Part shown: positions 1 to 64,000 of the stretch, piece after piece | Numbering within the stretch: the first letter of the stretch is position 1 | Layout: every line of letters begins with the position of its first letter | Assembly: GCF_900106995.1 (NCBI RefSeq) | Contig: NZ_FNOK01000020.1 | Location: 77,306-141,305, forward strand | Length of the DNA: 64,000 nucleotides | Reading direction: 5' to 3' | From: Saccharopolyspora shandongensis | GTDB lineage: Bacteria; Actinomycetota; Actinomycetes; Mycobacteriales; Pseudonocardiaceae | Position numbers and translations under genes: made by a program | Notes under the pieces: generated by a model | Seen by the model: only the letters and a program-made list of their open reading frames with translations | Told to the model about the DNA's origin: nothing | The model's database searches: none

Positions 1-78
1 GTACCGGCGGTCTCGCCCTCGGCTCCCGATTCCACCGCAGCGTCAGTACCGGCGGTCTCGCCCTCGGCTCCCGATTCC
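1..78. repeat. Tandem 45-bp repeat inside the disordered coding region
   Basis: A 33-bp stretch at 1-33 recurs identically at 46-78, giving a 45-bp (15-codon) period. On the minus strand each unit encodes ESGAEGETAGT followed by a variable spacer. The array may continue beyond the left edge. It is in frame, so copy-number change would only lengthen or shorten the disordered tail. Confidence 0.8.
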
Positions 79-1115
79 GGAGCGGATTCGGCCTCGCTGG
101 ATTCGGCGTCGGTCTCGGCTTCGGGCTCATCAGCGGATACAGCCGCCTCGCCCTCATCCGCCGCATCGCCGGATTCGGCAGCGGTTTCCGCGCCTGCCGG
201 CTTCTCCGATCCGGCGGCGGATTCCTGGCCCGCCGGCCGCTCCGCTTCGGCAGCGGGTTCGGCTTCAGTCGCAGCTTCGTCGGGCTTGGCGTCGGCTTCT
301 GCTTCGGCGTCGGCGCTGGGGAAGACCGGCTCGGCTTCGTCACCGGGCGGCGCGTCGGACTCGGCAGCACCGGATTCCTCGCCCGCAGCACTTTCCTCGG
401 CCGCCGGTTCGGGCTTCGATCCGGGCTCGGAGGCCGCATCCTCGTCGGCTTCCGCCGCGTCGTCGGTCTGCGCTGCCGCATCCGGCGCGGGTTCTTCGCC
501 GAGGTTTCCGGCAACGCGCTTCGTCGAGCTCGCAGCCTCTTTCGCCGACCCGCCGACCTCGCCCGCGGTGATCGGCATGGTCTCCTGGACCGCGTCATCC
601 TCTTCGGCCTGCGAAGACCCATCAGCGGCGACGGTCTTCATCTTCGCGGTCTGCTGCGCGGCGGCCTCGTCGTCCGAAGCCTCCGCCTGCGAACCGCTGT
701 CCGGCTCGTCGCGATCGACGGTCTTCAGCCGCGCCGTTTCCACCTCCTGAGGAGGCTTCTCCTCGCTCCCGGCGGCGGTCTTCAGCCGCGCGGTCTCCGC
801 CGCGGCGTCGTCCTCGTCAGGCTCTTCGAGGCTGCCCGCGACCCGCTTCGACGCGGTCGCGGACTGCTCGGCCGATGTGTTGTTGATCTCATCACCTGCG
901 GATTGCTCGGGATCCGCGGCGTCCGGCGAGGTCGCCGGGTTCGGGTCGTTCCGGGGCGGGGTGCTCGTCGACGGCTCCGCGGCGTCGGCTGGCCGGTCCG
1001 GCGGCGTGCCGTCCGGGGACGACGCAGCGGTTCGGGTCGGGCTCTCGCTATCCGGTGTTGACGCACGGACGTCGGTTTCGGACACCTCACCCCCGGTGTT
1101 CTGGGGTTCGGGCAC
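1..1115 (-). CDS. Probable secreted/membrane D-Ala-D-Ala carboxypeptidase (dacB/PBP4-like), N-terminal 371 residues only
   Basis: An uninterrupted minus-strand reading frame starts at GTG (1113-1115) and runs off the left edge, so only the first ~371 residues are present. All of it is low-complexity, acidic and Ala/Glu/Asp/Pro/Ser-rich, with no folded domain or signal peptide in view. It contains repeated short motifs: ETARLKT at about residues 107-113 and 126-132, QTAKMKT at 155-161, and KRVAG at about 90-94 and 199-203. It is divergent from ppa, the arrangement of Rv3627c/Rv3628 in mycobacteria, where the partner is a DacB-type peptidoglycan carboxypeptidase. The identity therefore rests on context alone; it could be another large envelope protein. 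Confidence 0.5.
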   Translation of the reverse strand, partial: MPEPQNTGGEVSETDVRASTPDSESPTRTAASSPDGTPPDRPADAAEPSTSTPPRNDPNPATSPDAADPEQSAGDEINNTSAEQSATASKRVAGSLEEPDEDDAAAETARLKTAAGSEEKPPQEVETARLKTVDRDEPDSGSQAEASDDEAAAQQTAKMKTVAADGSSQAEEDDAVQETMPITAGEVGGSAKEAASSTKRVAGNLGEEPAPDAAAQTDDAAEADEDAASEPGSKPEPAAEESAAGEESGAAESDAPPGDEAEPVFPSADAEAEADAKPDEAATEAEPAAEAERPAGQESAAGSEKPAGAETAAESGDAADEGEAAVSADEPEAETDAESSEAESAPESGAEGETAGTDAAVESGAEGETAG

Positions 1116-1261
1116 GTGCTCCTCCTCGACGGATCGCCAGCCTGCCAGATTGCGAGCTCCCACACTGCGGTGGGGCCCGGTGAGCCACCGTGGTCCACAC
1201 TAGACGTGGTCGCGCGCGAGAGCGGGCGGCCGCATCCGACGCAAGACGAGTGAGGAACCGC

Positions 1262-1750
1262 GTGGACTTCGACGTCACGATCGAGATCCCCAAGGGGAAC
1301 CGGAACAAGTACGAGGTGGACCACGAGACCGGACGCATCCGTCTCGACCGGACGCTGTTCACCGCCACCCAGTACCCGGCGGACTACGGGTTCGTCGAGG
1401 ACACCCTGGGTGAGGACGGCGACCCGTTGGACGCGCTGGTCCTGGTGCAGGAGCCCACGTTCCCCGGCTGCCTGATCAAGTCGCGCGCCATCGGCATGTT
1501 CCGGATGCGCGACGAGAAGGGCGGCGACGACAAGGTCATCTGCGTGCCCTCGGATGACCCGCGGCAGGAGCACCTGCGCGACATCCACCACCTCGCCGAG
1601 TTCTACAGGCTGGAGATCCAGCACTTCTTCGAGGTGTACAAGGACCTGGAGCCGGGCAAGAGCGTGGAGGGCGCGACGTGGGTCGGCCGCACCGAGGCCG
1701 AAGCGGAGATCAAGCGCTCGTACGAGCGAGCCAAAGAACAGGGGCACTGA
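1262..1750 (+). CDS. ppa: Inorganic pyrophosphatase, soluble family I
   Basis: Hydrolyses pyrophosphate to two phosphates in the cytoplasm, pulling biosynthetic reactions forward. The 162-residue product has the family I Mg-binding signature [10 protein letters not shown] (about residues 51-60, Asp52/54/57), the KGNRNKYE substrate-binding segment near residue 11 and YPADYGF near 39. Length is normal for bacterial family I enzymes. GTG at 1262 is chosen because GAGG at 1252-1255 sits at Shine-Dalgarno distance and the protein then begins at the conserved [12 protein letters not shown]; an upstream in-frame ATG at 1190 would add non-conserved residues. A strong hairpin follows the stop codon. 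The window also carries a membrane pyrophosphatase (44887-47262). Confidence 0.97.
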
Positions 1751-1764
1751 ACCACCGCCCCGCA

Positions 1765-1803
1765 GAAGGGCCCTTACCGCGCTGGATGCGGTGAGGGCCC
1801 TTC
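1765..1803 (+). terminator. Intrinsic terminator after ppa
   Basis: A 16-bp inverted repeat (1765-1780 and 1788-1803, one G-U-compatible mismatch) with loop GCTGGAT lies 15 bp after the ppa stop and is followed by a T-rich TTCGTGTT. It separates ppa from the convergent transporter gene. Confidence 0.85.
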
Positions 1804-1907
1804 TTCGTGTTCGGGGTGGAACGCTCCACAGGTGATCGCCCGCGAGTGGGGTGGAGCGCTCTGGCACCCCACCCCGCGCACAGGCCCTGACCTGCAGTTC
1901 CACGTAC

Positions 1908-1948
1908 TTGTCCACAGAGTTGTGGATAAGTGCTGATCCTGTGGATAA
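1908..1948. promoter_or_regulatory. Cluster of three DnaA boxes
   Basis: TTGTCCACA (1908-1916, plus strand) is followed by two copies of TGTGGATAA (1921-1929, 1940-1948), each the reverse complement of the DnaA-box consensus TTATCCACA. All three lie within 41 bp, between the 3' ends of two convergent genes, so they are unlikely to be a promoter operator. No dnaA or dnaN is nearby, so this is not oriC; a DnaA-titration or reactivation site is possible. Confidence 0.7.
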
Positions 1949-1956
1949 GTCGCCGG

Positions 1957-3573
1957 TCAGTCCAGGCGGATGTCGCGCAGGAACCAGGTGAGCGCGAAGG
2001 CCACCAGCACCACGCAGCCGCCGACGAAGAACACCGTGTCCATCGAGCTGGCGAAGCCCTCCAGGATCGGCCGCGACAGGCGCGGGTCCAGGCCGTACAG
2101 GAACGACGTGTCGTTGATGTCGATCCCCGCCGCGCCACCCGACTGCAGCGCCTCGACGAACCTCCGGTTCACCGGGTCCGCCAGCACCTCCGGGTCGCGC
2201 AGCGCCGCGGTGAACTCCGGCGTGGCGAACGCCGCGCTCGTCGAGTCCGCGATCCGCCCGCCGACCGTGCTGAACAGCACCGACAGGAATGCCGCCGCGC
2301 CGACGGTGCCGCCGGTCTGCCGGAACAGGTTCACCGACGCGGTCGCCACGCCCATGTCGCGCGGGGTGGCGCCGGTCTGCACGACGAGCGTCAGGGTCTG
2401 CATCAGCATGCCCAGGCCGCCGCCCATGACAACCGCCGTCAGCCCCACCTGGACCAGCGAGGTGTCCACGCCGATCAGGCTGAACAGGAACAGCGCGGTG
2501 GCCATGAAGGCGGCGCCGACGATCGAGACCTTCAGCCGGCCGGTCTTGGAGATCAGCTTGCCGACGACGCCGGTCGACACCATGATCCCGGCGGTCATCG
2601 GCAGCAGCATCATCCCGGCCTCGGTCGGGTTCAGGCCCTTGACGATCTGCAGGTACAGCGGCACGGAGCTCAGCCCGCCGAACATGCCGATGCCGACCAG
2701 GAAGTTCAGCAGGTTGCCCATCCGGAACGACGACTGCCGGAACATCCGCAGCGGCAGCAGGGCTTCGGCGCCCATCCGGTTCTCGGCGAACACGAACAGC
2801 AGCAGCCCGACCGCGCCGATGCCGTACATGGTCAGCGAGGTCGACGACAGCCAGCCCCACTCGCGGCCCTGCTCGGCGACGGTCAGCAGCGGCACCAGCA
2901 GCACGACCAGCGCCATCGCGCCCAGGTAGTCGATGCGGTGCCGGACCCGTTCGGTGGCCACGTTGAGGACCTTGGCGACGACGGCCAGCGCCGCCAGCCC
3001 GACCGGCAGGTTCACCAGGAACACCCAGCGCCAGCCGTCGATGCCGAGGAAGCTGTCCAGGCCGGCGAACAGGCCGCCGATCACCGGGCCGATCACGCTG
3101 GCGGTGCCGAACACCGCCATGAAGTAGCCCTGGTAGCGGCTGCGCTGCCGGGCGGGGACCATGTCGGCGATGATCGTCAGCGCCAGCGACATCAGCCCGC
3201 CGCCGCCGAGTCCCTGGATGGCGCGGAACGCGGCGAGCTCGTAGATCGAGTTCGCCATCCCGCACAGCAGCGAGCCGACCAGGAACAGCGAGATCGCGGT
3301 CAGGTAGAGGGGCTTGCGGCCGTAGATGTCGGAAAGCTTGCCGTACAGCGGCGTGGTGATCGTGGCCGTGATCAGGTAAGCCGTGGTCACCCAGGCCTGC
3401 GCGGTCTGCCCGTGCAGCTGGTCGGCGATGACCCGGATCGCCGAGCCGACGATGGTCTGGTCGAGCGCGCCCAGGCCCATGCCCAGCATCAGACCGGTGA
3501 GCACGGTCAGGATCTGGCGGTGGGTCAGTGCGGGTGCCGGGGCCTGCGCCGGGGGCACAGCCGTTTCCGACAT
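1957..3573 (-). CDS. MFS drug exporter, DHA2 (14-TM) family
   Basis: A 538-residue proton-coupled exporter of the EmrB/QacA type in the cytoplasmic membrane. The first helix region carries LDQTIVGSAI, the loop 2-3 motif is GKLSDIYGRKP (about residues 72-82) and motif C appears as GPVIGGLF. Substrate cannot be told from sequence. ATG at 3573 is used because GGAAGGG lies just upstream; an in-frame extension to 3675 adds residues without a transporter signal. It ends convergently with ppa. A CAACTAGTTG palindrome lies about 100 bp upstream and may be its operator, but no regulator gene is adjacent. Confidence 0.9.
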   Translation of the reverse strand: MSETAVPPAQAPAPALTHRQILTVLTGLMLGMGLGALDQTIVGSAIRVIADQLHGQTAQAWVTTAYLITATITTPLYGKLSDIYGRKPLYLTAISLFLVGSLLCGMANSIYELAAFRAIQGLGGGGLMSLALTIIADMVPARQRSRYQGYFMAVFGTASVIGPVIGGLFAGLDSFLGIDGWRWVFLVNLPVGLAALAVVAKVLNVATERVRHRIDYLGAMALVVLLVPLLTVAEQGREWGWLSSTSLTMYGIGAVGLLLFVFAENRMGAEALLPLRMFRQSSFRMGNLLNFLVGIGMFGGLSSVPLYLQIVKGLNPTEAGMMLLPMTAGIMVSTGVVGKLISKTGRLKVSIVGAAFMATALFLFSLIGVDTSLVQVGLTAVVMGGGLGMLMQTLTLVVQTGATPRDMGVATASVNLFRQTGGTVGAAAFLSVLFSTVGGRIADSTSAAFATPEFTAALRDPEVLADPVNRRFVEALQSGGAAGIDINDTSFLYGLDPRLSRPILEGFASSMDTVFFVGGCVVLVAFALTWFLRDIRLD

Positions 3574-3672
3574 GGTCTTCCCTTCCAGGGGTTGCTCATC
3601 GGGATGGGCCGGCGCGCGAGGCCGGCAGGAGCGCTGCCGCACGAACATCCCCAGAAATTTGCTTGCAGCACT

Positions 3673-3682
3673 CAACTAGTTG
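3673..3682. promoter_or_regulatory. Palindromic operator candidate for the DHA2 exporter
   Basis: CAACTAGTTG is a perfect 10-bp palindrome in the upstream region of the minus-strand exporter. Half-sites of this kind are typical of MarR or TetR operators. The rph promoter 400 bp away has a related TCAAC/GTTGA pair with wider spacing. Confidence 0.4.
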
Positions 3683-3746
3683 GCGCGGTCAAGCATGGCC
3701 TCGGATCAAAAGCGAAGCAACTTCGTTTCCTGTGCCTTGGGCCACG

Positions 3747-3998
3747 TCAGCGCCGCCGCGACGACCGGCCCATCCCCAGCGTCGTGCCGTCGGCCCGGCG
3801 GAGCACGACGACCGGAGCCGTCGCGGCGTGCTTGCCGCTGCCCGGCGTGAACCGCTCGCGCGGCGAGCGCGGTTGGTAGAACCAGGCGAGCTCGGTCCGC
3901 GCCCGCGCCACCGCGCGCCGCCGGCGCAACTGCCTGCGGATCGCCGGGGCGAGCACCACCAGGCCGGACATCGTCGCTACCGCCATCCACCAATACAT
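3747..3998 (-). CDS. Small single-pass membrane protein, unknown function
   Basis: Predicted 83 residues. It begins MYWWMAVATMSG, has one hydrophobic segment (about residues 3-20, ending LVVLAPAIRR) and then a strongly basic cytoplasmic-type tail rich in Arg. A good Shine-Dalgarno (GAGGAAGGGAG) precedes ATG at 3998. No recognised domain. It sits upstream of the exporter on the same strand (gap ~170 bp) and is divergent from rph. I consider it a likely gene because of the start signal and membrane topology, but function is unknown. Confidence 0.6.
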   Translation of the reverse strand: MYWWMAVATMSGLVVLAPAIRRQLRRRRAVARARTELAWFYQPRSPRERFTPGSGKHAATAPVVVLRRADGTTLGMGRSSRRR

Positions 3999-4084
3999 CC
4001 CCGCTCCCTTCCTCGGGAGGAGGAATTGAGCTCGGCCCGGCTCGTGATGCGGCGGCCGTCGAGATCCCCCGAATGGCCCAGCGA

Positions 4085-4107
4085 AAAATTCAACACATGT
4101 TGATTTT
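4085..4107. promoter_or_regulatory. AT-rich inverted repeat upstream of rph
   Basis: TCAACA (4090-4095) and TGTTGA (4098-4103) form a perfect pair that extends into flanking A and T runs to 11-bp arms with one mismatch. It lies about 50 bp upstream of the rph start in an otherwise GC-rich region, the position of a promoter operator. The RAE element described upstream of other actinomycete rifamycin-inactivation genes was not recognised here. Confidence 0.55.
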
Positions 4108-4156
4108 TTGGTCATCCGCGAGCTACCTTGCTTCCCAACGGCGAGAGAGGTTCGCG

Positions 4157-6772
4157 ATGAGCACCTTGGAGACCAGAACCCTGCTCGACCTCGGCGAGAT
4201 CGGTGCCGGGGACGGCGAGCTCGTCGGCGGCAAGGCCGCGAACCTGGGCGAGCTTTCGGCGGCCGGTTTCCGGGTGCCACCCGGCTTCTGCATCAGCACG
4301 CTCGCCTACGACGAGGTGTGCCGGGAACCGGCCGAAGACCTGCTGGACCGGCTGCCCGGCTCGGCCGCCGAGATCCGCTCCCGCCTGGCCGGCGCCGAAC
4401 TCCCGGCCGGGCTGGCCGCCGCGATCACCGCCGCCTACGCGGAACTCGGCCCGGACGCGCCGGTGGCGGTGCGCTCCTCCGCGACCGCCGAGGACCTGCC
4501 GCACGCCAGCTTCGCCGGCCAGCAGGACACCTACCTGAACGTCGTCGGCGAGGCCGCGCTGCTGGACGCGGTGCGGCGCTGCTGGGGTTCGCTGTGGACG
4601 GACCGGGCCGTGGCCTACCGCACCGCCAACGGCATCGACCACCGCGCGGTGCGGCTGGCCGTCGTCGTGCAGCGCATGGTCGACGCGACCGCGGCCGGCG
4701 TGCTGTTCACCGCGAACCCGGTCACCGGGCGGCGGTCCGAGGCCGTGATCGACGCGAACACCGGGCTCGGCGAATCGGTGGTGTCCGGCGCGGTCACCCC
4801 GGACCACTTCGTGGTGGAGTCCGGCCGGGTCACCGCGAAGCGGCTCGGCGACAAGCCCGCCAGCATCCGGCCGAAGCCCGGCGGCGGCACGGAATCCGTT
4901 GCGCAGCAAGCCGATCTGCCGTCGATCACGGACGACCAGGCCAGGACCCTCGCCGCCGTGGGCGCGGAGGTCGCGCGGCACTACGGCGCGCCGCAGGACA
5001 TCGAGTGGGCCATCGACGGCGACGGCACGACCTGGCTGACCCAGTCGCGGCCGGTCACCACGCTGTTCCCGCTGCCCGACGAGCCGCTCGGCGGGCTGCA
5101 TGTCTACCTGTCGATCAACGTGGTGCAGGGCGTCTACCGGCCGATCACGCCGCTGGGCGCGGCGACGCTGGCGCTGATGCTCACCAACCTGATGCGCAAC
5201 ATCGGCGTCCCGGCCGAGGGCCACCGCCCGAAGCTGTGGCGGCAGGCCGACGGCTGGCTGTTCGCCGACATCACCGGCATGACCCGCAGCAGGTTCGGCC
5301 GCGCCATCGGCCCCCGGGTGTTCGCGATGGCCGAGGCCCGCACCGGCAAGGTCTTCGATTCGCTGCTCGACGATCCGCGACTCCCCCTGAGTCCGAAGAT
5401 CCCGTGGCCGCTGCTGCGCCGGATCGGCGGAATCCTGTTGCACACCAAGGCACCCATCCAACTGGCACGCACGCTGCGCGATCCCGCGCGCACCCGCGAG
5501 CAGCTCTTCGGCATGGTGCCGGAGATCCGGGCGGCCCTCGCCGGCGACGAGCCGTCGTCCGCGCGCGAGCGACTGGCCGCGGCGTGGCGGGGCATCGCGG
5601 AGGTCGCGGTCCCGCGCATCGCGCGGATCCCGGCGCGGCTGCTGCCCGTCCTCTTCCTCAGCCGGCTGCTGCCGAAGCTGGTGGGCCGGGCCGCCACCGC
5701 CGAGGAGGTGCAGATCGTGCTGCGCGGCATCCCGCACAACGTCACCACCGAGATGGACCTGGAGCTGTGGGGCATCGCGCAGCTCGCCCGCCGGGATCCC
5801 GGAACCGCCCGGCTGTTCGGCGAATCCTCCCCCGACGAGCTCGCCGCGCGCTACCGGAACCGAACGCTGCCCACCGATGTCCAAAGTGGACTCGATGACT
5901 TCCTGGCGCGCAACGGGCACCGGACGGTGGCGGAGATCGACGCCGGCGTGCCGCGCTGGGCGGAGGACCCGACGCACGTGCTCGGCCTCGTCGCGAACTA
6001 CGTGCGGACGGGTGAGAGCGGGCACGACGCCGACGAGCAGTACCGGCGCGGCGTGGCCGAGGCGGAGCGGACGGCCGCCGAGATCGTGTCCCGGCTGCGG
6101 CGCCGGAACCCGCTGCGCGCACGGGTCGCCGCTTTCGTGGTGGACCGGGTGCGGCAGCTCGCGGGGCTCCGCGAACTGCCGAAGTACTGCATCGTGCTGG
6201 CGATCGCGAACGCCCGCCGCCACCTGCTGGCTGCGGGCGAGGAACTCGCCTCGAACGGCCGCCTGGAACGCGCGGACGACGTGTTCTTCCTGGAATACGA
6301 GGAGATCGACACCGCCATCTCCGGCGCCGACCACCGGGATCTGGTGGCCCGGCGCCGCGAAACGCACGAGAGGGAGCTGCGGCGCCGGAACCCGCCACGC
6401 GTGCTGCTCTCGGACGGCACCGAACCCGAGGCGGCGCTGCCGGTGGCGACGGTCGACGGCCGGCTGGCCGGGACGTCGGCTTCGGCGGGCACCGTGACCG
6501 GGACGGCGCGCGTGGTGCACGATCCGGTCCGCGCGCAGCTCGCGCCCGGCGAGATCCTGGTCGCGCCGTCCACCGATCCGGGCTGGACGCCGCTGTTCCT
6601 GACCGCGGGCGGCCTGGTGATGGAGATGGGCGGGCCGAACTCGCACGGCGCGACGGTGGCCCGGGAGTACGGAATCCCCGCGGTGGTGGGCGTTCCCGAG
6701 GCCACCACCCGCATCGCCGACGGCCAGCGGATCACCGTGCACGGTTCGGCCGGAACCGTCGAACTCGCCTGA
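4157..6772 (+). CDS. rph: Rifampin phosphotransferase / PEP-synthase-like phosphotransferase
   Basis: Rifampin phosphotransferases use ATP to phosphorylate the ansa-chain 21-hydroxyl of rifamycins, giving AMP and Pi. The 871-residue protein matches their length and three-part layout: an N-terminal ATP-grasp-like PPDK/PEP-synthase domain (GGKAANLGEL near residue 26; VAVRSSATAEDLPHASFAGQ near 107), a long middle domain, and a C-terminal swivelling His domain with GGPNSHGATVAREYGIPAV. The transferring His is about residue 830, close to His825 of the Listeria enzyme. ATG 4157 has GAGAGAGG just upstream. A pyruvate, water dikinase-like enzyme with another substrate cannot be excluded. A strong terminator follows. 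Confidence 0.85.
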   Translation: MSTLETRTLLDLGEIGAGDGELVGGKAANLGELSAAGFRVPPGFCISTLAYDEVCREPAEDLLDRLPGSAAEIRSRLAGAELPAGLAAAITAAYAELGPDAPVAVRSSATAEDLPHASFAGQQDTYLNVVGEAALLDAVRRCWGSLWTDRAVAYRTANGIDHRAVRLAVVVQRMVDATAAGVLFTANPVTGRRSEAVIDANTGLGESVVSGAVTPDHFVVESGRVTAKRLGDKPASIRPKPGGGTESVAQQADLPSITDDQARTLAAVGAEVARHYGAPQDIEWAIDGDGTTWLTQSRPVTTLFPLPDEPLGGLHVYLSINVVQGVYRPITPLGAATLALMLTNLMRNIGVPAEGHRPKLWRQADGWLFADITGMTRSRFGRAIGPRVFAMAEARTGKVFDSLLDDPRLPLSPKIPWPLLRRIGGILLHTKAPIQLARTLRDPARTREQLFGMVPEIRAALAGDEPSSARERLAAAWRGIAEVAVPRIARIPARLLPVLFLSRLLPKLVGRAATAEEVQIVLRGIPHNVTTEMDLELWGIAQLARRDPGTARLFGESSPDELAARYRNRTLPTDVQSGLDDFLARNGHRTVAEIDAGVPRWAEDPTHVLGLVANYVRTGESGHDADEQYRRGVAEAERTAAEIVSRLRRRNPLRARVAAFVVDRVRQLAGLRELPKYCIVLAIANARRHLLAAGEELASNGRLERADDVFFLEYEEIDTAISGADHRDLVARRRETHERELRRRNPPRVLLSDGTEPEAALPVATVDGRLAGTSASAGTVTGTARVVHDPVRAQLAPGEILVAPSTDPGWTPLFLTAGGLVMEMGGPNSHGATVAREYGIPAVVGVPEATTRIADGQRITVHGSAGTVELA

Positions 6773-6776
6773 CGGC

Positions 6777-6809
6777 GATGGCCCCCGCCGGTTCTCGGCG
6801 GGGGCCATC
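6777..6809 (+). terminator. Intrinsic terminator after rph
   Basis: A perfect 14-bp GC-rich stem (6777-6790 / 6796-6809) with loop GTTCT begins 4 bp after the rph stop. No U tract follows, as is common in high-GC actinomycetes. Confidence 0.85.
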
Positions 6810-6908
6810 GAGTCGTCTTCGGGGGCGCCGTCGGCGGAAGCGTCCGCCGGTGCAGCGGTGCGGTCGATCGCGTTCTTCGGTTGCCGACTTCCGATGTGGC
6901 GGGCGCAA

Positions 6909-7643
6909 TCAGGAGCCGAGCTGGTTGACGCCGCCGAGCGGGCCGTGGCTGACCACGTCGTTGATCTTGTCCAGCGCCGTGGTCGGGTCGGTTTTGCCGA
7001 CCGGGAGTTCGCCGGTCAGGCCGCCCAGCGGACCCTGCGGGCCGGTGATGCCGCCGAGCGCGTCGCCGCTGCGGGACAACGGCAGCTGGGTACCGGCGAG
7101 CGGAGTGCTGGACGCCACGCCGTGGACCGCCTCGCCGACCACGTCGACGTCCTGCTGCGCGGGCGGCAGCTGCGCGGGCTTGGTCTGCGGCGTGCCCGGC
7201 AGCGCCGAGTCCACGCCGATCGGCAGCAGGTCGTTGGTCGGGCCGTCGGTGCGGGCCACGGGCGAGACCGACAGCGCCGGGACGACGTCACCGACCGGCA
7301 CGGCGCCGAGCGCGCTGCTCGGGTCGAGGCTCTTGCCGCCGGTCACGCCGCCGAGCAGCGAGCCGGCCGGGGTGCTGCCGAGCGCTCCGGTGAGACCGCC
7401 GAGCGCCTCGCCGCCGCCGCTGCGGCCAGCGATGCGCTCCTCGACCGGAACGACGTCGCCCACGGTCTGCTGCGCGGACTGCAGCGTGCCCGCGAAGTGG
7501 TACGCCGTCTGCGCGAGGTTGTTGTCCGTGGGCAGCTCCGCCGGCAGCTGCGGGGTCTCGGCCGCGTTCGCGGTAGCTGCGAAGCCGACAGCGCCGGCGC
7601 CGCCGACCAACACAGCGGCCGCTGCGGTAAGGGTGCGCTTCAT
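6909..7643 (-). CDS. Secreted protein of unknown function
   Basis: Predicted 244 residues with a clear Sec signal peptide (MKRTLTAAAAVLVGG... cleaved near ATANAAE, about residue 28). The mature part is Gly/Pro/Leu-rich with recurring GGLTG/GGVTGG/LGGITG segments and no Cys, suggesting an extended exported polypeptide rather than an enzyme. GAGAGGAG precedes the start. No family was recognised. It lies in a minus-strand run with a DUF4231-type membrane protein and an M23 peptidase, consistent with an envelope role, but each gene has its own upstream gap. Confidence 0.75.
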   Translation of the reverse strand: MKRTLTAAAAVLVGGAGAVGFAATANAAETPQLPAELPTDNNLAQTAYHFAGTLQSAQQTVGDVVPVEERIAGRSGGGEALGGLTGALGSTPAGSLLGGVTGGKSLDPSSALGAVPVGDVVPALSVSPVARTDGPTNDLLPIGVDSALPGTPQTKPAQLPPAQQDVDVVGEAVHGVASSTPLAGTQLPLSRSGDALGGITGPQGPLGGLTGELPVGKTDPTTALDKINDVVSHGPLGGVNQLGS

Positions 7644-7805
7644 CGCAATGCTCCTCTCTGCACAGGCCGATTCCTGTGCGCCGGGCCGGAGATTACGGAA
7701 GGATCACTCACCACCATTCAGCGATCACATAAGTGGGAAATGCGAACGGCCAGTGATCAATTCCCGCTAAATTTCTCCACTTTCGTGTAAATGACGCGGA
7801 AGTGA

Positions 7806-8618
7806 CTACTGACCGATCCCCTCCGTCGATGCCGACGGCAACCGGCGCGCCCGCTCGGACCGCAGCGACTCCACCGCGTCGGCGAACTCCGCGTAAGCCT
7901 CGCTCTCGCCGACGAACCGCCGGTACCGGCCCACCCGCAGCTCCACCGACTCGTACTCGCGCTCCAGCGCGTCGGCGGCCTGCTGGCACGAGGCCGACCG
8001 GTCGCGGTACTTGGCATGCCCGGCGAACGCCGCCGACACCGCCACCAGCAGGCACAACGCCACCGCGCCCCACTGGAATTCCACGGCGGACATCGATGCC
8101 GCCGTCGCGGTCGCGGCGACGATCGAGCCGCCGATGATCACCGTCTGCAGGCCGTTGTCCTTCCAGCGGTCCCGCCGGGCCTCGCCCCGGTAGCGCTCGA
8201 TGAGCTCCGGCAGCTGCGCCCGGTAGCGCTTGTGCGCCCCCAGCAGATCCCCAGGCCCCAGTTCGTCCAGCAGGTGCTCGCGGTGCGCGTACTCCAGCGT
8301 GCGTAGTTCTGATTCCACCGCGCGAACCTTAAAGTGCTGCTGGTAGACGAATTTCGCCGACACCGCCAGCGAGGCCAGCGCCAGCGCGAACACGATCGCG
8401 GCCGGCAGTGCGGACATCCATAACAACAGCGCGGCCGCAGCCGCGCCGATCAGCAACAGGGTTCCCGGCATCGCCCAGATCAGCAGCAGCCGCTGCACCA
8501 GCCGCGCCCGGTAGTGCTCCTCGGACCGCTGAGCGATCCGGCGTTCCCAGTCCGCCGGCCTGTCGTCCCCGGCGAGCACTCCACCGCCGACGATCCCGGC
8601 CGCATCCACTCGCTCCAT
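7806..8618 (-). CDS. DUF4231/SLATT-like membrane protein
   Basis: Predicted 270 residues. It has two pairs of transmembrane segments: about 48-90 (LLLIWAMPGTLLLIG..., ALPAAIVFALALASLAV) and about 150-195 (VIIGGSIVAATATAAS..., GAVALCLLVAVSAAF), each followed by a charged helical stretch ending in VELRVGRYRRF. This 2+2 layout with coiled linkers resembles DUF4231 proteins, which belong to the SLATT superfamily. SLATT proteins have been proposed as pore-forming effectors of nucleotide-signal immune systems. No cyclase, nuclease or sensor gene is next door, so a defence role here is speculative. ATG 8618 follows a GGAAGGA site; a GTG one codon upstream is also possible. Confidence 0.65.
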   Translation of the reverse strand: MERVDAAGIVGGGVLAGDDRPADWERRIAQRSEEHYRARLVQRLLLIWAMPGTLLLIGAAAAALLLWMSALPAAIVFALALASLAVSAKFVYQQHFKVRAVESELRTLEYAHREHLLDELGPGDLLGAHKRYRAQLPELIERYRGEARRDRWKDNGLQTVIIGGSIVAATATAASMSAVEFQWGAVALCLLVAVSAAFAGHAKYRDRSASCQQAADALEREYESVELRVGRYRRFVGESEAYAEFADAVESLRSERARRLPSASTEGIGQ

Positions 8619-8890
8619 CACATCGATCCTTCCAGCGCGTTAGTGCGATCGAAGTAGCTCCCGGAGCACCACGACAATCGGCCAGGAGGGTGATGATCCA
8701 TTCGGCCGAACGGTCCACTCCCGGATGTGCCGAGTGATCGTCGCTGAATTCGCACGATGCTGCACGATCGATAACGCGCATTAATAACAGCGAGTGCTGT
8801 CACGCCCAACGCCGTGGGCGATTTCCGAGACCTGCCGCTTTGACAGCGGCCCCGGCGCGCCGGTCGACCAGGGGTCGCGGAATGCGCGCG

Positions 8891-9478
8891 CTACGGGTGC
8901 GTCAGCTCGGCGTCCGCGGCGCGGTAGAACTGCTTCGGATCCACCGGTTTCCCGGCCACCTCGAGCTGGAAGTGCAAGTGCGGCCCGGTGGATTCGCCCC
9001 GATCTCCCATGGTCGCGATCTGCTGCCCGGCGCGCACCTGTTCCCCGACCTCGACGAAATCCTCGTCGATGTGGCCGTAAATCGAAACGACGTCGCTGCT
9101 GTGCGCAATTCGGATCCACATGCCGTATCCGGAAGCCGGGCCGGAATCGATGACGGTGCCCCGAGCGGCGGCGCGGATCGGCGTGCCGATGTCGTTGGCG
9201 ATGTCCACGCCGTTGTGCACGCTGCCCCAGCGGTCGCCGAAGCCGCTGCTGATCTCGCCTTCCGCCGGCGACACCCACGCATCGGCCGACTCGTCAGCTG
9301 GCGCGGGCTCGCCGGCCGATCGCGCGGCGAAGTAGGCGACATGGTCGGCCTCGGGCGCCGGAGGCTGCCGGTGGGCATCGTGCACAACCGGGGCGGCGAG
9401 GGCTCCTGCGGTGCAAAGCGCGCCGCCGAGGAGCAGGCCGGTCAACACGGCGGCCGCGGTCTTTTTTCGCATTGCCAT
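8891..9478 (-). CDS. Exported M23-family metallopeptidase
   Basis: Predicted 195-residue peptidoglycan endopeptidase of the LytM/M23 type. After a signal/anchor segment (MRKKTAAAVLTGLLLGGAL) and a linker comes the catalytic domain with the Zn-binding HNGVDIA and the HLHFQLE motif, plus YGHID. These are the H-x3-D and H-x-H signatures, so the enzyme should be active. It would cut cross-links in the cell wall outside the membrane. GGGAGGAG sits 10 nt upstream of ATG 9478, favouring it over a longer in-frame start at 9511. Confidence 0.9.
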   Translation of the reverse strand: MAMRKKTAAAVLTGLLLGGALCTAGALAAPVVHDAHRQPPAPEADHVAYFAARSAGEPAPADESADAWVSPAEGEISSGFGDRWGSVHNGVDIANDIGTPIRAAARGTVIDSGPASGYGMWIRIAHSSDVVSIYGHIDEDFVEVGEQVRAGQQIATMGDRGESTGPHLHFQLEVAGKPVDPKQFYRAADAELTHP

Positions 9479-9920
9479 TGCGCTTTCACTCCTCCCGCCG
9501 CCCGCTGTCATTCACGCGGCGGCCGGGCCGAATTCCGCACCTGGTCGCCGGTCATTCGAATCCGGCATGCGGTCGGTTCCGGGCAAGATTGGAGCCGAAC
9601 TGCGCTGGCAATGCATTTCGGAACTGGCTCAATGGCATGAAGTACGGCAATTCGCGGTGTCCCGCGCACAGGTGTCGGCGAATCCACCACAAGGAATCGC
9701 CACCGACACCGAGCGTCCACAGTGGTCGCAAGTACCGGTGAACGGCGCGCGGCCCGAACCCGAAGCCCCTTCACCCGACCACGGAGGGTGCCGGGCGCGT
9801 CCGTTCCGCCCCGTCACCTCCCCGGTCGGCACACCACCCGTCCGGCAGTCACTCGATCTAGTTAAGAAACGGGTCCGCGCGGCGGTGCGGGTAGCGACCC
9901 GGCCGCCGGGTGCGCGACAG
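9479..9920. other. Intergenic region upstream of the M23 gene
   Basis: About 440 bp without a convincing gene on either strand. It is less GC-rich than its surroundings near 9540-9700, consistent with promoter DNA for the minus-strand M23 gene. No RNA structure or repeat was recognised before the hairpin at 9921. Confidence 0.5.
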
Positions 9921-9950
9921 CGAGCCTCCCGGGCCTCCCCGGGAGGCTCG
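9921..9950 (-). terminator. Terminator hairpin after the YceI gene
   Basis: A perfect 13-bp inverted repeat (9921-9933 / 9938-9950) with a CCTC loop lies 8 bp beyond the stop of the minus-strand YceI gene. Confidence 0.8.
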
Positions 9951-9957
9951 CGCCCGG

Positions 9958-10500
9958 TCACTTCGGCTCGACGAACTGGACGTCGAGCTGGATCTTCACC
10001 ACGTCGCCGAGCAGCGCCTCGCCGGGGCCGAAGTTGATGCCGTAGTCGCGGCGGCGGATCTCGCCGTTGGCCTCGAAGCCGGCGTGCCGGCTGCCGTCGG
10101 GGAGGTCCTGCACGCCGCCGAACTCGACGTCGAAGGCGATCGGCCGGGTCACCTCGCCGATGGTCAGCTCCCCTTCGAGGGTCCAGTCCTCGCCTGCGCC
10201 GCTAAGCCGGGTGGAGCGGAAGGCCAGCGTCGGGCGCTTCGCGACGTCGAGCAGGTCGGGGGCGAGGACGTGCGCGTCGCGGTCGGCGTTGCCGGTGTCG
10301 ATGGACGCGACGGCGACTGTGGCGTTGATCGCGCTGCCGTCGAGCGTCCCGCCGACCACCAGCTCGGCGTCGATCTCGGCGAAGCGGCCCCGCACCTTCG
10401 ACACCCCCAGGTGGCGGATCGCGAAGCCGACCGAGGAGTGCAGCGGGTCCAGCTCCCAGCGGCCGGTCTTCAGGGGCAGTGCGGGCGTTTCAGTCGTCAT
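9958..10500 (-). CDS. YceI-family lipid-binding protein
   Basis: Predicted 180 residues with the YceI lipocalin-like fold signature: WELDPLHSSVGFAIRHLGVSKVRGRF at the start (given here in part as WELDPLHSSVGF), NADRDAHVL in the middle and FGPGEALLGDVV near the end. Family members bind long isoprenoid-type lipids in a beta-barrel. There is no signal peptide, so a cytoplasmic role is likely, as for many actinobacterial members. It is divergent from the XRE-MmyB regulator at 10602, which may control it. Confidence 0.85.
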   Translation of the reverse strand: MTTETPALPLKTGRWELDPLHSSVGFAIRHLGVSKVRGRFAEIDAELVVGGTLDGSAINATVAVASIDTGNADRDAHVLAPDLLDVAKRPTLAFRSTRLSGAGEDWTLEGELTIGEVTRPIAFDVEFGGVQDLPDGSRHAGFEANGEIRRRDYGINFGPGEALLGDVVKIQLDVQFVEPK

Positions 10501-10601
10501 GGCTCAAAGCCTGCCCGGCTCGCCGCCGCGGAGGGAGACCGTGCTGAGACTGTCCCTCCCAGGGCCACCCCCGGCACGCCACAAGCAGGTAGGTTCCGGT
10601 C

Positions 10602-11456
10602 GTGCGCGACAACGAGTTCGGGGCCTTCCTGCGCGCCCGCCGGGAGGCCATCACGCCAGCCGAGGTGGGCCTGCCCACCGGGCCCCGCCGGCGGACGCCC
10701 GGGCTGCGGCGCGCCGAACTGGCCACGATCGCCGGGATCAGCGTCGAATACCTCACCAGGCTGGAGCAGGGCCGGGACCGCCACCCGTCCCCCGAGGTGC
10801 TGGGCGCCATCGTCGACGCCCTGCGGCTGTCCGCCGAGGAGCGCGAGCAGCTGTGGCTGATCCTCGGCCTCGACAAGCCGACCGCGCTGTGCCCGCGGGT
10901 GGCCGAGCCGCCCGGCCAGGCTGTGCGCCCGAGCGTGCAGGCGATCCTCGACCGGCTCGAACCCGGCCCGGCGCTGGTGATCAACCGGGTCGGCGACGTG
11001 CTCGCGTGCACCGGCGGCTACCGGCGGCTGGCGGGACCGCTCGGCGTCCTGGACGCCGATCCGCCGAACCTGCTGCGCTACGTGTTCGCCGACGACCGCG
11101 CCCGCACCGCGCATCCCGAGTGGGCGCGCATCGCCGACGGCCGCGCCAACTTCCTGAAGCACGGGTTCCGCTCCGACGACCCGCACTCCGCGGGCCTCGT
11201 CGCGGAGCTGACCGACGCCGCGGGGGCGTCCTTCACCAGCCGGTTCGAGACGCCTCCCGTCGTGCTCCAACGCACCGGCGCGGAGCGCTGGGTGCACCCC
11301 GAGGTCGGCGAGCTGCTGCTGGACTTCGAGATCGTGGAACTGCCGGACGTCGACCAGCGGATGATCATCTATCTACCGGGCGACGAAGCGACCTCCGCGG
11401 CGCTCGACCGCCTCGACGGCCGCCAGCCCGGCGCCCTCCGGGCGGTCTCCGGCTGA
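10602..11456 (+). CDS. XRE-family regulator with MmyB-type ligand-binding domain
   Basis: Predicted 284 residues. The N-terminal Cro/C1 helix-turn-helix (about 8-85) includes TPGLRRAELATIAGISVEYL and TRLEQGRDRHPSPEVL. The rest is an MmyB-like PAS-related domain (about 105-280) with ALVINRVGDVLA and LLRYVFADDRAR. Such regulators bind fatty-acid-like ligands in some structures and often control a divergent oxidoreductase or small enzyme; here the divergent gene encodes a YceI protein. The GTG start has no clear Shine-Dalgarno but is preceded by TAGGTT six bases upstream, so the message may be leaderless. Confidence 0.88.
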   Translation: MRDNEFGAFLRARREAITPAEVGLPTGPRRRTPGLRRAELATIAGISVEYLTRLEQGRDRHPSPEVLGAIVDALRLSAEEREQLWLILGLDKPTALCPRVAEPPGQAVRPSVQAILDRLEPGPALVINRVGDVLACTGGYRRLAGPLGVLDADPPNLLRYVFADDRARTAHPEWARIADGRANFLKHGFRSDDPHSAGLVAELTDAAGASFTSRFETPPVVLQRTGAERWVHPEVGELLLDFEIVELPDVDQRMIIYLPGDEATSAALDRLDGRQPGALRAVSG

Positions 11457-11461
11457 CCCGC

Positions 11462-11563
11462 TCGCGAGCGCTGAATCCGCCTCTTACCGGACTCGGCACT
11501 CACGACTGCACGCCCCGAGTCGTGAGCGCTGAATCCGCCTCTAACCGGACTCGGCACTCACGA
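11462..11563. repeat. Tandem pair of long intergenic hairpins
   Basis: Two near-identical copies (11462-11505 and 11520-11563, 58-bp period) each fold into an 18-bp stem with an 8-nt loop (CCTCTTAC or CCTCTAAC). The stem mismatches are C/T or A/G, so they remain G-U pairs in RNA. Outer ends read TCGTGAGC/CACTCACGA (first copy TCGCGAGC). They lie between convergent genes; the last right arm overlaps the TetR stop codon. Likely bidirectional terminators belonging to the dispersed family seen at 14477, 17110 and 26419. Confidence 0.8.
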
Positions 11564-12202
11564 GTGCCACTCGCTCGGCGACAGCGTTAGGGCGCCCGGG
11601 ATCGCGGCGAACGCACGCCGGGCGCAGTCGACCAGGTCGTCGCGGGTGTGCGAATCCTCCCGCGCCAGCCACATCTCCAGCGCACGGTGGAACGCGGCGA
11701 CCAGCAGGTCCATCACCAGGCGGGCGCGCACGTCGGCCTGATCGGGCAGCCCGAAGCGGCGGTGCAGGGTCTCCATCGCGGAACGGGTGGTCCGGGCGCA
11801 GAACTGCAGGCCGTGCGCGTCGATCGACGGCTTCGCGGCGGCCAGGCTCCTGCTGAGCCGCACCCGCTCCGCCCAGCCGTCGTCGGGCATCCGCCGCAGG
11901 GACGCGAGCACCGCGTCCTGCGCGACCTCCAGCAGCGGGCGGTCGTCCGGCTCGCGGGTTTCCAGATCGGCCAGGAACTCCGTCCAGAGGTCTTCGGTCG
12001 GCGCCAGCACCACGTCTTCCTTGCAGCCGAAGTAGCGGAAGAACGTGGTCTTGGAGACCTCGACCGCCTCGCACAGCTCGTCGACCGTCGTGGCGTCGAA
12101 GCCCTGCTCGGTGAACTTCGCCAGGGCGGTGTCGATCATCGCCTGCCGGGTGCGCAGCTTCTTGCGCTCGCGCAGCGAGACGGGGCGGGACGGGGCGCTC
12201 AT
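11558..12202 (-). CDS. TetR/AcrR-family repressor
   Basis: Predicted 214 residues. The N-terminal TetR helix-turn-helix spans about 15-60 (RQAMIDTALAKFTEQGFDA, then TTVDELCEAVEVSKTTFFRYF). The C-terminal ligand domain is of the MftR/SACE_7040 type by appearance. It is divergent from a quinone-oxidoreductase-like gene with a palindromic operator between them, so it probably represses that gene and itself. Its stop codon lies inside a hairpin repeat. Confidence 0.9.
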   Translation of the reverse strand: MSAPSRPVSLRERKKLRTRQAMIDTALAKFTEQGFDATTVDELCEAVEVSKTTFFRYFGCKEDVVLAPTEDLWTEFLADLETREPDDRPLLEVAQDAVLASLRRMPDDGWAERVRLSRSLAAAKPSIDAHGLQFCARTTRSAMETLHRRFGLPDQADVRARLVMDLLVAAFHRALEMWLAREDSHTRDDLVDCARRAFAAIPGALTLSPSEWHS

Positions 12203-12239
12203 CGCGGACAGATTACCCGAGCCCTAGTGCGACTCAGAA

Positions 12240-12269
12240 ACTTATGGTACTCAGTTACATAAGTTACTG
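12240..12269. promoter_or_regulatory. TetR operator between divergent tetR and MDR genes
   Basis: The AT-rich divergent promoter region carries an 18-bp imperfect palindrome, CAGTTACATAAGTTACTG (12252-12269), and an overlapping pair ACTTATG (12240-12246) / CATAAGT (12258-12264). Size, symmetry and position fit a TetR dimer site controlling both genes. Confidence 0.65.
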
Positions 12270-12291
12270 AATCACTTTCATGCGAGGAACC

Positions 12292-13218
12292 ATGCGCGCA
12301 CTGCTCGTCGACCGCTCGGCACCCGGCGGCCTCCGCCTCGGCCAGGCCCCGGACCCCGCTCCCGCGCCGAACCAGGCGCTGGTGCGGGTCACGGCGACCT
12401 CCCTGAACTACGGCGAAGTGCGGCACATCATCGAGGAATCCCCGGACGGCAGCGTCCTCGGCTGGGACGCGGCGGGAGTCGTCGAGCGCGCGGCGGCCGA
12501 CGGCTCCGGCCCGGCCGAAGGCACGCCGGTCGTCACCCTGGCCCCGGACGGCGCGTGGGCCGAACTCCGAGCCGTCGACACCCACCGGATCGGCACCGTC
12601 CCGCAGGGCGCCGACCCCGGCGCGATCAGCACCGTTCCGGTAGCCGGCGCGAGCGCGTTGCGCGCGCTGCACCGGATGGGCCCGATCCTCGGCAAGCGAG
12701 TGCTGGTCACCGGCGCCACCGGCGGGACCGGGCGATACGCCGTGCAGCTGGCGCGGATGGGCGGCGCGCACGTCACCGCGTCCACCGGGAATCCGGCCGC
12801 GCACGGCGACGGGTTGCGCGCGCTCGGCGCGCACGAGGTGGTGTCCGACCCGGCCGAATCGGCCACAGTGGACGGTGTGGTCGACCTGGTCGGCGGCGGG
12901 CAGCTGGTGGCCGCCCACGACCGGCTCGCCGAGGGCGGCACGCTGGTGGCGGTCGGGCACCTCACCGGCGAGGGCGAGAACTTCCCGTTCGGCGCGCTCT
13001 TCGGCGCTCCGGAGCGGCACGACCGCACGATCGCCACGTTCTTCCTGCTCCGCTGCACCGGCCTGGCGCCGGACCTGACCTGGCTGGCCGAGCGCATCGC
13101 GACCGGCGATCTCGACCCGCAGGTGTCCTGGCGCGGCGCCTGGGACCGCGCCCCGGAAGCGATCGAGGCGCTGCTCGGCCGGACCCTGCACGGCAAGGCG
13201 GTCCTCGAAATCGGCTGA
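12292..13218 (+). CDS. MDR-family NAD(P)H:quinone oxidoreductase-like protein
   Basis: Predicted 308 residues of the zinc-independent medium-chain dehydrogenase/reductase family. It has the GroES-like N-terminal half ([10 protein letters not shown] near residue 37, GWDAAGVVE near 61) and a Rossmann half with [20 protein letters not shown] (about 138-157). The Zn-binding Cys/His set of alcohol dehydrogenases is absent, so NADPH-dependent reduction of a quinone or enone is likely. ATG 12292 has GAGGA (12284-12288) upstream. Divergent TetR control is expected. Confidence 0.88.
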
Positions 13219-13238
13219 GGACCACGTAAGTTCGTTGC

Positions 13239-14417
13239 ATGGCAAGGAAGATCGTGGTTATCGGGGCGGGCATCGTCGGGGCGTCGATCGCGGCGCAGCT
13301 GCCTGAGGACGTGTCGGTGACGGTGCTCGACCAGGGCCCGTCCGGTCGGCTGCGGGGTTCGACCGGGCACGCGCCCGGTTACGTGGGCCTGCTCAACGAA
13401 GTACCGGTGTTGACCGAGCTGGCGCGGGCGAGCGCCGAGCTGTACGACGACCTCGAACTCGACGGCGTGCAGGGCTTCGACCGGGTCGGCGGCGTAGAGG
13501 TCGCCAGCACGCCGGAAACCGCCGCCAAGCTGGAAGAACGGGCGGAACTGGCGGTGCGGGCCGGACTTCCGCACCGGCTGCTCGACGCCGCCGGGACCGC
13601 GGCACTGGCGCCGGATCTGATCGATCCGGCCCAGTGCCTCGCCGGCCTGCACTACGCCCAGGACGGCACCGCGCGTGCCGGTGTCATCACCGGGGCGTTG
13701 CGGAAGCGCAGCCGCGCCCGGTTCGTCGACGACGCCGCGGTCGTCGGCATCGAGCTCCGCGGCAACCGCGTGTCGGCGGTGCGGACCGCGACGGAGTCGT
13801 TCCCGGCGGACGACGTCGTGCTGGCCTCCGGCATCTGGGGTTCGCTGGTGGCGTCGCTGGTGGACCAGCGGATTCCGCTGACGCCCGTCGCGCATCCCTA
13901 CGTCTACGGCCCGAAGCGGGCGGAATCCGCGGCGCGGACGCCGTTCGTGCGCTGGCCCGAGCAGCACGTCTACGCGCGCGACCACGGCGATCGCTTCGGC
14001 CTCGGCACCTACGACCACGCCCCGCAGCCGGTCCCGCTCGACAGGCTCGGCCGGACCGCGGAACAGCCGTGGCCCGGCGAGCTGTTCGACGATGCCGTCG
14101 GACGCGCGATGGCACTGCTGCCGGAGGCGAACCGCTTCCCCATCGCCGAGCGGCTCAACGGGGTGTTCTCGATGACGCCCGACAACCTCCCGCTCCTCGG
14201 CGCCTTCCCGGACATCACCGGGCTCTGGTCGGCGGTGGCGATCTGGGTGACCAGCGCCGGCGGCGCGGCGCGCGGCCTGGTGGAGCTCATGTGCGACAAG
14301 CCGTCGAGCTTCCCCGACGTGGACCGCCTCCGCCCGGACCGCTTCGCCGGCCAGGACCCGGCGGACCTCGAAGCCCGAGCGCTGCGGCTGTACCGCGACA
14401 TCTACGCCAGCCTGTGA
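13239..14417 (+). CDS. FAD-dependent oxidoreductase, dimethylglycine/sarcosine-oxidase-like
   Basis: Predicted 392 residues of the DAO family. The FAD-binding VIGAGIVGASIAAQL is at about 6-20. STGHAPGYVG near residue 45 matches the SxHAPG motif in which dimethylglycine oxidase attaches FAD covalently to His. The C-terminal MTPDNLPLLG and WVTSAGGAARGLVELM also follow that enzyme. Full dimethylglycine oxidase has a further ~400-residue folate-binding GcvT half, which is missing here; the gene ends cleanly before a terminator, so this is a stand-alone flavin domain, not a truncation. Substrate is probably an N-methylated amine or amino acid. It starts 20 bp after the MDR gene and may share its transcript. 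Confidence 0.8.
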   Translation: MARKIVVIGAGIVGASIAAQLPEDVSVTVLDQGPSGRLRGSTGHAPGYVGLLNEVPVLTELARASAELYDDLELDGVQGFDRVGGVEVASTPETAAKLEERAELAVRAGLPHRLLDAAGTAALAPDLIDPAQCLAGLHYAQDGTARAGVITGALRKRSRARFVDDAAVVGIELRGNRVSAVRTATESFPADDVVLASGIWGSLVASLVDQRIPLTPVAHPYVYGPKRAESAARTPFVRWPEQHVYARDHGDRFGLGTYDHAPQPVPLDRLGRTAEQPWPGELFDDAVGRAMALLPEANRFPIAERLNGVFSMTPDNLPLLGAFPDITGLWSAVAIWVTSAGGAARGLVELMCDKPSSFPDVDRLRPDRFAGQDPADLEARALRLYRDIYASL

Positions 14418-14419
14418 GT

Positions 14420-14461
14420 CGTGTGTGTTTTGTGCTGCTATGGCAGCACAAAACACACACG
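14420..14461. terminator. Perfect 19-bp hairpin after the flavoprotein gene
   Basis: Arms 14420-14438 and 14443-14461 are perfectly complementary with loop TATG; the apex reads GCTATGGC, the reverse complement of the GCCATAGC apex in the next hairpin. It begins 3 bp after the flavoprotein stop. Confidence 0.85.
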
Positions 14462-14476
14462 GGCCCCCGCACCGGC

Positions 14477-14520
14477 TCGTGAGCACTTCGGGCTGCCATA
14501 GCGGCCCGAAGTGCTCACGA
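14477..14520. repeat. Dispersed hairpin element, convergent terminator for leuA
   Basis: An 18-bp stem (14477-14494 / 14503-14520, one G-U position) with loop GCCATAGC and outer ends TCGTGAGCACTT / AAGTGCTCACGA. It lies 9 bp beyond the leuA stop and shares ends and apex with the elements at 17110 and 26419. Confidence 0.85.
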
Positions 14521-14529
14521 TGCAAGGCT

Positions 14530-16245
14530 TCAACCCGCGGCGGTCATCACGGCGCGCAAGCTCGACGCGATGACCGAGACATCGATCCCGACCGCCCACG
14601 CGGTGCCCTCCGCCGTGCGGTACTCCAGGTACGTCGCGGCGCGCGCCGCGCGTCCCGGCTCGATCGACTGCTGGACGAGGTTCACGATGTCCACCGTCCG
14701 ATCGTGCTCCTCCAGCACCTGCACCAGCGCGGACACGGCACCTTCCGCGGTCACCTCGTGCGTCGTGGCCTCGCCGCCGATCTCCAGCGTCGCGGTCAGT
14801 CGGTCACCCGACGGCCCGTGGCCCACCGACCAGCCCGTCAGCGCGATCGACGGATCCGGGTTCTCCAGGTAGGTCGCGGAGAACAGCTTCCACAGCGTGG
14901 CCGCGTCCGCCTCCGCTCCGGTCCCGTCGGTGTGCCGCTGGACCACTTGCGCGAATTCCGCCTGCAACCCGCGCGGCAGGTCCAGCCCGTGCTCGGTCTG
15001 CATGAGGTAGGCGATGCCGCCCTTGCCGGACTGGCTGTTCACCCGGATCACCGCCTCGTAGTCCCGGCCGACGTCGTGCGGATCGATCGGCAGGTACGGA
15101 ACCTCCCAGCGCACCTGGGATTCCGGGACTCCGCTCTCCCGCGCGCCCAGCGCGTGCCGCTGGAACCCCTTCCGGATCGCGTCCTGGTGCGTCCCCGAGA
15201 ACGCGGTGTAGACGTACTCGCCGACGTACGGGTGCCGTTCGTGGACGCCCATCCGGTTGCAGTGCACGACGGTGTCCCGGACCGAATCGATGTCCGACAG
15301 GTCGATCATCGGGTCGACGCCCTGCGAGTACAGGTTCAACGCGAGCGTGATCAGGTCGACGTTCCCGGTCCGCTCGCCGTTGCCGAACAGGCAGCCCTCG
15401 ACGCGCTGCGCACCGGCGAGCACCGCCAGCTCCGCGCACGCGACCCCGGTGCCCCGGTCGTTGTGCGGGTGCACCGACAGGATCACGTCGTCGCGCCGGT
15501 CGAGGTTGCCGCTCAGGTGCTCGATCTGGTCGGCGTACACGTTCGGCGTCGCGACCTCGACCGTCGCGGGCAGGTTGATGATCACCGGGCGGTCGGCGCT
15601 CGCGTCCCACAGGTCGATCATCATGTTGCAGACCTCGATCGCGAAGTCCGGCTCGGTCAGGTTGAAGACCTCCGGGGAGAACTCGTACCGGATCCCCGGC
15701 CGGTCCCCACCGCAGCGGAGCACGTCCTCGCCGGCCTTCCGGATCAGCTCGCGCAGGTCGTCCCGGCCGGCGCGCAGCACCGCGTCCCGCCACAGCGGCG
15801 CGGTCGGGGTGTACATGTGAACGACGACCCGGTCCAGACCGGCGATCGATTCGAAGGTGCGCTCGATCAGATCCCGGCGAGCCGGGGTGAACACCGCGAC
15901 GGTGACGTCGTCCGGCACCAGGTCCGCTTCCGCCAGCAGCCGGACGAAATCGAAGTCGGTCTGGGACGCGGACGGATATCCGACCTCGATCTCCTTGTAC
16001 CCGATCGAGAGCATCATCTCGTAGAAGCGCCGCTTGCGCGCCGGATCCATCGGTTCGGCCAGCGCCTGGTTGCCGTCGCGCAGGTCGACGGGAACCCACA
16101 GCGGCGCCTGCGTGATGCGGTTCCGCGGCCAGGTCCGGTCGATCTCGGGGACGGCGACGCGGTCGAACGCGCTCCGGTAGCGGTGGTGGGGCATTCCCGA
16201 CGGCTGCTGCGGGTTCCAGCGCGCGGGGATGTGGTGGGAGGTCAT
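14530..16245 (-). CDS. leuA: 2-isopropylmalate synthase
   Basis: Condenses acetyl-CoA with 2-ketoisovalerate, the committed step of leucine synthesis. The 571-residue protein is of the long actinobacterial type. The TIM-barrel catalytic domain has [13 protein letters not shown] (about 54-66), YTPTAPLW, the metal/substrate motif [10 protein letters not shown] and the [11 protein letters not shown] signature. The C-terminal LeuA regulatory domain (about 430-565) provides leucine feedback. ATG 16245 follows GGAAGG by 5 nt. It is alone in its operon and divergent from the GntR gene. The leader contains an 11-bp inverted repeat that could act in attenuation. Confidence 0.96.
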
Positions 16246-16293
16246 GTCTGCCTTCCGGGTTCGGACGGTCTCCACCGGCGCGCGGCAACACCC

Positions 16294-16331
16294 CGCGACA
16301 GGGGGCGCCGGTCCGGTCAGCCCCTGTCGCG
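16294..16331 (-). promoter_or_regulatory. Inverted repeat in the leuA leader
   Basis: CGCGACAGGGG (16294-16304) and CCCCTGTCGCG (16321-16331) are perfectly complementary across a 16-nt loop, about 50 nt upstream of leuA. It could be a leader hairpin or a protein-binding site. I see no leucine-rich leader peptide and no T-box features. Confidence 0.45.
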
Positions 16332-16381
16332 GCCGCTAAGGCCGCGAGCTCCCAACCACATGACAGGCAACGTACAATACG

Positions 16382-16402
16382 TCAGGTCCTCAGACAACCT
16401 GA
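16382..16402. promoter_or_regulatory. GntR operator candidate
   Basis: TCAGGT (16382-16387) and ACCTGA (16397-16402) flank 9 bp in the promoter of the GntR gene, downstream of a TACAAT -10-like hexamer. The position suits autorepression. Confidence 0.5.
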
Positions 16403-16420
16403 TAATTCGGGAGGCTGTTC

Positions 16421-17104
16421 GTGTCGCTGCGTCGATACCCGCTGTCGGAGCAGGCCACCGAGGCGATGTTGCGGCGCATCGGTTCCGGCGACTGGCCGAT
16501 CGGCGAGAAGATCCCCAGCGAGACCTCCCTCGCCGCCGAGTTCGGAGTTGGCCGGTCGACGGTCCGGGAGGCGGTCCGCGAGCTCGCCGGCCGCGGGCTG
16601 CTCGAATCCCGCCACGGCTCCGGCGTCTACGTCATCCGGATCGATCCCGTCGAGGACTGGGCGACGACCGTCCGCAAGGCGGTGATCTCGGACGTGGCGG
16701 AGGGCCGCATCGCGGTGGAGGTGGAGGCCGCCCGCCTCGCGGCCGCGAAGCGCACCGACGAGGACCTCGCCGCGATCACGGCGGCGGCCACCCGGCGCGA
16801 GGCGCTCCAGCACGCGACGCCGGAGGAGTTCGTGGACGCCGACCTCGAGTTCCACCGCGCGATCGCCGGGGCGGCGCACAACACGATCATCACCGGCCTG
16901 TTCGATTCCCTGGCCGAGCGCGTCCGCGAGGCGATGCTCGACATGCTGGGCCTGATGCGGGAATCCGACGCGCAACGGCCGGTGGACCAGCACGAGCACC
17001 AGGAGATCGCCGATGCGATCCGGGCAGGCGACCCCGAGGCCGCGGGCCGGGCAGCCCGGAACCACCTCGCGAAGATCCTCTCCTACGTCCGCCCGGAACC
17101 GTGA
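16421..17104 (+). CDS. GntR/FadR-family regulator
   Basis: Predicted 227 residues. The winged helix (about 8-70) shows IPSETSLAAEFGVGRSTVRE, then AVRELAGRGLLESRHGSGVYV. The C-terminal FCD all-helical ligand domain (about 85-220) has the expected metal-binding Asp/His pattern (DADLEFHRAIAGAAHN; HQEIADAIRAGD). FadR-type regulators respond to small carboxylic acids. GTG 16421 has GGGAGG upstream. It is divergent from leuA, but whether it regulates leuA is unknown. A 22-bp hairpin follows. Confidence 0.9.
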   Translation: MSLRRYPLSEQATEAMLRRIGSGDWPIGEKIPSETSLAAEFGVGRSTVREAVRELAGRGLLESRHGSGVYVIRIDPVEDWATTVRKAVISDVAEGRIAVEVEAARLAAAKRTDEDLAAITAAATRREALQHATPEEFVDADLEFHRAIAGAAHNTIITGLFDSLAERVREAMLDMLGLMRESDAQRPVDQHEHQEIADAIRAGDPEAAGRAARNHLAKILSYVRPEP

Positions 17105-17109
17105 GCACC

Positions 17110-17159
17110 GGCTCGTGAGCACTTTGGAGCGTCATAGCGCTCCAAAGTGCTCACGAGCC
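17110..17159. terminator. Perfect 22-bp hairpin between convergent genes
   Basis: Arms 17110-17131 and 17138-17159 pair perfectly with loop TCATAG. It carries the family ends GGCTCGTGAGCACTTTGG / CCAAAGTGCTCACGAGCC and an apex close to that at 14477. It lies between the stops of the GntR and MMPL genes and would terminate both. Confidence 0.88.
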
Positions 17160-17163
17160 TTCG

Positions 17164-19344
17164 CTACCCGACCGGATCGGTCTGCCGGACCGGGATCGGG
17201 GTGGTCGGCGGGTCGGTGCGGTGCATCAACCGGGACGGCCACCAGGTCGCCCGGCCCAGGAGGGACAGGGCGGCCGGGAGGATCAGGACTCGGATCACGA
17301 AGGCGTCCAGCAGGACCGCGACCGCCAGGCTGAAGCCGATCTGCTTCATCTCCGCCAGGTGCAGGAACATGAAGGTGGCGAACACCGTGACCATCACGAT
17401 CGCCGCGCTGGTCACGACCTTCGCCGACTGCCCGACGCCCTGCAGGACCGCCTGCCGGGTGGGGACGCCGCGCAGCGCGGCCTCCCTGATCCGGCTCACC
17501 ACGAACATCTGGTAGTCCATCGACAGCCCGAAGAGGATGACGAACAGGAACAGCGGCACCCGCGAACCGATCGCGCTGGTGGCGCTGGGATCGAAGCCGA
17601 ACAGCGTCGAGGCCAGCCCGAACTGGAAGAAGATCACCAGCAGCCCCATCGACGCCGCCGCGGACAGCAGGTTCAGCGCGACCCCGACCAGCCCGATCAC
17701 CACCGAGCGGAACACGACCACCGACACCACGAACGTCAGCACCAGCAACGCGGTGATCACCAGCGGCAGCTTGCCGTTCTGGTGGGCCAGGTAGTCGACG
17801 TCGTGCGCGACGTCCCCGCTGACCGCGACCTCGACCCCGGGCAGCGCGCGGAAGGCCGCGGGCACGTAGTCGGACCGCAGGTGCGTCAACGACCGGGCCG
17901 CCTCCGCCGAGCTCGTCTTGAACGGCACCGGGATCTGCAGCATGCTCACCCGCCCGTCCCACGAGGCCTGCGGCTGCGCAGGTGCCATGAACAGCGGATC
18001 GCCCTGGACGCGCCGGCCGAGATCCGCCAGCGCGGCGCGCACCGCCCCGGCATCGGCCGGTGCGGCGCGGACGACGACGCCGTGCCGGGTCCGCAGCTCG
18101 GGGAAGGCTGCCGTCATCCGGTCGAAGGTCCGCATCGCGGGGATCTCCCGGGAGTGGCTGTCCTGGTTGAGCACCCGCATCTGCATGCCGAGCACCGGTA
18201 GCGAGAGCAGCAGCAGGATTCCCACCGAGACGCACAGCGTGAGCACCGGGCGCTTCGCCGCCGGGCGCAGCATCGCGTCCCAGATCCGTCCACTTCGGAC
18301 CTTCTTAAGCTTCGCGGGCTTGGCGCGGCGCTCGGCGCGCCGGCTTAGGACCACCAGCAGCGCGGGCAGCGCGGTGACCGAGCTGACCACCGAGACCAGC
18401 ACTACGGTGATCGTGCCGGTGGCCAGCGACGAGAAGATCACGTCGGCGGCCAGGTAGAGCGTCGCGGCGGAGACGATCACCGCGATGCCGGAGACGACCA
18501 CGGTCCGCCCGGCGGTCTCGGCAGCCAGGCCGACGATCGCGGCCGAACCCAGTCGGCCGTCCGCCCGCTCACGTTCTTCCCGCTCCCGCTTGAGGTAGAA
18601 CAGCGCGTAGTCGACGCCGACCGCCATGCCGATCAGCAGGATGATGTTGTTGCCCACGCCCACGTCCGGCACCACGTGCGACACCAGCATCGACAAGCCC
18701 ATGGCCGCCGCGATCGACGAGAGGGCGAGCAGCAGCGGCACCCCGGCCATCAGGACCGAGCCGAAGACGACCAGCAGCGTGATCAGCGTGACCGGCAAGG
18801 TGATCGCCTCGGACAGCGCCAGGTCGTCGCCGCGCTGCTGATCGACCCCCGCGCTGGTGGAGACGTTGCCGGTCTCCGCAACGAGCAACAACGGGTGGCG
18901 CTGCTGCACCTGCTCGGTCAACGCGAGCAGCGAATCGATCTGCTCGTCGGCCGCCTCGTCGGGCCCCTTCATGGTCACTTCGACCCGCAGCATCGAGCCG
19001 TCCGCCGAACGCACCGGCGGCGCAACGGTTTCCACCGCGGGCAACGCCTCCATCCGGCTCGCCACCTCAGCGGCCGCCGCCTCGGCGCGGGCCTGGTCCA
19101 GCGGGCCGGAGCGGGCGGCGATGGTGATCTGCTCGATCGGTTTGCGCTGCAGACCGCCGGCCGCGGCCATCGCGTCGGCGCGCCCTGCCTCGCCGACCCA
19201 GTGGTCGGCCACCGTCGCGCTGTTCGTGCCGGCCAGCGAGCCCGCGCCGAGGCAGAGGGCCACGAACACGAACCAGCCGATCAGGGCGCGCACCGGATGC
19301 TCCGCGCTCCACCTCGCCACCCTGACGGTCCTCGACTTCCCCAC
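17164..19344 (-). CDS. MMPL/RND-family membrane transporter
   Basis: Predicted 726 residues, 12 TM segments in two halves, each with a large extracytoplasmic loop after TM1 and TM7. The proton-relay motifs are present: GMAVGVDYALF in the first half (about residue 238) and FGLSMDYQMFV in the second (about 600). The length fits the small actinobacterial MMPL group, which exports lipids or drugs. It starts next to a palindrome of the TetR-operator type, yet no TetR gene is adjacent; the nearest upstream genes encode a small membrane protein and an ArsR-like regulator. Confidence 0.9.
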   Translation of the reverse strand: MGKSRTVRVARWSAEHPVRALIGWFVFVALCLGAGSLAGTNSATVADHWVGEAGRADAMAAAGGLQRKPIEQITIAARSGPLDQARAEAAAAEVASRMEALPAVETVAPPVRSADGSMLRVEVTMKGPDEAADEQIDSLLALTEQVQQRHPLLLVAETGNVSTSAGVDQQRGDDLALSEAITLPVTLITLLVVFGSVLMAGVPLLLALSSIAAAMGLSMLVSHVVPDVGVGNNIILLIGMAVGVDYALFYLKREREERERADGRLGSAAIVGLAAETAGRTVVVSGIAVIVSAATLYLAADVIFSSLATGTITVVLVSVVSSVTALPALLVVLSRRAERRAKPAKLKKVRSGRIWDAMLRPAAKRPVLTLCVSVGILLLLSLPVLGMQMRVLNQDSHSREIPAMRTFDRMTAAFPELRTRHGVVVRAAPADAGAVRAALADLGRRVQGDPLFMAPAQPQASWDGRVSMLQIPVPFKTSSAEAARSLTHLRSDYVPAAFRALPGVEVAVSGDVAHDVDYLAHQNGKLPLVITALLVLTFVVSVVVFRSVVIGLVGVALNLLSAAASMGLLVIFFQFGLASTLFGFDPSATSAIGSRVPLFLFVILFGLSMDYQMFVVSRIREAALRGVPTRQAVLQGVGQSAKVVTSAAIVMVTVFATFMFLHLAEMKQIGFSLAVAVLLDAFVIRVLILPAALSLLGRATWWPSRLMHRTDPPTTPIPVRQTDPVG

Positions 19345-19370
19345 TCGCCCCAGCTCCTCGAATCCTTACG

Positions 19371-19392
19371 CCTGTAAGAGCAGACTTACAGG
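19371..19392. promoter_or_regulatory. 22-bp palindrome in the MMPL promoter
   Basis: CCTGTAAG (19371-19378) and CTTACAGG (19385-19392) form a perfect 8-6-8 palindrome 27 bp upstream of the MMPL start, preceded by a further CTTACG half-site. The form is typical of a TetR operator. Confidence 0.65.
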
Positions 19393-19486
19393 TGGAAGAT
19401 AGCGAGGTCAAACGAGCCGTTCCGAACCGGGCACAGCAAAAAGCGGAAGGACCGAAAACGGCCCTCCCGCTGGGAAAAGCTGCCCG

Positions 19487-19720
19487 TCAGCCGACGCTGC
19501 GCAGCAGCGACTCGACCTCCTTGAGTCGCCCGTTCATCTCGGCGATCTCCTGGCGCAACTCCTGCTGCTCGGCGGTCGCCCGTGCCGCGAACTCGCGGTA
19601 CTCGGCCATCGCCTCGGCGTCGGCCCGGTGGCGCAGCATCCGGAAGTAGGCGATGAAGCCGATCGTGATGCCGGCGACGATGATCAGGACGATCGCGATG
19701 CCGACCACGGCGTTGGTCAT
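19487..19720 (-). CDS. Small membrane protein with coiled-coil tail
   Basis: Predicted 77 residues. One N-terminal transmembrane helix (about 4-27, VVGIAIVLIIVAGITIGFIA) is followed by a charged heptad-like helix (about 30-75, EYREFAARATAEQQELRQEI) suited to a coiled coil. Its ATG overlaps the stop of the upstream ArsR-like gene (ATGA, 19717-19720), so the two are translationally coupled. Function unknown; a membrane partner or sensor for the regulator is plausible. Confidence 0.75.
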   Translation of the reverse strand: MTNAVVGIAIVLIIVAGITIGFIAYFRMLRHRADAEAMAEYREFAARATAEQQELRQEIAEMNGRLKEVESLLRSVG

Positions 19721-20049
19721 TTCCGGGTCCCCTTCCCGTCGTTCGAGCCCGCTTCGTCGCCCGACTCCCGCACCGCCGCGCGGATGGTGGCCACGTCGAG
19801 GCGAAATTCGAAGGGACGCAGTTCGAAGTACTTGAGCGCCTTGCCGTCGGCGGACAGCTCCAGGTGTCCCGCGACGAGATCGGCCTTCTCCAGGCGCTCC
19901 AGGTGCATGTAGAGCAGCGGCCGGGACATGCCGAGCCGACGCGCGAGCTCGCTCACGTACAGCCGCCCGTCGGCGAGCTCGGCGATGATCCGCAGGCGCT
20001 GCGCATGCCCCACGGCACCGAGGAACGCCAGCAGCTCCTCGCTGTCCAT
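19717..20049 (-). CDS. ArsR-like winged-helix regulator
   Basis: Predicted 110 residues from ATG 20049. The winged helix-turn-helix covers most of the protein: FLGAVGHAQRLRIIAELADG, then YVSELARRLGMSRPLLYMHL and a wing near LVAGHLELSADGKAL. Longer in-frame starts at 20085 and 20103 exist; the chosen one has a G-rich site close upstream and places the domain at the N-terminus as usual. No Cys metal site of the ArsR type is seen, so the inducer is not metal in any obvious way. Coupled to the small membrane protein. Confidence 0.8.
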   Translation of the reverse strand: MDSEELLAFLGAVGHAQRLRIIAELADGRLYVSELARRLGMSRPLLYMHLERLEKADLVAGHLELSADGKALKYFELRPFEFRLDVATIRAAVRESGDEAGSNDGKGTRK

Positions 20050-20137
20050 CAACCCACCCCGATCCGTCAGCGGATACTTTCGCATGGCAGGTGGGACTGT
20101 CATGCAACCAGGGCCGGGTCACCAGGGCGGTCGCCGC

Positions 20138-20194
20138 TTTCGCGCGAAAACGGCGTTCGCCACGCCTGCGGATGACGTCTTCGCGCGAAAACGC
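20138..20194. promoter_or_regulatory. Pair of TTCGCGCGAA palindromes upstream of the ArsR-like gene
   Basis: TTTCGCGCGAAA (20138-20149) and TTCGCGCGAA (20180-20189) are perfect palindromes followed by the same AACG, 42 bp apart (four helical turns). They lie between the ArsR-like start and the end of an MFS gene, where cooperative binding of an autoregulator would be possible. Confidence 0.5.
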
Positions 20195-20231
20195 CATCAG
20201 GAGCTCAGAGCGCCTCCGGGCCCGGTCAGGG

Positions 20232-21401
20232 TCACCGGGCCGTGCGTCCGGCGGCGGTCACGAGCAGCGCGGCCAGGGCCAGGGCGGTGGCGAGGAAGAA
20301 GGCGCTGGGCGGGGAGACCGCGTCGACCATCCGGCCGCCCAGCAGGGCTCCCAGGGCGATCGCGATGTTGAAGACCGCCACGAACAGCGACGATGCCGCT
20401 TCCCTGGCGTGCGGCGCCGCGGCGAGCAGCCAGTTCTGCGTGCTCACCGAAACACCACCGTAGGCGACGCCCCAGACCAGCAGCGCCGCTGTCGCACCGG
20501 CGACGCCGAGCGGCAGGCCGAGCGCGAACACCGCCGCCGCGAGCACCGCCGAGATCAGCAGCAGCGTGCGACGCGGATCGCGGGCCGACGCCGCACCACC
20601 TGCGAAATTCCCCGCCACTCCGGCCAATCCGTACGCCAGCAGGAGCGCACTGATCAATCCAGCGTCCACAGCGGACACTTGTTCCAGCACGGGCCGCACG
20701 TAGGTATAGGCCGCGAAATGCCCGGACACCAGCAGCAGGATGACGAACAGCCCGACCCGCACCGCGCCGCTGCGCAGCAACTGCGGCACGACGCTGAAGC
20801 GCATCGGCTTCTCGGCGGGCAACGGCGGCAGCAGCGCCGCGAGCGCAACCGCCACCACCAGCGACACAACGCCCATGACGGCGAACGACGCGCGCCAGCC
20901 GCCGAGCTCGCCGATGAACGTCCCCGCCGGAACGCCGAGCACCGAGGCCACCGCGATCCCGCTGAAGATCAGCGACGTCGCAGCGCCCACCGACCGCTCC
21001 GGCACCAGCCGCACGGCCAGCCCCGCCGCGATCGCCCACACCCCGCCGATGGACACGCCGACGAGCACCCGAAGCGCGACGAGCAGCGGCAGGTTCGGTG
21101 TCATCGCCGAGAGCAGGTTCGCCGAGGCCAGCAAGGCCATCAGCGCGACCAGCACCCACCGCCGGTCCAGCCGCCCGGCGGCGACGGTGAGCAGCGGCGC
21201 GGCGAACGCCGCGATCAGGCCGGGCACCGTCATCGTCAGGCCCGCCGCGCCTTCCGACGCGCCGAGCTCCGCGGCGAGCGACGTGAGCAGGCCGACCGGC
21301 AGCATCTCGGTGGTGACCACGGAGAACGTCGCCGCGGCGACCGCCGCGACGGCGGGCCAGCCCCGCACCACGGGCGGGGTCGAGGTGTCGGTCGTTGTCA
21401 T
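20232..21401 (-). CDS. MFS transporter, AraJ/DHA1-like
   Basis: Predicted 389 residues with 12 TM segments. N-terminal TTEMLPVGLL and VPGLIAAFAAPLLTV, the AGRLDRRWV loop and RVLVGVSIGGVWAIAAG are typical of the arabinose-efflux/AraJ exporter group. It is divergent from a LysR gene 87 bp away that is its likely regulator. ATG 21401 is taken; a GTG two codons upstream is possible. Confidence 0.88.
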   Translation of the reverse strand: MTTTDTSTPPVVRGWPAVAAVAAATFSVVTTEMLPVGLLTSLAAELGASEGAAGLTMTVPGLIAAFAAPLLTVAAGRLDRRWVLVALMALLASANLLSAMTPNLPLLVALRVLVGVSIGGVWAIAAGLAVRLVPERSVGAATSLIFSGIAVASVLGVPAGTFIGELGGWRASFAVMGVVSLVVAVALAALLPPLPAEKPMRFSVVPQLLRSGAVRVGLFVILLLVSGHFAAYTYVRPVLEQVSAVDAGLISALLLAYGLAGVAGNFAGGAASARDPRRTLLLISAVLAAAVFALGLPLGVAGATAALLVWGVAYGGVSVSTQNWLLAAAPHAREAASSLFVAVFNIAIALGALLGGRMVDAVSPPSAFFLATALALAALLVTAAGRTAR

Positions 21402-21449
21402 GGTCACAGCCTCGGCGGCCCGCTCACCGGGAACAACGCCGAAGTCCTC

Positions 21450-21459
21450 ATCCTTGGAT
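21450..21459. promoter_or_regulatory. LysR binding-site candidate
   Basis: ATCCTTGGAT is a 10-bp palindrome centred in the divergent MFS/LysR promoter region, about 30 bp upstream of the LysR start, where LysR-type activators usually bind. Confidence 0.4.
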
Positions 21460-21488
21460 TAGCTGTGCTCATCGAGCGGAGGAGGGAC

Positions 21489-22373
21489 ATGGGCGGCTTG
21501 GAGGTGCGGGAGCTGGAGTGCTTCCTGGTGCTCGCCGAGGAACTGCACTTCGGCCGCGCCGGCGAACGCCTCTACGTGTCGCAGAGCCGGGTCAGCCAGC
21601 TGCTGCGCTCGCTGGAGAACCGGCTCGGCGCGCGGCTGATCGACCGCACCAACCGCAGAGTCCGCCTCACCGCGCTCGGCGAGCGCTTCCGCGCCGAGCT
21701 CCGCCCGGCGTACGACGGCCTCAAGGACGTCGTCGAGAGGACCCGAGCCGAGGCCCGAGGCGTGCAGGGCGTGCTGCGCCTCGGCTTCCAGGGCCAGGTC
21801 TCCGAGCCAGTGATGGCCCGGATCGACGCCTTCGAGTCGCGATTTCCCGGCTGCGCCACCGAAATCTCCGAGATCCCGCTGAGCGATCCGTTCGGCGCAC
21901 TGCGCCGCGGCGAGGTCGACGCGGCGATCGTGCTGCTGCCGGTGCAGGAGCCGGATCTCGTGGTGGGCCCGACGTTCTCGCGCCAGCAGCCGAACATCGC
22001 GGTCTCGCTGCGGCACCGCTTCGCCGCCCTGGACTCGGTTTCGGCCGAAGAGCTCGCCGAGTCCGAGCTCATCGCGCCCGCCGAACCGGCGCCGCCCTAC
22101 TGGCGCGACGCCCAAACGCCGCCGCGCACGCCGAGTGGCCGCCCGATCCCGCGCGCGAGCACGATCACCACCCTGCAGGAAGGCATCACCCGCGCCGCCG
22201 CCAACCGCGGCGCGATGCTGCTCTGCCGCCCGTGCGCGATCTCCCACGGCCGCCGGGACATCGCGTTCGTCCCGGTCACCGGCCTGCCGGACTCCGTCCT
22301 CGGCCTGGTCTGGCCGCGCGCCGCGGCGACCGCCCGCGTCCTGGCGTTCGCCGACGTCCTCGCCGACGCCTAG
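21489..22373 (+). CDS. LysR-family regulator
   Basis: Predicted 294 residues. The N-terminal helix-turn-helix (about 5-62) reads LECFLVLAEELHFGRAGERL, then YVSQSRVSQLLRSLENRLGA. A periplasmic-binding-protein-like effector domain follows from about 90. The preceding GGAGGAGGG fixes ATG 21489. It probably controls the divergent AraJ-like exporter. Its stop overlaps the stop of the convergent LysR gene by 3 bp. Confidence 0.92.
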   Translation: MGGLEVRELECFLVLAEELHFGRAGERLYVSQSRVSQLLRSLENRLGARLIDRTNRRVRLTALGERFRAELRPAYDGLKDVVERTRAEARGVQGVLRLGFQGQVSEPVMARIDAFESRFPGCATEISEIPLSDPFGALRRGEVDAAIVLLPVQEPDLVVGPTFSRQQPNIAVSLRHRFAALDSVSAEELAESELIAPAEPAPPYWRDAQTPPRTPSGRPIPRASTITTLQEGITRAAANRGAMLLCRPCAISHGRRDIAFVPVTGLPDSVLGLVWPRAAATARVLAFADVLADA

Positions 22374-23269
22374 CGGCTCGCCAGCTCCCGCGCGACCGCG
22401 TTGGCGGTGCGAGCGAAGGCTTGCACCGCTCCGCTGTTGTCGGCCGCTCGCCAGACCAGGCCGTAGCCGACCGGATCGGCGTCCATGAACCGCACGTACG
22501 AGACGCCGGGCCTGGCGAAGTAGGTGGCGGTGTGCGCCGCACACAGCAAGGCGCCCTTGCCCGCCGCGACGAGCATCAGCGCTTCCTGCATGTTGGTGAC
22601 CGCCGGGCCGCGGCCGATCGGGTGGCCGCTCGGCGTGTGCGTCGGCACGTGGTGTTCCAGCAGGTAGTCCGGCAGCGCGCCGTCGATGGTCAGCAGCGGC
22701 ACCTCGGCGAGGTCCTCCACCGACACGGCGTCCTTGTCGGCCAGCGGGTGATCGGCCGCGATCGCCAGCGTGCGCGGCTCCGTGAACAGGCCCGGGCTCC
22801 CGCTCAGATCGTCCTCGCGCACCGGGAACTCCGTCAGCTGCACGTCGAACTCGCCCCTGCGCAGCTGGCCGTACGGGTCCGCCATCGGCACCTCGCAGAT
22901 CTCCACGGCCAGCTCCGGGTGCTCGGTGTGCATGGCCTCCGCAGCCTTCAACACGATCTCGCCGGCCAGCGGGTTGGAGAAGCCGACGTGCAGCACGCCG
23001 TTGATGCTCCGCGCCTTCGACACGGCACGCGCCAGGGCGGCGTCGATCGCGCGGTGGTGCGGTTCGAGGTCGTCGCGGAGCTGGCGGCCGAGCGGGGTGA
23101 GCGCGACGCGGCGGCTCGTCCGGGCGAACAGCGGCGCGCCGACGCGGCGTTCGAGGCGCTGCACGAGCTGGCTCACCCTGGCCCGCGACAGGCGCATCCG
23201 GTCGGCGGTCCGACCGAAGTGCAGCTCCTCTGCGAGGATCAGGAAGCACTCCAGTTCATCGCGCTCCAT
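22370..23269 (-). CDS. LysR-family regulator
   Basis: Predicted 299 residues. The helix-turn-helix (about 4-61) includes LECFLILAEELHFGRTADRM and LSRARVSQLVQRLERRVGAP, followed by a type 2 periplasmic-binding fold effector domain. It is divergent from the MFS gene at 23393, with a GAAC-rich element between them that also occurs, almost unchanged, upstream of the paralogous MFS gene at 28361. It may therefore control both exporters. Confidence 0.92.
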   Translation of the reverse strand: MERDELECFLILAEELHFGRTADRMRLSRARVSQLVQRLERRVGAPLFARTSRRVALTPLGRQLRDDLEPHHRAIDAALARAVSKARSINGVLHVGFSNPLAGEIVLKAAEAMHTEHPELAVEICEVPMADPYGQLRRGEFDVQLTEFPVREDDLSGSPGLFTEPRTLAIAADHPLADKDAVSVEDLAEVPLLTIDGALPDYLLEHHVPTHTPSGHPIGRGPAVTNMQEALMLVAAGKGALLCAAHTATYFARPGVSYVRFMDADPVGYGLVWRAADNSGAVQAFARTANAVARELASR

Positions 23270-23285
23270 GCGCCACCCTCCCTAT

Positions 23286-23329
23286 CGGTAAGCCTGGTTG
23301 AACGAACGTCGAGTTCTTCGCCGTTGTTC
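23286..23329. repeat. Promoter segment shared with 28254-28297 (copy 1)
   Basis: A 44-bp segment starting CGGTAAGCCTGGTTGAACGA lies between the divergent LysR and MFS genes and recurs with two substitutions at 28254-28297. It contains GAAC/GTTC half-sites and is the likely regulator-binding and promoter region. Confidence 0.75.
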
Positions 23330-23392
23330 CCGGCGCGCGGCGGATCGAGGCTGGTGTCATCCGAAATTCCCCACACCTTTGAGGAATCGCAG

Positions 23393-24760
23393 ATGACTGC
23401 GCGCAACTGGGGCGTGCTGATGGTCCTGTGCGGGGCGATCTTCTTGGAAGGCATCGACGTCGCGATGCTCAACGTCGCGCTGCCCGCCATCCGCGCCGAA
23501 CTCGGCATGTCCACCGGTGAACTGCAGTGGGTGATGAGCGCCTACGTCCTCGGCTACGGCGGGTTCATGCTGGTGGGCGGCCGGGCGGCGGACCTGTTCG
23601 GGCGTCGCCGGATGTTCATCGGCTGGCTCGCCGTCTTCCTGCTCTTCTCCGGCCTGGGCGGGCTCGCCTCCGATGGCTGGATGTTGATCGTCGCCCGATT
23701 CGTGACGGGTGTCGCCGCCGCCTTCATGACGCCCGCCGGGCTGTCCATCATCACCACGAGCTTCGAGGAAGGCCCGCAACGCAACAGAGCCCTGCTCGTC
23801 TACTCCGGTACGGCGGCGGGCGGGTTCTCCATCGGCCTGGTCGTCGGCGGACTGCTCACCGCGATCGGCTGGCGGTGGGTGTTCTTCGCGCCGGTCGCGA
23901 TGTCGTTCCTCATCCTCGTCGGCGCGCTCACCCTGGTGCCCGAGTCACCGCAGCCGGAGCGTCGCGCCGGACGCGTCGACGTGGCCGGCGGCGTCGCCAT
24001 CACCGCCGCCATCGTGCTGCTCGTCCTCGGCGTCGAACGCGCCACGCACACCAGCATCGAATCGACGCTGATCACATTCGCGGCGGGCGGCGCCCTGCTG
24101 GCCGCGTTCGTCGCCGTCGAACGCCGCGCCACCGCGCCGCTGGTGCGGCTGGGCATCTTCCGCAGCGCTTCTCTGCTGCGCACCAACGCCATCGGAATGC
24201 TGCTGTTCAGCGGATTCTTTGGCTTCCAGTTCATGGTGGTGCTGTACCTGCAGGAGCTGCGCGGCTGGTCGACGCTGCAGACCAGCTTCGCGCTGATCGC
24301 GCTCGGCCTCGACGCGGTGCTCGCGCCCACCCTCACGCCCTGGCTGGTCCGGCGGTTCGGCAACGCCCGGCTGATCTTCGGCGGCATGCTGCTCTCCGCG
24401 CTCGGGTACGCGATGTTCCTGCCGCTCGGCGTGGACTGGACGTACGCCGCGATGGCGCCGAGCCTGATCATGCTCGGCGTGGGTTTGGCGCTCGTGTACG
24501 GCCCGCTGACGATCGTCGCCACCGACGGCGTCGAAGACTCCGAGCAGGGCCTCGCCGGCGGCCTGCTCTACACCTCGTTCCAGTTCGGCGCGGCGCTCGG
24601 CCTCGCCGGGGCCGCCGCAGTCAACGTCGCCGCGCCCGGAACGCCGCTCGACGGCTTCCGCGCGGCGCTCGCCGTCCCCTTCGCCGCGGCCCTGATCGCC
24701 ACCTCGATCAGCGCCTTCAGCCTCAGGACCGGCAGGCGCCGGGAACCGATCCCGGCGTGA
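23393..24760 (+). CDS. MFS transporter, DHA2 family (paralogue 1)
   Basis: Predicted 455 residues, 14-TM type. Key segments are FLEGIDVAMLNVALPAIRAE near the start, GGRAADLFGRRRMF (loop 2-3 motif A), TPAGLSIITTSF and FSIGLVVGGLLT (motif C). It is very similar over its whole length to the gene at 28361, including long identical stretches, and shares its upstream element, so the pair arose by a local duplication. Likely an exporter of a small hydrophobic compound under LysR control. A hairpin follows. Confidence 0.92.
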   Translation: MTARNWGVLMVLCGAIFLEGIDVAMLNVALPAIRAELGMSTGELQWVMSAYVLGYGGFMLVGGRAADLFGRRRMFIGWLAVFLLFSGLGGLASDGWMLIVARFVTGVAAAFMTPAGLSIITTSFEEGPQRNRALLVYSGTAAGGFSIGLVVGGLLTAIGWRWVFFAPVAMSFLILVGALTLVPESPQPERRAGRVDVAGGVAITAAIVLLVLGVERATHTSIESTLITFAAGGALLAAFVAVERRATAPLVRLGIFRSASLLRTNAIGMLLFSGFFGFQFMVVLYLQELRGWSTLQTSFALIALGLDAVLAPTLTPWLVRRFGNARLIFGGMLLSALGYAMFLPLGVDWTYAAMAPSLIMLGVGLALVYGPLTIVATDGVEDSEQGLAGGLLYTSFQFGAALGLAGAAAVNVAAPGTPLDGFRAALAVPFAAALIATSISAFSLRTGRRREPIPA

Positions 24761-24771
24761 GCAGCGACGGC

Positions 24772-24800
24772 GCCCCGGTCAGCAGGTGTCCGACCGGGGC
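24772..24800 (+). terminator. Terminator hairpin after MFS paralogue 1
   Basis: GCCCCGGTC (24772-24780) pairs with GACCGGGGC (24792-24800) across an 11-nt loop, starting 11 bp after the stop codon. Confidence 0.7.
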
Positions 24801-24905
24801 CCCCGCACCTTCCCCCCAAGTGGCAGGTGGAGTCTTTCGCGTGCGAGGCCGGCGGCGGAAGAGATCTTCGATGCGGCTTCGCGACGGATTGATAGCCTCA
24901 CGGCT

Positions 24906-25823
24906 ATGGCGAGGCTGGGCGGTTCGGAGTACCCGAGCATCCAGCAGATCCGGTTGTTCTTGCTCCTGGCGGAAGAACTGCACTTCGGCCGCGCCGCGAC
25001 CCGCGCGTTCATGGCCCAGCCCACGTTCTCCCGGCACATCAAGACGCTGGAACGCGACCTCGGGGTGGCCCTGGTCGACCGGACCTCCCCCCGAGTGGCG
25101 CTGAGCGCCGCCGGGGAGGCGATGCTGGAACGGATGCGGGCGGTCGTGGGCGCGATGCAGGAGCTGCGCCGAGAGGCCGACGCGCAGGCCGGCTCCGGGC
25201 GGATCGTGATCGGCTCGTTCGAGGCGATCACCTCGCTGCCGCCGATTCCGGCGATCCTGGACGAACTCCGGCGCCGCCTGCCGCGGCTGGACGTCCAGGT
25301 GTTGCGCACCGGATTCGATGCCACCGAAGCCGTTTCGCGCGGCGACGTGGACGCGGCGTTCCTGTTCCTGCCGGTCCCGAACGGCATCCGGGCGCTTCCG
25401 CTGGACAGCGGCCCGCGGTGCGCGGCGATGCCCGCCGACGACCCGCTGGCCGCCGAGGGTCCGCTGGCGCTGGCCGACCTCGCCGACCGGGAGCACATCG
25501 GCTGGTCGGACCGGATTCCCAAGGTGTACCAGGACTTCTGGGCCGTCGACCCGCGCCCGGGCGGCGGTCCCGCCCGGTACAGCTCGCACGCGATGGGCGA
25601 CTTCGAGAGCGGCCTGCAGGTGATCGCCATGGGCGGCGGGCTGCTCTTCCCACCGGCGGTCGGCCGGGAGCTGTACCCGCGACCGGGAGTGTCCTATGTG
25701 GAGGTCACCGACCTGGAGCCGTGGACGTCCGCGCTGGTCTGGATGCCCGCCAACCACGACAAGCCGTTCGTCGCCGCCCTGCGGAAGGCGGCGCGGGCGG
25801 TCCTGTCCCGCACGTGCGGTTGA
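24906..25823 (+). CDS. LysR-family regulator
   Basis: Predicted 305 residues. The helix-turn-helix (about 9-68) has IQQIRLFLLLAEELHFGRAA and FMAQPTFSRHIKTLERDLGV; the effector domain follows from about 95. No gene is divergent from it, so its target is not evident from position; the DinB gene downstream is convergent. ATG 24906 is the best start for the domain although the Shine-Dalgarno is weak. Confidence 0.9.
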   Translation: MARLGGSEYPSIQQIRLFLLLAEELHFGRAATRAFMAQPTFSRHIKTLERDLGVALVDRTSPRVALSAAGEAMLERMRAVVGAMQELRREADAQAGSGRIVIGSFEAITSLPPIPAILDELRRRLPRLDVQVLRTGFDATEAVSRGDVDAAFLFLPVPNGIRALPLDSGPRCAAMPADDPLAAEGPLALADLADREHIGWSDRIPKVYQDFWAVDPRPGGGPARYSSHAMGDFESGLQVIAMGGGLLFPPAVGRELYPRPGVSYVEVTDLEPWTSALVWMPANHDKPFVAALRKAARAVLSRTCG

Positions 25824-25832
25824 CGGTCGTGC

Positions 25833-26336
25833 TCAGGCCCCGACGACCCCGTCGATGCCCTCCCGCAGGAAATCGGCGTGGCCGTTGTGCCTGGCGTACT
25901 CGTGGATGAGGTGCAGCATCACCAACCGCAGCGACACGTCTTTGCCCCACCTCGGCTGGGGCGCGGTCACGTCGAGCGAATCGGCGGCGGCCTCGATCCG
26001 GCGCGAGTGCTCAACCTCCTCCTGCCACGCGTCGAACGCCTCCGAGCGCGTGGCCGCGCTCGCGTCGTAGGCGGCCTGGAAGTCGCCGTCGTCCGACCAC
26101 ACCAGGGGAATGTCCTCCCGGTTGATCACCCGCCGGAACCAGGTGCGCTCCACCTCGGCCATGTGCCGCACCAGGCCGAGCAGCGAGAGCGTCGAAGGCG
26201 GCATCGACTGCCGCCGCAGGTCGGCGTCGGACAGCCCCTCGCACTTCACGGCCAGGGTGGCCCGGTGGAAGTCGAGGTAGGCCCGCAACATCTCCCGCTC
26301 ACCACCGACAACCGGCGGATCGATCCGCTCCACCAC
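25833..26336 (-). CDS. DinB/DUF664-family protein
   Basis: Predicted 167 residues, a four-helix-bundle DinB-like protein. The three expected metal-ligand His positions are visible in LVRHMAEVERTWF (about residue 56) and HLIHEYARHNGHAD (about 140-153). Actinobacterial DUF664 members include mycothiol-dependent transferases and many of unknown reaction. No substrate can be assigned. It stands alone on the minus strand. Confidence 0.85.
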   Translation of the reverse strand: MVERIDPPVVGGEREMLRAYLDFHRATLAVKCEGLSDADLRRQSMPPSTLSLLGLVRHMAEVERTWFRRVINREDIPLVWSDDGDFQAAYDASAATRSEAFDAWQEEVEHSRRIEAAADSLDVTAPQPRWGKDVSLRLVMLHLIHEYARHNGHADFLREGIDGVVGA

Positions 26337-26418
26337 CGCAACCCCCTCCGTTCGCCGAACGTCCCCAGCTTTCCCGCCCCGACGGGCGAAGTCGAACGAA
26401 TAACCGGGCTCGCCGGCA

Positions 26419-26464
26419 CTCGTGAGCGCTTTGGACTGCCGTAGCGCTCCAAACCGCTCACGAG
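26419..26464. terminator. Dispersed hairpin element after the SMP-30 gene
   Basis: Imperfect stem with outer ends CTCGTGAGCG / CGCTCACGAG, a second block TTTGGA / TCCAAA and apex GCCGTAGC. It lies 23 bp past the stop of the minus-strand SMP-30 gene. The ends and apex place it in the same family as the hairpins at 14477 and 17110. Confidence 0.75.
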
Positions 26465-26486
26465 CAGGAACGCTCCGCCTGTCGCC

Positions 26487-27413
26487 TCACGGGCGTGCCA
26501 TCGGCAGCGGTGGCGTGCCGGTGACGGACATGACGACGGAGTAGAGCGCGGTGTCGGCGGCGATGAACATGCGGTTCCGCTTGGCGCCGCCGAAGCGGAT
26601 GTTGGCGACGACGTCGGGGACCAGGAGGCGGCCGACGAGCGTGCCGTCCGGGTCGTAGCAGTGCACGCCGCCGTCCATGGCGGCGGCCCAGAGCCGGCCG
26701 CCGTCGTCGAAGCGGATGTTGTCGAAGTTGCCGATCGTGCACTCGGTGAAGACGTCGCCGCCGGTGAGGGTGCCGTTGTCGTGGACGTCGAAGACCCGGA
26801 TGTGGTTGGCCCGGCTGTCCGAGACGAACAGCCGGCTCTCGTCGGGGGAGAAGACCAGGCCGTTGGGTCCGCGGAAGCCGTCGGCGACCAGGCGCACCTC
26901 GCCGCTCGCGGTGTCTGCGCGGTAGACGTTGCACGCGCCTATCTCGCTCTCGGCGCGGTGCCCCTCGTAGTCGGTGATGATCCCGAAGTCGGGGTCGGAG
27001 AACCAGATCGAGCCGTCGGACTTCACGGCGGCGTCGTTCGGGCTGTTGAACCTCTTGCCCTGGAAGCGGTCGGCGATCACGGTGATCGAGCCGTCGTGCT
27101 CGGTGCGGGTGACGCGGCGGTTGCCCTGCTCGCAGGTGACGAGGCGGCCCTCGCCGTCCAAGGTGTTGCCGTTGGGGTGACCGGCGGGCGAGCGGAAGAC
27201 GCCGACTTCGCCGGTGGTCTCGTCCCAGCGGAGCAGGCGATCGTTGGGGATGTCGCTCCACACCAGGTACCGCCCGGCCGGGACGTAGACGGGCCCCTCG
27301 GCCCAGCGACAGCCTTCGAAGAGGGTCTCCAGCTTCGAGTCGCCCGCGTGACACATGCCCGTGCGGAACCGGTCATCGAGGATCTCGTACAACTGCGGTC
27401 GCTCGCCGAGCAT
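26487..27413 (-). CDS. SMP-30/gluconolactonase-like beta-propeller hydrolase
   Basis: Predicted 308 residues. Family members are Ca- or Zn-dependent lactonases. Signature segments are CRWAEGPVYVPAGRYLVWSD (metal-ligand Glu in EGP), FNSPNDAAVKSDGSIWFSDP (Asn/Asp of the active site), GPNGLVFSPDESRLFVSDS and a C-terminal NIRFGG. No signal peptide, so cytoplasmic sugar- or aryl-lactone hydrolysis is likely. It is divergent from an Lrp-type regulator 97 bp away. Confidence 0.88.
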   Translation of the reverse strand: MLGERPQLYEILDDRFRTGMCHAGDSKLETLFEGCRWAEGPVYVPAGRYLVWSDIPNDRLLRWDETTGEVGVFRSPAGHPNGNTLDGEGRLVTCEQGNRRVTRTEHDGSITVIADRFQGKRFNSPNDAAVKSDGSIWFSDPDFGIITDYEGHRAESEIGACNVYRADTASGEVRLVADGFRGPNGLVFSPDESRLFVSDSRANHIRVFDVHDNGTLTGGDVFTECTIGNFDNIRFDDGGRLWAAAMDGGVHCYDPDGTLVGRLLVPDVVANIRFGGAKRNRMFIAADTALYSVVMSVTGTPPLPMARP

Positions 27414-27510
27414 GCTGCCACCCTCACCATCGAACCGAATGTTGATCTGACTGACTCAGACTATGCAGAATGAGATTCGGCATATCAAGATGTTCACTGA
27501 AGGAGATCCA

Positions 27511-27945
27511 TTGGACGACGTCGATCGGCAGTTGCTCGCCATCCTCCAGCAGGACGCCTTGAGGCCGTATGCGGAGCTCGGGCAGGCCGTTGGGCTGTCC
27601 GCAGGGGCAACGCACGAACGCGTGCGCAAGCTGCGTGAGCGAGGCGTCATTCGCCGGACGACCATCGAAGTCGATCCCGCAGCGATCGGGCGGGGCGTGC
27701 TCGCCTTCGTGATGGTGGACTCGACGAAGTGGGTGGGCGACTCCGGCGACCAGTTCTCGGCCATTCCGGAGATCCAGGAAGCGCACGTCATCGCGGGCAG
27801 CGCCTCGATCCTGGTCAAGGTCAGGACTTCGACGACGGAGCAACTCCAGGACGTGCTGCGTCGCATGTACGCGATCGAAGGAGTCAGCGGCACGCAGGCC
27901 ACCGTCGTGCTCGAGACCTTCTTCGAGCGCCCCGTCGCCCCGTAG
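27511..27945 (+). CDS. Lrp/AsnC-family regulator
   Basis: Predicted 144 residues. The N-terminal helix-turn-helix begins LDDVDRQLLAILQQDALRPY and contains ELGQAVGLSAGATHERVRKL; the C-terminal RAM (ACT-like) domain has SASILVKVRTSTTEQLQDVL. TTG 27511 is chosen because GAAGGAG lies 6 nt upstream and the family normally begins at LDxxD; ATG at 27463 or 27490 would add residues that are not conserved. Likely controls itself and the divergent SMP-30 gene. Confidence 0.88.
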   Translation: MDDVDRQLLAILQQDALRPYAELGQAVGLSAGATHERVRKLRERGVIRRTTIEVDPAAIGRGVLAFVMVDSTKWVGDSGDQFSAIPEIQEAHVIAGSASILVKVRTSTTEQLQDVLRRMYAIEGVSGTQATVVLETFFERPVAP

Positions 27946-27958
27946 CACGGTTCGTCGG

Positions 27959-27992
27959 AGAACCGCAGTCCGGTGAGCCGTCCTGCGGTTCT
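27959..27992 (+). terminator. Terminator after the Lrp gene
   Basis: AGAACCGCAG (27959-27968) and CTGCGGTTCT (27983-27992) pair perfectly across a 14-nt loop, followed by T-rich sequence. Confidence 0.8.
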
Positions 27993-28253
27993 TCGGGCGG
28001 CTCAGCGCGGCCGCGCGAACTCCGCCCGCACCACGTCCGGAAGCCGCTGCCGGCCGGTCAGGAGCGCGCCCGCAGACCGGTCGTCCAGGAGGTGGCAGCC
28101 GGTCGCGTTGATCCCGTTCACGCCCGCGGAAACCACCACGAAGCCCTGCCGGGCGGGATCTTCGCCGTCATCATCTGCCTTCCGGCCGCTGCCAGTGCAC
28201 ATGCTCGCCGCCACGTGTCAGGCACCTGGCGCGAGGAAGCGATAGCCGGAGAC
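27993..28253. other. Intergenic region upstream of MFS paralogue 2
   Basis: No secure gene. A 70-codon minus-strand frame (28002-28214) exists but has no recognised family and only a poorly placed start. In the first copy of the MFS duplication the matching position holds a divergent LysR gene; no trace of one is evident here. Confidence 0.4.
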
Positions 28254-28297
28254 CGGTAAGCCCGGTTGAACGAACGTCGAGATCTTCGCCGTTGTTC
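28254..28297. repeat. Promoter segment shared with 23286-23329 (copy 2)
   Basis: This 44-bp segment differs from copy 1 at two positions and sits at a similar distance upstream of the paralogous MFS gene. It suggests that duplication included the control region and that one regulator could act on both. Confidence 0.75.
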
Positions 28298-28360
28298 GCC
28301 CGCACGCCGCGGCAGATCGTGGTGATACCAGGTTTTTTCCAACGAGAACGAGGAATTCAG

Positions 28361-29779
28361 ATGCGTGCGCGTGACTGGGGAGTGCTCTTCGCCATGTGCG
28401 GGGCGATCTTCCTGGAAGGCATCGACGTGGCGATGCTCAACGTGGCCCTCCCCGCCATCAGGGCCGAACTCGGGATGTCCACCGGCGAACTGCAGTGGGT
28501 GATGAGCGCCTACGTCCTCGGCTACGGCGGATTCATGCTGGTCGGCGGCCGGGCCGCCGACCTCTTCGGACGGCGGCAGATGTTCGTCTTCTGGCTGGCC
28601 GTCTTCCTGCTCTTCTCCGGCCTCGGCGGACTCGCCTCCGAAGGCTGGATGCTGATCGTCGCCCGATTCGTCACCGGCGTCGCGGCGGCCTTCATGACCC
28701 CGGCCGGGCTGTCCATCATCACCACCAGCTTCGAAGAAGGCCCGCAACGCAACAAAGCCCTGCTGATCTACTCCGGCACCGCGGCCGGTGGTTTCTCCAT
28801 CGGCCTGGTCGTCGGCGGACTGCTCACCTCCATCCACTGGCGGTGGGTGTTCTTCGCCCCGGTCGCGATGTCGTTGCTGATCCTCATTGCCGCGCTCACC
28901 CTGGTGCCCAAGTCACGGCGCCCCGAACGGACCGGCCAGCGCATCGACCTGGCCGGCGGCATCACCATCACCGCCGCCATCGTGCTGCTCGTCCTCGGCG
29001 TCGAACGCGCCACGCACACCGGAATCGGCTGGACGCTGGGCACGTTCGCCGCGGGGCTGGCCTTCCTCGCCGCCTTCATCGCCATCGAACGCCGAGTCGC
29101 CGCGCCGCTCGTCCGGCTGGGCATCTTCCGCTCCGGGGCGGTGGTCCGCGCCAACGCCATCGGGGTGCTCTTCGTCGGCGCGTTCTTCGGATTCCAGTTC
29201 CTCGTGGTGCTGTACCTGCAGGAGCTGCGCGGCTGGTCGACGTTGCAGACCAGCTTCGCGATGATCGTCATCGGCCTCGACGCCGTCCTATCGCCCACGC
29301 TCACCCCCAAGCTGGTCAACCGGTTCGGCAATGCCCGGGTGACCTTCGGCGGGCTGCTGCTCGCGGCGCTGGCGTACGCGCTGTTCCTGCCGGTCGGCGC
29401 GGACTGGACGTACCTGATGATGCTCCCCGGCCTGATCCTGCTCAGCCTCGCGTTCTCACTGGTGTACGGCCCGCTCACCATCGTCGCGACCGACGGGATC
29501 GACGAGGCCGACCAAGGCCTGGCGGGCGGTCTCCTCTACACGTCGTTCCAGTTCGGTGCCGCGCTCGGGCTGTCGACCGTGACGGCCGTCAACATCGCCG
29601 CCACGGCCTCCGGGACTCCGGCCGCGATGCTCGACGGTTACCACGCGGCCCTCGTCGTTCCGCTCGCGGCCGCGCTGATCGCCGGCCTCATCAGCGCATT
29701 CGGGCTGCGGCCCCGCAAGCGTCCGGCGACCGAGCTGGGCGACGACAAGATCCTCGCCACGCACAGGAGCCCGTCATGA
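28361..29779 (+). CDS. MFS transporter, DHA2 family (paralogue 2)
   Basis: Predicted 472 residues, 14 TM, closely similar to the product of 23393-24760 throughout; blocks such as FLEGIDVAMLNVALPAIRAE, GYGGFMLVGGRAADLFGRR and LYLQELRGWSTLQTSFA are the same. It has a slightly longer hydrophilic C-terminus. GAGGA precedes ATG 28361. Its stop overlaps the start of the next gene (ATGA), so export is co-expressed with a PNPOx-like protein. Confidence 0.92.
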   Translation: MRARDWGVLFAMCGAIFLEGIDVAMLNVALPAIRAELGMSTGELQWVMSAYVLGYGGFMLVGGRAADLFGRRQMFVFWLAVFLLFSGLGGLASEGWMLIVARFVTGVAAAFMTPAGLSIITTSFEEGPQRNKALLIYSGTAAGGFSIGLVVGGLLTSIHWRWVFFAPVAMSLLILIAALTLVPKSRRPERTGQRIDLAGGITITAAIVLLVLGVERATHTGIGWTLGTFAAGLAFLAAFIAIERRVAAPLVRLGIFRSGAVVRANAIGVLFVGAFFGFQFLVVLYLQELRGWSTLQTSFAMIVIGLDAVLSPTLTPKLVNRFGNARVTFGGLLLAALAYALFLPVGADWTYLMMLPGLILLSLAFSLVYGPLTIVATDGIDEADQGLAGGLLYTSFQFGAALGLSTVTAVNIAATASGTPAAMLDGYHAALVVPLAAALIAGLISAFGLRPRKRPATELGDDKILATHRSPS

Positions 29780-30264
29780 CCACCAGGACCAGCGACTTCG
29801 CGGACCTCCAGGACACGTTCAACAGCTACATCCGCGACATCAAGTACGCCACGATGATCACCGTCGACAGCAGGCACCGCCCCCGGGCCAGGGTCCTGCT
29901 CCCGGTCTGGGAAGTCGTCGACGGGCAACCGGTCGGCTGGCTCGCGGCCTACAAGACCCCGATCAAAACGGCGCACCTCGCGAACAACCCGCACACGATG
30001 TACTCGTACTGGAACCCGCGCCAGAACGCGGTCTTCGTGGACAGCACGTCGGCCTGGGCGGACGACGAGGAGTCCAAGCTCCACGCCTGGAACGTGTACG
30101 TGGGAGGAGGCCCGCGAGGAGTGGGCTACGACCCGATCCACTACTGGCGAGGAGGCCCGGAAGACCCGGAGTACGCGGTGATCCGAATAACCCCCTGGCG
30201 AATCCAACTGGTCCGAGGAACAGACCTCCACAGCACGATCTGGCAACCAGAGAAAACCAGCTGA
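29776..30264 (+). CDS. PNPOx-like FMN-binding protein
   Basis: Predicted 162 residues of the pyridoxamine-phosphate-oxidase-like split-barrel fold, close to the general stress protein 26 type. Visible features are YATMITVDSRHRPRARVLLP (cofactor-binding first strands), TAHLANNPHTMYSYWNP and VIRITPWRIQLV. Such proteins bind FMN, F420 or heme; the cofactor cannot be settled here. Translationally coupled to the MFS gene. The last ~60 codons use A-ending codons unusually often for this genome. A terminator follows. Confidence 0.82.
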   Translation: MTTRTSDFADLQDTFNSYIRDIKYATMITVDSRHRPRARVLLPVWEVVDGQPVGWLAAYKTPIKTAHLANNPHTMYSYWNPRQNAVFVDSTSAWADDEESKLHAWNVYVGGGPRGVGYDPIHYWRGGPEDPEYAVIRITPWRIQLVRGTDLHSTIWQPEKTS

Positions 30265-30281
30265 ACCAAGCGCCCAAGCAC

Positions 30282-30312
30282 GGTCGGCTCGCCCGAACCC
30301 GGCGAGCCGACC
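30282..30312 (+). terminator. Terminator after the MFS-PNPOx operon
   Basis: A perfect 12-bp stem (30282-30293 / 30301-30312) with a 7-nt loop, 17 bp after the stop codon. Confidence 0.85.
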
Positions 30313-30405
30313 ACGGGCGTCGAGCTATCCGGTCCGCCCGCCCAAAGAGATCAGTGCGCTTCTTGACCGGAAACGCCCTTAGGCGTCGTTCGGCGGCAGT
30401 CCGGG

Positions 30406-30927
30406 TCAGGGCTGGTACCGCGCGACGATCTTGATGACCTGACCGCTCTCATCGAACCAGATCTTGGCCGACTGGTTGCCCTGCTGGACGAAGTCGTCCA
30501 AGGCGATCGGCACCACCCCCAGCCCCTCCGAGTCGAGCTGGGGCTCAGCGGTCGGCTCAGCCCCTTCGAACGGGCTGAGCAACTCAACATCCGCAGCCAA
30601 CGCAGCCACCAGAGTGGGCCCGCCAGCGCTCACCGGATGAGGTGCCCCCATGGAGGAGTCATCCCACTTGCCTTCGACGTAGGAGACCATCCAGCCCCCA
30701 TTGTTCTCAGCGAACTCCAGATCAACAGCAATGTCGACGGCGTGGATGCCCGAGGCCACGACACCCATCTCGGAGTTGGCCGCACCCCCGGCACTCGCGA
30801 CACCCACCGCCGGCCCGGGCGGGGTCGATGCCGACTGCCCAGCCAGGGACGTGCACCCACTCACCAACACCGCCGCGGCCAGCAACCCACCGGGAATCAG
30901 AACGGCCATACGACTGATCTTGCGCAT
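30406..30927 (-). CDS. Secreted lipoprotein of unknown function
   Basis: Predicted 173 residues. The signal peptide ends in a lipobox LVSGC (Cys about residue 25), so the mature protein is lipid-anchored outside the membrane. The mature part has no recognised domain; it contains two likely beta-rich segments around WMVSYVEGKW and SAKIWFDESGQVIKIVARY. ATG 30927 has GGAGAG at 6 nt. It lies at the left margin of the decayed element and may be cargo or a host gene. Confidence 0.75.
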   Translation of the reverse strand: MRKISRMAVLIPGGLLAAAVLVSGCTSLAGQSASTPPGPAVGVASAGGAANSEMGVVASGIHAVDIAVDLEFAENNGGWMVSYVEGKWDDSSMGAPHPVSAGGPTLVAALAADVELLSPFEGAEPTAEPQLDSEGLGVVPIALDDFVQQGNQSAKIWFDESGQVIKIVARYQP

Positions 30928-30997
30928 CTGTCTCTCCTGCAACCAGGTAGTTTTTCGGCTCTTTGATCACACAGACGTGCCGGAACCGCGACGGTTG

Positions 30998-31446
30998 TCA
31001 GCGGTCGGCAAAAACGATCACCCACCCCAAACCCACTGCCTGAACGGGCATCGCGGGTGCCCGGAGAGTCAGGATCGTGGGGAACGGCCGGCCGACCGCG
31101 GCCACACCGCGGTTCTTCACGATCTCCTGGCGCGCCATCCACGCAAGGACCGCCGTGACCGCGGCGTCGATTTTCCTTTTGCTGTCGCGGGTTTCCTTAC
31201 CGATGCCGATGTGGTCGTACTTCGTCAACCGCCGCGAAACGACCCCGCTCATCCACGGCGAACCAGTTCAAAAGAAAAAGGCGCTTGCTCCCGGGTGAAC
31301 CGCCAGGGCTGCCCGGCGTTCTCCCCATCGGGCTGCCTCAGAAAGTCCGCCGTCCAGGCGAGAAGTTCCCAGCCAAGCGTGCGTTCCGGCACCTCCTGGA
31401 GGCCGATCAGAACCGGCGCAAACGTAGAGTCATCAAGAGCTGTCAC
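30998..31446 (-). pseudogene. Phage terminase large subunit, internally deleted and frameshifted
   Basis: The 5' part, from GTG 31446 with a GGGGAGG site, encodes LGWELLAWTADFLRQPDGE and QPWRFTREQA, matching the N-terminus of actinophage large terminases. A frameshift then moves the expected continuation (FLLNWFAVDERGRF) to another frame. Directly after it, in a third frame, comes RRLTKYDHIGIGKETRDS and KRKIDAAVTAVLAWMARQ, the usual terminase C-terminal end. The ~400-residue ATPase/nuclease core between them is missing. Identification is from motif memory, not a search. This would be a dead gene of an old prophage. Confidence 0.6.
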
Positions 31447-31646
31447 GGGCAATCACCTCCCCTCGCCATCACGACACGTACAGCGCGACCCTGGAAAAGT
31501 CCGGCAACACCCTGGAAGGAAACACATTCGTGCCCATTTGGGCAGATTCGTACACACCTGTAGAGAAGTTGATCTTGCCGGGATACCCTTCCCATGCGGC
31601 CGCACAAATAGTGACTCGACATTGAAAACCTGAAACGGAGAAAGTC

Positions 31647-32030
31647 ATGGCTTTGGCGAAGATTCTCAAGCGAGCAAGTCTTTCGGCTATGGCTGTCGGA
31701 GTCCTGGCATCGGGCGCCGCGCTGGGCCTCACGGCGCCCGCTTCGGCCGCCGGCGCCGGTTCACTTACCGTGTGCTCGAAGGGCAACTACGCGTCCTACG
31801 TGGAGTTCCCTTCGCGGGGCGGGATGACAACGACCATCGTGAACGCTGGTGAGTGCCGCGACTTCAACAACTTGGGCTCCAGCAACAATGTCGAGCAGAT
31901 CAACGTTTTCGGCATCCAGGGCCCGTCCACGTTCTGGATCCAGAGCGGCAGCTTCCGTGCGTCCAAGGGCGGAAACGTCCACACGTACGGGTCCTCGGCC
32001 GACGCCTGGGCGATGACTCCGCAGGTCTGA
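31647..32030 (+). CDS. Small secreted protein
   Basis: Predicted 127 residues with a Sec signal peptide (cleavage after APASAAG, about residue 35). The mature ~90 residues contain two Cys (VCSKGNYASYV and GECRDFNN) able to form one disulphide, and end WAMTPQV. GGAGAAAG precedes the start and an independent terminator follows, so it is a complete one-gene unit. It runs opposite to, and sits between, small- and large-terminase remnants, which suggests cargo (moron-like) inserted in or carried by the former element. Function unknown. Confidence 0.75.
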   Translation: MALAKILKRASLSAMAVGVLASGAALGLTAPASAAGAGSLTVCSKGNYASYVEFPSRGGMTTTIVNAGECRDFNNLGSSNNVEQINVFGIQGPSTFWIQSGSFRASKGGNVHTYGSSADAWAMTPQV

Positions 32031-32061
32031 CCCAAAATCTCAGCCGGGGAATCAGACCAAT

Positions 32062-32096
32062 AAAAGTCCTGTGGCGCACCGCGTCACAGGACTTTT
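32062..32096 (+). terminator. Terminator after the small secreted protein gene
   Basis: AAAAGTCCTGTG (32062-32073) pairs with CACAGGACTTTT (32085-32096), giving a classic stem flanked by A and T runs. Confidence 0.9.
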
Positions 32097-32149
32097 GCTG
32101 CGTGCCCACACGAAATGAGCGCTGCTCGTCATGCCTGCCATCGAGTGCG

Positions 32150-32356
32150 TCACATCTTCGGAGAGCCGCCCAGCTGCTTGCGGTACTCCTCCAACGCTGA
32201 CACCCCCGTGCTCGGCGCCGCCTGCTCCCGCTCGATCTCCACTCGCACCCGGCGCCGCGCGCCGTCGGTCACAAGCAGATCGCTCATCGCCGACACCAGC
32301 GCAGCGAACATCTGGCTACTCGGCCGCGACGACTCGATGAACCTGTTCATCGCCAT
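32150..32356 (-). pseudogene. Small-terminase-like C-terminal fragment
   Basis: The minus-strand frame reads NRFIESSRPSSQMFAALVSA, then MSDLLVTDGARRRVRVEIER and ends ALEEYRKQLGG. This pattern resembles the C-terminal half of small terminase subunits in actinophages. No N-terminal half is present; the frame joins a histone-deacetylase-family fragment upstream. In phages the small subunit precedes the large one on the same strand, the order found here. Moderate confidence because the match is by recollection of the family. Confidence 0.45.
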
Positions 32357-32365
32357 GGCCCGAAC

Positions 32366-32547
32366 CCGGGGGCAGCGGGATGTTGAGGTTGGCGCCGATC
32401 CCCTCACCGGTTCCGTTCTCGTGCAGCCGAGTCCGCGGGGAAGAGCTGGTCCTGATGCAGACTGACGGCCAGCACGTTCGGGTCCGCGCAGAAGATGTCC
32501 TGCGTGCCGTTGCCGTGATGGACGTCGAAGTCGACGACCGCGACCCG
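32366..32547 (-). pseudogene. Histone deacetylase/AcuC-family fragment, frameshifted
   Basis: Minus-strand translation gives [19 protein letters not shown], then [20 protein letters not shown], and after a frameshift [20 protein letters not shown]. This is the catalytic centre of class II-type HDAC-family amidohydrolases: the DVHHGNGTQ motif carries the metal and active-site His/Asp residues. Only ~60 codons of a ~370-codon gene are left, between integrase and terminase fragments. A non-functional remnant. Confidence 0.8.
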
Positions 32548-32868
32548 TGGAATCCGATCGTCAAGGCGACAGGTCTTGTAGGCGTGACACCGCACGACCT
32601 GCGACACACCTACGCGTCCTGGCTCGTTCAGGACGGAGTGTCGATCAAAACCTTGTCCGTGCTGCTGGGCCACGCCTCGGTAGCGACCACGGAGCGTTAC
32701 GCACATCTGGCGGACACGCAGTGGGACCAGGTGCGCGCCGTCCTCGGCCAGCCACCCGAGATCTCGAAATCGGAGCCGGAGCCTGCTCCATATCTGCTCC
32801 ACGAAAACGACACTGCGGCGGGAGCCGAGATCATCGATCTCTTCTCCCGCCGCAGGTCAGCGGGTTGA
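32548..32868 (+). pseudogene. Tyrosine recombinase (integrase), C-terminal fragment
   Basis: The plus-strand frame encodes the catalytic C-terminus of a phage-type integrase: [12 protein letters not shown] (His and second Arg), [17 protein letters not shown] (His and the nucleophilic Tyr), then an ordinary C-terminal tail to a stop. The core-binding domain and the box I Arg are gone; upstream codons belong to an antisense HDAC fragment. It ends 10 bp from a tRNA-Thr gene, the expected att position. Saccharopolyspora erythraea element pSE101 is known to use a tRNA-Thr gene. Inactive remnant. Confidence 0.85.
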
Positions 32869-32877
32869 CCGCTGCGG

Positions 32878-32951
32878 AGCCGCCTAAGGGAATCGAACCC
32901 TTGACCTACGCATTACGAGTGCGTCGCTCTAGCCGACTGAGCTAAGGCGGC
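32878..32951 (-). tRNA. tRNA-Thr, anticodon CGU
   Basis: Reads on the minus strand as a complete cloverleaf: acceptor 5'-GCCGCCT pairs with AGGCGGC; D-arm TAGCTCAGTCGG; anticodon arm CGCAC-TCGTAA-TGCG with anticodon CGT; T-arm GGGTTCGATTCCC. No encoded CCA. Its 3' end abuts the integrase remnant, as at actinomycete integration sites. Decodes ACG. Confidence 0.95.
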
Positions 32952-33181
32952 GTTGCGTGGTCAAGTGTAGCTGGCCCGGACCCGAGGGCGTTCTCGACCC
33001 CCACCGGTCCACACCCTCCAGGTTTGCCCTGGTCAGCGCCCTAGCTGGGCAGCTCCGATGCTCCGGCTTCGGCGGGAAGCCACCTCTTGCCGGGCGCTCT
33101 CGTCAACTTCTTCCGTCACCTCGTCGGCTTCGACTCGTTGGATCGGCAGTGATTCCTGTCACTCGACCGGGAGGTCGCCGG

Positions 33182-34522
33182 ATGCGGGCGTTTCGCCGCT
33201 TCAGCACGTGTTCCGCCGTGGGGTTGGCACTGGCCGGGTTGTCCCTGCCTGCCGCCTTCGCGCAGAGCACGCCGCCGACCACGCCGATCCCCGCGCCCGA
33301 GAACCCCGGGCAGCCTCCGGCGTCCGAGCCGACCCCGGTTCCCGGTCCGATCGTCGCCGACGCCGGCACCATGGTCGGGATCGTGCGCATCCTGCCGGAC
33401 ACCGTGCCGACCGACTCCGTCATCGACGATCCCGAGTTCGAGGAGCAGCTGCCCAAGCAGTCCGTGGCCGAGGCAGGGATGGGCCGGGCGATCGCGCAGG
33501 CGAACTCCACCGCTTTCTTCGCCCACGAGCGGGCCATCGCCGAAGCCTCGCCGTTCGGCGTGGCGCTGTTCGGCAAGACGCCGCAGCTGCCGACCGGGCT
33601 GGCGCAGACCGCGCTGCCCGATCACGCCGCGCCGACCAGCGGCGGGCTCCCCATGCCCGCGTCGCCGGCGGATCAGCTGGTCAAGCTCGGCGGCTTGGAC
33701 GGCAGCGTGCATGCGCGCTGGGACGAGCAGGTCGGGCCGTGCGTGTCGCCGATCGCCGATGCCCAGATGTCGCTGGGCAGCGCTTCGGCGGTCAACGCGC
33801 TGCCCGGCGGGCTGTCGCTGGACGGGCTCCTGAGCGGAGCACCTACCGCGGACGGCACCGGGTCCTTGCTGCACGTGCCGGACGTCGTCAACGCGCATTC
33901 CAACGTGCAGCTGGTGTCCGTCGCCGGGCAGACCGGTAAGGCCGTGCAGTCGACCTCGACGCTGCAGGTTGCGAGCGTTCGACTGTTCGCCGGAACCTCC
34001 CAGGAGATCCGCGTCGACGTCGTCGGCGAGCCCCGACTGATCGCCACGGCCACCGGCGCCCCCTCGACGTCCACTGTGGACTACCAGGCGCCGGTGCTGC
34101 GGGTCAGCCAGGGCGGCAAGGAACTCGGCGTGCTCGATGCGGCGCATCCGGACCTGGACCTACCGCTGCCCGGGCTGGGCCGGCGGATCGTGGACGCCGG
34201 TGTGCTGCGGATGAGCGTCGGGGAGCTCCGGCACGACGTCGTCGGAACCGAGGTCCGGGCGGCGGCGAAGCTCTTCGACCTGCAGCTGCTGCGCGGCCAC
34301 CCGGTGGGGCTGCCGACTTCGCTGGTGCAGATCACCTTCGGCGAGCAGATCGTCCGCGCCGGCGCTCCGGCCGGCGGCGTGGACTGCGACGGCTCGGCGG
34401 CGGTCGCGCCGCCGGCCGGGACCGGCCCGTCGGCCCACCTCCCGGACGTTCCGCCGCTCGCCCTGACCAGCAGCTCGTACTACGTGATCCCGCTTGAGCG
34501 ACGCCGGAAGTCCCAATTTTAG
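33182..34522 (+). CDS. Large secreted protein of unknown function
   Basis: Predicted 446 residues with a Sec signal peptide (cleavage after LPAAFAQS, about residue 24) and a Pro-rich linker (about 25-60). The mature part has beta-rich stretches such as QEIRVDVVGEPRLIATATGA and VLRVSQGGKELGVLD, and two widely spaced Cys. No known domain or sortase/LPXTG motif. It ends with a short basic tail (LERRRKSQF) after SSSYYVIP, without a TM helix. GGGAGG precedes ATG 33182. Convergent with the NACHT gene. Confidence 0.75.
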   Translation: MRAFRRFSTCSAVGLALAGLSLPAAFAQSTPPTTPIPAPENPGQPPASEPTPVPGPIVADAGTMVGIVRILPDTVPTDSVIDDPEFEEQLPKQSVAEAGMGRAIAQANSTAFFAHERAIAEASPFGVALFGKTPQLPTGLAQTALPDHAAPTSGGLPMPASPADQLVKLGGLDGSVHARWDEQVGPCVSPIADAQMSLGSASAVNALPGGLSLDGLLSGAPTADGTGSLLHVPDVVNAHSNVQLVSVAGQTGKAVQSTSTLQVASVRLFAGTSQEIRVDVVGEPRLIATATGAPSTSTVDYQAPVLRVSQGGKELGVLDAAHPDLDLPLPGLGRRIVDAGVLRMSVGELRHDVVGTEVRAAAKLFDLQLLRGHPVGLPTSLVQITFGEQIVRAGAPAGGVDCDGSAAVAPPAGTGPSAHLPDVPPLALTSSSYYVIPLERRRKSQF

Positions 34523-34637
34523 GCGAAATTGGACGGCTCACGCGACCGAAGCTCCGATTTCAGGGTCCGTTCCAGAACCAGACGTGGGCACGCATGAGGC
34601 CCGACAGCCTGGCACCCAGCCCGGCCCGACGAACGGT

Positions 34638-36947
34638 TCAGACAGCGGAGCGATCGGTGGCTGGGCCGAGGCGCGCCGGCGTGGCGTGCTGGGCTCGGTA
34701 GGCACGGCCGAGGTGGGCTTGGAGCCGGGCGTGCCGGAACTGGTAGACGGCGCCGGCCTGGCGTAGCACTCCTCGGCGGTACGCGTCCTCCAGGAAAGCC
34801 GTCACCTGCCAGGGAAGCCGACCCGTCACCGGCAGCCAGACGCGTGCCAGGAGAACCCACTGCCCCCAGGCGGTGAACGCCGCGGCGTAGGCGATCGCTC
34901 CGCTGATCCCGCCCACGGCGCCGACGATGAGCCCGTCGAGCAGCGGCCAGCTGAGCGGGCCCAGCGAACCCTGGAGGAGATCGACGACCAGCCGTCCGCC
35001 GACGGCGATCAGGAGCACGGCCAGGGGCGCGAACAGCGCGGTCTGGCGCACCACCGCCGAACGGTTCGCGGCCAGCATGCCCATCGGGGTGGCGGCGGAG
35101 TTGATGTCGAGGGGCGTCTCCAGCACGGACACGAGCGCGAGCCCCGTCCCGAGCGCCAGGCCGAAGATGAGCCCGAACACGAGGAAGTTGACGAGCGTCA
35201 GCTTGACCGCCACGTCGTCCGGGAACGGTGACTCGCTGCGGACCGTGCGCATGAACGTGCTCACGGGCGCGTACCCGAGCGCCACCACGAACCCGCCCAA
35301 CAGCCCGGCCCCGAACCTGATGCCCGCGGTGCGGGCGCGTCGGCCGGTTCGCCCGCTCCGGCCCAGCAACCGCACCTGCATCCGGGACGGCTCGAATCCG
35401 ACCCCGCCGTACACGACCAGGAGCCCGTACAGCAGCCCGAAGGCCAGCCCGAGTTCGGCCCCGGTCAGCAGTCCGTCGACCATCGCCAACCCGATTCCGT
35501 ACTGCATCGCGTTGGAGGACAGGACGACGAGCGCATCGACGACGGCGGTGACCAACGCGGACGCCAGCACGACGGCGAGGATGCGCGACGAGCGACGCAG
35601 CGAGGTGCCGAGCAGCCACCACTTGAGATCGCCGGTGTCGAGACGATCCAGGTGGTTGGCGAGGTAGCCCAGCCAGTGCCGGACCCGGTCCGGATCCCAG
35701 TCCCGGCGCCCGGTGGACGGCCGCGGGCGGTAGACGGCGGGCACGAAGCTGGCCAGCAGGTGGTCTTCGAGGGCCTCCGGCGTCGGGAACCGGGTGGTGT
35801 CCAGCAGGATCGCCGGATCCGCTCCGGACTCGCTGTAGACGGTTCGGGCGAGGCCGACCATCAGCGGCGTGCTCAGCACCGCGGCGAGGTTGGCGCTCGC
35901 CTCGCTGTCCGGGCGTTCGCGCAGCTCGTCCAGGACGGAATCCCAGGCGGTGCCCCGACGCGTGGTGCGCGGCAGGTAGTTGATCAGGTCGGCGCGGCCG
36001 AGTTCGACCAGCTCGACGCCGGCGGCTCCGGCCAGGGCGGTCGCCTCGACGGCCGCGGCGAACTCGCCGGGGCGGCTGGTCAGCAGCAGCGGCAGCGACG
36101 TGGTGTTGAGTGCTTCCACCGCGCTCTGGTGCAGGCCGTGGGCGATCTCGTCGAACCCGTCGAGAACCGGCAGCACACGGCCGGTTTCGACCAGCGCGGC
36201 GGCCAGCGTCGACCCGCCGGGGGCGCTCGCGACCAGGCCCGGGTAGTCGCGGAGGAGCTGGTCGATCAGCCAGTCCCGCAGCGCGGTGACCGCCGGGTCC
36301 CACGATCCGACGCTGAAGACCACCGGCACCGGGTCGGCGCCGTCGCGCGTCCGCAGGTAGTCCAGGGTGAAGCGCAGCGCCAGGATCGTCTTCCCGGATC
36401 CGGCGCGCCCCAGCACCACCAACCGGCCGGACGGGATTCGCCGGTAGACGTCCGCGATCTCGGTCAGGTCGCCGGTCAGATCCAGCGGATCCGCCGTGGA
36501 TCCGGGCGGAACGCGGTGGATGTTGTCGGAATGGTCGGTCAGGTCCGCGGACACCGGCTGCCACCGCACCGGCAGTGGGAACGGGTCGTGGATCCGGCGC
36601 TGCTCCTCCTCGCGCCGCCAGCGGGCGGCGACCACCTGCGCGAGTTGATCGGCGGCTTCGGTCAGCGCATCGCGCGGCACGAGAGGCTCCGCCGCCTCCC
36701 GAGTCTCGGCGGCGTCCTCGGCCGGAACGTCGCCGACTTCGGCCAGCAGTTCCCGGCGCTTGTCCGGCGCGAGGTCCAGTGCGTCTGCCAACAGCTTCAC
36801 GGTGCCGATGCGGGGATCGGTGGGCGAGTTGTTCTCCAGCCGGCGGATGGTCCGCACGCCGACTCCGGATCGCTCCGCCAGCTGCTCCTGCGTCAATCCC
36901 GCCTGACGTCGCAGCTGACGCAGTAGCGGACCGAACCGGCTCGTCAC
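34638..36947 (-). CDS. XRE-HTH + NACHT NTPase + multi-TM protein
   Basis: Predicted 769 residues. An N-terminal XRE helix-turn-helix (about 4-62, QAGLTQEQLAERSGVGVRTI) is followed by a NACHT STAND NTPase with Walker A GRAGSGKT (about 180-187), Walker B LPVLDGFDEI (about 259-268) and LLLTSRPGEF after it. A helical region and about six to eight TM segments (about 470-700) come next, then a short cytoplasmic tail. NACHT proteins include antiphage defence switches; HTH-NACHT-TM forms are common in actinomycetes and mostly uncharacterised. GTG 36947 has GAGAGG upstream; ATG 36971 is an alternative. It lies 1.7 kb from the element scar at tRNA-Thr. Confidence 0.88.
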   Translation of the reverse strand: MTSRFGPLLRQLRRQAGLTQEQLAERSGVGVRTIRRLENNSPTDPRIGTVKLLADALDLAPDKRRELLAEVGDVPAEDAAETREAAEPLVPRDALTEAADQLAQVVAARWRREEEQRRIHDPFPLPVRWQPVSADLTDHSDNIHRVPPGSTADPLDLTGDLTEIADVYRRIPSGRLVVLGRAGSGKTILALRFTLDYLRTRDGADPVPVVFSVGSWDPAVTALRDWLIDQLLRDYPGLVASAPGGSTLAAALVETGRVLPVLDGFDEIAHGLHQSAVEALNTTSLPLLLTSRPGEFAAAVEATALAGAAGVELVELGRADLINYLPRTTRRGTAWDSVLDELRERPDSEASANLAAVLSTPLMVGLARTVYSESGADPAILLDTTRFPTPEALEDHLLASFVPAVYRPRPSTGRRDWDPDRVRHWLGYLANHLDRLDTGDLKWWLLGTSLRRSSRILAVVLASALVTAVVDALVVLSSNAMQYGIGLAMVDGLLTGAELGLAFGLLYGLLVVYGGVGFEPSRMQVRLLGRSGRTGRRARTAGIRFGAGLLGGFVVALGYAPVSTFMRTVRSESPFPDDVAVKLTLVNFLVFGLIFGLALGTGLALVSVLETPLDINSAATPMGMLAANRSAVVRQTALFAPLAVLLIAVGGRLVVDLLQGSLGPLSWPLLDGLIVGAVGGISGAIAYAAAFTAWGQWVLLARVWLPVTGRLPWQVTAFLEDAYRRGVLRQAGAVYQFRHARLQAHLGRAYRAQHATPARLGPATDRSAV

Positions 36948-37139
36948 TTCGGCGCCTCTCGAGTCGGGCATGTCCTGGCTCGGGGACCTTAGCGCGAACA
37001 ACGGGCGGACCGGCCGTATTTGGCCGGTTCGTGCCCTGGCCCGCTGACCAGCGCGAACAACATGATCTGCAGTGCTGGCCGGAACCTGGCGGCCGGCGCT
37101 CGCCGAGGCGGCGAGGTCAGCCTTCGACAGGGGAACCGC

Positions 37140-38207
37140 ATGACCCGTTTCCGGAAATCGCTGTGGTGGGCCGTCGCGATGGCGGCCGGCCTGGCCGCGG
37201 CATCGACTCCCATCGCCACCGCCGAGACCGAACCGCCGCGCCTCGACGACGGTTTCGGCCTGACGGTCGTCCGCCAGCCCGAGTGGGTCGACGACGCCCA
37301 GCGGACGTTCGTCTTCTCCGTGACCTCCGACCAGGTTCCGAACCCCACGCTGCTGCCGGGCCAGACCGCGGGGCAACACGACATCATGGTCACCCTGCCC
37401 GAGGGCTACGGCGGCAACGCCGACCGCTACCCGGTGCTGTACTCGCTGCACGGCAATCCCGACCGGGCGAACACCCAGGTCAACCAGCAGATCACCGAGC
37501 AGGCGACCAAGGACGCGCCGCTGATCACGGTGCACCCCAACGGGGTTCGCAGCTGGTACTCGAACTGGGTGAACCCCGGCGGGCTGGGCCCGCAGAACTG
37601 GGAGAACTTCCACCTCGACCAGGTCATCCCGCTGATCGACGCGAACCTGCGGACCATCCCCGACAGGGAGGGCCGCGCCATCGTCGGCCACTCGATGGGC
37701 GGGTTCGGCGCGTTCCACTACGCCGAGCACCGGCCGGAGCTGTTCAGCTACGTCGGCAGCTTCTCCGGCGGCCTCGACCTGCTCAACCAGGCCCAGCGGG
37801 CGGCGGTGATCGGCACCGAGCTGCTGCCGGATTCGGGCACGCCGACCGTCGCGGCCGACGCGATCTTCGGCTCGCCGGTCTGGCCCCTCGACGTGGTGTG
37901 GAACGCGCAGAGCCCCGCCCAGCACGTCGAGTCGCTGCGCGGCATGGGCGTGGCCATGTACACCGGCAACGGCGGCGACCTGACCGTCAACCCGCCCCAA
38001 GCCATCGTCGAGAGCGTGGCCAGGGACACCAACCTGGTGACCGCGGCGAACCTGAACACCGCCGGAATCCCGCACTACTTCGCGGATTACGGCGACGGCA
38101 GCACGTGGGCGCCGGGCTGCACCGGGAAGCACGCCTCGGTGCCCTGCCTGCAGAAGGACATGGACCACTACGTCTCGCTGATCATGCAACGCCTTCAGCA
38201 CCCCTGA
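37140..38207 (+). CDS. Secreted alpha/beta-hydrolase esterase, Ag85/esterase D-like
   Basis: Predicted 355 residues. A Sec signal peptide (about 1-29, cleavage near ATAETE) precedes an esterase D/antigen 85-type domain: LPEGYGGNADRYPVLYSLHG (oxyanion region), the nucleophile elbow GHSMGGFGA (Ser about 183) and a late His in KDMDHYVSL. Two Cys near the C-terminus (APGCTGKHASVPC) probably form a disulphide. Substrate unknown; mycolyl transfer is not implied in a genus without mycolates. Divergent from the NACHT gene and followed by a terminator. Confidence 0.85.
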   Translation: MTRFRKSLWWAVAMAAGLAAASTPIATAETEPPRLDDGFGLTVVRQPEWVDDAQRTFVFSVTSDQVPNPTLLPGQTAGQHDIMVTLPEGYGGNADRYPVLYSLHGNPDRANTQVNQQITEQATKDAPLITVHPNGVRSWYSNWVNPGGLGPQNWENFHLDQVIPLIDANLRTIPDREGRAIVGHSMGGFGAFHYAEHRPELFSYVGSFSGGLDLLNQAQRAAVIGTELLPDSGTPTVAADAIFGSPVWPLDVVWNAQSPAQHVESLRGMGVAMYTGNGGDLTVNPPQAIVESVARDTNLVTAANLNTAGIPHYFADYGDGSTWAPGCTGKHASVPCLQKDMDHYVSLIMQRLQHP

Positions 38208-38218
38208 TGACCGGGGGT

Positions 38219-38257
38219 CTGGTCGGTCGGGCGGCGGGGAGGCGTCCGACCGACCAG
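38219..38257 (+). terminator. Terminator after the esterase gene
   Basis: CTGGTCGGTCGG (38219-38230) pairs with CCGACCGACCAG (38246-38257); part of the 15-nt loop can extend the stem. Confidence 0.8.
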
Positions 38258-38277
38258 CGCATCACGGGGGGAACGGC

Positions 38278-38517
38278 ATGGCCGACGACGAATTCCGTTA
38301 CTGGTGCGAGGAATGCGACTACCGGACGCCCTGGCTCACCGAGTCGGCGGGAGCCGAGGAGCAGATCGAGCACTACGACCACCACCATCCGGGCACGCCG
38401 CCCGGCGGCCGCGTCGAGCTCCGCGCGAAGAAGACCGACGGTGCCGGATGCCTCGTGGTGCTGGGAATCCTGTTCCTGCTCCTGCTGGCGACGTTCACGT
38501 TCCGGTACTGGCCATGA
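38278..38517 (+). CDS. Small zinc-ribbon-like membrane protein
   Basis: Predicted 79 residues. The N-terminus has a CEEC pair and a later His cluster (YDHHHPG) that could bind zinc, and the C-terminus has one TM helix (VVLGILFLLLLATFTF). A strong GGGGGGAA site precedes ATG 38278. Function unknown. It lies between the esterase terminator and holB. Confidence 0.7.
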   Translation: MADDEFRYWCEECDYRTPWLTESAGAEEQIEHYDHHHPGTPPGGRVELRAKKTDGAGCLVVLGILFLLLLATFTFRYWP

Positions 38518-38634
38518 CGGGCCCGCCGTTCGTCCTGCGCCACGTCCTTCGAGCCGTCCTGGCGGGGCAGCGCGCACCTGACCAGGTTCTACCAGGCACT
38601 CGACCGCATCGAACCCGGAACGTCCACTGTGGAA

Positions 38635-39858
38635 TCAGCCGGTGTAGAGGGTGGCTAGCATGGCCTCCACCGCGATGATGGGCTTCACGTTCTGGGTCAG
38701 CGCGAGGCGGCATTCCAGGACCGCGTCGAGGCGGTGCAGCGCCGATTCCGACGTCCACTCCCCGGCCGCCTTCGCCACCGAGCGCTCGAAATCCGGGTGG
38801 TTGAGCGGCGCCGTCGAACCCGTGCGCACCACCAGCACGTCCCGGTAGAAGCCCGCCAGGTCGACCAGCGCCAGGTCCAGCGCGTCGCGCTGGGAACGGG
38901 TGGCGCGGGATTTCTGGCGCTTCTCAAGCTCTTTCAGCGCCGCGTTCGCGCCGCGGGTCGCCGACGCCGTGCCCTTGCCGGTGCCGCCCGCGCCCATCGC
39001 GGTCTTCAGCTCTTCCTTCTCAGCCTCGTTGCGGTCCTCGTTCGCGGTGACCGCTTCCGTCTCGGCCAGCTTCACCAGCCCGGTGGCGGCCGTGAACACG
39101 TCCGAGAACCGGCGCAGCCCCATCGGGATCCGCAGCACCGATTCGCGCCGCTCCCGCGCCTCCTCGTCGGTCGCCAGCCGCCGCGCCCGGCCGATGTGCC
39201 CGCCGCACACCGACGACGCCCACTGCGCGAGCTCCGCGTCCACGCCGTCGCGCTCGTGCAGCACCTCTGCGATCGCGCCGGCCAACGGCGTGCGCAGCTG
39301 CACCACGCGGCACCGGGAGCGGATCGTGACGGACACGTCTTCGGGGTGATCGGACGGCGCGCACAACAGGAACACGGTCCTCGGCGGCGGCTCCTCCACC
39401 GCCTTGAGCAGCGCGTTCGCCGCACCCTCGGTGAGGCGGTCGGAATCTTCGATCAGCACGATGCGCCACTGGCCGGTGGTCGGACGCCGCGCCGCGGCCT
39501 GCACGAGAGCCCGCATCTCCGCGACCGAGATCGACAGTCCTTCGGGCGCCACCAGCCGAACGTCGGCGTGCGTGCCGTGCAGCACCGTCCGGCACGCCGG
39601 GCAGTGCCCGCAGCCCGGCTGCTCGGTATCGGAGCACTCCAAAGCGGCGGCGAAAGCGCGAGCCGCGATCGACCGGCCCGAACCGGGCGGCCCGGTGAAC
39701 AGCCATGCGTGGGTCATCGAACCCGGCGGAACCGGCTCGCCCCGCACCTGGCGATGAGCAGCGCGCGCGGCCGTGTAGAGCGTCCGCACCGCGTCGGGCT
39801 GTCCGACGACCTCCGCCCACACCCCGGTGCCGGGCACGTCCGGAGCGTCGGTTTGCAT
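38635..39858 (-). CDS. holB: DNA polymerase III subunit delta'
   Basis: Clamp-loader subunit that with gamma/tau and delta opens the sliding clamp. The 407-residue protein has the AAA+ fold with TGPPGSGRS (Walker A-like, about 54), the zinc-binding group CSDTEQPGCGHCPAC (about 74-88), IEDSDRLTEGAANALLKAVE (about 140-159) and the SRC motif IRSRCRVVQL. Orthologous position to Rv3644c, left of topA. ATG 39858 is 8 nt after GGAGG. Confidence 0.95.
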   Translation of the reverse strand: MQTDAPDVPGTGVWAEVVGQPDAVRTLYTAARAAHRQVRGEPVPPGSMTHAWLFTGPPGSGRSIAARAFAAALECSDTEQPGCGHCPACRTVLHGTHADVRLVAPEGLSISVAEMRALVQAAARRPTTGQWRIVLIEDSDRLTEGAANALLKAVEEPPPRTVFLLCAPSDHPEDVSVTIRSRCRVVQLRTPLAGAIAEVLHERDGVDAELAQWASSVCGGHIGRARRLATDEEARERRESVLRIPMGLRRFSDVFTAATGLVKLAETEAVTANEDRNEAEKEELKTAMGAGGTGKGTASATRGANAALKELEKRQKSRATRSQRDALDLALVDLAGFYRDVLVVRTGSTAPLNHPDFERSVAKAAGEWTSESALHRLDAVLECRLALTQNVKPIIAVEAMLATLYTG

Positions 39859-39921
39859 CACGTCGCCTCCAGTACTTCGCGAACACCCAGACTGTACGGG
39901 GCGGCACCGACCGGCCTGCGG

Positions 39922-40254
39922 TCAACCGGAGAACCCTTCGAGAACCCGGCGCAGCACCGCCAGGGCGACGAGCACCGCGACGGCCAACACGATCAGGAAG
40001 CCCACGACCGCACCCGGCGTGCGGCGCGGCCTCTCCCCCGGCGGCTCAAGACGAGGTGTCTGGGGGCTGGCCGTCGGAGCGCGACGGCGTCGAATCGGCC
40101 TGCGCACGTCCTCCGCCGTTGTAGGCGGCGTCCAGGGTTGCGGCGGCGCGGCCCGCTGCTGTGGCACCGCGAACGTGCCGAACAGGGCATCCTGACGAAC
40201 CGGCCAGGGCGGCAACGGCTGCGTGCCGTCGAGACCGTGCAAGGCATCCCGCAT
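39922..40254 (-). CDS. Proline-rich single-pass membrane protein
   Basis: Predicted 110 residues: a Pro/Arg-rich N-terminal region (about 1-80), then one C-terminal TM helix (GAVVGFLIVLAVAVLVALAV) and a short tail ending LEGFSG. Tail-anchored layout. No recognised family. It lies between topA and holB on the same strand with gaps of ~60 bp, so it may be cotranscribed. Start at ATG 40254. Confidence 0.7.
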   Translation of the reverse strand: MRDALHGLDGTQPLPPWPVRQDALFGTFAVPQQRAAPPQPWTPPTTAEDVRRPIRRRRAPTASPQTPRLEPPGERPRRTPGAVVGFLIVLAVAVLVALAVLRRVLEGFSG

Positions 40255-40317
40255 GTCCGCCTCCCCGGGGCTTCCGATAACCGGAAGTTTCCGCCTCGGG
40301 GCGGCGGAACACCAGGA

Positions 40318-43140
<2,823 letters not shown>

Positions 43141-43352
43141 GCTTACCTGCTCTCTTCTTCCGGAGGCTTCCATTGCACCCGGTGCTACCCGACAAGTTCC
43201 TCAGTGTGCCCCTTATGCGCCGATTCGCAGCACGCCGGGAAGGCACAGGGTTGCACATAACACGCTGAGACTCGTCCACGTCTTCTTCTACGAACGTATC
43301 GGGTGACTGTGGTGTTCCGTTGCGTGACCTGGCGTGATGTGCGTCAAACCGG

Positions 43353-43946
43353 TCAGGACACCAGCGGCCACGTTCGCTCGATCGCACCATCGGGCATCGG
43401 ACCGACGAGCTCGGCGAGGCGGGCGAGCCCGCGTCGACCGGTCACGCGCAGCGCCGGTCCGCCGGCTCGCGGGCCGACCGGCTTCGCCGGGAGGCCGCAG
43501 CCGCGCAGCGCCGCGACCAGCGGCGAATGCGTGTCGGGCGCGTGCGGGTCGAGGCCGAGGCGGTAGCCGGCGGGCTCGGCGGAGCCGGCGGTCAGCGCCC
43601 AGAGCCGGAGGGCGGCGCCGTCCGGGACGAAGTCCGGCGGGACCGACTTCACGGCGCCGCGCAGCCAGCGGGCGGCGAGGCCGGTGAGGTCGGCGCGGAA
43701 CGCGGTGCGGATCAGCGGGCGGCCTTCTTCGGAGCGGCCGAGCTCGGCCTCCACGCCGCGCTCGGCGCAGGCCGCGACGAGGGTGCGGGCGCGCCATTCG
43801 GCGTCGACCACCACGGACAGCCGGGCCGCGGTGCCGCGGCCGAAACCGACCGCCTGCCCTGGACCGCACAGCATGCCCGCGAGGTCGGCGACGTCTGGCT
43901 GCCGCGCCTCGGCCGAGTAGAAGGACAGCTGGTCCACGGCCCGCAT
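43353..43946 (-). CDS. Conserved actinobacterial protein next to topA, possibly LAGLIDADG-like
   Basis: Predicted 197 residues; by position the counterpart of Rv3647c. Two similar halves can be read: the first begins DVADLAGMLCGPG and contains RLSVVVDAEWRARTLVAACA; the second begins around LRLWALTAGSAEPAGYRLGL and ends RVTGRRGLARLAELVG. Each has the helix-strand-strand-helix order of LAGLIDADG homing-endonuclease repeats, as in WhiA, but without the acidic catalytic residues. That fold assignment is my inference; function is unknown. ATG 43946 chosen. Confidence 0.75.
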   Translation of the reverse strand: MRAVDQLSFYSAEARQPDVADLAGMLCGPGQAVGFGRGTAARLSVVVDAEWRARTLVAACAERGVEAELGRSEEGRPLIRTAFRADLTGLAARWLRGAVKSVPPDFVPDGAALRLWALTAGSAEPAGYRLGLDPHAPDTHSPLVAALRGCGLPAKPVGPRAGGPALRVTGRRGLARLAELVGPMPDGAIERTWPLVS

Positions 43947-44009
43947 GCTAGAACAGCAGTTCGACCTTGGCCAGCACATCCACCCTTTTGCGCCACGAGG
44001 AGCGCGCGA

Positions 44010-44037
44010 AGGGCCGTGAGCGCTCGCTCACGGCCCT
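44010..44037 (-). terminator. Terminator after the lipoprotein gene
   Basis: A perfect 12-bp stem (44010-44021 / 44026-44037) with a GCTC loop, 8 bp beyond the stop of the minus-strand lipoprotein gene. Confidence 0.85.
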
Positions 44038-44044
44038 CGACCGG

Positions 44045-44647
44045 TCAGCGCGGGGGCTGCTGCTGGGGCGGGGTGAAGAACTGCTTGCACTCCGGGGCCT
44101 GCCGCGAGGCCGCCTTGAGCTCCTCGTTCTGTTCCAGCGCCGCCAGCTCGTCCTTGAGGTCCAGCTGCTGGCCCTTCTGCAGCTCCTGCTGCATCGCGGC
44201 CATGCCCTCCTGGAAGCTCTTCTCGTTGGTCGGATCGACCTGCTTCGCCTTCTCGGCCGCCGACCCCAGCAGGTCGCGGACCTGCGTGAAGCCCTGCTGG
44301 AAGCCGTCGTTGACCGCGTCCGCGCCCGCGATCGGCGCCGGCCCGAGGCCCCGCAGGCCGTTGATGGTGTCGTCGGCGGAGCGCACCGCCGAGTCGATGC
44401 GTTCGATCACCGTCTTCTTGACCGTGGCCGTGTTCGTCTTGTCCACACCCGGCAGCTGCTGCTGGGAGGCGGCGAAGCCACCCACCAGCCCGCACATCCG
44501 GCCCGCCCACGCGACTCCCTCCGGGCTCGGGGCGGCCGCCTTCGGCGGTGGGGCGGGAGCCGGGGCCTGGGCCGGGCCTGCCGCGCACCCGGCGAGCGCC
44601 AGGGGGACGGCGGCGAGCACCGCGATGGACGTCGAGCGGATCTTCAT
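44045..44647 (-). CDS. Secreted lipoprotein with helical domain
   Basis: Predicted 200 residues. Lipobox LALAGC (Cys about residue 21) marks a lipid-anchored protein. After an Ala/Pro linker the mature part is mainly helical (NDGFQQGFTQVRDLLGSAAE; FQEGMAAMQQELQKGQQLDL) and ends in a Gln/Pro-rich tail; Cys pairs near residues 52 and 187 could bridge. GAGGAG precedes ATG 44647. It lies downstream of hppA, separated by a terminator. Function unknown. Confidence 0.8.
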   Translation of the reverse strand: MKIRSTSIAVLAAVPLALAGCAAGPAQAPAPAPPPKAAAPSPEGVAWAGRMCGLVGGFAASQQQLPGVDKTNTATVKKTVIERIDSAVRSADDTINGLRGLGPAPIAGADAVNDGFQQGFTQVRDLLGSAAEKAKQVDPTNEKSFQEGMAAMQQELQKGQQLDLKDELAALEQNEELKAASRQAPECKQFFTPPQQQPPR

Positions 44648-44763
44648 GCGCACTCCTCGCAGAGATCGGAGTTGCCTTCGGCGTGCGCTGACAGACTCTC
44701 CCCCACCGCCCACCGCGCCCCCGAAGGCGGGGTCACCCATCCGGCGAAACCCCAGCGCACGAA

Positions 44764-44796
44764 AAGGGCGCCGCCCCGCTCGGGGACAGCGCCCTT
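44764..44796 (-). terminator. Terminator after hppA
   Basis: AAGGGCGC (44764-44771) pairs with GCGCCCTT (44789-44796) and an inner CCCCG/CGGGG pair extends the stem; located about 90 bp past the hppA stop. Confidence 0.7.
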
Positions 44797-44886
44797 CCAG
44801 ATCCGCACCGCTATCGCGATCGGAGCGAACGGACTGCCCGCCTCGGTAGCAGAGGTGAACGGTCCGTTCGCCGCACCGCCGACGCG

Positions 44887-47262
44887 TCAGGCCGCGCCGT
44901 TGACCGCCTTGTCGTCCGTGGTGGATGACTCCGCGATCGCCGTGGAACGGCGCTTGGAGACCACCACCGCCGCGATGATCACCACGACCGCGACGACCGC
45001 GATGCCGTACCGCACCGCCGGGTTCGCGTCCGCGCCCACGGAGAAGGTCACCACGGCCGGTGCGATCAGCAACGACACGAGGTTCATCACCTTCAGCAGC
45101 GGGTTGATCGCCGGCCCAGCGGTGTCCTTGAACGGGTCACCGACGGTGTCGCCGATGACCGTGGCGCCGTGCGCCTCGGAACCCTTGCCACCGTGGTAGC
45201 CGTCCTCGACCAGCTTCTTCGAGTTGTCCCAGGCACCACCGGAGTTGGCCAGGAAGATCGCCATCAGGGTGCCCGTCGCGATCGCACCGGCGAGGTAGCC
45301 GGCCAACGGGCCGACGCCCAGGCCGAAGCCGACCGCGATCGGCGCCAGCACCGCGAGCAGACCCGGGGTGGTCAGCTCGCGCAGCGAGTCGCGGGTGCAG
45401 ATGTCGACGACCCTGCCGTACTCGGGACGCTCCGAGCCGTCCATGATCCCCGGCTTGTCCTTGAACTGCCGGCGCACCTCGTAGACCACGGCCCCGGCGG
45501 CGCGGGACACCGCGTTGATCGCCAGCCCGGTGAACAGGAACACCACGGCCGCCCCGATGATCAGGCCAACCAGCACGTTGGGTGCGTAGACGAAGAACTC
45601 GGAGACGTTCAGCTGCCCAGCCACATCGGCCAGCGCGACGCCGATCGCGTCCGTGTAGGACCCGAACAGCGCGGTCGCGGCCAGCACCGCCGTCGCGATC
45701 GCGATGCCCTTGGTGATCGCCTTGGTGGTGTTGCCGACGGCGTCCAGCTCGGTGAGGATCTTCGCGCCCTCGCCCTCGACGTCACCGGACATCTCGGCGA
45801 TGCCCTGCGCGTTGTCGCTGACCGGGCCGAAGGTGTCCATCGCGACGATCACGCCGACGGTGGTCAGCAGGCCGCAGCCGGCCAGTGCGATGGCGAACAG
45901 CGCCACCGGCAGCGAACCGGACAGCAGGAACGCGCCGAACACCGCTGCGCCGATGATCAGCGCGGTGTAGACGGCGGACTCGAAGCCCACCGACAGGCCC
46001 GAGAGGATCACCGTGGCCGCACCGGTCAGCGACGACTTGCCGACGTCGCGCACCGGGCGGTGCTCGGTGGCGGTGAAGTACCCGGTGAGCTTGAGGATGA
46101 TCACCGCGAGCAGGATGCCGATGATCACCGCGACCAGCGCGATCACCGCCGGGTTGCCGCCGGTGGCGCGGATCTCCTCGGAGACGCCGGTGAGCTCGCC
46201 GAACGAGCTCGGCAGGTACAGCAGCGCGGCGATCACGCAGAGCACCGCGGAGATGCCCGCCGAGATGTAGAACGACCGGTTGATCGCGGTCAGCGCGCTC
46301 TCGCCGGCGCGGGCCTTGGTGATGTAGACGCCGATCACCGCGGTGATCACGCCCAGCGCGGGCACGATCAGCGGGAACAGCAGCCCGTGCAGGCCGAACG
46401 CGGCGGTGCCCAGGATCAGCGAGGCGACCAGGGTGACCGCGTAGGACTCGAACAGGTCGGCCGCCATGCCAGCGCAGTCACCGACGTTGTCGCCGACGTT
46501 GTCGGCGATCGTGGCGGCGTTGCGCGGGTCGTCCTCCGGGATGTTCTGCTCGACCTTGCCGACCAGGTCGGCGCCCACGTCGGCGGCCTTGGTGAAGATG
46601 CCGCCGCCGACCCGCATGAACATCGCCAGCAGGGCCGCGCCGAAGCCGAAGCCCTCCAGCACGCGCGGGGCGCCGCCGGCGTAGACCAGCACCACCAGCG
46701 CGGCGCCGAACAGGCCGAGGCCGACGGTGATCATGCCGACCACGCCGCCGGTGCGGAACGCGACCCGCATCGCCTTCTCGCGCCCCTCACCTGCCTCGCG
46801 GGCGGCCGCCGCAACGCGCACGTTCGCGCGGGTGGACAGCCACATGCCGAGGTAGCCGATGGTGGCCGAGAACGCGGCGCCGAACAGGAAGAAGATCGAT
46901 CGCCCGATCGTCTCGCCGGTGCTCTCCGAGGGCAGCGCGAACAGCACCAGGAACACGATCACGGCGAAGATCGCCAGGGTGCGGAACTGCCGGTTCAGAT
47001 AGGCCGAGGCGCCTTCCTGCACGCCCTTGGCGATGTCCTGCATCTTGGCCGTGCCTTGGCCGGCGGACAGCACCTCCTTGATCAGGACGTAGCCGAAGGC
47101 CAGGGCGGCCAGGGCGATCACCATCACCGCGCCGACGACGACGTAGTCGGCGCCGCCGAGCTCGATACCGGTGGCTTTTTGGGCGAGGTCCATCCGGGTT
47201 TGCGAGCTCGGTGGTGCAGCGCCCTGGGCCCAGCCGTGCTGGACCGGGGTGAGCAGGGACAT
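44887..47262 (-). CDS. hppA: K+-insensitive proton-pumping pyrophosphatase
   Basis: Integral membrane enzyme coupling PPi hydrolysis to proton export. The 791-residue, ~16-TM protein has the substrate motifs GGGIFTKAADVGADLVGKVE and NVGDNVGDCAGMAADLFESY (Asp ligands for Mg-PPi) and the third motif GGAWDNSKK near the end. The sequence GNTTKAITKG carries Lys and Thr at the positions that mark K+-independent enzymes; K+-dependent ones have Ala there. AGGAGG precedes ATG 47262. Together with ppa the organism has both soluble and energy-conserving PPases. Confidence 0.96.
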   Translation of the reverse strand: MSLLTPVQHGWAQGAAPPSSQTRMDLAQKATGIELGGADYVVVGAVMVIALAALAFGYVLIKEVLSAGQGTAKMQDIAKGVQEGASAYLNRQFRTLAIFAVIVFLVLFALPSESTGETIGRSIFFLFGAAFSATIGYLGMWLSTRANVRVAAAAREAGEGREKAMRVAFRTGGVVGMITVGLGLFGAALVVLVYAGGAPRVLEGFGFGAALLAMFMRVGGGIFTKAADVGADLVGKVEQNIPEDDPRNAATIADNVGDNVGDCAGMAADLFESYAVTLVASLILGTAAFGLHGLLFPLIVPALGVITAVIGVYITKARAGESALTAINRSFYISAGISAVLCVIAALLYLPSSFGELTGVSEEIRATGGNPAVIALVAVIIGILLAVIILKLTGYFTATEHRPVRDVGKSSLTGAATVILSGLSVGFESAVYTALIIGAAVFGAFLLSGSLPVALFAIALAGCGLLTTVGVIVAMDTFGPVSDNAQGIAEMSGDVEGEGAKILTELDAVGNTTKAITKGIAIATAVLAATALFGSYTDAIGVALADVAGQLNVSEFFVYAPNVLVGLIIGAAVVFLFTGLAINAVSRAAGAVVYEVRRQFKDKPGIMDGSERPEYGRVVDICTRDSLRELTTPGLLAVLAPIAVGFGLGVGPLAGYLAGAIATGTLMAIFLANSGGAWDNSKKLVEDGYHGGKGSEAHGATVIGDTVGDPFKDTAGPAINPLLKVMNLVSLLIAPAVVTFSVGADANPAVRYGIAVVAVVVIIAAVVVSKRRSTAIAESSTTDDKAVNGAA

Positions 47263-47705
47263 CCGTCCTCCTGGGTTGTGCTCGGTTCAGCACCGGGGTT
47301 CCCGCAACGCTCGACGGGCTCCGGTGCGCGGTAGGCGGCCCCGCCCGGTACGGCCGGTGATCGGTTGCTGGCCGTCCGTGGCGACGTCGTGGCTCGGGAG
47401 TCTATTCAGGCCACAAGTGGCTTACCTCACGGTGTGATACGCACCTCGTCACGACGTGGGATTCTGTTACTAAAGAATCGATACAGATGGGTACTTGATC
47501 ACCCAATTGGGCAAAGGTTGATTTGGCCCAAACGGGTTACATGGGGTATGACGCACGACCTCGACGGTCCACCTGGTCACCGCCGGAGTCAGCGCCACCG
47601 CCCCGTCCCGGGGCAAGAACCAACCGATCGAGCGATACCGACACGGATGCGGGAACCGGGAACGCGTGCGCGGTGCGCGATCGGCGTTGTGCGAGGCTCG
47701 CTAGC
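47263..47705. other. Divergent promoter region between hppA and the helicase gene
   Basis: About 440 bp without a convincing gene. The stretch 47410-47540 is distinctly A/T-richer than the rest of the window and contains TTGGGC / GCCCAA half-sites around 47500-47535. In mycobacteria a cold-shock gene lies at this position beside the helicase; none is present here. Confidence 0.5.
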
Positions 47706-50084
47706 GTGCGCGCAGCGGACCAGGACAAGGGGCGGCGGTTACTCGACCGCGCGGTAGCCGGCATTCCGGCCGACGAAACACCGTTGCGCCATGTCGCGCA
47801 CCTGCCCACCCGCCCGGCCCGCACCGCCGACTGGCCGGTGTGGGTCCCGCCGCGGCTGGTGGACGCGTTCCGCGAGCGCGGCGCGCGGGAGCCGTGGGTG
47901 CACCAGATCGAGGGAGCCGAGGCGGTCCGGGCGGGCGAGCACGTGGTCGTCGCGACCGGCACGGCCTCCGGGAAATCGCTGGTCTACCAGCTACCGGTGC
48001 TCTCGCGGCTGCTCGAGGACGACCGCGCGACCGCGCTGTACCTCTCCCCCACGAAGGCGCTCGGCGCCGATCAGCTGCGCACCATCGGTGAGCTCGGCAT
48101 GGCGGAGGTGCGGGCGGCGAGCTACGACGGCGACACGCCGCAGGTCGAGCGGGACTGGGTGCGCGCGCACGGCCGGTGGATCTTCACCAACCCGGACATG
48201 CTGCATTACGGCGTGCTGCCCGGGCACAGCCGCTGGGCGCGGTTCTTCCGGCGGCTCAGCCACATCGTGGTCGACGAGTGCCACACCTACCGCGGAGTGT
48301 TCGGCTCGCACGTCGCACTGCTGCTGCGCCGCCTGCGCCGCGTCGCGCAGTACTACGGCGCGGACCCGGTCTTCGTGCTCGCCTCGGCCACCGTGTCCGA
48401 CCCGGAATCCCTGGCCGAGCGCCTGACCGGCGTCTCGTGCCGCGCCGTGACCGACGACGGGTCGCCGCGCGGAGCCCGGACGGTCGCGTTCTGGGAGCCG
48501 CCGCTGCTCGACGAGATGATCGGCGAGAACGGCGCCCCGGTGCGCCGGGCGGTCGGCACCGAGGCGGCGCGGATCATGACCGAGCTGGTCATCGAGGACG
48601 CCCGGACGCTGGCGTTCATCCGGTCGCGGCGCGGCGTGGAGCTGGCGGCGCTGTTCGCGCAGCGCGCGCTGTCCGATGTGGACGAATCGCTCGCCGCGAA
48701 GGTGGCCGCCTACCGAGGCGGTTACCTGCCCGAGGATCGCCGCGAGCTGGAGCGTTCCTTGCTCTCGGGGGAGCTCCGCGCGGTGGCCACCACCAACGCA
48801 CTGGAACTCGGCGTCGACATCTCCGGGCTCGACGCCGTCGTGGTCGCCGGATACCCCGGCACCCTCGCGTCCTTCTGGCAACAGGCCGGACGCGCCGGGC
48901 GGGACGGCGACGGCGCCCTGGTCGTCTTCGTCGCGCGGGACGACCCGCTGGACACCTACCTGGTGCACCACCCGGCCGCGGTGCTCGACCGCCCGGTCGA
49001 GGCGACGGTGCTCGACCCGACCAATCCGTACGTGCTCGAACCGCACCTGGCCTGCGCCGCCGCCGAGCTGCCGCTCGACGAGGACTCCTTCGGCGTCTTC
49101 GGCGGCGAACCGGCGCGCCGGGCCGTGGCAGCGCTCACGGCGGACGGGGTGCTGCGCAAGCGCTCGCACGGCTGGTTCTGGACCTCCCGCGAGCGTCCAC
49201 ATCGGAACGTCGAGCTGCGGGGCGCCGGCGGGCATCCGATCGCCGTCGTGGAAGGCGAATCCGGGCGGATGCTCGGCACCGTGGACCCGGACTCGGCCTG
49301 CGGGACGGTGCACCCGGGAGCGGTGTACCTGCACCGCGGCGAATCGTTCGTGGTGGACGAGCTGGACCTGGAGACCGGGATCGCGCTGGTGCACGAGGAA
49401 AGCCCCGATTGGACGACCTCGCCGCGCAACGTGGTGGACATCTCGGTGCTGCGGACCATCGAGCGGCACGACACCGGGCGCGGCGTCACGGTCTGCCTCG
49501 GCGAGGTGGAAGTCACCTCGCAGGTCGTCGGCTACCTGCGGAAACGACCCTCCGGGGCGGTGCTGGACCAGGTTCCGCTGGACCTCCCCGCGCAGACCCT
49601 GATGACCCGCGCGGTCTGGTACACGGTCGGCGACGAGCTGCTGGTGAGCAGCGCGCCGGGGGGCGCCGGGCTGGATCCGGCGCGCATCCCCGGCGCGCTG
49701 CATGCCGCCGAGCACGCGGCGATCGGCCTGCTACCGCTGTTCGCGACCTGCGATCGATGGGACATCGGCGGGGTTTCCACCGCGCTGCACGCCGACACCG
49801 GGGAGGCAACGGTGTTCGTGCACGACGGTCATCCGGGAGGGGCCGGATTCGCCGATCGCGGTCATGCCGCATTGGTCCCATGGTTGGCCGCGACGCGGGA
49901 AGCGATCGCTTCCTGCGACTGCCCGGCTGGATGCCCGTCCTGCGTCCAGTCGCCGAAGTGCGGGAACGGCAACGAGCCGCTGGACAAGGCGGGGGCGGTG
50001 ACTGTTCTCGATGCGGTGTCGGCCGCGCTCGGGGGCGGCGCCGGCGGATCGGCTGGGCTGCACGACCGTCCACAAGAGAGCTGA
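47706..50084 (+). CDS. DEAD/DEAH helicase with DUF1998 domain, MrfA/YprA-like
   Basis: Predicted 792-residue superfamily 2 DNA helicase, counterpart of Rv3649. The N-terminal RecA domain has VATGTASGKSLVYQLP (Walker A), VVDECHTYRG (DExH box) and LASATVSDP. The second domain has TTNALELGVDISGLD and QQAGRAGRDG. The C-terminal DUF1998 zinc-binding motif CDCPAGCPSCVQSPKCGNGN matches B. subtilis MrfA, a 3'-5' helicase that repairs mitomycin C damage. GTG 47706 is the likely start. Confidence 0.93.
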   Translation: MRAADQDKGRRLLDRAVAGIPADETPLRHVAHLPTRPARTADWPVWVPPRLVDAFRERGAREPWVHQIEGAEAVRAGEHVVVATGTASGKSLVYQLPVLSRLLEDDRATALYLSPTKALGADQLRTIGELGMAEVRAASYDGDTPQVERDWVRAHGRWIFTNPDMLHYGVLPGHSRWARFFRRLSHIVVDECHTYRGVFGSHVALLLRRLRRVAQYYGADPVFVLASATVSDPESLAERLTGVSCRAVTDDGSPRGARTVAFWEPPLLDEMIGENGAPVRRAVGTEAARIMTELVIEDARTLAFIRSRRGVELAALFAQRALSDVDESLAAKVAAYRGGYLPEDRRELERSLLSGELRAVATTNALELGVDISGLDAVVVAGYPGTLASFWQQAGRAGRDGDGALVVFVARDDPLDTYLVHHPAAVLDRPVEATVLDPTNPYVLEPHLACAAAELPLDEDSFGVFGGEPARRAVAALTADGVLRKRSHGWFWTSRERPHRNVELRGAGGHPIAVVEGESGRMLGTVDPDSACGTVHPGAVYLHRGESFVVDELDLETGIALVHEESPDWTTSPRNVVDISVLRTIERHDTGRGVTVCLGEVEVTSQVVGYLRKRPSGAVLDQVPLDLPAQTLMTRAVWYTVGDELLVSSAPGGAGLDPARIPGALHAAEHAAIGLLPLFATCDRWDIGGVSTALHADTGEATVFVHDGHPGGAGFADRGHAALVPWLAATREAIASCDCPAGCPSCVQSPKCGNGNEPLDKAGAVTVLDAVSAALGGGAGGSAGLHDRPQES

Positions 50085-50187
50085 GCACGAAGGGCTGGTG
50101 CGTGCTCGGAGGAGACGCTTTCGGTCGTGTCGGGGAGCCCGGGGCGCGGATGCCGATCCGGTCGACGCCAGCGCGGTCGGCAGGCGG

Positions 50188-50859
50188 TCACCTGCCCGCT
50201 GCGAGAAATTCCGCCACGTTCTCGGAACTGCTGTTGTCAAGGAGTTCGAGACCCGTGCAGAGCGCATCCTGCACGAAGTCGGGGGTGGGCAGCCGCCAGG
50301 CGCAGACCTCCGGCTTGACCCGCCAGTGCACCGCACCGCCGGGGTAGGCCGATGGGGGCATCGGCACCCAGCTTCCGCTGCTGCGCAACAGGATTCCGCC
50401 TTGGTCGGCCAGCTCGGGGTAGAGCTCGCCGCCACCGGCCATCAGGAAGTACCAGCGGCCGTCCGGGGTGGCCACGATCGGCACCGGGAAGCCGAGTGCG
50501 CGCAGCACCGACGCGGCACGGTGGCCGAGGTTCGAGTCGACCTCGATGGCGTCGACCGTGGTTCCGGTGGCGATCAGCAGGCTGTAAGGCCGCTCCGTCC
50601 ACCAGGACGTGACCTCGTCGGGGTTGGTGCCGAGGCGGTCCTGCCAGTCTCGGTACACCGGCCGCAGGCCGGTCTCCTGGCGTCCGCGACGGCCGGTCCA
50701 GCCGTCTCCTTCGGGGTAGGTTCCGGGTAGCACCGGCCAACCTCGCGAGGCGAATCCGATTGCCTGCACGCGAAGTTCGATCCGGCTGCTGGTCAGCCCG
50801 GCCGGATGGGCCGGGATGCCGCGGAAGGCGCTTTGCGACCTGTCCGCTGACCGTTGCAT
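50188..50859 (-). CDS. Stand-alone primase-polymerase N-terminal-domain protein
   Basis: Predicted 223 residues, matching the bifunctional DNA primase/polymerase (Prim-Pol) N-terminal domain: AIGFASRGWPVLPGTYPEGD, then WWTERPYSLLIATGTTVDAI, VDSNLGHRAASVLRALGF, and LRSSGSWVPMPPSAYPGGAV. The catalytic Asp pair expected after the LIATG segment appears as AIEVDS, one acidic residue differing from the DxD form. No helicase domain follows. AAGGAGG sits 8 nt before ATG 50859. Such short versions are widespread in actinomycetes with unknown role. Confidence 0.85.
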   Translation of the reverse strand: MQRSADRSQSAFRGIPAHPAGLTSSRIELRVQAIGFASRGWPVLPGTYPEGDGWTGRRGRQETGLRPVYRDWQDRLGTNPDEVTSWWTERPYSLLIATGTTVDAIEVDSNLGHRAASVLRALGFPVPIVATPDGRWYFLMAGGGELYPELADQGGILLRSSGSWVPMPPSAYPGGAVHWRVKPEVCAWRLPTPDFVQDALCTGLELLDNSSSENVAEFLAAGR

Positions 50860-51188
50860 TTGCTCCGCCTCCTTGTTCCACAGTGGGCGCCGGACCGGCG
50901 GCTCGGGGGGACCTCCGGCAGAACCTTCGGCAGCCGCCTGATTCTCGACCTCGTTGTCGTGAACCTTGGGTCTTGCGCTCACACCACTAATCAACGTCAT
51001 TCGAACCGGGCGAGTACACCCCCAGTCGACGACCGGTAGCTGAGCCGCGACGAACGCTCCCGCCCGGAACACGTGCACCGAAAGATCATCCTGGCGAGCG
51101 GCGCCGGAACGACCGCTCGCTCGGGTGAAATCCCGGTCACCCGACCGCTCGTCGACCGTTCGTCGCGGCCGGAGCGATCGGTCGCCGT
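50860..51188. other. Intergenic region between the Prim-Pol and Tad genes
   Basis: About 330 bp with no supported gene. It should contain the promoter of the minus-strand Prim-Pol gene and the end of the Tad operon. No clear terminator hairpin was found. Confidence 0.4.
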
Positions 51189-51536
51189 TCAGTCGCCCTC
51201 CGGCCCGGCACGAGCCCGTGCGCTGGCCTTTCGCCCACCCGGGACGAACGCGGGAAGATCGGCTCGGACCGTCACGAGGGCGTCCCAGCCGTTCATCCTG
51301 CACTCCGCGAGCTCGGCTCGCATCCCGTTCGCGACCCGGTTCGCGCGCTCGCACGCGACCTGCTGGCCGTGCGGCGCGTACGCGGCGGCGGCCAGCGCGG
51401 CGAGATCCGCCGCCCCTTCGGCCCGGTGGCGGGCGACGGTGACCGCACCCAGCTGCAGGACGACGGACAGCAGGATCACCAGCGCCAGCGAGAGCACCGC
51501 CGCAACCACTGTGGCAGCTCCCCTGTCGCCGCTCAT
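51189..51536 (-). CDS. TadE/TadG-like pseudopilin, Rv3654c type
   Basis: Predicted 115 residues. It begins SGDRGAATVVAAVLSLALVI, a short leader and hydrophobic N-terminal helix of the pseudopilin/TadE class, followed by RHRAEGAADLAALAAAAYAP, a conserved segment of this family (helicase/secretion neighbourhood TadE-like protein), then one Cys pair. Start overlaps the preceding stop (ATGA). Last gene of the Tad operon; likely a minor pilin or surface component. Confidence 0.85.
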   Translation of the reverse strand: MSGDRGAATVVAAVLSLALVILLSVVLQLGAVTVARHRAEGAADLAALAAAAYAPHGQQVACERANRVANGMRAELAECRMNGWDALVTVRADLPAFVPGGRKASARARAGPEGD

Positions 51537-51916
51537 GACGCCACCCCCGGTTCCAGCACCGCCACCGCCCGCGCGCTCAGCCAGCGGCCGGGCAGGAACT
51601 CGCCGGGCAGCGGGGCGCTCACCTCGGTGCTGACCTGGTCGCCCTCGACCAGCACCGAAAGCGACGCGCCGCCGGGCGCGAGGCGGTCGACCGCCTCGTC
51701 CGCGCGGGGCCGATCGCCGCGCGCCACCAGCCGCGCGGCCTCGACCGCCGCATCGGTGCAGCGGAGCTGGCCGATCAGTGCGCCGATCCCGGTCAGGATC
51801 AGTGCGAACACCGCGATCACCGAGCAGATGCCCAGTGCCGCCTCGACCGTGACCGCCCCGGCGTCGCGGCAGGCCGTTCCGGCGCCGGGCGACGCCGGAA
51901 CCACCTGCGCGGCCAT
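51533..51916 (-). CDS. TadE-family protein, Rv3655c type
   Basis: Predicted 127 residues with the TadE signature GAVTVEAALGICSVIAVF, a Glu five or so residues into the hydrophobic helix as in prepilin-like proteins. The rest is a small extracytoplasmic domain with CTDAAVEAARLVARGD. Overlaps both neighbours (TGATG at 51914-51918; ATGA at 51533-51536), so translation of the operon is tightly coupled. Confidence 0.88.
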   Translation of the reverse strand: MAAQVVPASPGAGTACRDAGAVTVEAALGICSVIAVFALILTGIGALIGQLRCTDAAVEAARLVARGDRPRADEAVDRLAPGGASLSVLVEGDQVSTEVSAPLPGEFLPGRWLSARAVAVLEPGVAS

Positions 51917-52125
51917 CAGGTACCGCCGCCTTCGAGCCCGCGGGCGATGAGCCCGGCGAGCGCGTCCTTGACCGAGTTTCCGGTCACGACGTCGTAGAGA
52001 AGCGAGGCGAACGCCACCGCGGCGACAGTTCCCACCGCGTATTCGGCGGTGCTCATGCCGCCGTCTCCGTGCAGCAGTGCGCGCAGCCGGCGCGTCGCCG
52101 TCCACCGGTTCGAACGGGCATTCAT
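51916..52125 (-). CDS. DUF4244 Flp-pilin-like protein, Rv3656c type
   Basis: Predicted 69 residues. GGMSTAEYAVGTVAAVAFAS is a typical Flp/type IVb prepilin segment: a Gly before the cleavage site, Glu at +5-like position and a hydrophobic helix. It is the candidate major pilin subunit of the Tad system. ATG 52125 is placed by GGAGG upstream; ATG 52131 is possible. Confidence 0.85.
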   Translation of the reverse strand: MNARSNRWTATRRLRALLHGDGGMSTAEYAVGTVAAVAFASLLYDVVTGNSVKDALAGLIARGLEGGGT

Positions 52126-52159
52126 CTCCATCAACCTCCAGTTCAGATCCACAATGGAC

Positions 52160-52861
52160 TCACAAGGGCACCGCGAGGCGGTGCATCATGCCGACCACCA
52201 CGGGGAGCACCCCGAGGCACAGGAACGCGGGCAGGAAGCACAGGCCGAGCGGCGCCGAGATCCACACGGTTGCGCGCTGCGCGCGTGCTTCGGCCTGCCC
52301 GGCGACCGCAGCTCGCGCATGGGCTGCGATTTCGCCCGCCACGTCTGCCAGCGCACTGCCGGTCCGGGCGGTGCGTCGAGCCGCCCGCGCGAGTTCTGCG
52401 GTGTCCGGGTTCCGCAGCGCCGGTTCCCAGCCGGTCGCGGCATCCGCGCCCAGCGCGAGGTGGTCGGCGACCTCGCGCAGAGTTCGGTGCGCCGCACCGG
52501 TGAGTTCGTCGGCCACCGCGCGCACGATCACCGGCACCGGCAGCCCGGCGCGCATCCCGGCCGCCAGCAGGTCCCAGCCGGCGGCCAGCGCGAGCGGATC
52601 CGTCCGGTCGCAGCGCCGGTCCGCGAGCGCCGACCATCGGCGCGCGGCGAAGGCGGCGGCCAACCCCATCGAGATCCCGGCGACCGGGCCCAGCGCCTGC
52701 ACCGCACCAGCCCCGACTGCCAGCGGCAAAGCCCAGACCACAATGGACTTCCGGGGACGCCCGCGAGCCGGCGAACGCGGGCCGAGCGACCGGAGCCTCG
52801 CTCGCGCCGAGCTCAGCGGCACCAGCAGCAGAGCCGCGGCCGCGAGCAGCACTTCGATCAC
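52160..52861 (-). CDS. Tad secretion membrane protein TadC-like (T2SSF)
   Basis: Predicted 233 residues with the type II secretion F domain: helical cytoplasmic part with LAAGMRAGLPVPVIVRAVAD and ARRTARTGSALADVAGEIAA, flanked by TM helices near both ends (final one FLPAFLCLGVLPVVVGMM). It forms the inner-membrane platform with TadB. GTG start overlaps the tadB-like stop (GTGA). Confidence 0.88.
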   Translation of the reverse strand: MIEVLLAAAALLLVPLSSARARLRSLGPRSPARGRPRKSIVVWALPLAVGAGAVQALGPVAGISMGLAAAFAARRWSALADRRCDRTDPLALAAGWDLLAAGMRAGLPVPVIVRAVADELTGAAHRTLREVADHLALGADAATGWEPALRNPDTAELARAARRTARTGSALADVAGEIAAHARAAVAGQAEARAQRATVWISAPLGLCFLPAFLCLGVLPVVVGMMHRLAVPL

Positions 52862-53658
52862 GGCTGCACCACCGCCCTGGTCAGGCGCAACGTCCAGCCG
52901 ACCCCGGCGCACAGCAGGGCCACTCCGACCAGCAGGAGGAGTTGTCCGAGCAACCCGCCGGTCAGGACGGTGATCGGCCCCGCCCCGACGGCTTCGCCGA
53001 ACAACAACCCGAAGATCGGCAGCCCGGTGAGCACGGCGGCGGTCGACCGCGGGCCCGCCATCTTCGCCTCGACGTCCCGCCGGAACGCGGCGCGCCGCTC
53101 GACGTCGCGCCGCACCGCATCGAGCAGGTCGGCCAGCGCTACGCCATGCCGCTCCGCCAGCGCCCAGGCCCTGGCCATCCGGCCCTGCGGCTCGCGCAGC
53201 TCGGCGATCCCGTCGTGCGCTTCGAGAACCGCTGCGACATCGCCGCCGAGCCGGACCGTGGTGGCCATGTCCTGGAACATCCCGGCCACCGCAGGACCAG
53301 CCTCTGCCGCCGCTCCCTCCGCCGCCGCGGCCGGGTGGGCCCCGGCGCGCAGCTGCGCCACCAGCAGCCGCAACCCCGCGGTCAGCTCGTCGGCCCGGTC
53401 CAGCCGATGTCGCCAGTCCCGCTGCGTTCGCCAGTACTTCGCGCCGAGCAGTGACAACGCAACAGCCGCGCAAGAACCGGCCGGACCGGCGAAGCCCCAG
53501 CCCGCGACGGCGCCGGCTGGAATCGCGAGCAGCCGAGCGGCACCCCTGAACGAGGGCCCGGCAACGCGCACCGGCTCGGTGCGGAGCCGGTTTCGCGCCT
53601 TGATCTCCGGCCAACAGAGAACGGCCACGGCCAGCACGACCAACGCGTGGATCAACAC
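52858..53658 (-). CDS. Tad secretion membrane protein TadB-like (T2SSF)
   Basis: Predicted 266 residues with N-terminal TM helices, the T2SSF cytoplasmic helices ([40 protein letters not shown]) and C-terminal TM helices ([20 protein letters not shown]). Partner of the TadC-like protein in the platform. GTG 53658 overlaps the ATPase gene stop by 7 nt. Confidence 0.88.
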
Positions 53659-54896
53659 GGCAACGCGCCTCCCCTCGCGGCCAGCAGCGCCGCCAACGCG
53701 TCCTTGCCCGGCCCCCACCCGCTCTCGGACTGCCAGGCCGGGAGCACCTCGACCAGGTCTCCGTTGCGCCGCTGCACGCCTATCCCGGCGAGATGCCTTC
53801 CGCGCCGAGCACTCCGGCGAACGTGCAGCACCACCTGGACTGCCGCGGCGAGCTGGCTGTGCAGGGCTGCGCGCGGCAGCCCGCCGAGCGCCGCCAGTGC
53901 CTCCATCCGGGCCGGAACCTCTTGCGGCGAGTTGGCGTGCAGCGTGCCTCCGCCTCCGTCGTGGCCGGTGTTCAGCGCGGCCAGCAACTCGCGCACCTCA
54001 CCGCCGCGCACCTCGCCGACGACGAGCCGATCGGGCCGCATGCGCAGCGCCTGCCGGACCAGGTCGCGGACCTGGATCTCGCCGGCTCCCTCGACGTTCG
54101 CCGGGCGGGTGAGCAGCCGGACCACGTGCGGATGACGCGGGTAGAGCTCGGCGGCCTCCTCGACGCACACGATGCGCTCGGATTCCGCGACCTCGCCCAG
54201 CATCGCCGCCAGCAACGTCGTCTTGCCGCTGGCCGTGCCGCCGACGACCAGGAAGGCCAGCCTGGTGGCGACGATTTCGCGCAGCACCGCGGCGGTCGGG
54301 CCGTCGAAGGCACCGGAACCGCACAGCGCGTCGAGATCGTGCGCGGCCGGGCGCAGCACCCGCAGCGAGATGCAGGTGCCCTCGCCCGCAACCGGCGGGA
54401 GTACCGCGTGCAGCCGGACCGGCCCGGACGCGCTCTCCTGCGGCAACCAGGCATCGACCCACGGCTGGGCGTCGTCCAGCCTGCGGCCGCTGGCCACCGC
54501 GAGCCGCTGCGCGAGGCGGCGCACCGCGTCTTCGCCGGCGAAGCGCACCGCCGCCCGCTGGAGCCCTTCGCCGCGGTCGACCCACACCTTGTTCGGCGCG
54601 GTGACGAGCACGTCGGAAACCGCCGGATCGCGCAGCAGCGGCTCCAGCACGCCGGCCCCGCGGAATTCCTGCTGCACCAGGCGAAGTGCGGCCAGCACGT
54701 CGGCGTCGGCGACCAGTCCGCCCGACTCCTCCCGCACCGCGGACGCGACGGCGGCCGAGGTCAGCGTGGCGCCGCTGCCGACCAGCCGGTTGCGCACCCG
54801 CTCCAGCAACTCGCCGTCGATCGAATCGGCCACAGTGGACGATTCCGCCGATCCGCCGGGGATCGGGTCGATTTCCAGGACACGACTCATGGACAT
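53652..54896 (-). CDS. Tad secretion ATPase TadA/CpaF
   Basis: Predicted 414-residue motor ATPase of the Tad/type IVb pilus. Walker A is [17 protein letters not shown] (about 230), the Asp-box/Walker B-like segment is [19 protein letters not shown], and the secretion-ATPase signature is [19 protein letters not shown] followed by the His box around [18 protein letters not shown] 54896 (MSMSRV) or 54890 could be used. Forms hexamers under the membrane platform. Confidence 0.93.
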
Positions 54897-54975
54897 GACT
54901 CGACTCACTTCCGTTCTGATGGAGCACCGAAAGAGCTGATTCCCGCGCCGCCCGACCGGCGCGCTTTCCCTGCCG

Positions 54976-56061
54976 TCAACCAGCCACGGCGGGCAATTCC
55001 GAGCGGCCGAGCGCGGCCAGGACCTCCCGCGCGGCCCGGGCCACCGGGCCCCGCCGCACCGGACTTGCCGCGGCGAGGCCACAGCGATCCAGGACCGCGG
55101 GCAGACGCGGCTGAGGCCGCATGACCGTCAGGACCTCCGCGCCCACAGCTCGCGCCACGTCGGCCGTGCGCAGCCCACCGGGCGCGGGCCCCCGGACCAC
55201 CAGCCGGACGGGACCGGCCGCGTGTTCCCGGATGCTCGCCACCGCGCGTGCTGCCGCCGCGCAGGCGCGCACCTCGGCAGGCACGACGACGATCGCCAGG
55301 TCCGCGTCGCGCAGCCCGGCCGCCGCCGCAGCCGGAAGGGTGCGCGGCAGATCGCAGACCACGGTGTCGCCGGCCCGACGACCCGCGCCGAGCACGGCTC
55401 GCACCGCCTCCGGCGTCAGCCCGGTCGGCGGCCCGTCTCGATCGCAGGACAGCACCGTGATCTCCCCGCTGCCGATCCGGCGCTTCGGCAGCGCCCCGTG
55501 CAGCGCGCTCGCCGCGAGCCGGCCTGCGTTGACGGCCAGCCCCGACCAGCGCAGGCCGTCGGCCGCCTCTGCACCGACGGCGAGATCGACCCCGCCGCCG
55601 AGCGGATCGCAGTCGACCAGCAGCGACCGCTCTCCGCTGCGCGCGGCGAACACCGCCGTCGCGGTGGCCAGCACAGACGCTCCCGCCCCACCGCAGCCGC
55701 CCAGCACCGCGAGCACCCGGCCACCCTGCGCCGGAGCGTCGCCGGCATCGGCCAGCAGCTCGATGAGACCCGCCTCGTCGGCAGGCAGTTCGAGCACTCG
55801 CTCGGCACCGATCTCGAACGCCGCACGCCAGAGATCGGGCGTCGGATCCCTCGTCAGCACAACGACTCCGCGTCTTCGCGGCAGTCCATCGACCGCGCCG
55901 AGCGCAGCGGCGTCGAGCAGCACCAGCGGCGCGGTTCGCCAGTTCGGCGGCGCCGGGCCCGGCGCGTGTTCCACTTCGCCACCGGCCGCCGCGGCCAGCC
56001 GCGAGACCTCTTCGGCCAGCGCGGAATCCGGCGCGACGAGCAACGGGCGTGCAGCAGTCAT
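54976..56061 (-). CDS. Ssd/CpaE-like septum-site or pilus-localisation protein
   Basis: Predicted 361 residues, first gene of the Tad operon and counterpart of Rv3660c (Ssd). An N-terminal receiver-like domain (about 5-110) precedes a MinD/ParA-like domain with VLAVLGGCGGAGASVLATA. Compared with KGGxGK[ST], both lysines are replaced (Cys and Ala), so ATP hydrolysis is doubtful, as for TadZ-type pseudo-ATPases. The switch-like VDCDPLGGGVDLAVG is kept. Such proteins place the Tad machine or affect septation. Confidence 0.88.
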   Translation of the reverse strand: MTAARPLLVAPDSALAEEVSRLAAAAGGEVEHAPGPAPPNWRTAPLVLLDAAALGAVDGLPRRRGVVVLTRDPTPDLWRAAFEIGAERVLELPADEAGLIELLADAGDAPAQGGRVLAVLGGCGGAGASVLATATAVFAARSGERSLLVDCDPLGGGVDLAVGAEAADGLRWSGLAVNAGRLAASALHGALPKRRIGSGEITVLSCDRDGPPTGLTPEAVRAVLGAGRRAGDTVVCDLPRTLPAAAAAGLRDADLAIVVVPAEVRACAAAARAVASIREHAAGPVRLVVRGPAPGGLRTADVARAVGAEVLTVMRPQPRLPAVLDRCGLAAASPVRRGPVARAAREVLAALGRSELPAVAG

Positions 56062-56169
56062 GGTGATGCCTCCGGCAATCGAATGGCGCGGATGGGATGC
56101 GCGCCGAATTGGCGCTCGATAACCAAGGTGGCCCGATCACCGGCGGCTGCCAACCGGCTTTTCCAAATC

Positions 56170-56235
56170 TGTGGACAAACCAAGGACCTGTGGATAACTC
56201 GCATACCCCGAAAGCGCGACAACACCCGTGGAAAA
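56170..56235. promoter_or_regulatory. DnaA-box cluster upstream of ssd
   Basis: TGTGGACAA (56170-56178), TGTGGATAA (56189-56197) and a weaker CGTGGAAAA (56227-56235) all lie in the same orientation within 66 bp, 110-175 bp upstream of ssd. The first two are reverse complements of TTGTCCACA and TTATCCACA, both accepted actinomycete DnaA boxes. Confidence 0.65.
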
Positions 56236-56289
56236 CGGAAAGAGTTCGCATTGGCTTCCGGCGGAATGGTCCGCGGCGGAGCCCCCGGA

Positions 56290-56380
56290 AAAGGGACGGC
56301 CCCCGCCAGGGGGGAGGGGCGGGGGCCGTCTGCAGTTCAGCTCCGGGGGGTCGAGCTGAACCTGCCCGGTAGCACCGGAC
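56290..56380 (-). ncRNA. 6C RNA (B11-type small RNA)
   Basis: On the minus strand two stem-loops occur in series, each with a loop containing six or more C. Hairpin 1 is GTTCAGCTC / GAGCTGAAC (56335-56361) with loop GACCCCCCG; hairpin 2 is a 13-bp stem (56295-56307 / 56318-56330) with loop CCTCCCCCCT and serves as terminator. This is the defining form of the actinobacterial 6C RNA. The position between the ssd and Rv3661-type genes is where M. tuberculosis has B11/6C. A TAGAGT hexamer at 56388-56393 (minus) could be the -10 element. Start and end are approximate. Confidence 0.88.
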
Positions 56381-56746
56381 TCCTCTCACTCTAGCTCGTA
56401 GAGCCCCCGCAATGCCCCCCGTCCATTTGAGCGAACGTTCTCGCTCTCAGTGCGCACCGAACTGGTCGGTAGCCGACATTCGAGTCAAGAAAAAACTCCC
56501 ACTAGACGAAAACAACGCCCAACACCACACACAGCGTGAGTTCTCGACGCGTGGCGGCCCGACCCCGCCCCAGGCGCGCGAGATCGGGTCGCCCGAACCC
56601 CCGGAACTAGCAAATCCCGGGCCGCCGACGGCACGACAACGGGCGCGGCGACTAACGGATCGATTGCCGAAAACGATGAGCAAGGCCACCACCGGAAATG
56701 AAAACCCTTCGGCAATGCGCGTCCGCGGCCCGCCCAAGCGGGCTCG

Positions 56747-56752
56747 TATGCT
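56747..56752 (+). promoter_or_regulatory. -10 element of a probable leaderless transcript
   Basis: TATGCT ends 7 bp before the GTG start of the HAD-phosphatase gene and no Shine-Dalgarno is present, so transcription probably begins at or next to the start codon. Confidence 0.5.
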
Positions 56753-56759
56753 GTGCGGC

Positions 56760-57587
56760 GTGACAGAGCCCGCGAACCCATCGACCCACACCGGACGCCG
56801 GGTGGCCGCGTTCTTCGACCTGGACAAGACCGTCATCGCCAAGTCGAGCACCCTCGCCTTCAGCCGCCCCTTCTTCCAGGAAGGGCTGATCAACCGACGG
56901 GCCGTGCTGAAAAGCGCCTACGCCCAGTTCGTGTTCATGCTGGCCGGCGCCGACGCCGACCAGATGGACCGGATGCGCGCGCACATCACGTCGCTGTGCA
57001 CCGGCTGGGACGTCGAGCAGGTCAACGCGATCGTCGAGGAAACGCTGCACGACATCGTCGATCCGCTGGTCTACAAGGAAGCCACGCAACTCATCGCGGA
57101 GCACCAGGAGCAGGGCCACGACATCGTCGTGCTCTCTGCCTCGGGCGAAGAAGTGGTCGCCCCCATCGCGAAGCTGCTCGGCGCCACGCACTGGTCCGGC
57201 ACCCGGATGGTCGTGGTCGACGGCCGCTACACCGGCGAGATCGAGTTCTACTGCTCCGCGGAGAACAAGGCGACCGCCGCTCGCGAGCTCTCCGACGAGT
57301 ACGGCTACGACCTCGCCGAGTGCCACGCGTACTCGGACTCGATCACGGATCTGCCGCTGCTGGAAGCCGTGGGGCACCCGACCGTCGTCAACCCCGACCG
57401 CGGACTGCGCAAGGAGGCCGTCCAGCGCGGCTGGCCGACGTTGTCCTTCGAGCACCCGGTGTCGCTGCGCGCCCGGATCCCCACCCCGTCCCGCGCGGCG
57501 GTGACCGCGGCCGGCGTCGGCATGGGTGCGGTGGCCGCGGCCGGCGCGGCGTGGTGGGGCCTGCGGGCCTGGCGCCGCCGGCGCTGA
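56760..57587 (+). CDS. HAD-IB family phosphatase, Rv3661 type
   Basis: Predicted 275 residues. The HAD motif I AAFFDLDKTVIA (about 14-25, nucleophile Asp) is followed by motif II VVLSASGEEVVAP, a late Lys and motif III AYSDSITDLPLLEAVGHP. It resembles SerB-type phosphatases but also the SSU-like Rv3661 group whose substrate is unknown. A C-terminal hydrophobic segment (GVGMGAVAAAGAAWWGL) and basic tail suggest membrane association. Flanked by the 6C RNA gene and by the Ms1-type RNA gene. Confidence 0.9.
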   Translation: MTEPANPSTHTGRRVAAFFDLDKTVIAKSSTLAFSRPFFQEGLINRRAVLKSAYAQFVFMLAGADADQMDRMRAHITSLCTGWDVEQVNAIVEETLHDIVDPLVYKEATQLIAEHQEQGHDIVVLSASGEEVVAPIAKLLGATHWSGTRMVVVDGRYTGEIEFYCSAENKATAARELSDEYGYDLAECHAYSDSITDLPLLEAVGHPTVVNPDRGLRKEAVQRGWPTLSFEHPVSLRARIPTPSRAAVTAAGVGMGAVAAAGAAWWGLRAWRRRR

Positions 57588-57670
57588 CCGCAACACCGGG
57601 GGCGCAAAACTGCACCACTGGCGAAGATCGCCACCCGAAAAACCCATACCTACAGCGTGCATCCGAACCC

Positions 57671-57699
57671 TTGCAGTGACGCGCGTCACCGACTACAAA
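57671..57699 (+). promoter_or_regulatory. Promoter of the Ms1-type RNA
   Basis: TTGCAG (57671-57676) and TACAAA (57694-57699) are separated by 17 bp, a near-ideal primary-sigma promoter, predicting transcription from about 57706. Confidence 0.6.
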
Positions 57700-57705
57700 G
57701 GAAGT

Positions 57706-57945
57706 GCGGACCCTGGTTGGCCAGGGATGTTACGGAGGAGAAGTAGCATCCACCCTGATCAGACTCCGCGCGCGAGGCCCGGAGCACCCACGCGTTGCCG
57801 CACACAAGGCTGGTCGTTCCACGGGGTTGCGTACCGGGACGCCGGACGCCTAGCCCGGAAGTTACGACAAGAGTGCACGCTTGGTAACCCGAGTACTCGC
57901 GCAGAGGGGCGGAGGCCCGTCGATCTGATCGACGGGCCTCCGCCG
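57706..57945 (+). ncRNA. Ms1/MTS2823-type 6S-like RNA
   Basis: About 240 nt between a good promoter and a strong terminator hold no open reading frame of note but several complementary stretches (for example CCCTGGTTGGCCAGGG near the 5' end). The place, directly downstream of and codirectional with the Rv3661-type gene, is that of MTS2823 in M. tuberculosis, the orthologue of Ms1 in M. smegmatis, and of the related scr3559 in Streptomyces. Ms1 binds sigma-free RNA polymerase core and is abundant in stationary phase. Assignment is by position and architecture; primary sequence was not aligned. Confidence 0.78.
57909..57943 (+). terminator. Terminator of the Ms1-type RNA
   Basis: A perfect 16-bp stem (57909-57924 / 57928-57943) with loop CTG, followed by GTATCTATGT. 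Confidence 0.9.
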
Positions 57946-58001
57946 TATCTATGTCCGTTCCTCCTTCACGGGACCGTCGGCGACCACACCGGTGCGCAGC
58001 G

Positions 58002-58049
58002 TTGACCGAGGCCGAACGTGTGAGTAACTTCCGAAATCGACCGATTTCG
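58002..58049 (+). promoter_or_regulatory. nagZ-operon promoter with overlapping palindromic operator
   Basis: TTGACC (58002-58007) and TAACTT (58025-58030) form a promoter with a 17-bp spacer. Immediately downstream, CGAAATCG-AC-CGATTTCG (58032-58049) is a perfect 8-2-8 palindrome covering the expected start site, the placement of a repressor operator. No regulator gene is adjacent in the operon. Confidence 0.65.
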
Positions 58050-58097
58050 TGGTGAACACTTACCGCCCGGCGATACCCCGCCCGCAGGGAGGCCAAC

Positions 58098-59873
58098 GTG
58101 AAGACCCGAGCGCGCCGCGCCGCCATCGCGCTGAGCGCCATCGCCATCGGTGCCGCCGCGCTTACCACCACCGGCGGCACCGCAGCCCCGAAGCAGCCGC
58201 AGTCGCCCGCCGAGCTGCTCAAGCAGATGACGCTGGAGGAGAAGGTCGGGCAGCTGTTCGTCACCTACGCCTACGGCCGCACGGCGGACACCGCGCACCC
58301 GCAGAACCAGGAGGAGTTCGGCGTCGACACCCCGGCGCAGGTGGTGCAGAAGTACCACCTCGGCGGCATCATCCACTTCGCCTGGACCGACAGCCTCTAC
58401 GACCCCAAGCAGATCGCCGAGCTGTCCAACGGCCTGCAGGACGCCGCGATCAACTCCGGCGCGAAGGTGCCGCTGCTGATCTCCACCGACCAGGAGCAGG
58501 GGCAGGTCACTCGGATCCTGGAGCCCGCCACCCAGTTCCCCGGCAACATGGCGCTCGGCGGCGGCCGCAGCACCGACGATGCGAGCCGCGCGGCCGCGAT
58601 CACCGGGCAGGAACTGCGGGCGATGGGCCTGAACCAGAACTTCGCGCCGAGCGGCGACGTCAACGTCAACGCGGCGAACCCGGTGATCGGGGTGCGGTCG
58701 TTCTCCTCCGACCCGGCGCTGGCCGCGCAGCTCACCGCCGCGCAGATCCGCGGCTACGAGGACTCGGCGAAGCCGGGCGAGACGGTGTCGGCCGCGGTCA
58801 AGCACTTCCCCGGGCACGGCGACACCAACCAGGACAGCCACACCTCGCTGCCGGTGATCGAGCACGACCGGCAGCAGTGGGAGCAGCTGGATGCGCCGCC
58901 GTTCAAGGAGGCGATCGCCGCCGGCACCGACATGGTGATGAGCGGTCACCTCATGGTCCCCAAGCTCGACGACTCCGGTGAGCCGTCGACGCTGGCCCCG
59001 AACGTGCTCACCGGGATGCTGCGCGACGAGCTCGGTTTCAAGGGCGTGATCGTCACCGACTCGCTGAAGATGGACGGGGTGCGGGCGAAGCACCCGGACG
59101 CCGAGATCCCGGTGCTGGCGCTCAAGGCCGGCGCCGACATCATGCTGATGCCGTTCAACGTGCAGGTCGCCATCGACGGCGTGGTCAACGCGGTGCGCAG
59201 CGGCGAGCTCACCGAGCAGCGCATCGACCAGAGCGTGGAGCGCATCCTGGCGCTGAAGGCCGCGCGGGGCGTGCTGGACAACCCGTTCGTCGATGTGTCC
59301 AAAGTGGACAAGATCGTCGGGACGCCGAAGCACCTCGCCGAGGCGCAGGCCATCACCGACCGCACCACGACCGTCCTGCGCAACGACGGGATGCTGCCGC
59401 TGCAGAAGCCGGGATCGATGTTCGTGACCGGCGCCGGCGAAAAGGCGACCGCCGCGCTGGCCGAGCGGATCAAGGCCCGCGGCCCGCAGGCGTCGGCCCT
59501 GGCGACGGGCCTGAAGCCGACGCCGCAGCAGATCGGCCAGGCCGTCGAGGAGGCCAAGCGCAACGACGTCACCGTGGTGCTGACCAACGCCGCCTGGAAC
59601 GCCGACAACAAGGCGCAGCTCGACCTGGTCCGCGCCCTGCAGCAGACCGGGAAGCCGGTCGTCGCCGTCGCCGTGCGCGACCCGTACGACGCGGCGCACG
59701 TCGACCTGCCCGGCTGGATCGCCACCTACTCCGACAAGGCGGTGGCGATGGAATCGCTGGCGAAGGTGCTCTTCGGCGAGATCTCCCCGGTCGGCAAGCT
59801 GCCGGTCCCGGTGCCCGACCCCGGTCAGCCCGGTGTCGACAAGTACCCGTTCGGCCACGGCCTGAGCTGGTAG
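58098..59873 (+). CDS. nagZ: Secreted beta-N-acetylhexosaminidase, GH3 NagZ type
   Basis: Predicted 591 residues. After a signal peptide (about 1-31) comes a GH3 domain with the NagZ-type motif KHFPGHGDTNQDSHTSLPVI, whose His-Asp pair acts as general acid/base, and the nucleophile Asp in GVIVTDSLKMDGV. A C-terminal domain (about 400-591) is present, as in Bacillus NagZ/YbbD rather than the short E. coli enzyme. It removes GlcNAc from GlcNAc-MurNAc fragments outside the cell. AGGGAGG precedes GTG 58098. First gene of a three-gene cluster. Confidence 0.92.
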   Translation: MKTRARRAAIALSAIAIGAAALTTTGGTAAPKQPQSPAELLKQMTLEEKVGQLFVTYAYGRTADTAHPQNQEEFGVDTPAQVVQKYHLGGIIHFAWTDSLYDPKQIAELSNGLQDAAINSGAKVPLLISTDQEQGQVTRILEPATQFPGNMALGGGRSTDDASRAAAITGQELRAMGLNQNFAPSGDVNVNAANPVIGVRSFSSDPALAAQLTAAQIRGYEDSAKPGETVSAAVKHFPGHGDTNQDSHTSLPVIEHDRQQWEQLDAPPFKEAIAAGTDMVMSGHLMVPKLDDSGEPSTLAPNVLTGMLRDELGFKGVIVTDSLKMDGVRAKHPDAEIPVLALKAGADIMLMPFNVQVAIDGVVNAVRSGELTEQRIDQSVERILALKAARGVLDNPFVDVSKVDKIVGTPKHLAEAQAITDRTTTVLRNDGMLPLQKPGSMFVTGAGEKATAALAERIKARGPQASALATGLKPTPQQIGQAVEEAKRNDVTVVLTNAAWNADNKAQLDLVRALQQTGKPVVAVAVRDPYDAAHVDLPGWIATYSDKAVAMESLAKVLFGEISPVGKLPVPVPDPGQPGVDKYPFGHGLSW

Positions 59874-59899
59874 CCCGGGTGAACGCGGAAAGGGCTGGC

Positions 59900-61147
59900 A
59901 TGGGTGTGAATCGACGGGGCTTCCTGACCGCCGCGGCGCTGACGGTGCCCGCGGCGGGCCTCGCGGCGAGTTCCGCGTGCGCCGCCCCGCGGTCCGCCGA
60001 CCTCGGCCCGGGCGTCAAGACCGGCGCGGACGTCCTGGCCGCGCGGAACTGGCAGGACATCACCGGCCGCCGGGTCGGGGTGGTGACCAACCCGACCGGC
60101 GTGCTCGCGTCGCTGGAGCACGTCGTGGACGTCATGCACGCCAGCGGGGCGGTGGACGTGGTCGCGGTCTTCGGGCCGGAGCACGGGTTCCGCGGCACGT
60201 CGCAGGCCGGCGGCTCGGAGGGCGACTACCGCGACCCGCGCACCGGCCTGCCCGTGTACGACGCGTACGGGGCCGACGCCGCGAAGCTGGCCGAGATGTT
60301 CCGCAAGGCGGGCGTCGAGCAGGTCGTGTTCGACATCGCCGACGTGGGCGCCCGCTTCTACACCTACATCTGGACGATGTTCACCGCGATGCAGGCGGCC
60401 CACCAGGTGGGGGCGGCGTTCCTGGTGCTGGACCGGCCGAACCCGATCGGCTCCGGGGTGGCCGGCCCGCGGCTGGATCCGCGGTTCGCCTCCGGCGTCG
60501 GGCTGCTGCCGATCGTGCAGCAGCACGGCATGACCGTCGGCGAGCTGGCGCGGCTGTTCGACCGCGAATACCTGCCGAGCCCGCTGGAACGCCTCGACGT
60601 GATCCGCGTGGAGGGCTGGCGCGGGCGCGGCGCGGACGCCGGGCTGCCGTGGGTCCCGCCCAGCCCGAACATGCCGACCCCGGACACCGCGGCGGTCTAC
60701 CCGGGAACGGGGCTGTTCGAGGGCACCGTGCTGTCCGAGGGCCGCGGCACCACCAGGCCGTTCGAGATCATCGGCGCGCCCGGCATCGACTGGCGCTGGG
60801 CGGAGGAGCTCAACGCCGCCGGGCTGCCGGGGCTCAGGTTCCGCGAAACCTACTTCGTGCCGACCTTCTCCAAGCACGCCAACGCGACCTGCGGTGGCGT
60901 ACAGGTCTACCGCTCGGGCGAGGTCGACGCGATCGGCGCCGCCGTCGCGATGATCACCACCGCGCGCCGGCTGTACCCGCAGGTCTTCGGCTGGCGACCC
61001 GACAACATGATCGACAAGTTGTCCGGCTCGGACCGACTGCGCACGATGGTCGATGCGGGTGCCGACGTGCCCGAGATCGTCGGCCCCTGGCGGGACGACG
61101 TGGCGGACTTCCAACGACAACGCGAGCCGTACCTGCTGTACCGCTGA
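59900..61147 (+). CDS. namZ: Exo-beta-N-acetylmuramidase, DUF1343 family
   Basis: Predicted 415 residues of the DUF1343/NamZ (YbbC) family, which splits MurNAc from the non-reducing end of peptidoglycan fragments. A twin-arginine signal (NRRGFLTAAALTVPAAGL) directs export of the folded protein. The conserved segments VGVVTNPTGV, VFGPEHGFRG, FDIADVGARFYTYIWTM, LDRPNPIG and FEGTVLSEGRGTTRPFE are all present. ATG 59900 has AAAGGG upstream; it starts 26 bp after nagZ. The NagZ-NamZ pair would release GlcNAc and MurNAc alternately. Confidence 0.92.
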   Translation: MGVNRRGFLTAAALTVPAAGLAASSACAAPRSADLGPGVKTGADVLAARNWQDITGRRVGVVTNPTGVLASLEHVVDVMHASGAVDVVAVFGPEHGFRGTSQAGGSEGDYRDPRTGLPVYDAYGADAAKLAEMFRKAGVEQVVFDIADVGARFYTYIWTMFTAMQAAHQVGAAFLVLDRPNPIGSGVAGPRLDPRFASGVGLLPIVQQHGMTVGELARLFDREYLPSPLERLDVIRVEGWRGRGADAGLPWVPPSPNMPTPDTAAVYPGTGLFEGTVLSEGRGTTRPFEIIGAPGIDWRWAEELNAAGLPGLRFRETYFVPTFSKHANATCGGVQVYRSGEVDAIGAAVAMITTARRLYPQVFGWRPDNMIDKLSGSDRLRTMVDAGADVPEIVGPWRDDVADFQRQREPYLLYR

Positions 61148-61157
61148 GGGGGACGCG

Positions 61158-62894
61158 ATGGGCAAGACCATTCTGGCGGCGGTGGCGCTGCTTTCGGTCA
61201 CCGCGCTGGCGGGGTCCGCCACGGCGTCGCCCGGCCACGCGTACGGGCACTTCGACCGGCCGCAGGACGGCTTCGCGCCGGCCGGCACCCAGCTGTCCGA
61301 CGGGAGCCCCGAAGACGTCGGGCTCGATTCCCGTCCGATCGACGCTGCCCTGCAGCAGATCGCGGGCTGGACGGACAAGACGCCCGGCCGCGAGCACCCG
61401 ATGTACGCGGGCGCCGTGAGCCTGCTGGCGCACGAGGGCGTCGTGGTGCGTCGTTCGGCGGTCGGGCACGAGCTGCGCTACGCGGACGGCAACGGCACCG
61501 AACTGCCTCCCGAGCAGCGCGAACCGATGCACCGCGACACGATCTTCGACGTCGCGTCGATCAGCAAGCTGTTCACCTCGATCGCGGTGCTGCAGCTGGT
61601 CGACGACGGGAGCGTGCAGCTCGACGAGCCGGTGGCCACCTACCTGCCGGAGTTCGGCGTCAACGGCAAGGAATCGATCACCGTCGAGCAGCTGCTCACC
61701 CACACCTCCGGCCTGCAGGCCGAGGCCCAGCTGTGGAAACTGCCGCCGGCGCAGCGGATCCCGACGATCATGCAGCTCACCCCGGAGCACCCGCCGGGCA
61801 CCAACTACACCTACTCCGACCCGAACATGATCACGCTCGGGCTGCTGGTGGCACGCGTCTCGGGCGCCCCGCTGGACCAGGTGGTGGCGGAGCGGATCAC
61901 CGAGCCGCTGGGCATGGTCGACACCGGCTACAACCCGCCCGCCGCCGAGCTGCACCGCATCGCGGCGACGGAGTACGAGGCCGAGCCGCCGCGCGGCATG
62001 GTCCGCGGGCAGGTGCACGATGAGAACGCCTGGTCGCTCGGCGGGGTCTCCGGGAACGCCGGCGTCTTCTCCACCGCCGACGACCTCGCGGTGCTGGGGC
62101 AGACGGTGCTCAACGGCGGAACCTACGGCGGCAACCGCATCCTGTCCGAGGACAGCGTCGAGAAGATGCTGACCGACTTCAACGGCGCTTTCCCCGGTAA
62201 CTCGCACGGTCTGGGCTTCGAACTGGACCAGCGTTGGTACATGGCCGGGCTCAGCGGGCCGCGGACGGCGGGGCACACCGGCTTCACCGGCACGTCGCTG
62301 GTGATCGATCCGACGTCCCGCTCGGTGACGGTGCTGCTGACCAACCGGGTGCACCCGTCGCGGCAGTGGGGGTCGAACAACGCCGCCCGGCAGGCCTTGG
62401 CGCAGGGCATGGCCCGCGCCCTCGGCGTGGAACCGGCGCGGGGCTCGGAGTCGTGGTTCTCCGGGCAGGGCGGGACGTTGACGACGGACCCGCTGGGTCC
62501 GGTCAGCGGCCCGACGCAGGTGTCGTTCTACGCGTTCGTCGACACCCAACGCGACGGCGACGGCACGGACCCACTGCTCGTCGAGTCCAGTGTGGACGAT
62601 TCCGGCTGGCGGCCGGTGACGCTGCAGGCATCCGGCCCCGGCGCGCCCGACGAGCCGCAGGGCTCGCTGGCCGGGGCCGGACATCGGAGCTGGTGGAAGG
62701 TGCGCGGCACGGTCGACGCGAACGCCGGCCAGCAGCTGCGCCTGCGGTGGCGCTACGCGCCGGACGACCAGTACACCGGGCGCGGCGTGAACGTGGACGG
62801 AATCCACGTGGCCGACCGCGACGCGACGCTGCTGGACGGCGAGCTCGAAGCCGCGCGGCTCCACCCCGAGGGCTGGCTCTCCACCGACCGCTGA
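61158..62894 (+). CDS. Secreted serine hydrolase, beta-lactamase/PBP-like (YbbE type)
   Basis: Predicted 578 residues with a signal peptide (about 1-23). The class C beta-lactamase-type domain has SxxK as ASISKLFTS, the YxN-like YSDPN and HTGFTG near residue 375. A C-terminal beta-rich domain of ~150 residues (from about 435) follows, possibly wall- or sugar-binding. In B. subtilis ybbE lies with ybbC/ybbD, the same trio. It may act as an esterase or carboxypeptidase on muropeptides. It starts 10 bp after namZ with GAGGGGG upstream, so it is in the operon. Confidence 0.9.
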   Translation: MGKTILAAVALLSVTALAGSATASPGHAYGHFDRPQDGFAPAGTQLSDGSPEDVGLDSRPIDAALQQIAGWTDKTPGREHPMYAGAVSLLAHEGVVVRRSAVGHELRYADGNGTELPPEQREPMHRDTIFDVASISKLFTSIAVLQLVDDGSVQLDEPVATYLPEFGVNGKESITVEQLLTHTSGLQAEAQLWKLPPAQRIPTIMQLTPEHPPGTNYTYSDPNMITLGLLVARVSGAPLDQVVAERITEPLGMVDTGYNPPAAELHRIAATEYEAEPPRGMVRGQVHDENAWSLGGVSGNAGVFSTADDLAVLGQTVLNGGTYGGNRILSEDSVEKMLTDFNGAFPGNSHGLGFELDQRWYMAGLSGPRTAGHTGFTGTSLVIDPTSRSVTVLLTNRVHPSRQWGSNNAARQALAQGMARALGVEPARGSESWFSGQGGTLTTDPLGPVSGPTQVSFYAFVDTQRDGDGTDPLLVESSVDDSGWRPVTLQASGPGAPDEPQGSLAGAGHRSWWKVRGTVDANAGQQLRLRWRYAPDDQYTGRGVNVDGIHVADRDATLLDGELEAARLHPEGWLSTDR

Positions 62895-62922
62895 CCCCGC
62901 GGTTTCCATTGAAACTGCGGGG
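62895..62922. terminator. Bidirectional terminator after the nagZ operon
   Basis: A 12-bp stem (62895-62906 / 62911-62922, one G-U position) with loop CATT begins at the base after the stop codon and lies 8 bp from the convergent MBL gene stop. Confidence 0.82.
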
Positions 62923-62929
62923 AACTCGG

Positions 62930-63778
62930 TTACGGGAGTGGCGTCCAGGTGGGGGTGGGCCCTTCGGTGACCCGGCCGAACTGGACGTCCGCGAAGTGGA
63001 TTCCGAAGCCGATCGTGTTCGGCTCCCGGAGCTCCCGCAGCAGGCCCTGACGCGACCTGATCGCCGCGTCGCGGTCGACGTCCGCCCACACCGGCCAGGT
63101 CGGGTTCTCGATCTGCACCGCGCTGTGCAGCGCATCGCCCAGGACGATCAGGCGCCGGCCGCCCGAGGAGATCGTGTACGAGGCATGGCCCGGCGTGTGC
63201 CCGAAGGTGGTCCACACCCGCACGCCCGGGAAGACCTCCTGTCCATCGTGGATGGTCTCCACCTGCTCGCCCAGCCGGTCCAGCATCTCCTCCGTGACGT
63301 CCGCGGCGTGCTGGTCGCGGCGCTCCCACTCGCGCTCGGACAGCAGCACCCGCGCCTTCGGGAAGGCCCCGTGGTGCGCCCAGCCGATGTGGTCGGTGTG
63401 CAGGTGGGTGATCGCGACGGCTTCGATCTCGTCGGGTTCGCGGCCCAGCGCGGCCAGGTTGTCCAGCAGGTCGCGGCCGTGGATCGCGCCGATGACCGGG
63501 TTCGCCGGATCGTCCGGCGAACCCGCCGGCCCGTAGCCCGCGTCGATCAGCATCGCCCGCGAACCGCGCTCGACGAGCAGCCCGCCGATGCTGGCGACCA
63601 ACTGCCCCGATTCGTCGAGGTGCCGCGCGTGTTCGCGCCAATCGGCTTCGGTCGTCTCCGGGAACCAGCCGCGCGGCTTGAGGCCCACGACGCCGTCCGG
63701 GACGTAGCTGACGCGCAGGTCACCGAGGTCGATCGAGCGGATTCCGGCCACGGCGTTCCAGCGTTGTGCATCGTTCAT
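62930..63778 (-). CDS. MBL-fold metallo-hydrolase
   Basis: Predicted 282 residues. The two-metal motif THLHTDHIGW (H-x-H-x-D-H) is followed by downstream ligands in GHTPGHASY and VLGDALHS. No signal peptide. Of the lactonase/aryl-sulfatase-like MBL group by overall layout; the substrate is not clear. Divergent from a MarR gene with a palindromic operator between, which probably represses it. Confidence 0.9.
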   Translation of the reverse strand: MNDAQRWNAVAGIRSIDLGDLRVSYVPDGVVGLKPRGWFPETTEADWREHARHLDESGQLVASIGGLLVERGSRAMLIDAGYGPAGSPDDPANPVIGAIHGRDLLDNLAALGREPDEIEAVAITHLHTDHIGWAHHGAFPKARVLLSEREWERRDQHAADVTEEMLDRLGEQVETIHDGQEVFPGVRVWTTFGHTPGHASYTISSGGRRLIVLGDALHSAVQIENPTWPVWADVDRDAAIRSRQGLLRELREPNTIGFGIHFADVQFGRVTEGPTPTWTPLP

Positions 63779-63792
63779 GGCAGATGAACTTA

Positions 63793-63836
63793 CAACTTGA
63801 ATTATTAAAGTTGCAACAGTTCTAGCTTGCTAGACT
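63793..63836. promoter_or_regulatory. MarR operator and promoter between MBL and marR genes
   Basis: CAACTT (63793-63798) and AAGTTG (63808-63813) flank an AT-rich 9-bp centre. TAGACT (63831-63836) lies 6 bp before the marR ATG, consistent with a leaderless message. The layout suits joint repression of both genes. Confidence 0.6.
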
Positions 63837-63842
63837 CGACGC

Positions 63843-64000
63843 ATGGACGAGCCGATGGCCGCACGCGAGCTCTGCAGCCTGATCAGCGAGCTCTCGCACA
63901 ACATCGACGAGCACGTGCGCGGCTGCGTCGCCGACACCGACCTCACCGCGCCCCAGGCGATCGCGCTGCGTGAGCTGAGCGAGCCGCTGACCATGCGCGA
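63843..64000 (+). CDS. MarR-family regulator, N-terminal part
   Basis: Only the first ~52 residues are in the window (MDEPMAARELCSLISELSHN and on to TAPQAIALRELSEPLTMR). The helix pattern and the TxxQxxxLREL segment entering the winged helix are those of MarR-type regulators. Cut by the right edge. Divergent from the MBL-fold hydrolase. Confidence 0.8.
   Translation, partial: MDEPMAARELCSLISELSHNIDEHVRGCVADTDLTAPQAIALRELSEPLTMR

What the first reader, a model, noticed from the sequence alone, without database searches (positions are those of the whole stretch)
11462..26464. Family of long gene-end hairpins with shared ends, shared apex and variable arms
Elements at 11462-11563 (two copies), 14420-14461, 14477-14520, 17110-17159 and 26419-26464 lie at gene 3' ends, mostly between convergent genes. 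All but the one at 14420 share outer TCGTGAGC (or close) / GCTCACGA ends. All but the tandem pair share an apex close to GCCATAGC or its complement. Arms differ between elements but stay paired, including G-U-compatible changes. Five loci in 15 kb suggest a genome-wide repeat class serving as terminators, possibly spread by a REP-type mechanism.
Basis: partly seen in the sequence, partly recalled or inferred. Interest (0 to 1): 0.7.

Follow-up and report, generated by a model that had tools for sequence, protein, structure and literature searches.

The report
Fixed-length palindromes at gene ends
Many actinobacteria of one family carry tens to hundreds of copies of an exactly 44-letter mirror-symmetric DNA element, mostly just behind genes; it looks like a spreading DNA repeat rather than an ordinary RNA stop signal, and what moves it is unknown.

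Summary
The window has six elements, each 44 bp (11462, 11520, 14419, 14477, 17113, 26420). The genome has 96 TCGTGAG..CTCACGA pairs against 2 for the reversed control. They are one lineage-wide class: the rigid 44-bp form is in 179 of 390 genomes of the family, up to 549 copies, controls 0-1.

They sit at gene 3' ends, most often between convergent genes. But T-runs are missing, and on the transcribed strand G-U (80) and A-C (64) mispairs do not differ significantly, so RNA-hairpin selection is not supported. Geometry is 21+2+21 bp, with an asymmetric AG/CT centre and unlike halves in two genomes tested.

A RAYT origin fails: 11 of 16 copy-rich genomes lack a Y1 transposase. Two sister species share sites (7 of 24 compared) but with different, species-specific arms and mixed polarity, as if overwritten in place. 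In two relatives, inserts split 44-mers at the centre; one insert carries a 44-mer.

Best reading: a DNA-level, REP-like repeat with an unknown mobilising or binding protein. Terminator activity is possible, not shown.

The parts
11462..11505 (.). 44-mer, family B, first copy of a tandem pair, degenerate left end (TCGCGAG)
   Evidence: absent from G017, degenerate counterpart in G005
11520..11563 (.). 44-mer, family B, second copy of the pair, 58 bp from the first; the convergent gene 11558-12202 (-) stops inside its right end in my gene calls
   Evidence: absent from G017
14419..14462 (.). 44-mer with variant ends (TCGTGTG / CACACGG), apex GCTATGGC, 1 bp behind the gene 13239-14417 (+)
   Evidence: present in G017 with the same arms and apex
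14477..14520 (.). 44-mer, family A, apex GCCATAGC, between convergent genes 13239-14417 (+) and 14530-16275 (-); 58 bp from the previous copy
   Evidence: in G017 only AGCTCACGA of the right end remains
17113..17156 (.). 44-mer, family A, apex GTCATAGC; pairing extends to 17110-17159; between convergent genes 16421-17104 (+) and 17164-19293 (-)
   Evidence: shared with G017 with two substitutions inside the 44 bp
26420..26463 (.). 44-mer, family A, apex GCCGTAGC, behind the gene 26487-27413 (-), tandem context
   Evidence: shared with G017 with six substitutions, one compensated pair

Best explanation
The elements are copies of a dispersed, non-coding, REP-like DNA repeat of the family that holds the window genome (probably Pseudonocardiaceae). 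Each copy is a 44-bp palindrome of fixed geometry: two 21-bp halves, with outer box TCGTGAG(T/C)G and, in many genomes, an inner box ending GTT, around a 2-bp centre that in the two genomes tested is nearly always AG/CT. Shown: rigid length, dispersal, placement behind genes, loss of copies between close relatives, and species-specific arms at shared sites with mixed polarity. Inferred: ends, centre and spacing are read as DNA by a sequence-specific protein (recombinase, transposase or similar) that is not a Y1/RAYT transposase; copies spread in lineage-specific bursts and overwrite older copies in place, perhaps through larger inserts that carry a 44-mer and land in the centre of other 44-mers; they persist where they do least harm, behind stop codons. 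Any terminator effect would be secondary.
For: Rigid length: of exact end pairs within 200 bp in 632 kb of G078, 58 are 44 bp, one 43, two 34, and five single chance values; 179 of 390 family genomes hold the 44-bp form, 38 of them with 100 or more copies by my count of the listing, controls 0-1. Centre AG/CT in 58 of 60 (G078) and 49 of 50 (G322, all 50 listed of 549). The two halves differ in composition, 0 of 2000 permutations in each genome. No strand bias: G-U 80, A-C 64, p 0.21; polarity against transcription 24 to 30, p 0.50. Seven of 24 comparable G078 sites hold a 44-mer in G041 too, all with G041-type arms, polarity same at 3 and opposite at 4. Centre-split elements in G313 and G322.
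Against: No transposase, recombinase or binding protein was identified. No target duplication around the bare element, and no clean recent 44-bp insertion was seen; in G017 at least one absence looks like deletion. Between G000 and G017 (about 95% identity) seven of ten compared elements are shared and change by point substitutions, so they are not visibly jumping at that range. Arms do co-vary, which hairpin selection could also explain, and G-U is slightly more common than A-C in the pool, notably G017 39 to 30. The tests of centre and halves cover two genomes; own family A has a different centre (CATA/TATG).
Confidence: 0.5

Rival explanations
1. Bidirectional intrinsic (or hairpin-assisted) terminators: the RNA hairpin made from either strand stops RNA polymerase, and selection keeps the arms paired.
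For: Placement: in G078 27 of 100 convergent, 22 of 378 tandem and 6 of 101 divergent gene pairs hold an exact 44-mer, convergent against divergent p 4.8e-5; strong folds; arm co-variation; at the ctaB-qor site several other species carry unrelated hairpins.
Against: No T-run: 98 of 116 outward 12-nt flanks in G078 have at most two T. None of the consensus terminator-like hits uses the main stem of a 44-mer (one short hit at 14472-14457 touches the 14419 copy). G-U 80 against A-C 64, p 0.21. Fixed length is not needed for a terminator. A convergent pair in G041 has only a 10-bp interval at the G078 site 218806, and some species have no hairpin at ctaB-qor. Own-genome convergent against divergent is only p 0.06. 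REPs have similar placement (PMC3733652, passage).
Confidence: 0.22
2. Static binding site of a chromosomal DNA-binding protein (insulator, roadblock or nucleoid organiser) that is under selection at gene ends and is not mobile; arms co-evolve with the protein's specificity.
For: Two-fold symmetric half-sites, fixed spacing and strongly preferred inner positions; arms uniform within G041 and different from G078 at shared sites; shared elements over 95% identity.
Against: Copy number from 0 to 549 between species of one family, and 0 to 191 within the window's genus; many sites empty in the sister species; the two halves differ, which a simple homodimer site would not need; no protein identified.
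Confidence: 0.2
3. REP elements spread by a RAYT (Tnp1REP-like Y1 transposase).
For: High copy number, extragenic, palindromic, placed behind genes; the own genome has 5 PF01797 matches.
Against: Of 16 searched genomes with 30 or more copies, 11 have no PF01797 match, including G078, G084, G074, G041 and G020. Both ends carry TCGTGAG rather than one GTAG or CGTC tag.
Confidence: 0.03
4. Paired DNA-uptake-type words that happen to form hairpins, as in Neisseria and Haemophilus (recalled; the link of uptake words to terminator hairpins appears in a passage of PMC2267715).
For: Short shared word at both ends.
Against: Solitary TCGTGAG (19) and CTCACGA (30) are fewer than the order-2 Markov expectation (66 and 59) in G078, and the spacing is fixed.
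Confidence: 0.01

Closest known systems
REP elements (GTAG- and CGTC-tagged palindromic repeats; GTAG class with RAYT/TnpAREP transposases)
   Same: Short extragenic palindromes in high copy, mainly between convergent or tandem genes (PMC3733652 passages); arms vary while complementarity is kept (PMC2817692 passage).
   Different: No one-sided GTAG or CGTC tag; both ends TCGTGAG; rigid 44 bp; asymmetric 2-bp centre with two distinguishable halves; no Y1 transposase in 11 of 16 copy-rich genomes. CGTC repeats also lack a dedicated transposase, so that subgroup is nearest in this respect.
Bidirectional intrinsic terminators
   Same: Hairpin between convergent genes, close to stop codons.
   Different: No T-run, fixed length, no significant strand asymmetry of mispairs. 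A study listed in the references of PMC10937400 reports that mycobacterial polymerase needs a U-tract (title seen in a passage).
Sites of 2-bp-core recombination (large serine integrases, IS110-type elements; recalled)
   Same: Long symmetric half-sites around an asymmetric dinucleotide; hybrid halves; inserts at the centre.
   Different: Tens to hundreds of copies per genome; no recombinase tied to them; no recombination product demonstrated.
MITEs
   Same: Dispersed, non-coding, inverted-repeat structure; some copies lie inside larger inverted-repeat inserts.
   Different: No target duplication at the bare 44-mer; no autonomous parent found in the stretches held.

Membership tests
REP (RAYT-associated) | High-copy extragenic palindrome | tested here: met
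   96 in the own genome against 2 control; 7 of 58 exact copies in G078 have their centre in called coding sequence although 86% of the stretch is coding
REP (RAYT-associated) | Conserved GTAG (or CGTC) tag at one end | tested here: not met
   Both ends TCGTGAG; no such tag in the 57 own copies listed. Definition from passages of PMC3733652
REP (RAYT-associated) | Cognate Y1 transposase (PF01797) in the genome | tested here: not met
   Absent from 11 of 16 genomes with 30 or more copies; present in 5, the own genome among them
REP (RAYT-associated) | Composite arrays (BIMEs) | tested here: inconclusive
   Tandem pairs at 58-bp spacing at 11462/11520, 14419/14477 and L073 1650/1708, the last kept in G017; no larger arrays looked for
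Intrinsic terminator | Stable hairpin behind genes | tested here: met
Intrinsic terminator | T-run (U-tract) after the hairpin | tested here: not met
   T counts of outward flanks in G078; scan of window 10000-29000
Intrinsic terminator | Arm changes that keep pairing in the transcript (G-U favoured over A-C) | tested here: inconclusive
   80 against 64, p 0.21, five genomes pooled; no significant excess, a weak effect is not excluded
Intrinsic terminator | RNA 3' ends at the element | not testable with these tools
   No transcript data held
MITE | Target-site duplication | tested here: not met
   Flank comparison for lengths 2-20 in 61 G078 and 57 own elements; one of 38 values stands out (own, length 7, z 2.4) with no exact 7-bp repeat
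MITE | Related autonomous element with the same ends | tested here: inconclusive
   None found in 632 kb of G078 by inspection of solitary ends and close pairs; whole genomes not examined
DNA uptake sequence pairs | Excess of solitary words | tested here: not met
   19 and 30 against 66 and 59 expected in G078
Two-bp-core recombination site | Symmetric half-sites around an asymmetric dinucleotide | tested here: met
   58 of 60 and 49 of 50; own family A differs
Two-bp-core recombination site | Cognate recombinase | not tested
   No recombinase family other than PF01797 was searched
Rfam families | Match at gathering score | tested here: not met
   Only a 6C RNA and a tRNA in the window

The most novel reading that the evidence does not exclude
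The 44-mer is the site of a self-targeting recombination system. Its AG/CT centre is the exchange or insertion point, its two halves are distinct left and right ends, and inserts that carry a 44-mer enter the centre of resident 44-mers. Later recombination between the repeated ends leaves a new or hybrid 44-mer at the same place. The sequence would thus propagate by overwriting its own kind behind genes, homogenising arms within a species while keeping ancestral positions.
Probability: 0.2. Interest if true: 0.85.

Novelty: new variant of a known kind. Interest (0 to 1): 0.6.

Why it matters
If right, a large group of actinobacteria carries a common extragenic element, up to 549 copies per genome, that fails the tests for REP/RAYT, lacks the marks of a standard terminator and was not found described in the papers searched here. 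Its fixed geometry, asymmetric centre and species-specific arms at shared sites point to an unknown DNA-recognising protein, and make the concerted replacement of dispersed 44-bp sequences testable. It also matters for annotation: the elements can supply stop codons (17 of 56 convergent gene ends in G078) and are easily taken for terminators.

Tried and rejected
RAYT/REP: rejected as the general agent, because PF01797 is absent from 11 of 16 copy-rich genomes. DNA-uptake words: rejected, solitary ends are fewer than expected. Target duplication: none convincing. RNA-level selection: no significant G-U excess and no polarity bias. Known RNA family: none for these elements in the window. Autonomous parent in G078: none seen; the reading frame between two identical 44-mers matches AAA_14 (PF13173), not a recombinase. 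Viral carriage: one stretch in IMG/VR, a 44-mer at the end of the held piece. A named-relative search with the LeuA-like neighbour gave distant relatives only, best identity 70%. Patterns in 24 of those named genomes gave 0-4 hits, 13 of 24 with a match; four hits are 44 nt (two Pseudonocardia, one Rhodococcus, one Kribbella, the last not palindromic). Papers: nothing describing these elements in the searches (one search returned none; for the others I saw listings). Passages only were seen of PMC3733652, PMC2817692, PMC2267715, PMC10937400 and PMC8266576. The library lacks most subscription papers, so absence in print is not established.
Full report
Observation. The six elements are present and each is exactly 44 bp. 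As RNA they fold with energies of about -20 to -47 kcal/mol (the 17110 copy with 3 extra bp at each side), z -4.3 to -12.6. A hairpin scan that did not use the end sequence, over 864 kb of the own genome (40 stretches of 20 kb plus the window, out of 10.15 Mb), finds members among 87 strong hairpins of several families. In the whole genome TCGTGAG N20-50 CTCACGA occurs 96 times against 2 for the reversed control; at exactly 44 bp, 84 times against 0. The pattern fixes the ends, so end conservation is partly circular.

Distribution. Of 150 relatives, 71 have a match, strongly in family f1 and near background elsewhere, apart from G091 of another family with a 47-nt repeat. Of 390 genomes of f1, 179 have the rigid-44 form, in 23 of 46 genera; by my count of the listing 38 have 100 or more copies, the largest being G322 with 549, G313 with 491 and G078 with 459; reversed controls are 0 or 1. 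Family f1 contains Actinopolyspora xinjiangensis, because G058 and the genome of the named locus L154 share a hit at the same coordinates. I take f1 to be the GTDB family Pseudonocardiaceae; that name is recalled, not read from a call, and the window's genus is not named. Within that genus (22 genomes) counts run from 0 to 191.

Anatomy. In 632 kb of G078, exact end pairs up to 200 bp long number 58 at 44 bp, one at 43, two at 34, and one each at 71, 79, 90, 108 and 122. Of 60 G078 elements of length 44, 58 have AG or CT at positions 22-23; of the 50 G322 copies listed (of 549), 49 do. Read on the AG strand, left and right halves differ in composition in both genomes, 0 of 2000 permutations reaching the observed difference. 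Outer box TCGTGAGTG and an inner box ending GTT recur in listings of several genera, while the arms between them differ by genus or species. The own genome has family B (CCGG arms around TAAGAA, mostly AG/CT centre; 28 copies) and family A (TTTGG arms, CATA/TATG-like centre; 26 copies). The window's tandem pair is B; the others are A or A-like. The 58-bp spacing of both window pairs recurs at L073 and is kept there in G017.

Placement. With a simple gene caller of my own, 28 of 57 own elements held are convergent, 24 tandem, 3 divergent, 1 genic and 1 at an edge. In G078, 27 of 100 convergent, 22 of 378 tandem and 6 of 101 divergent gene pairs hold an exact 44-mer (convergent against divergent p 4.8e-5, against tandem p 2.2e-8). 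In 864 kb of the own genome the figures are 8 of 137, 6 of 484 and 2 of 138 (p 0.06 and 0.004). In G078, 17 of 56 gene ends next to convergent elements stop at the TGA inside TCGTGAG; they are 17 of the 25 such ends that overlap an element, above one third, p 0.0005. Known REPs are placed similarly (PMC3733652, passage), so position alone does not separate a terminator from a tolerated repeat.

RNA or DNA. If the RNA hairpin were selected, mispairs on the transcribed strand in tandem contexts should be G-U rather than A-C. Pooled over G078, G041, G000, G017 and G322 they are 80 and 64 (p 0.21), and AG/CT polarity against transcription is 24 to 30 (p 0.50). G017 leans to G-U (39 to 30) and G041 has 4 to 1, so a weak effect is not excluded. 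There is no T-run. Arm co-variation is strong in own family B (0.755 against 0.393, z 9.9), clear in own A at 8-20 (0.817 against 0.715, z 5.8) but not at 16-19 alone (z 1.6), and modest in G078 (0.626 against 0.544, z 4.6) and G322 (0.676 against 0.600, z 4.8). Matched arms without clear strand asymmetry fit DNA-level causes: a DNA hairpin, template switching, or replacement of whole halves.

Evolution at short range. G017 is about 95% identical to the window region. Of ten own elements whose site was found in the G017 stretches held, seven are present and three (11462, 11520, 14477) are not. At 14477 G017 keeps AGCTCACGA, the right end, which looks like a deletion. A degenerate version of the 11462 pair is in the 86%-identical G005, so the pair predates its absence in G017. 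Shared copies differ mostly by substitutions: two in 17113, both lowering pairing; six in 26420, including one compensated pair; four in L073:1708, two making and two breaking pairs; one in L073:1650; none in L064; L057 also has a one-base length change.

Evolution at longer range. G078 C1:1-318k is colinear with G041 C5, long blocks mostly at 77-87% identity. Of 29 G078 elements there, 24 had colinear flanks. Seven of these hold a 44-mer in G041 too (139845, 155459, 200087, 233832, 236857, 265780, 280043), all with G041-type arms instead of the G078 ones; polarity is the same at three and opposite at four. The other 17 have no full 44-mer in the G041 interval as printed (long intervals were cut in the printout); some hold remnants (120436, 146430, 244931). 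In the ctaB-qor interval of the 22 genomes of the genus only the own genome shows a 44-mer; several species carry other hairpins there and several none in the stretch printed.

Spread. PF01797 is absent from 11 of the 16 searched genomes with 30 or more copies (G002, G004, G013, G020, G023, G024, G041, G047, G074, G078, G084) and present in G000, G006, G012, G014 and G017, so a RAYT is not the general agent. No convincing target duplication surrounds the bare element. In G078 15 elements were flagged by flank motifs of a longer repeat, some of them (for example 150925) spurious. In 35 G322 stretches holding 39 distinct 44-mers, half-elements end at the centre against insert ends at three loci (L363 right half, L373 both halves, L383 left half). 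In L373 the insert of about 260 bp has TA on both sides and itself carries an intact 44-mer. In G313 the counterpart of the L365 element is split at its centre by a 225-bp insert with 18-bp inverted repeats, and a second 44-mer with a short reading frame lies beside it; G272 has no element there. These inserts suggest, but do not prove, how copies could be overwritten in place with either polarity and with hybrid halves.

Verdict. The pattern is real, widespread in one family and REP-like, but it fails two defining REP features tested and has only positional support as a terminator. The agent is unknown. I rate it a new variant of a known kind, with a smaller chance that it marks a self-targeting recombination system.

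Noticed in passing
window 56291-56365 (-) and 32878-32951 (-): 6C RNA (RF01066) and a tRNA at Rfam gathering score.
   Followed up: no
L054:10531-10576, L055:13874-13915, L053:8732-8779: Another hairpin class of the own genome: a constant core GCAGTTTCAATTGAAACTGC with quite different outer arms in each copy.
   Followed up: no
window 20138-20190; L034:9614-9681; L049:15047-15104; L050:18450-18509: Repeated two-box element with TTTCGCGCGAAA-type palindromes at both ends.
   Followed up: no
window 13304-14267: About 960 bp inside the FAD-dependent oxidoreductase gene 13239-14417 are missing from the matching G017 sequence, where the two sides adjoin.
   Followed up: no
G078 C1:549318-550979 (L234:9318-10979): Two identical 44-mers flank a single AAA_14 ATPase gene, 1618 bp apart.
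   Followed up: partly
G091 C2:346656, 396159, 402271: A genome of another family of the order has its own repeat with the same ends, 47 nt long, GAGGACGA arms and a CCATAGT-like centre, three copies listed.
   Followed up: no
L376 (G313); L373, L363 and L383 (G322): MITE-like inserts sit exactly at the centre of 44-mers, of at least two kinds; one carries a 44-mer itself.
   Followed up: partly
L375:30-73: A contig listed as viral has a 44-mer resembling those of G023, near the end of the piece held.
   Followed up: partly
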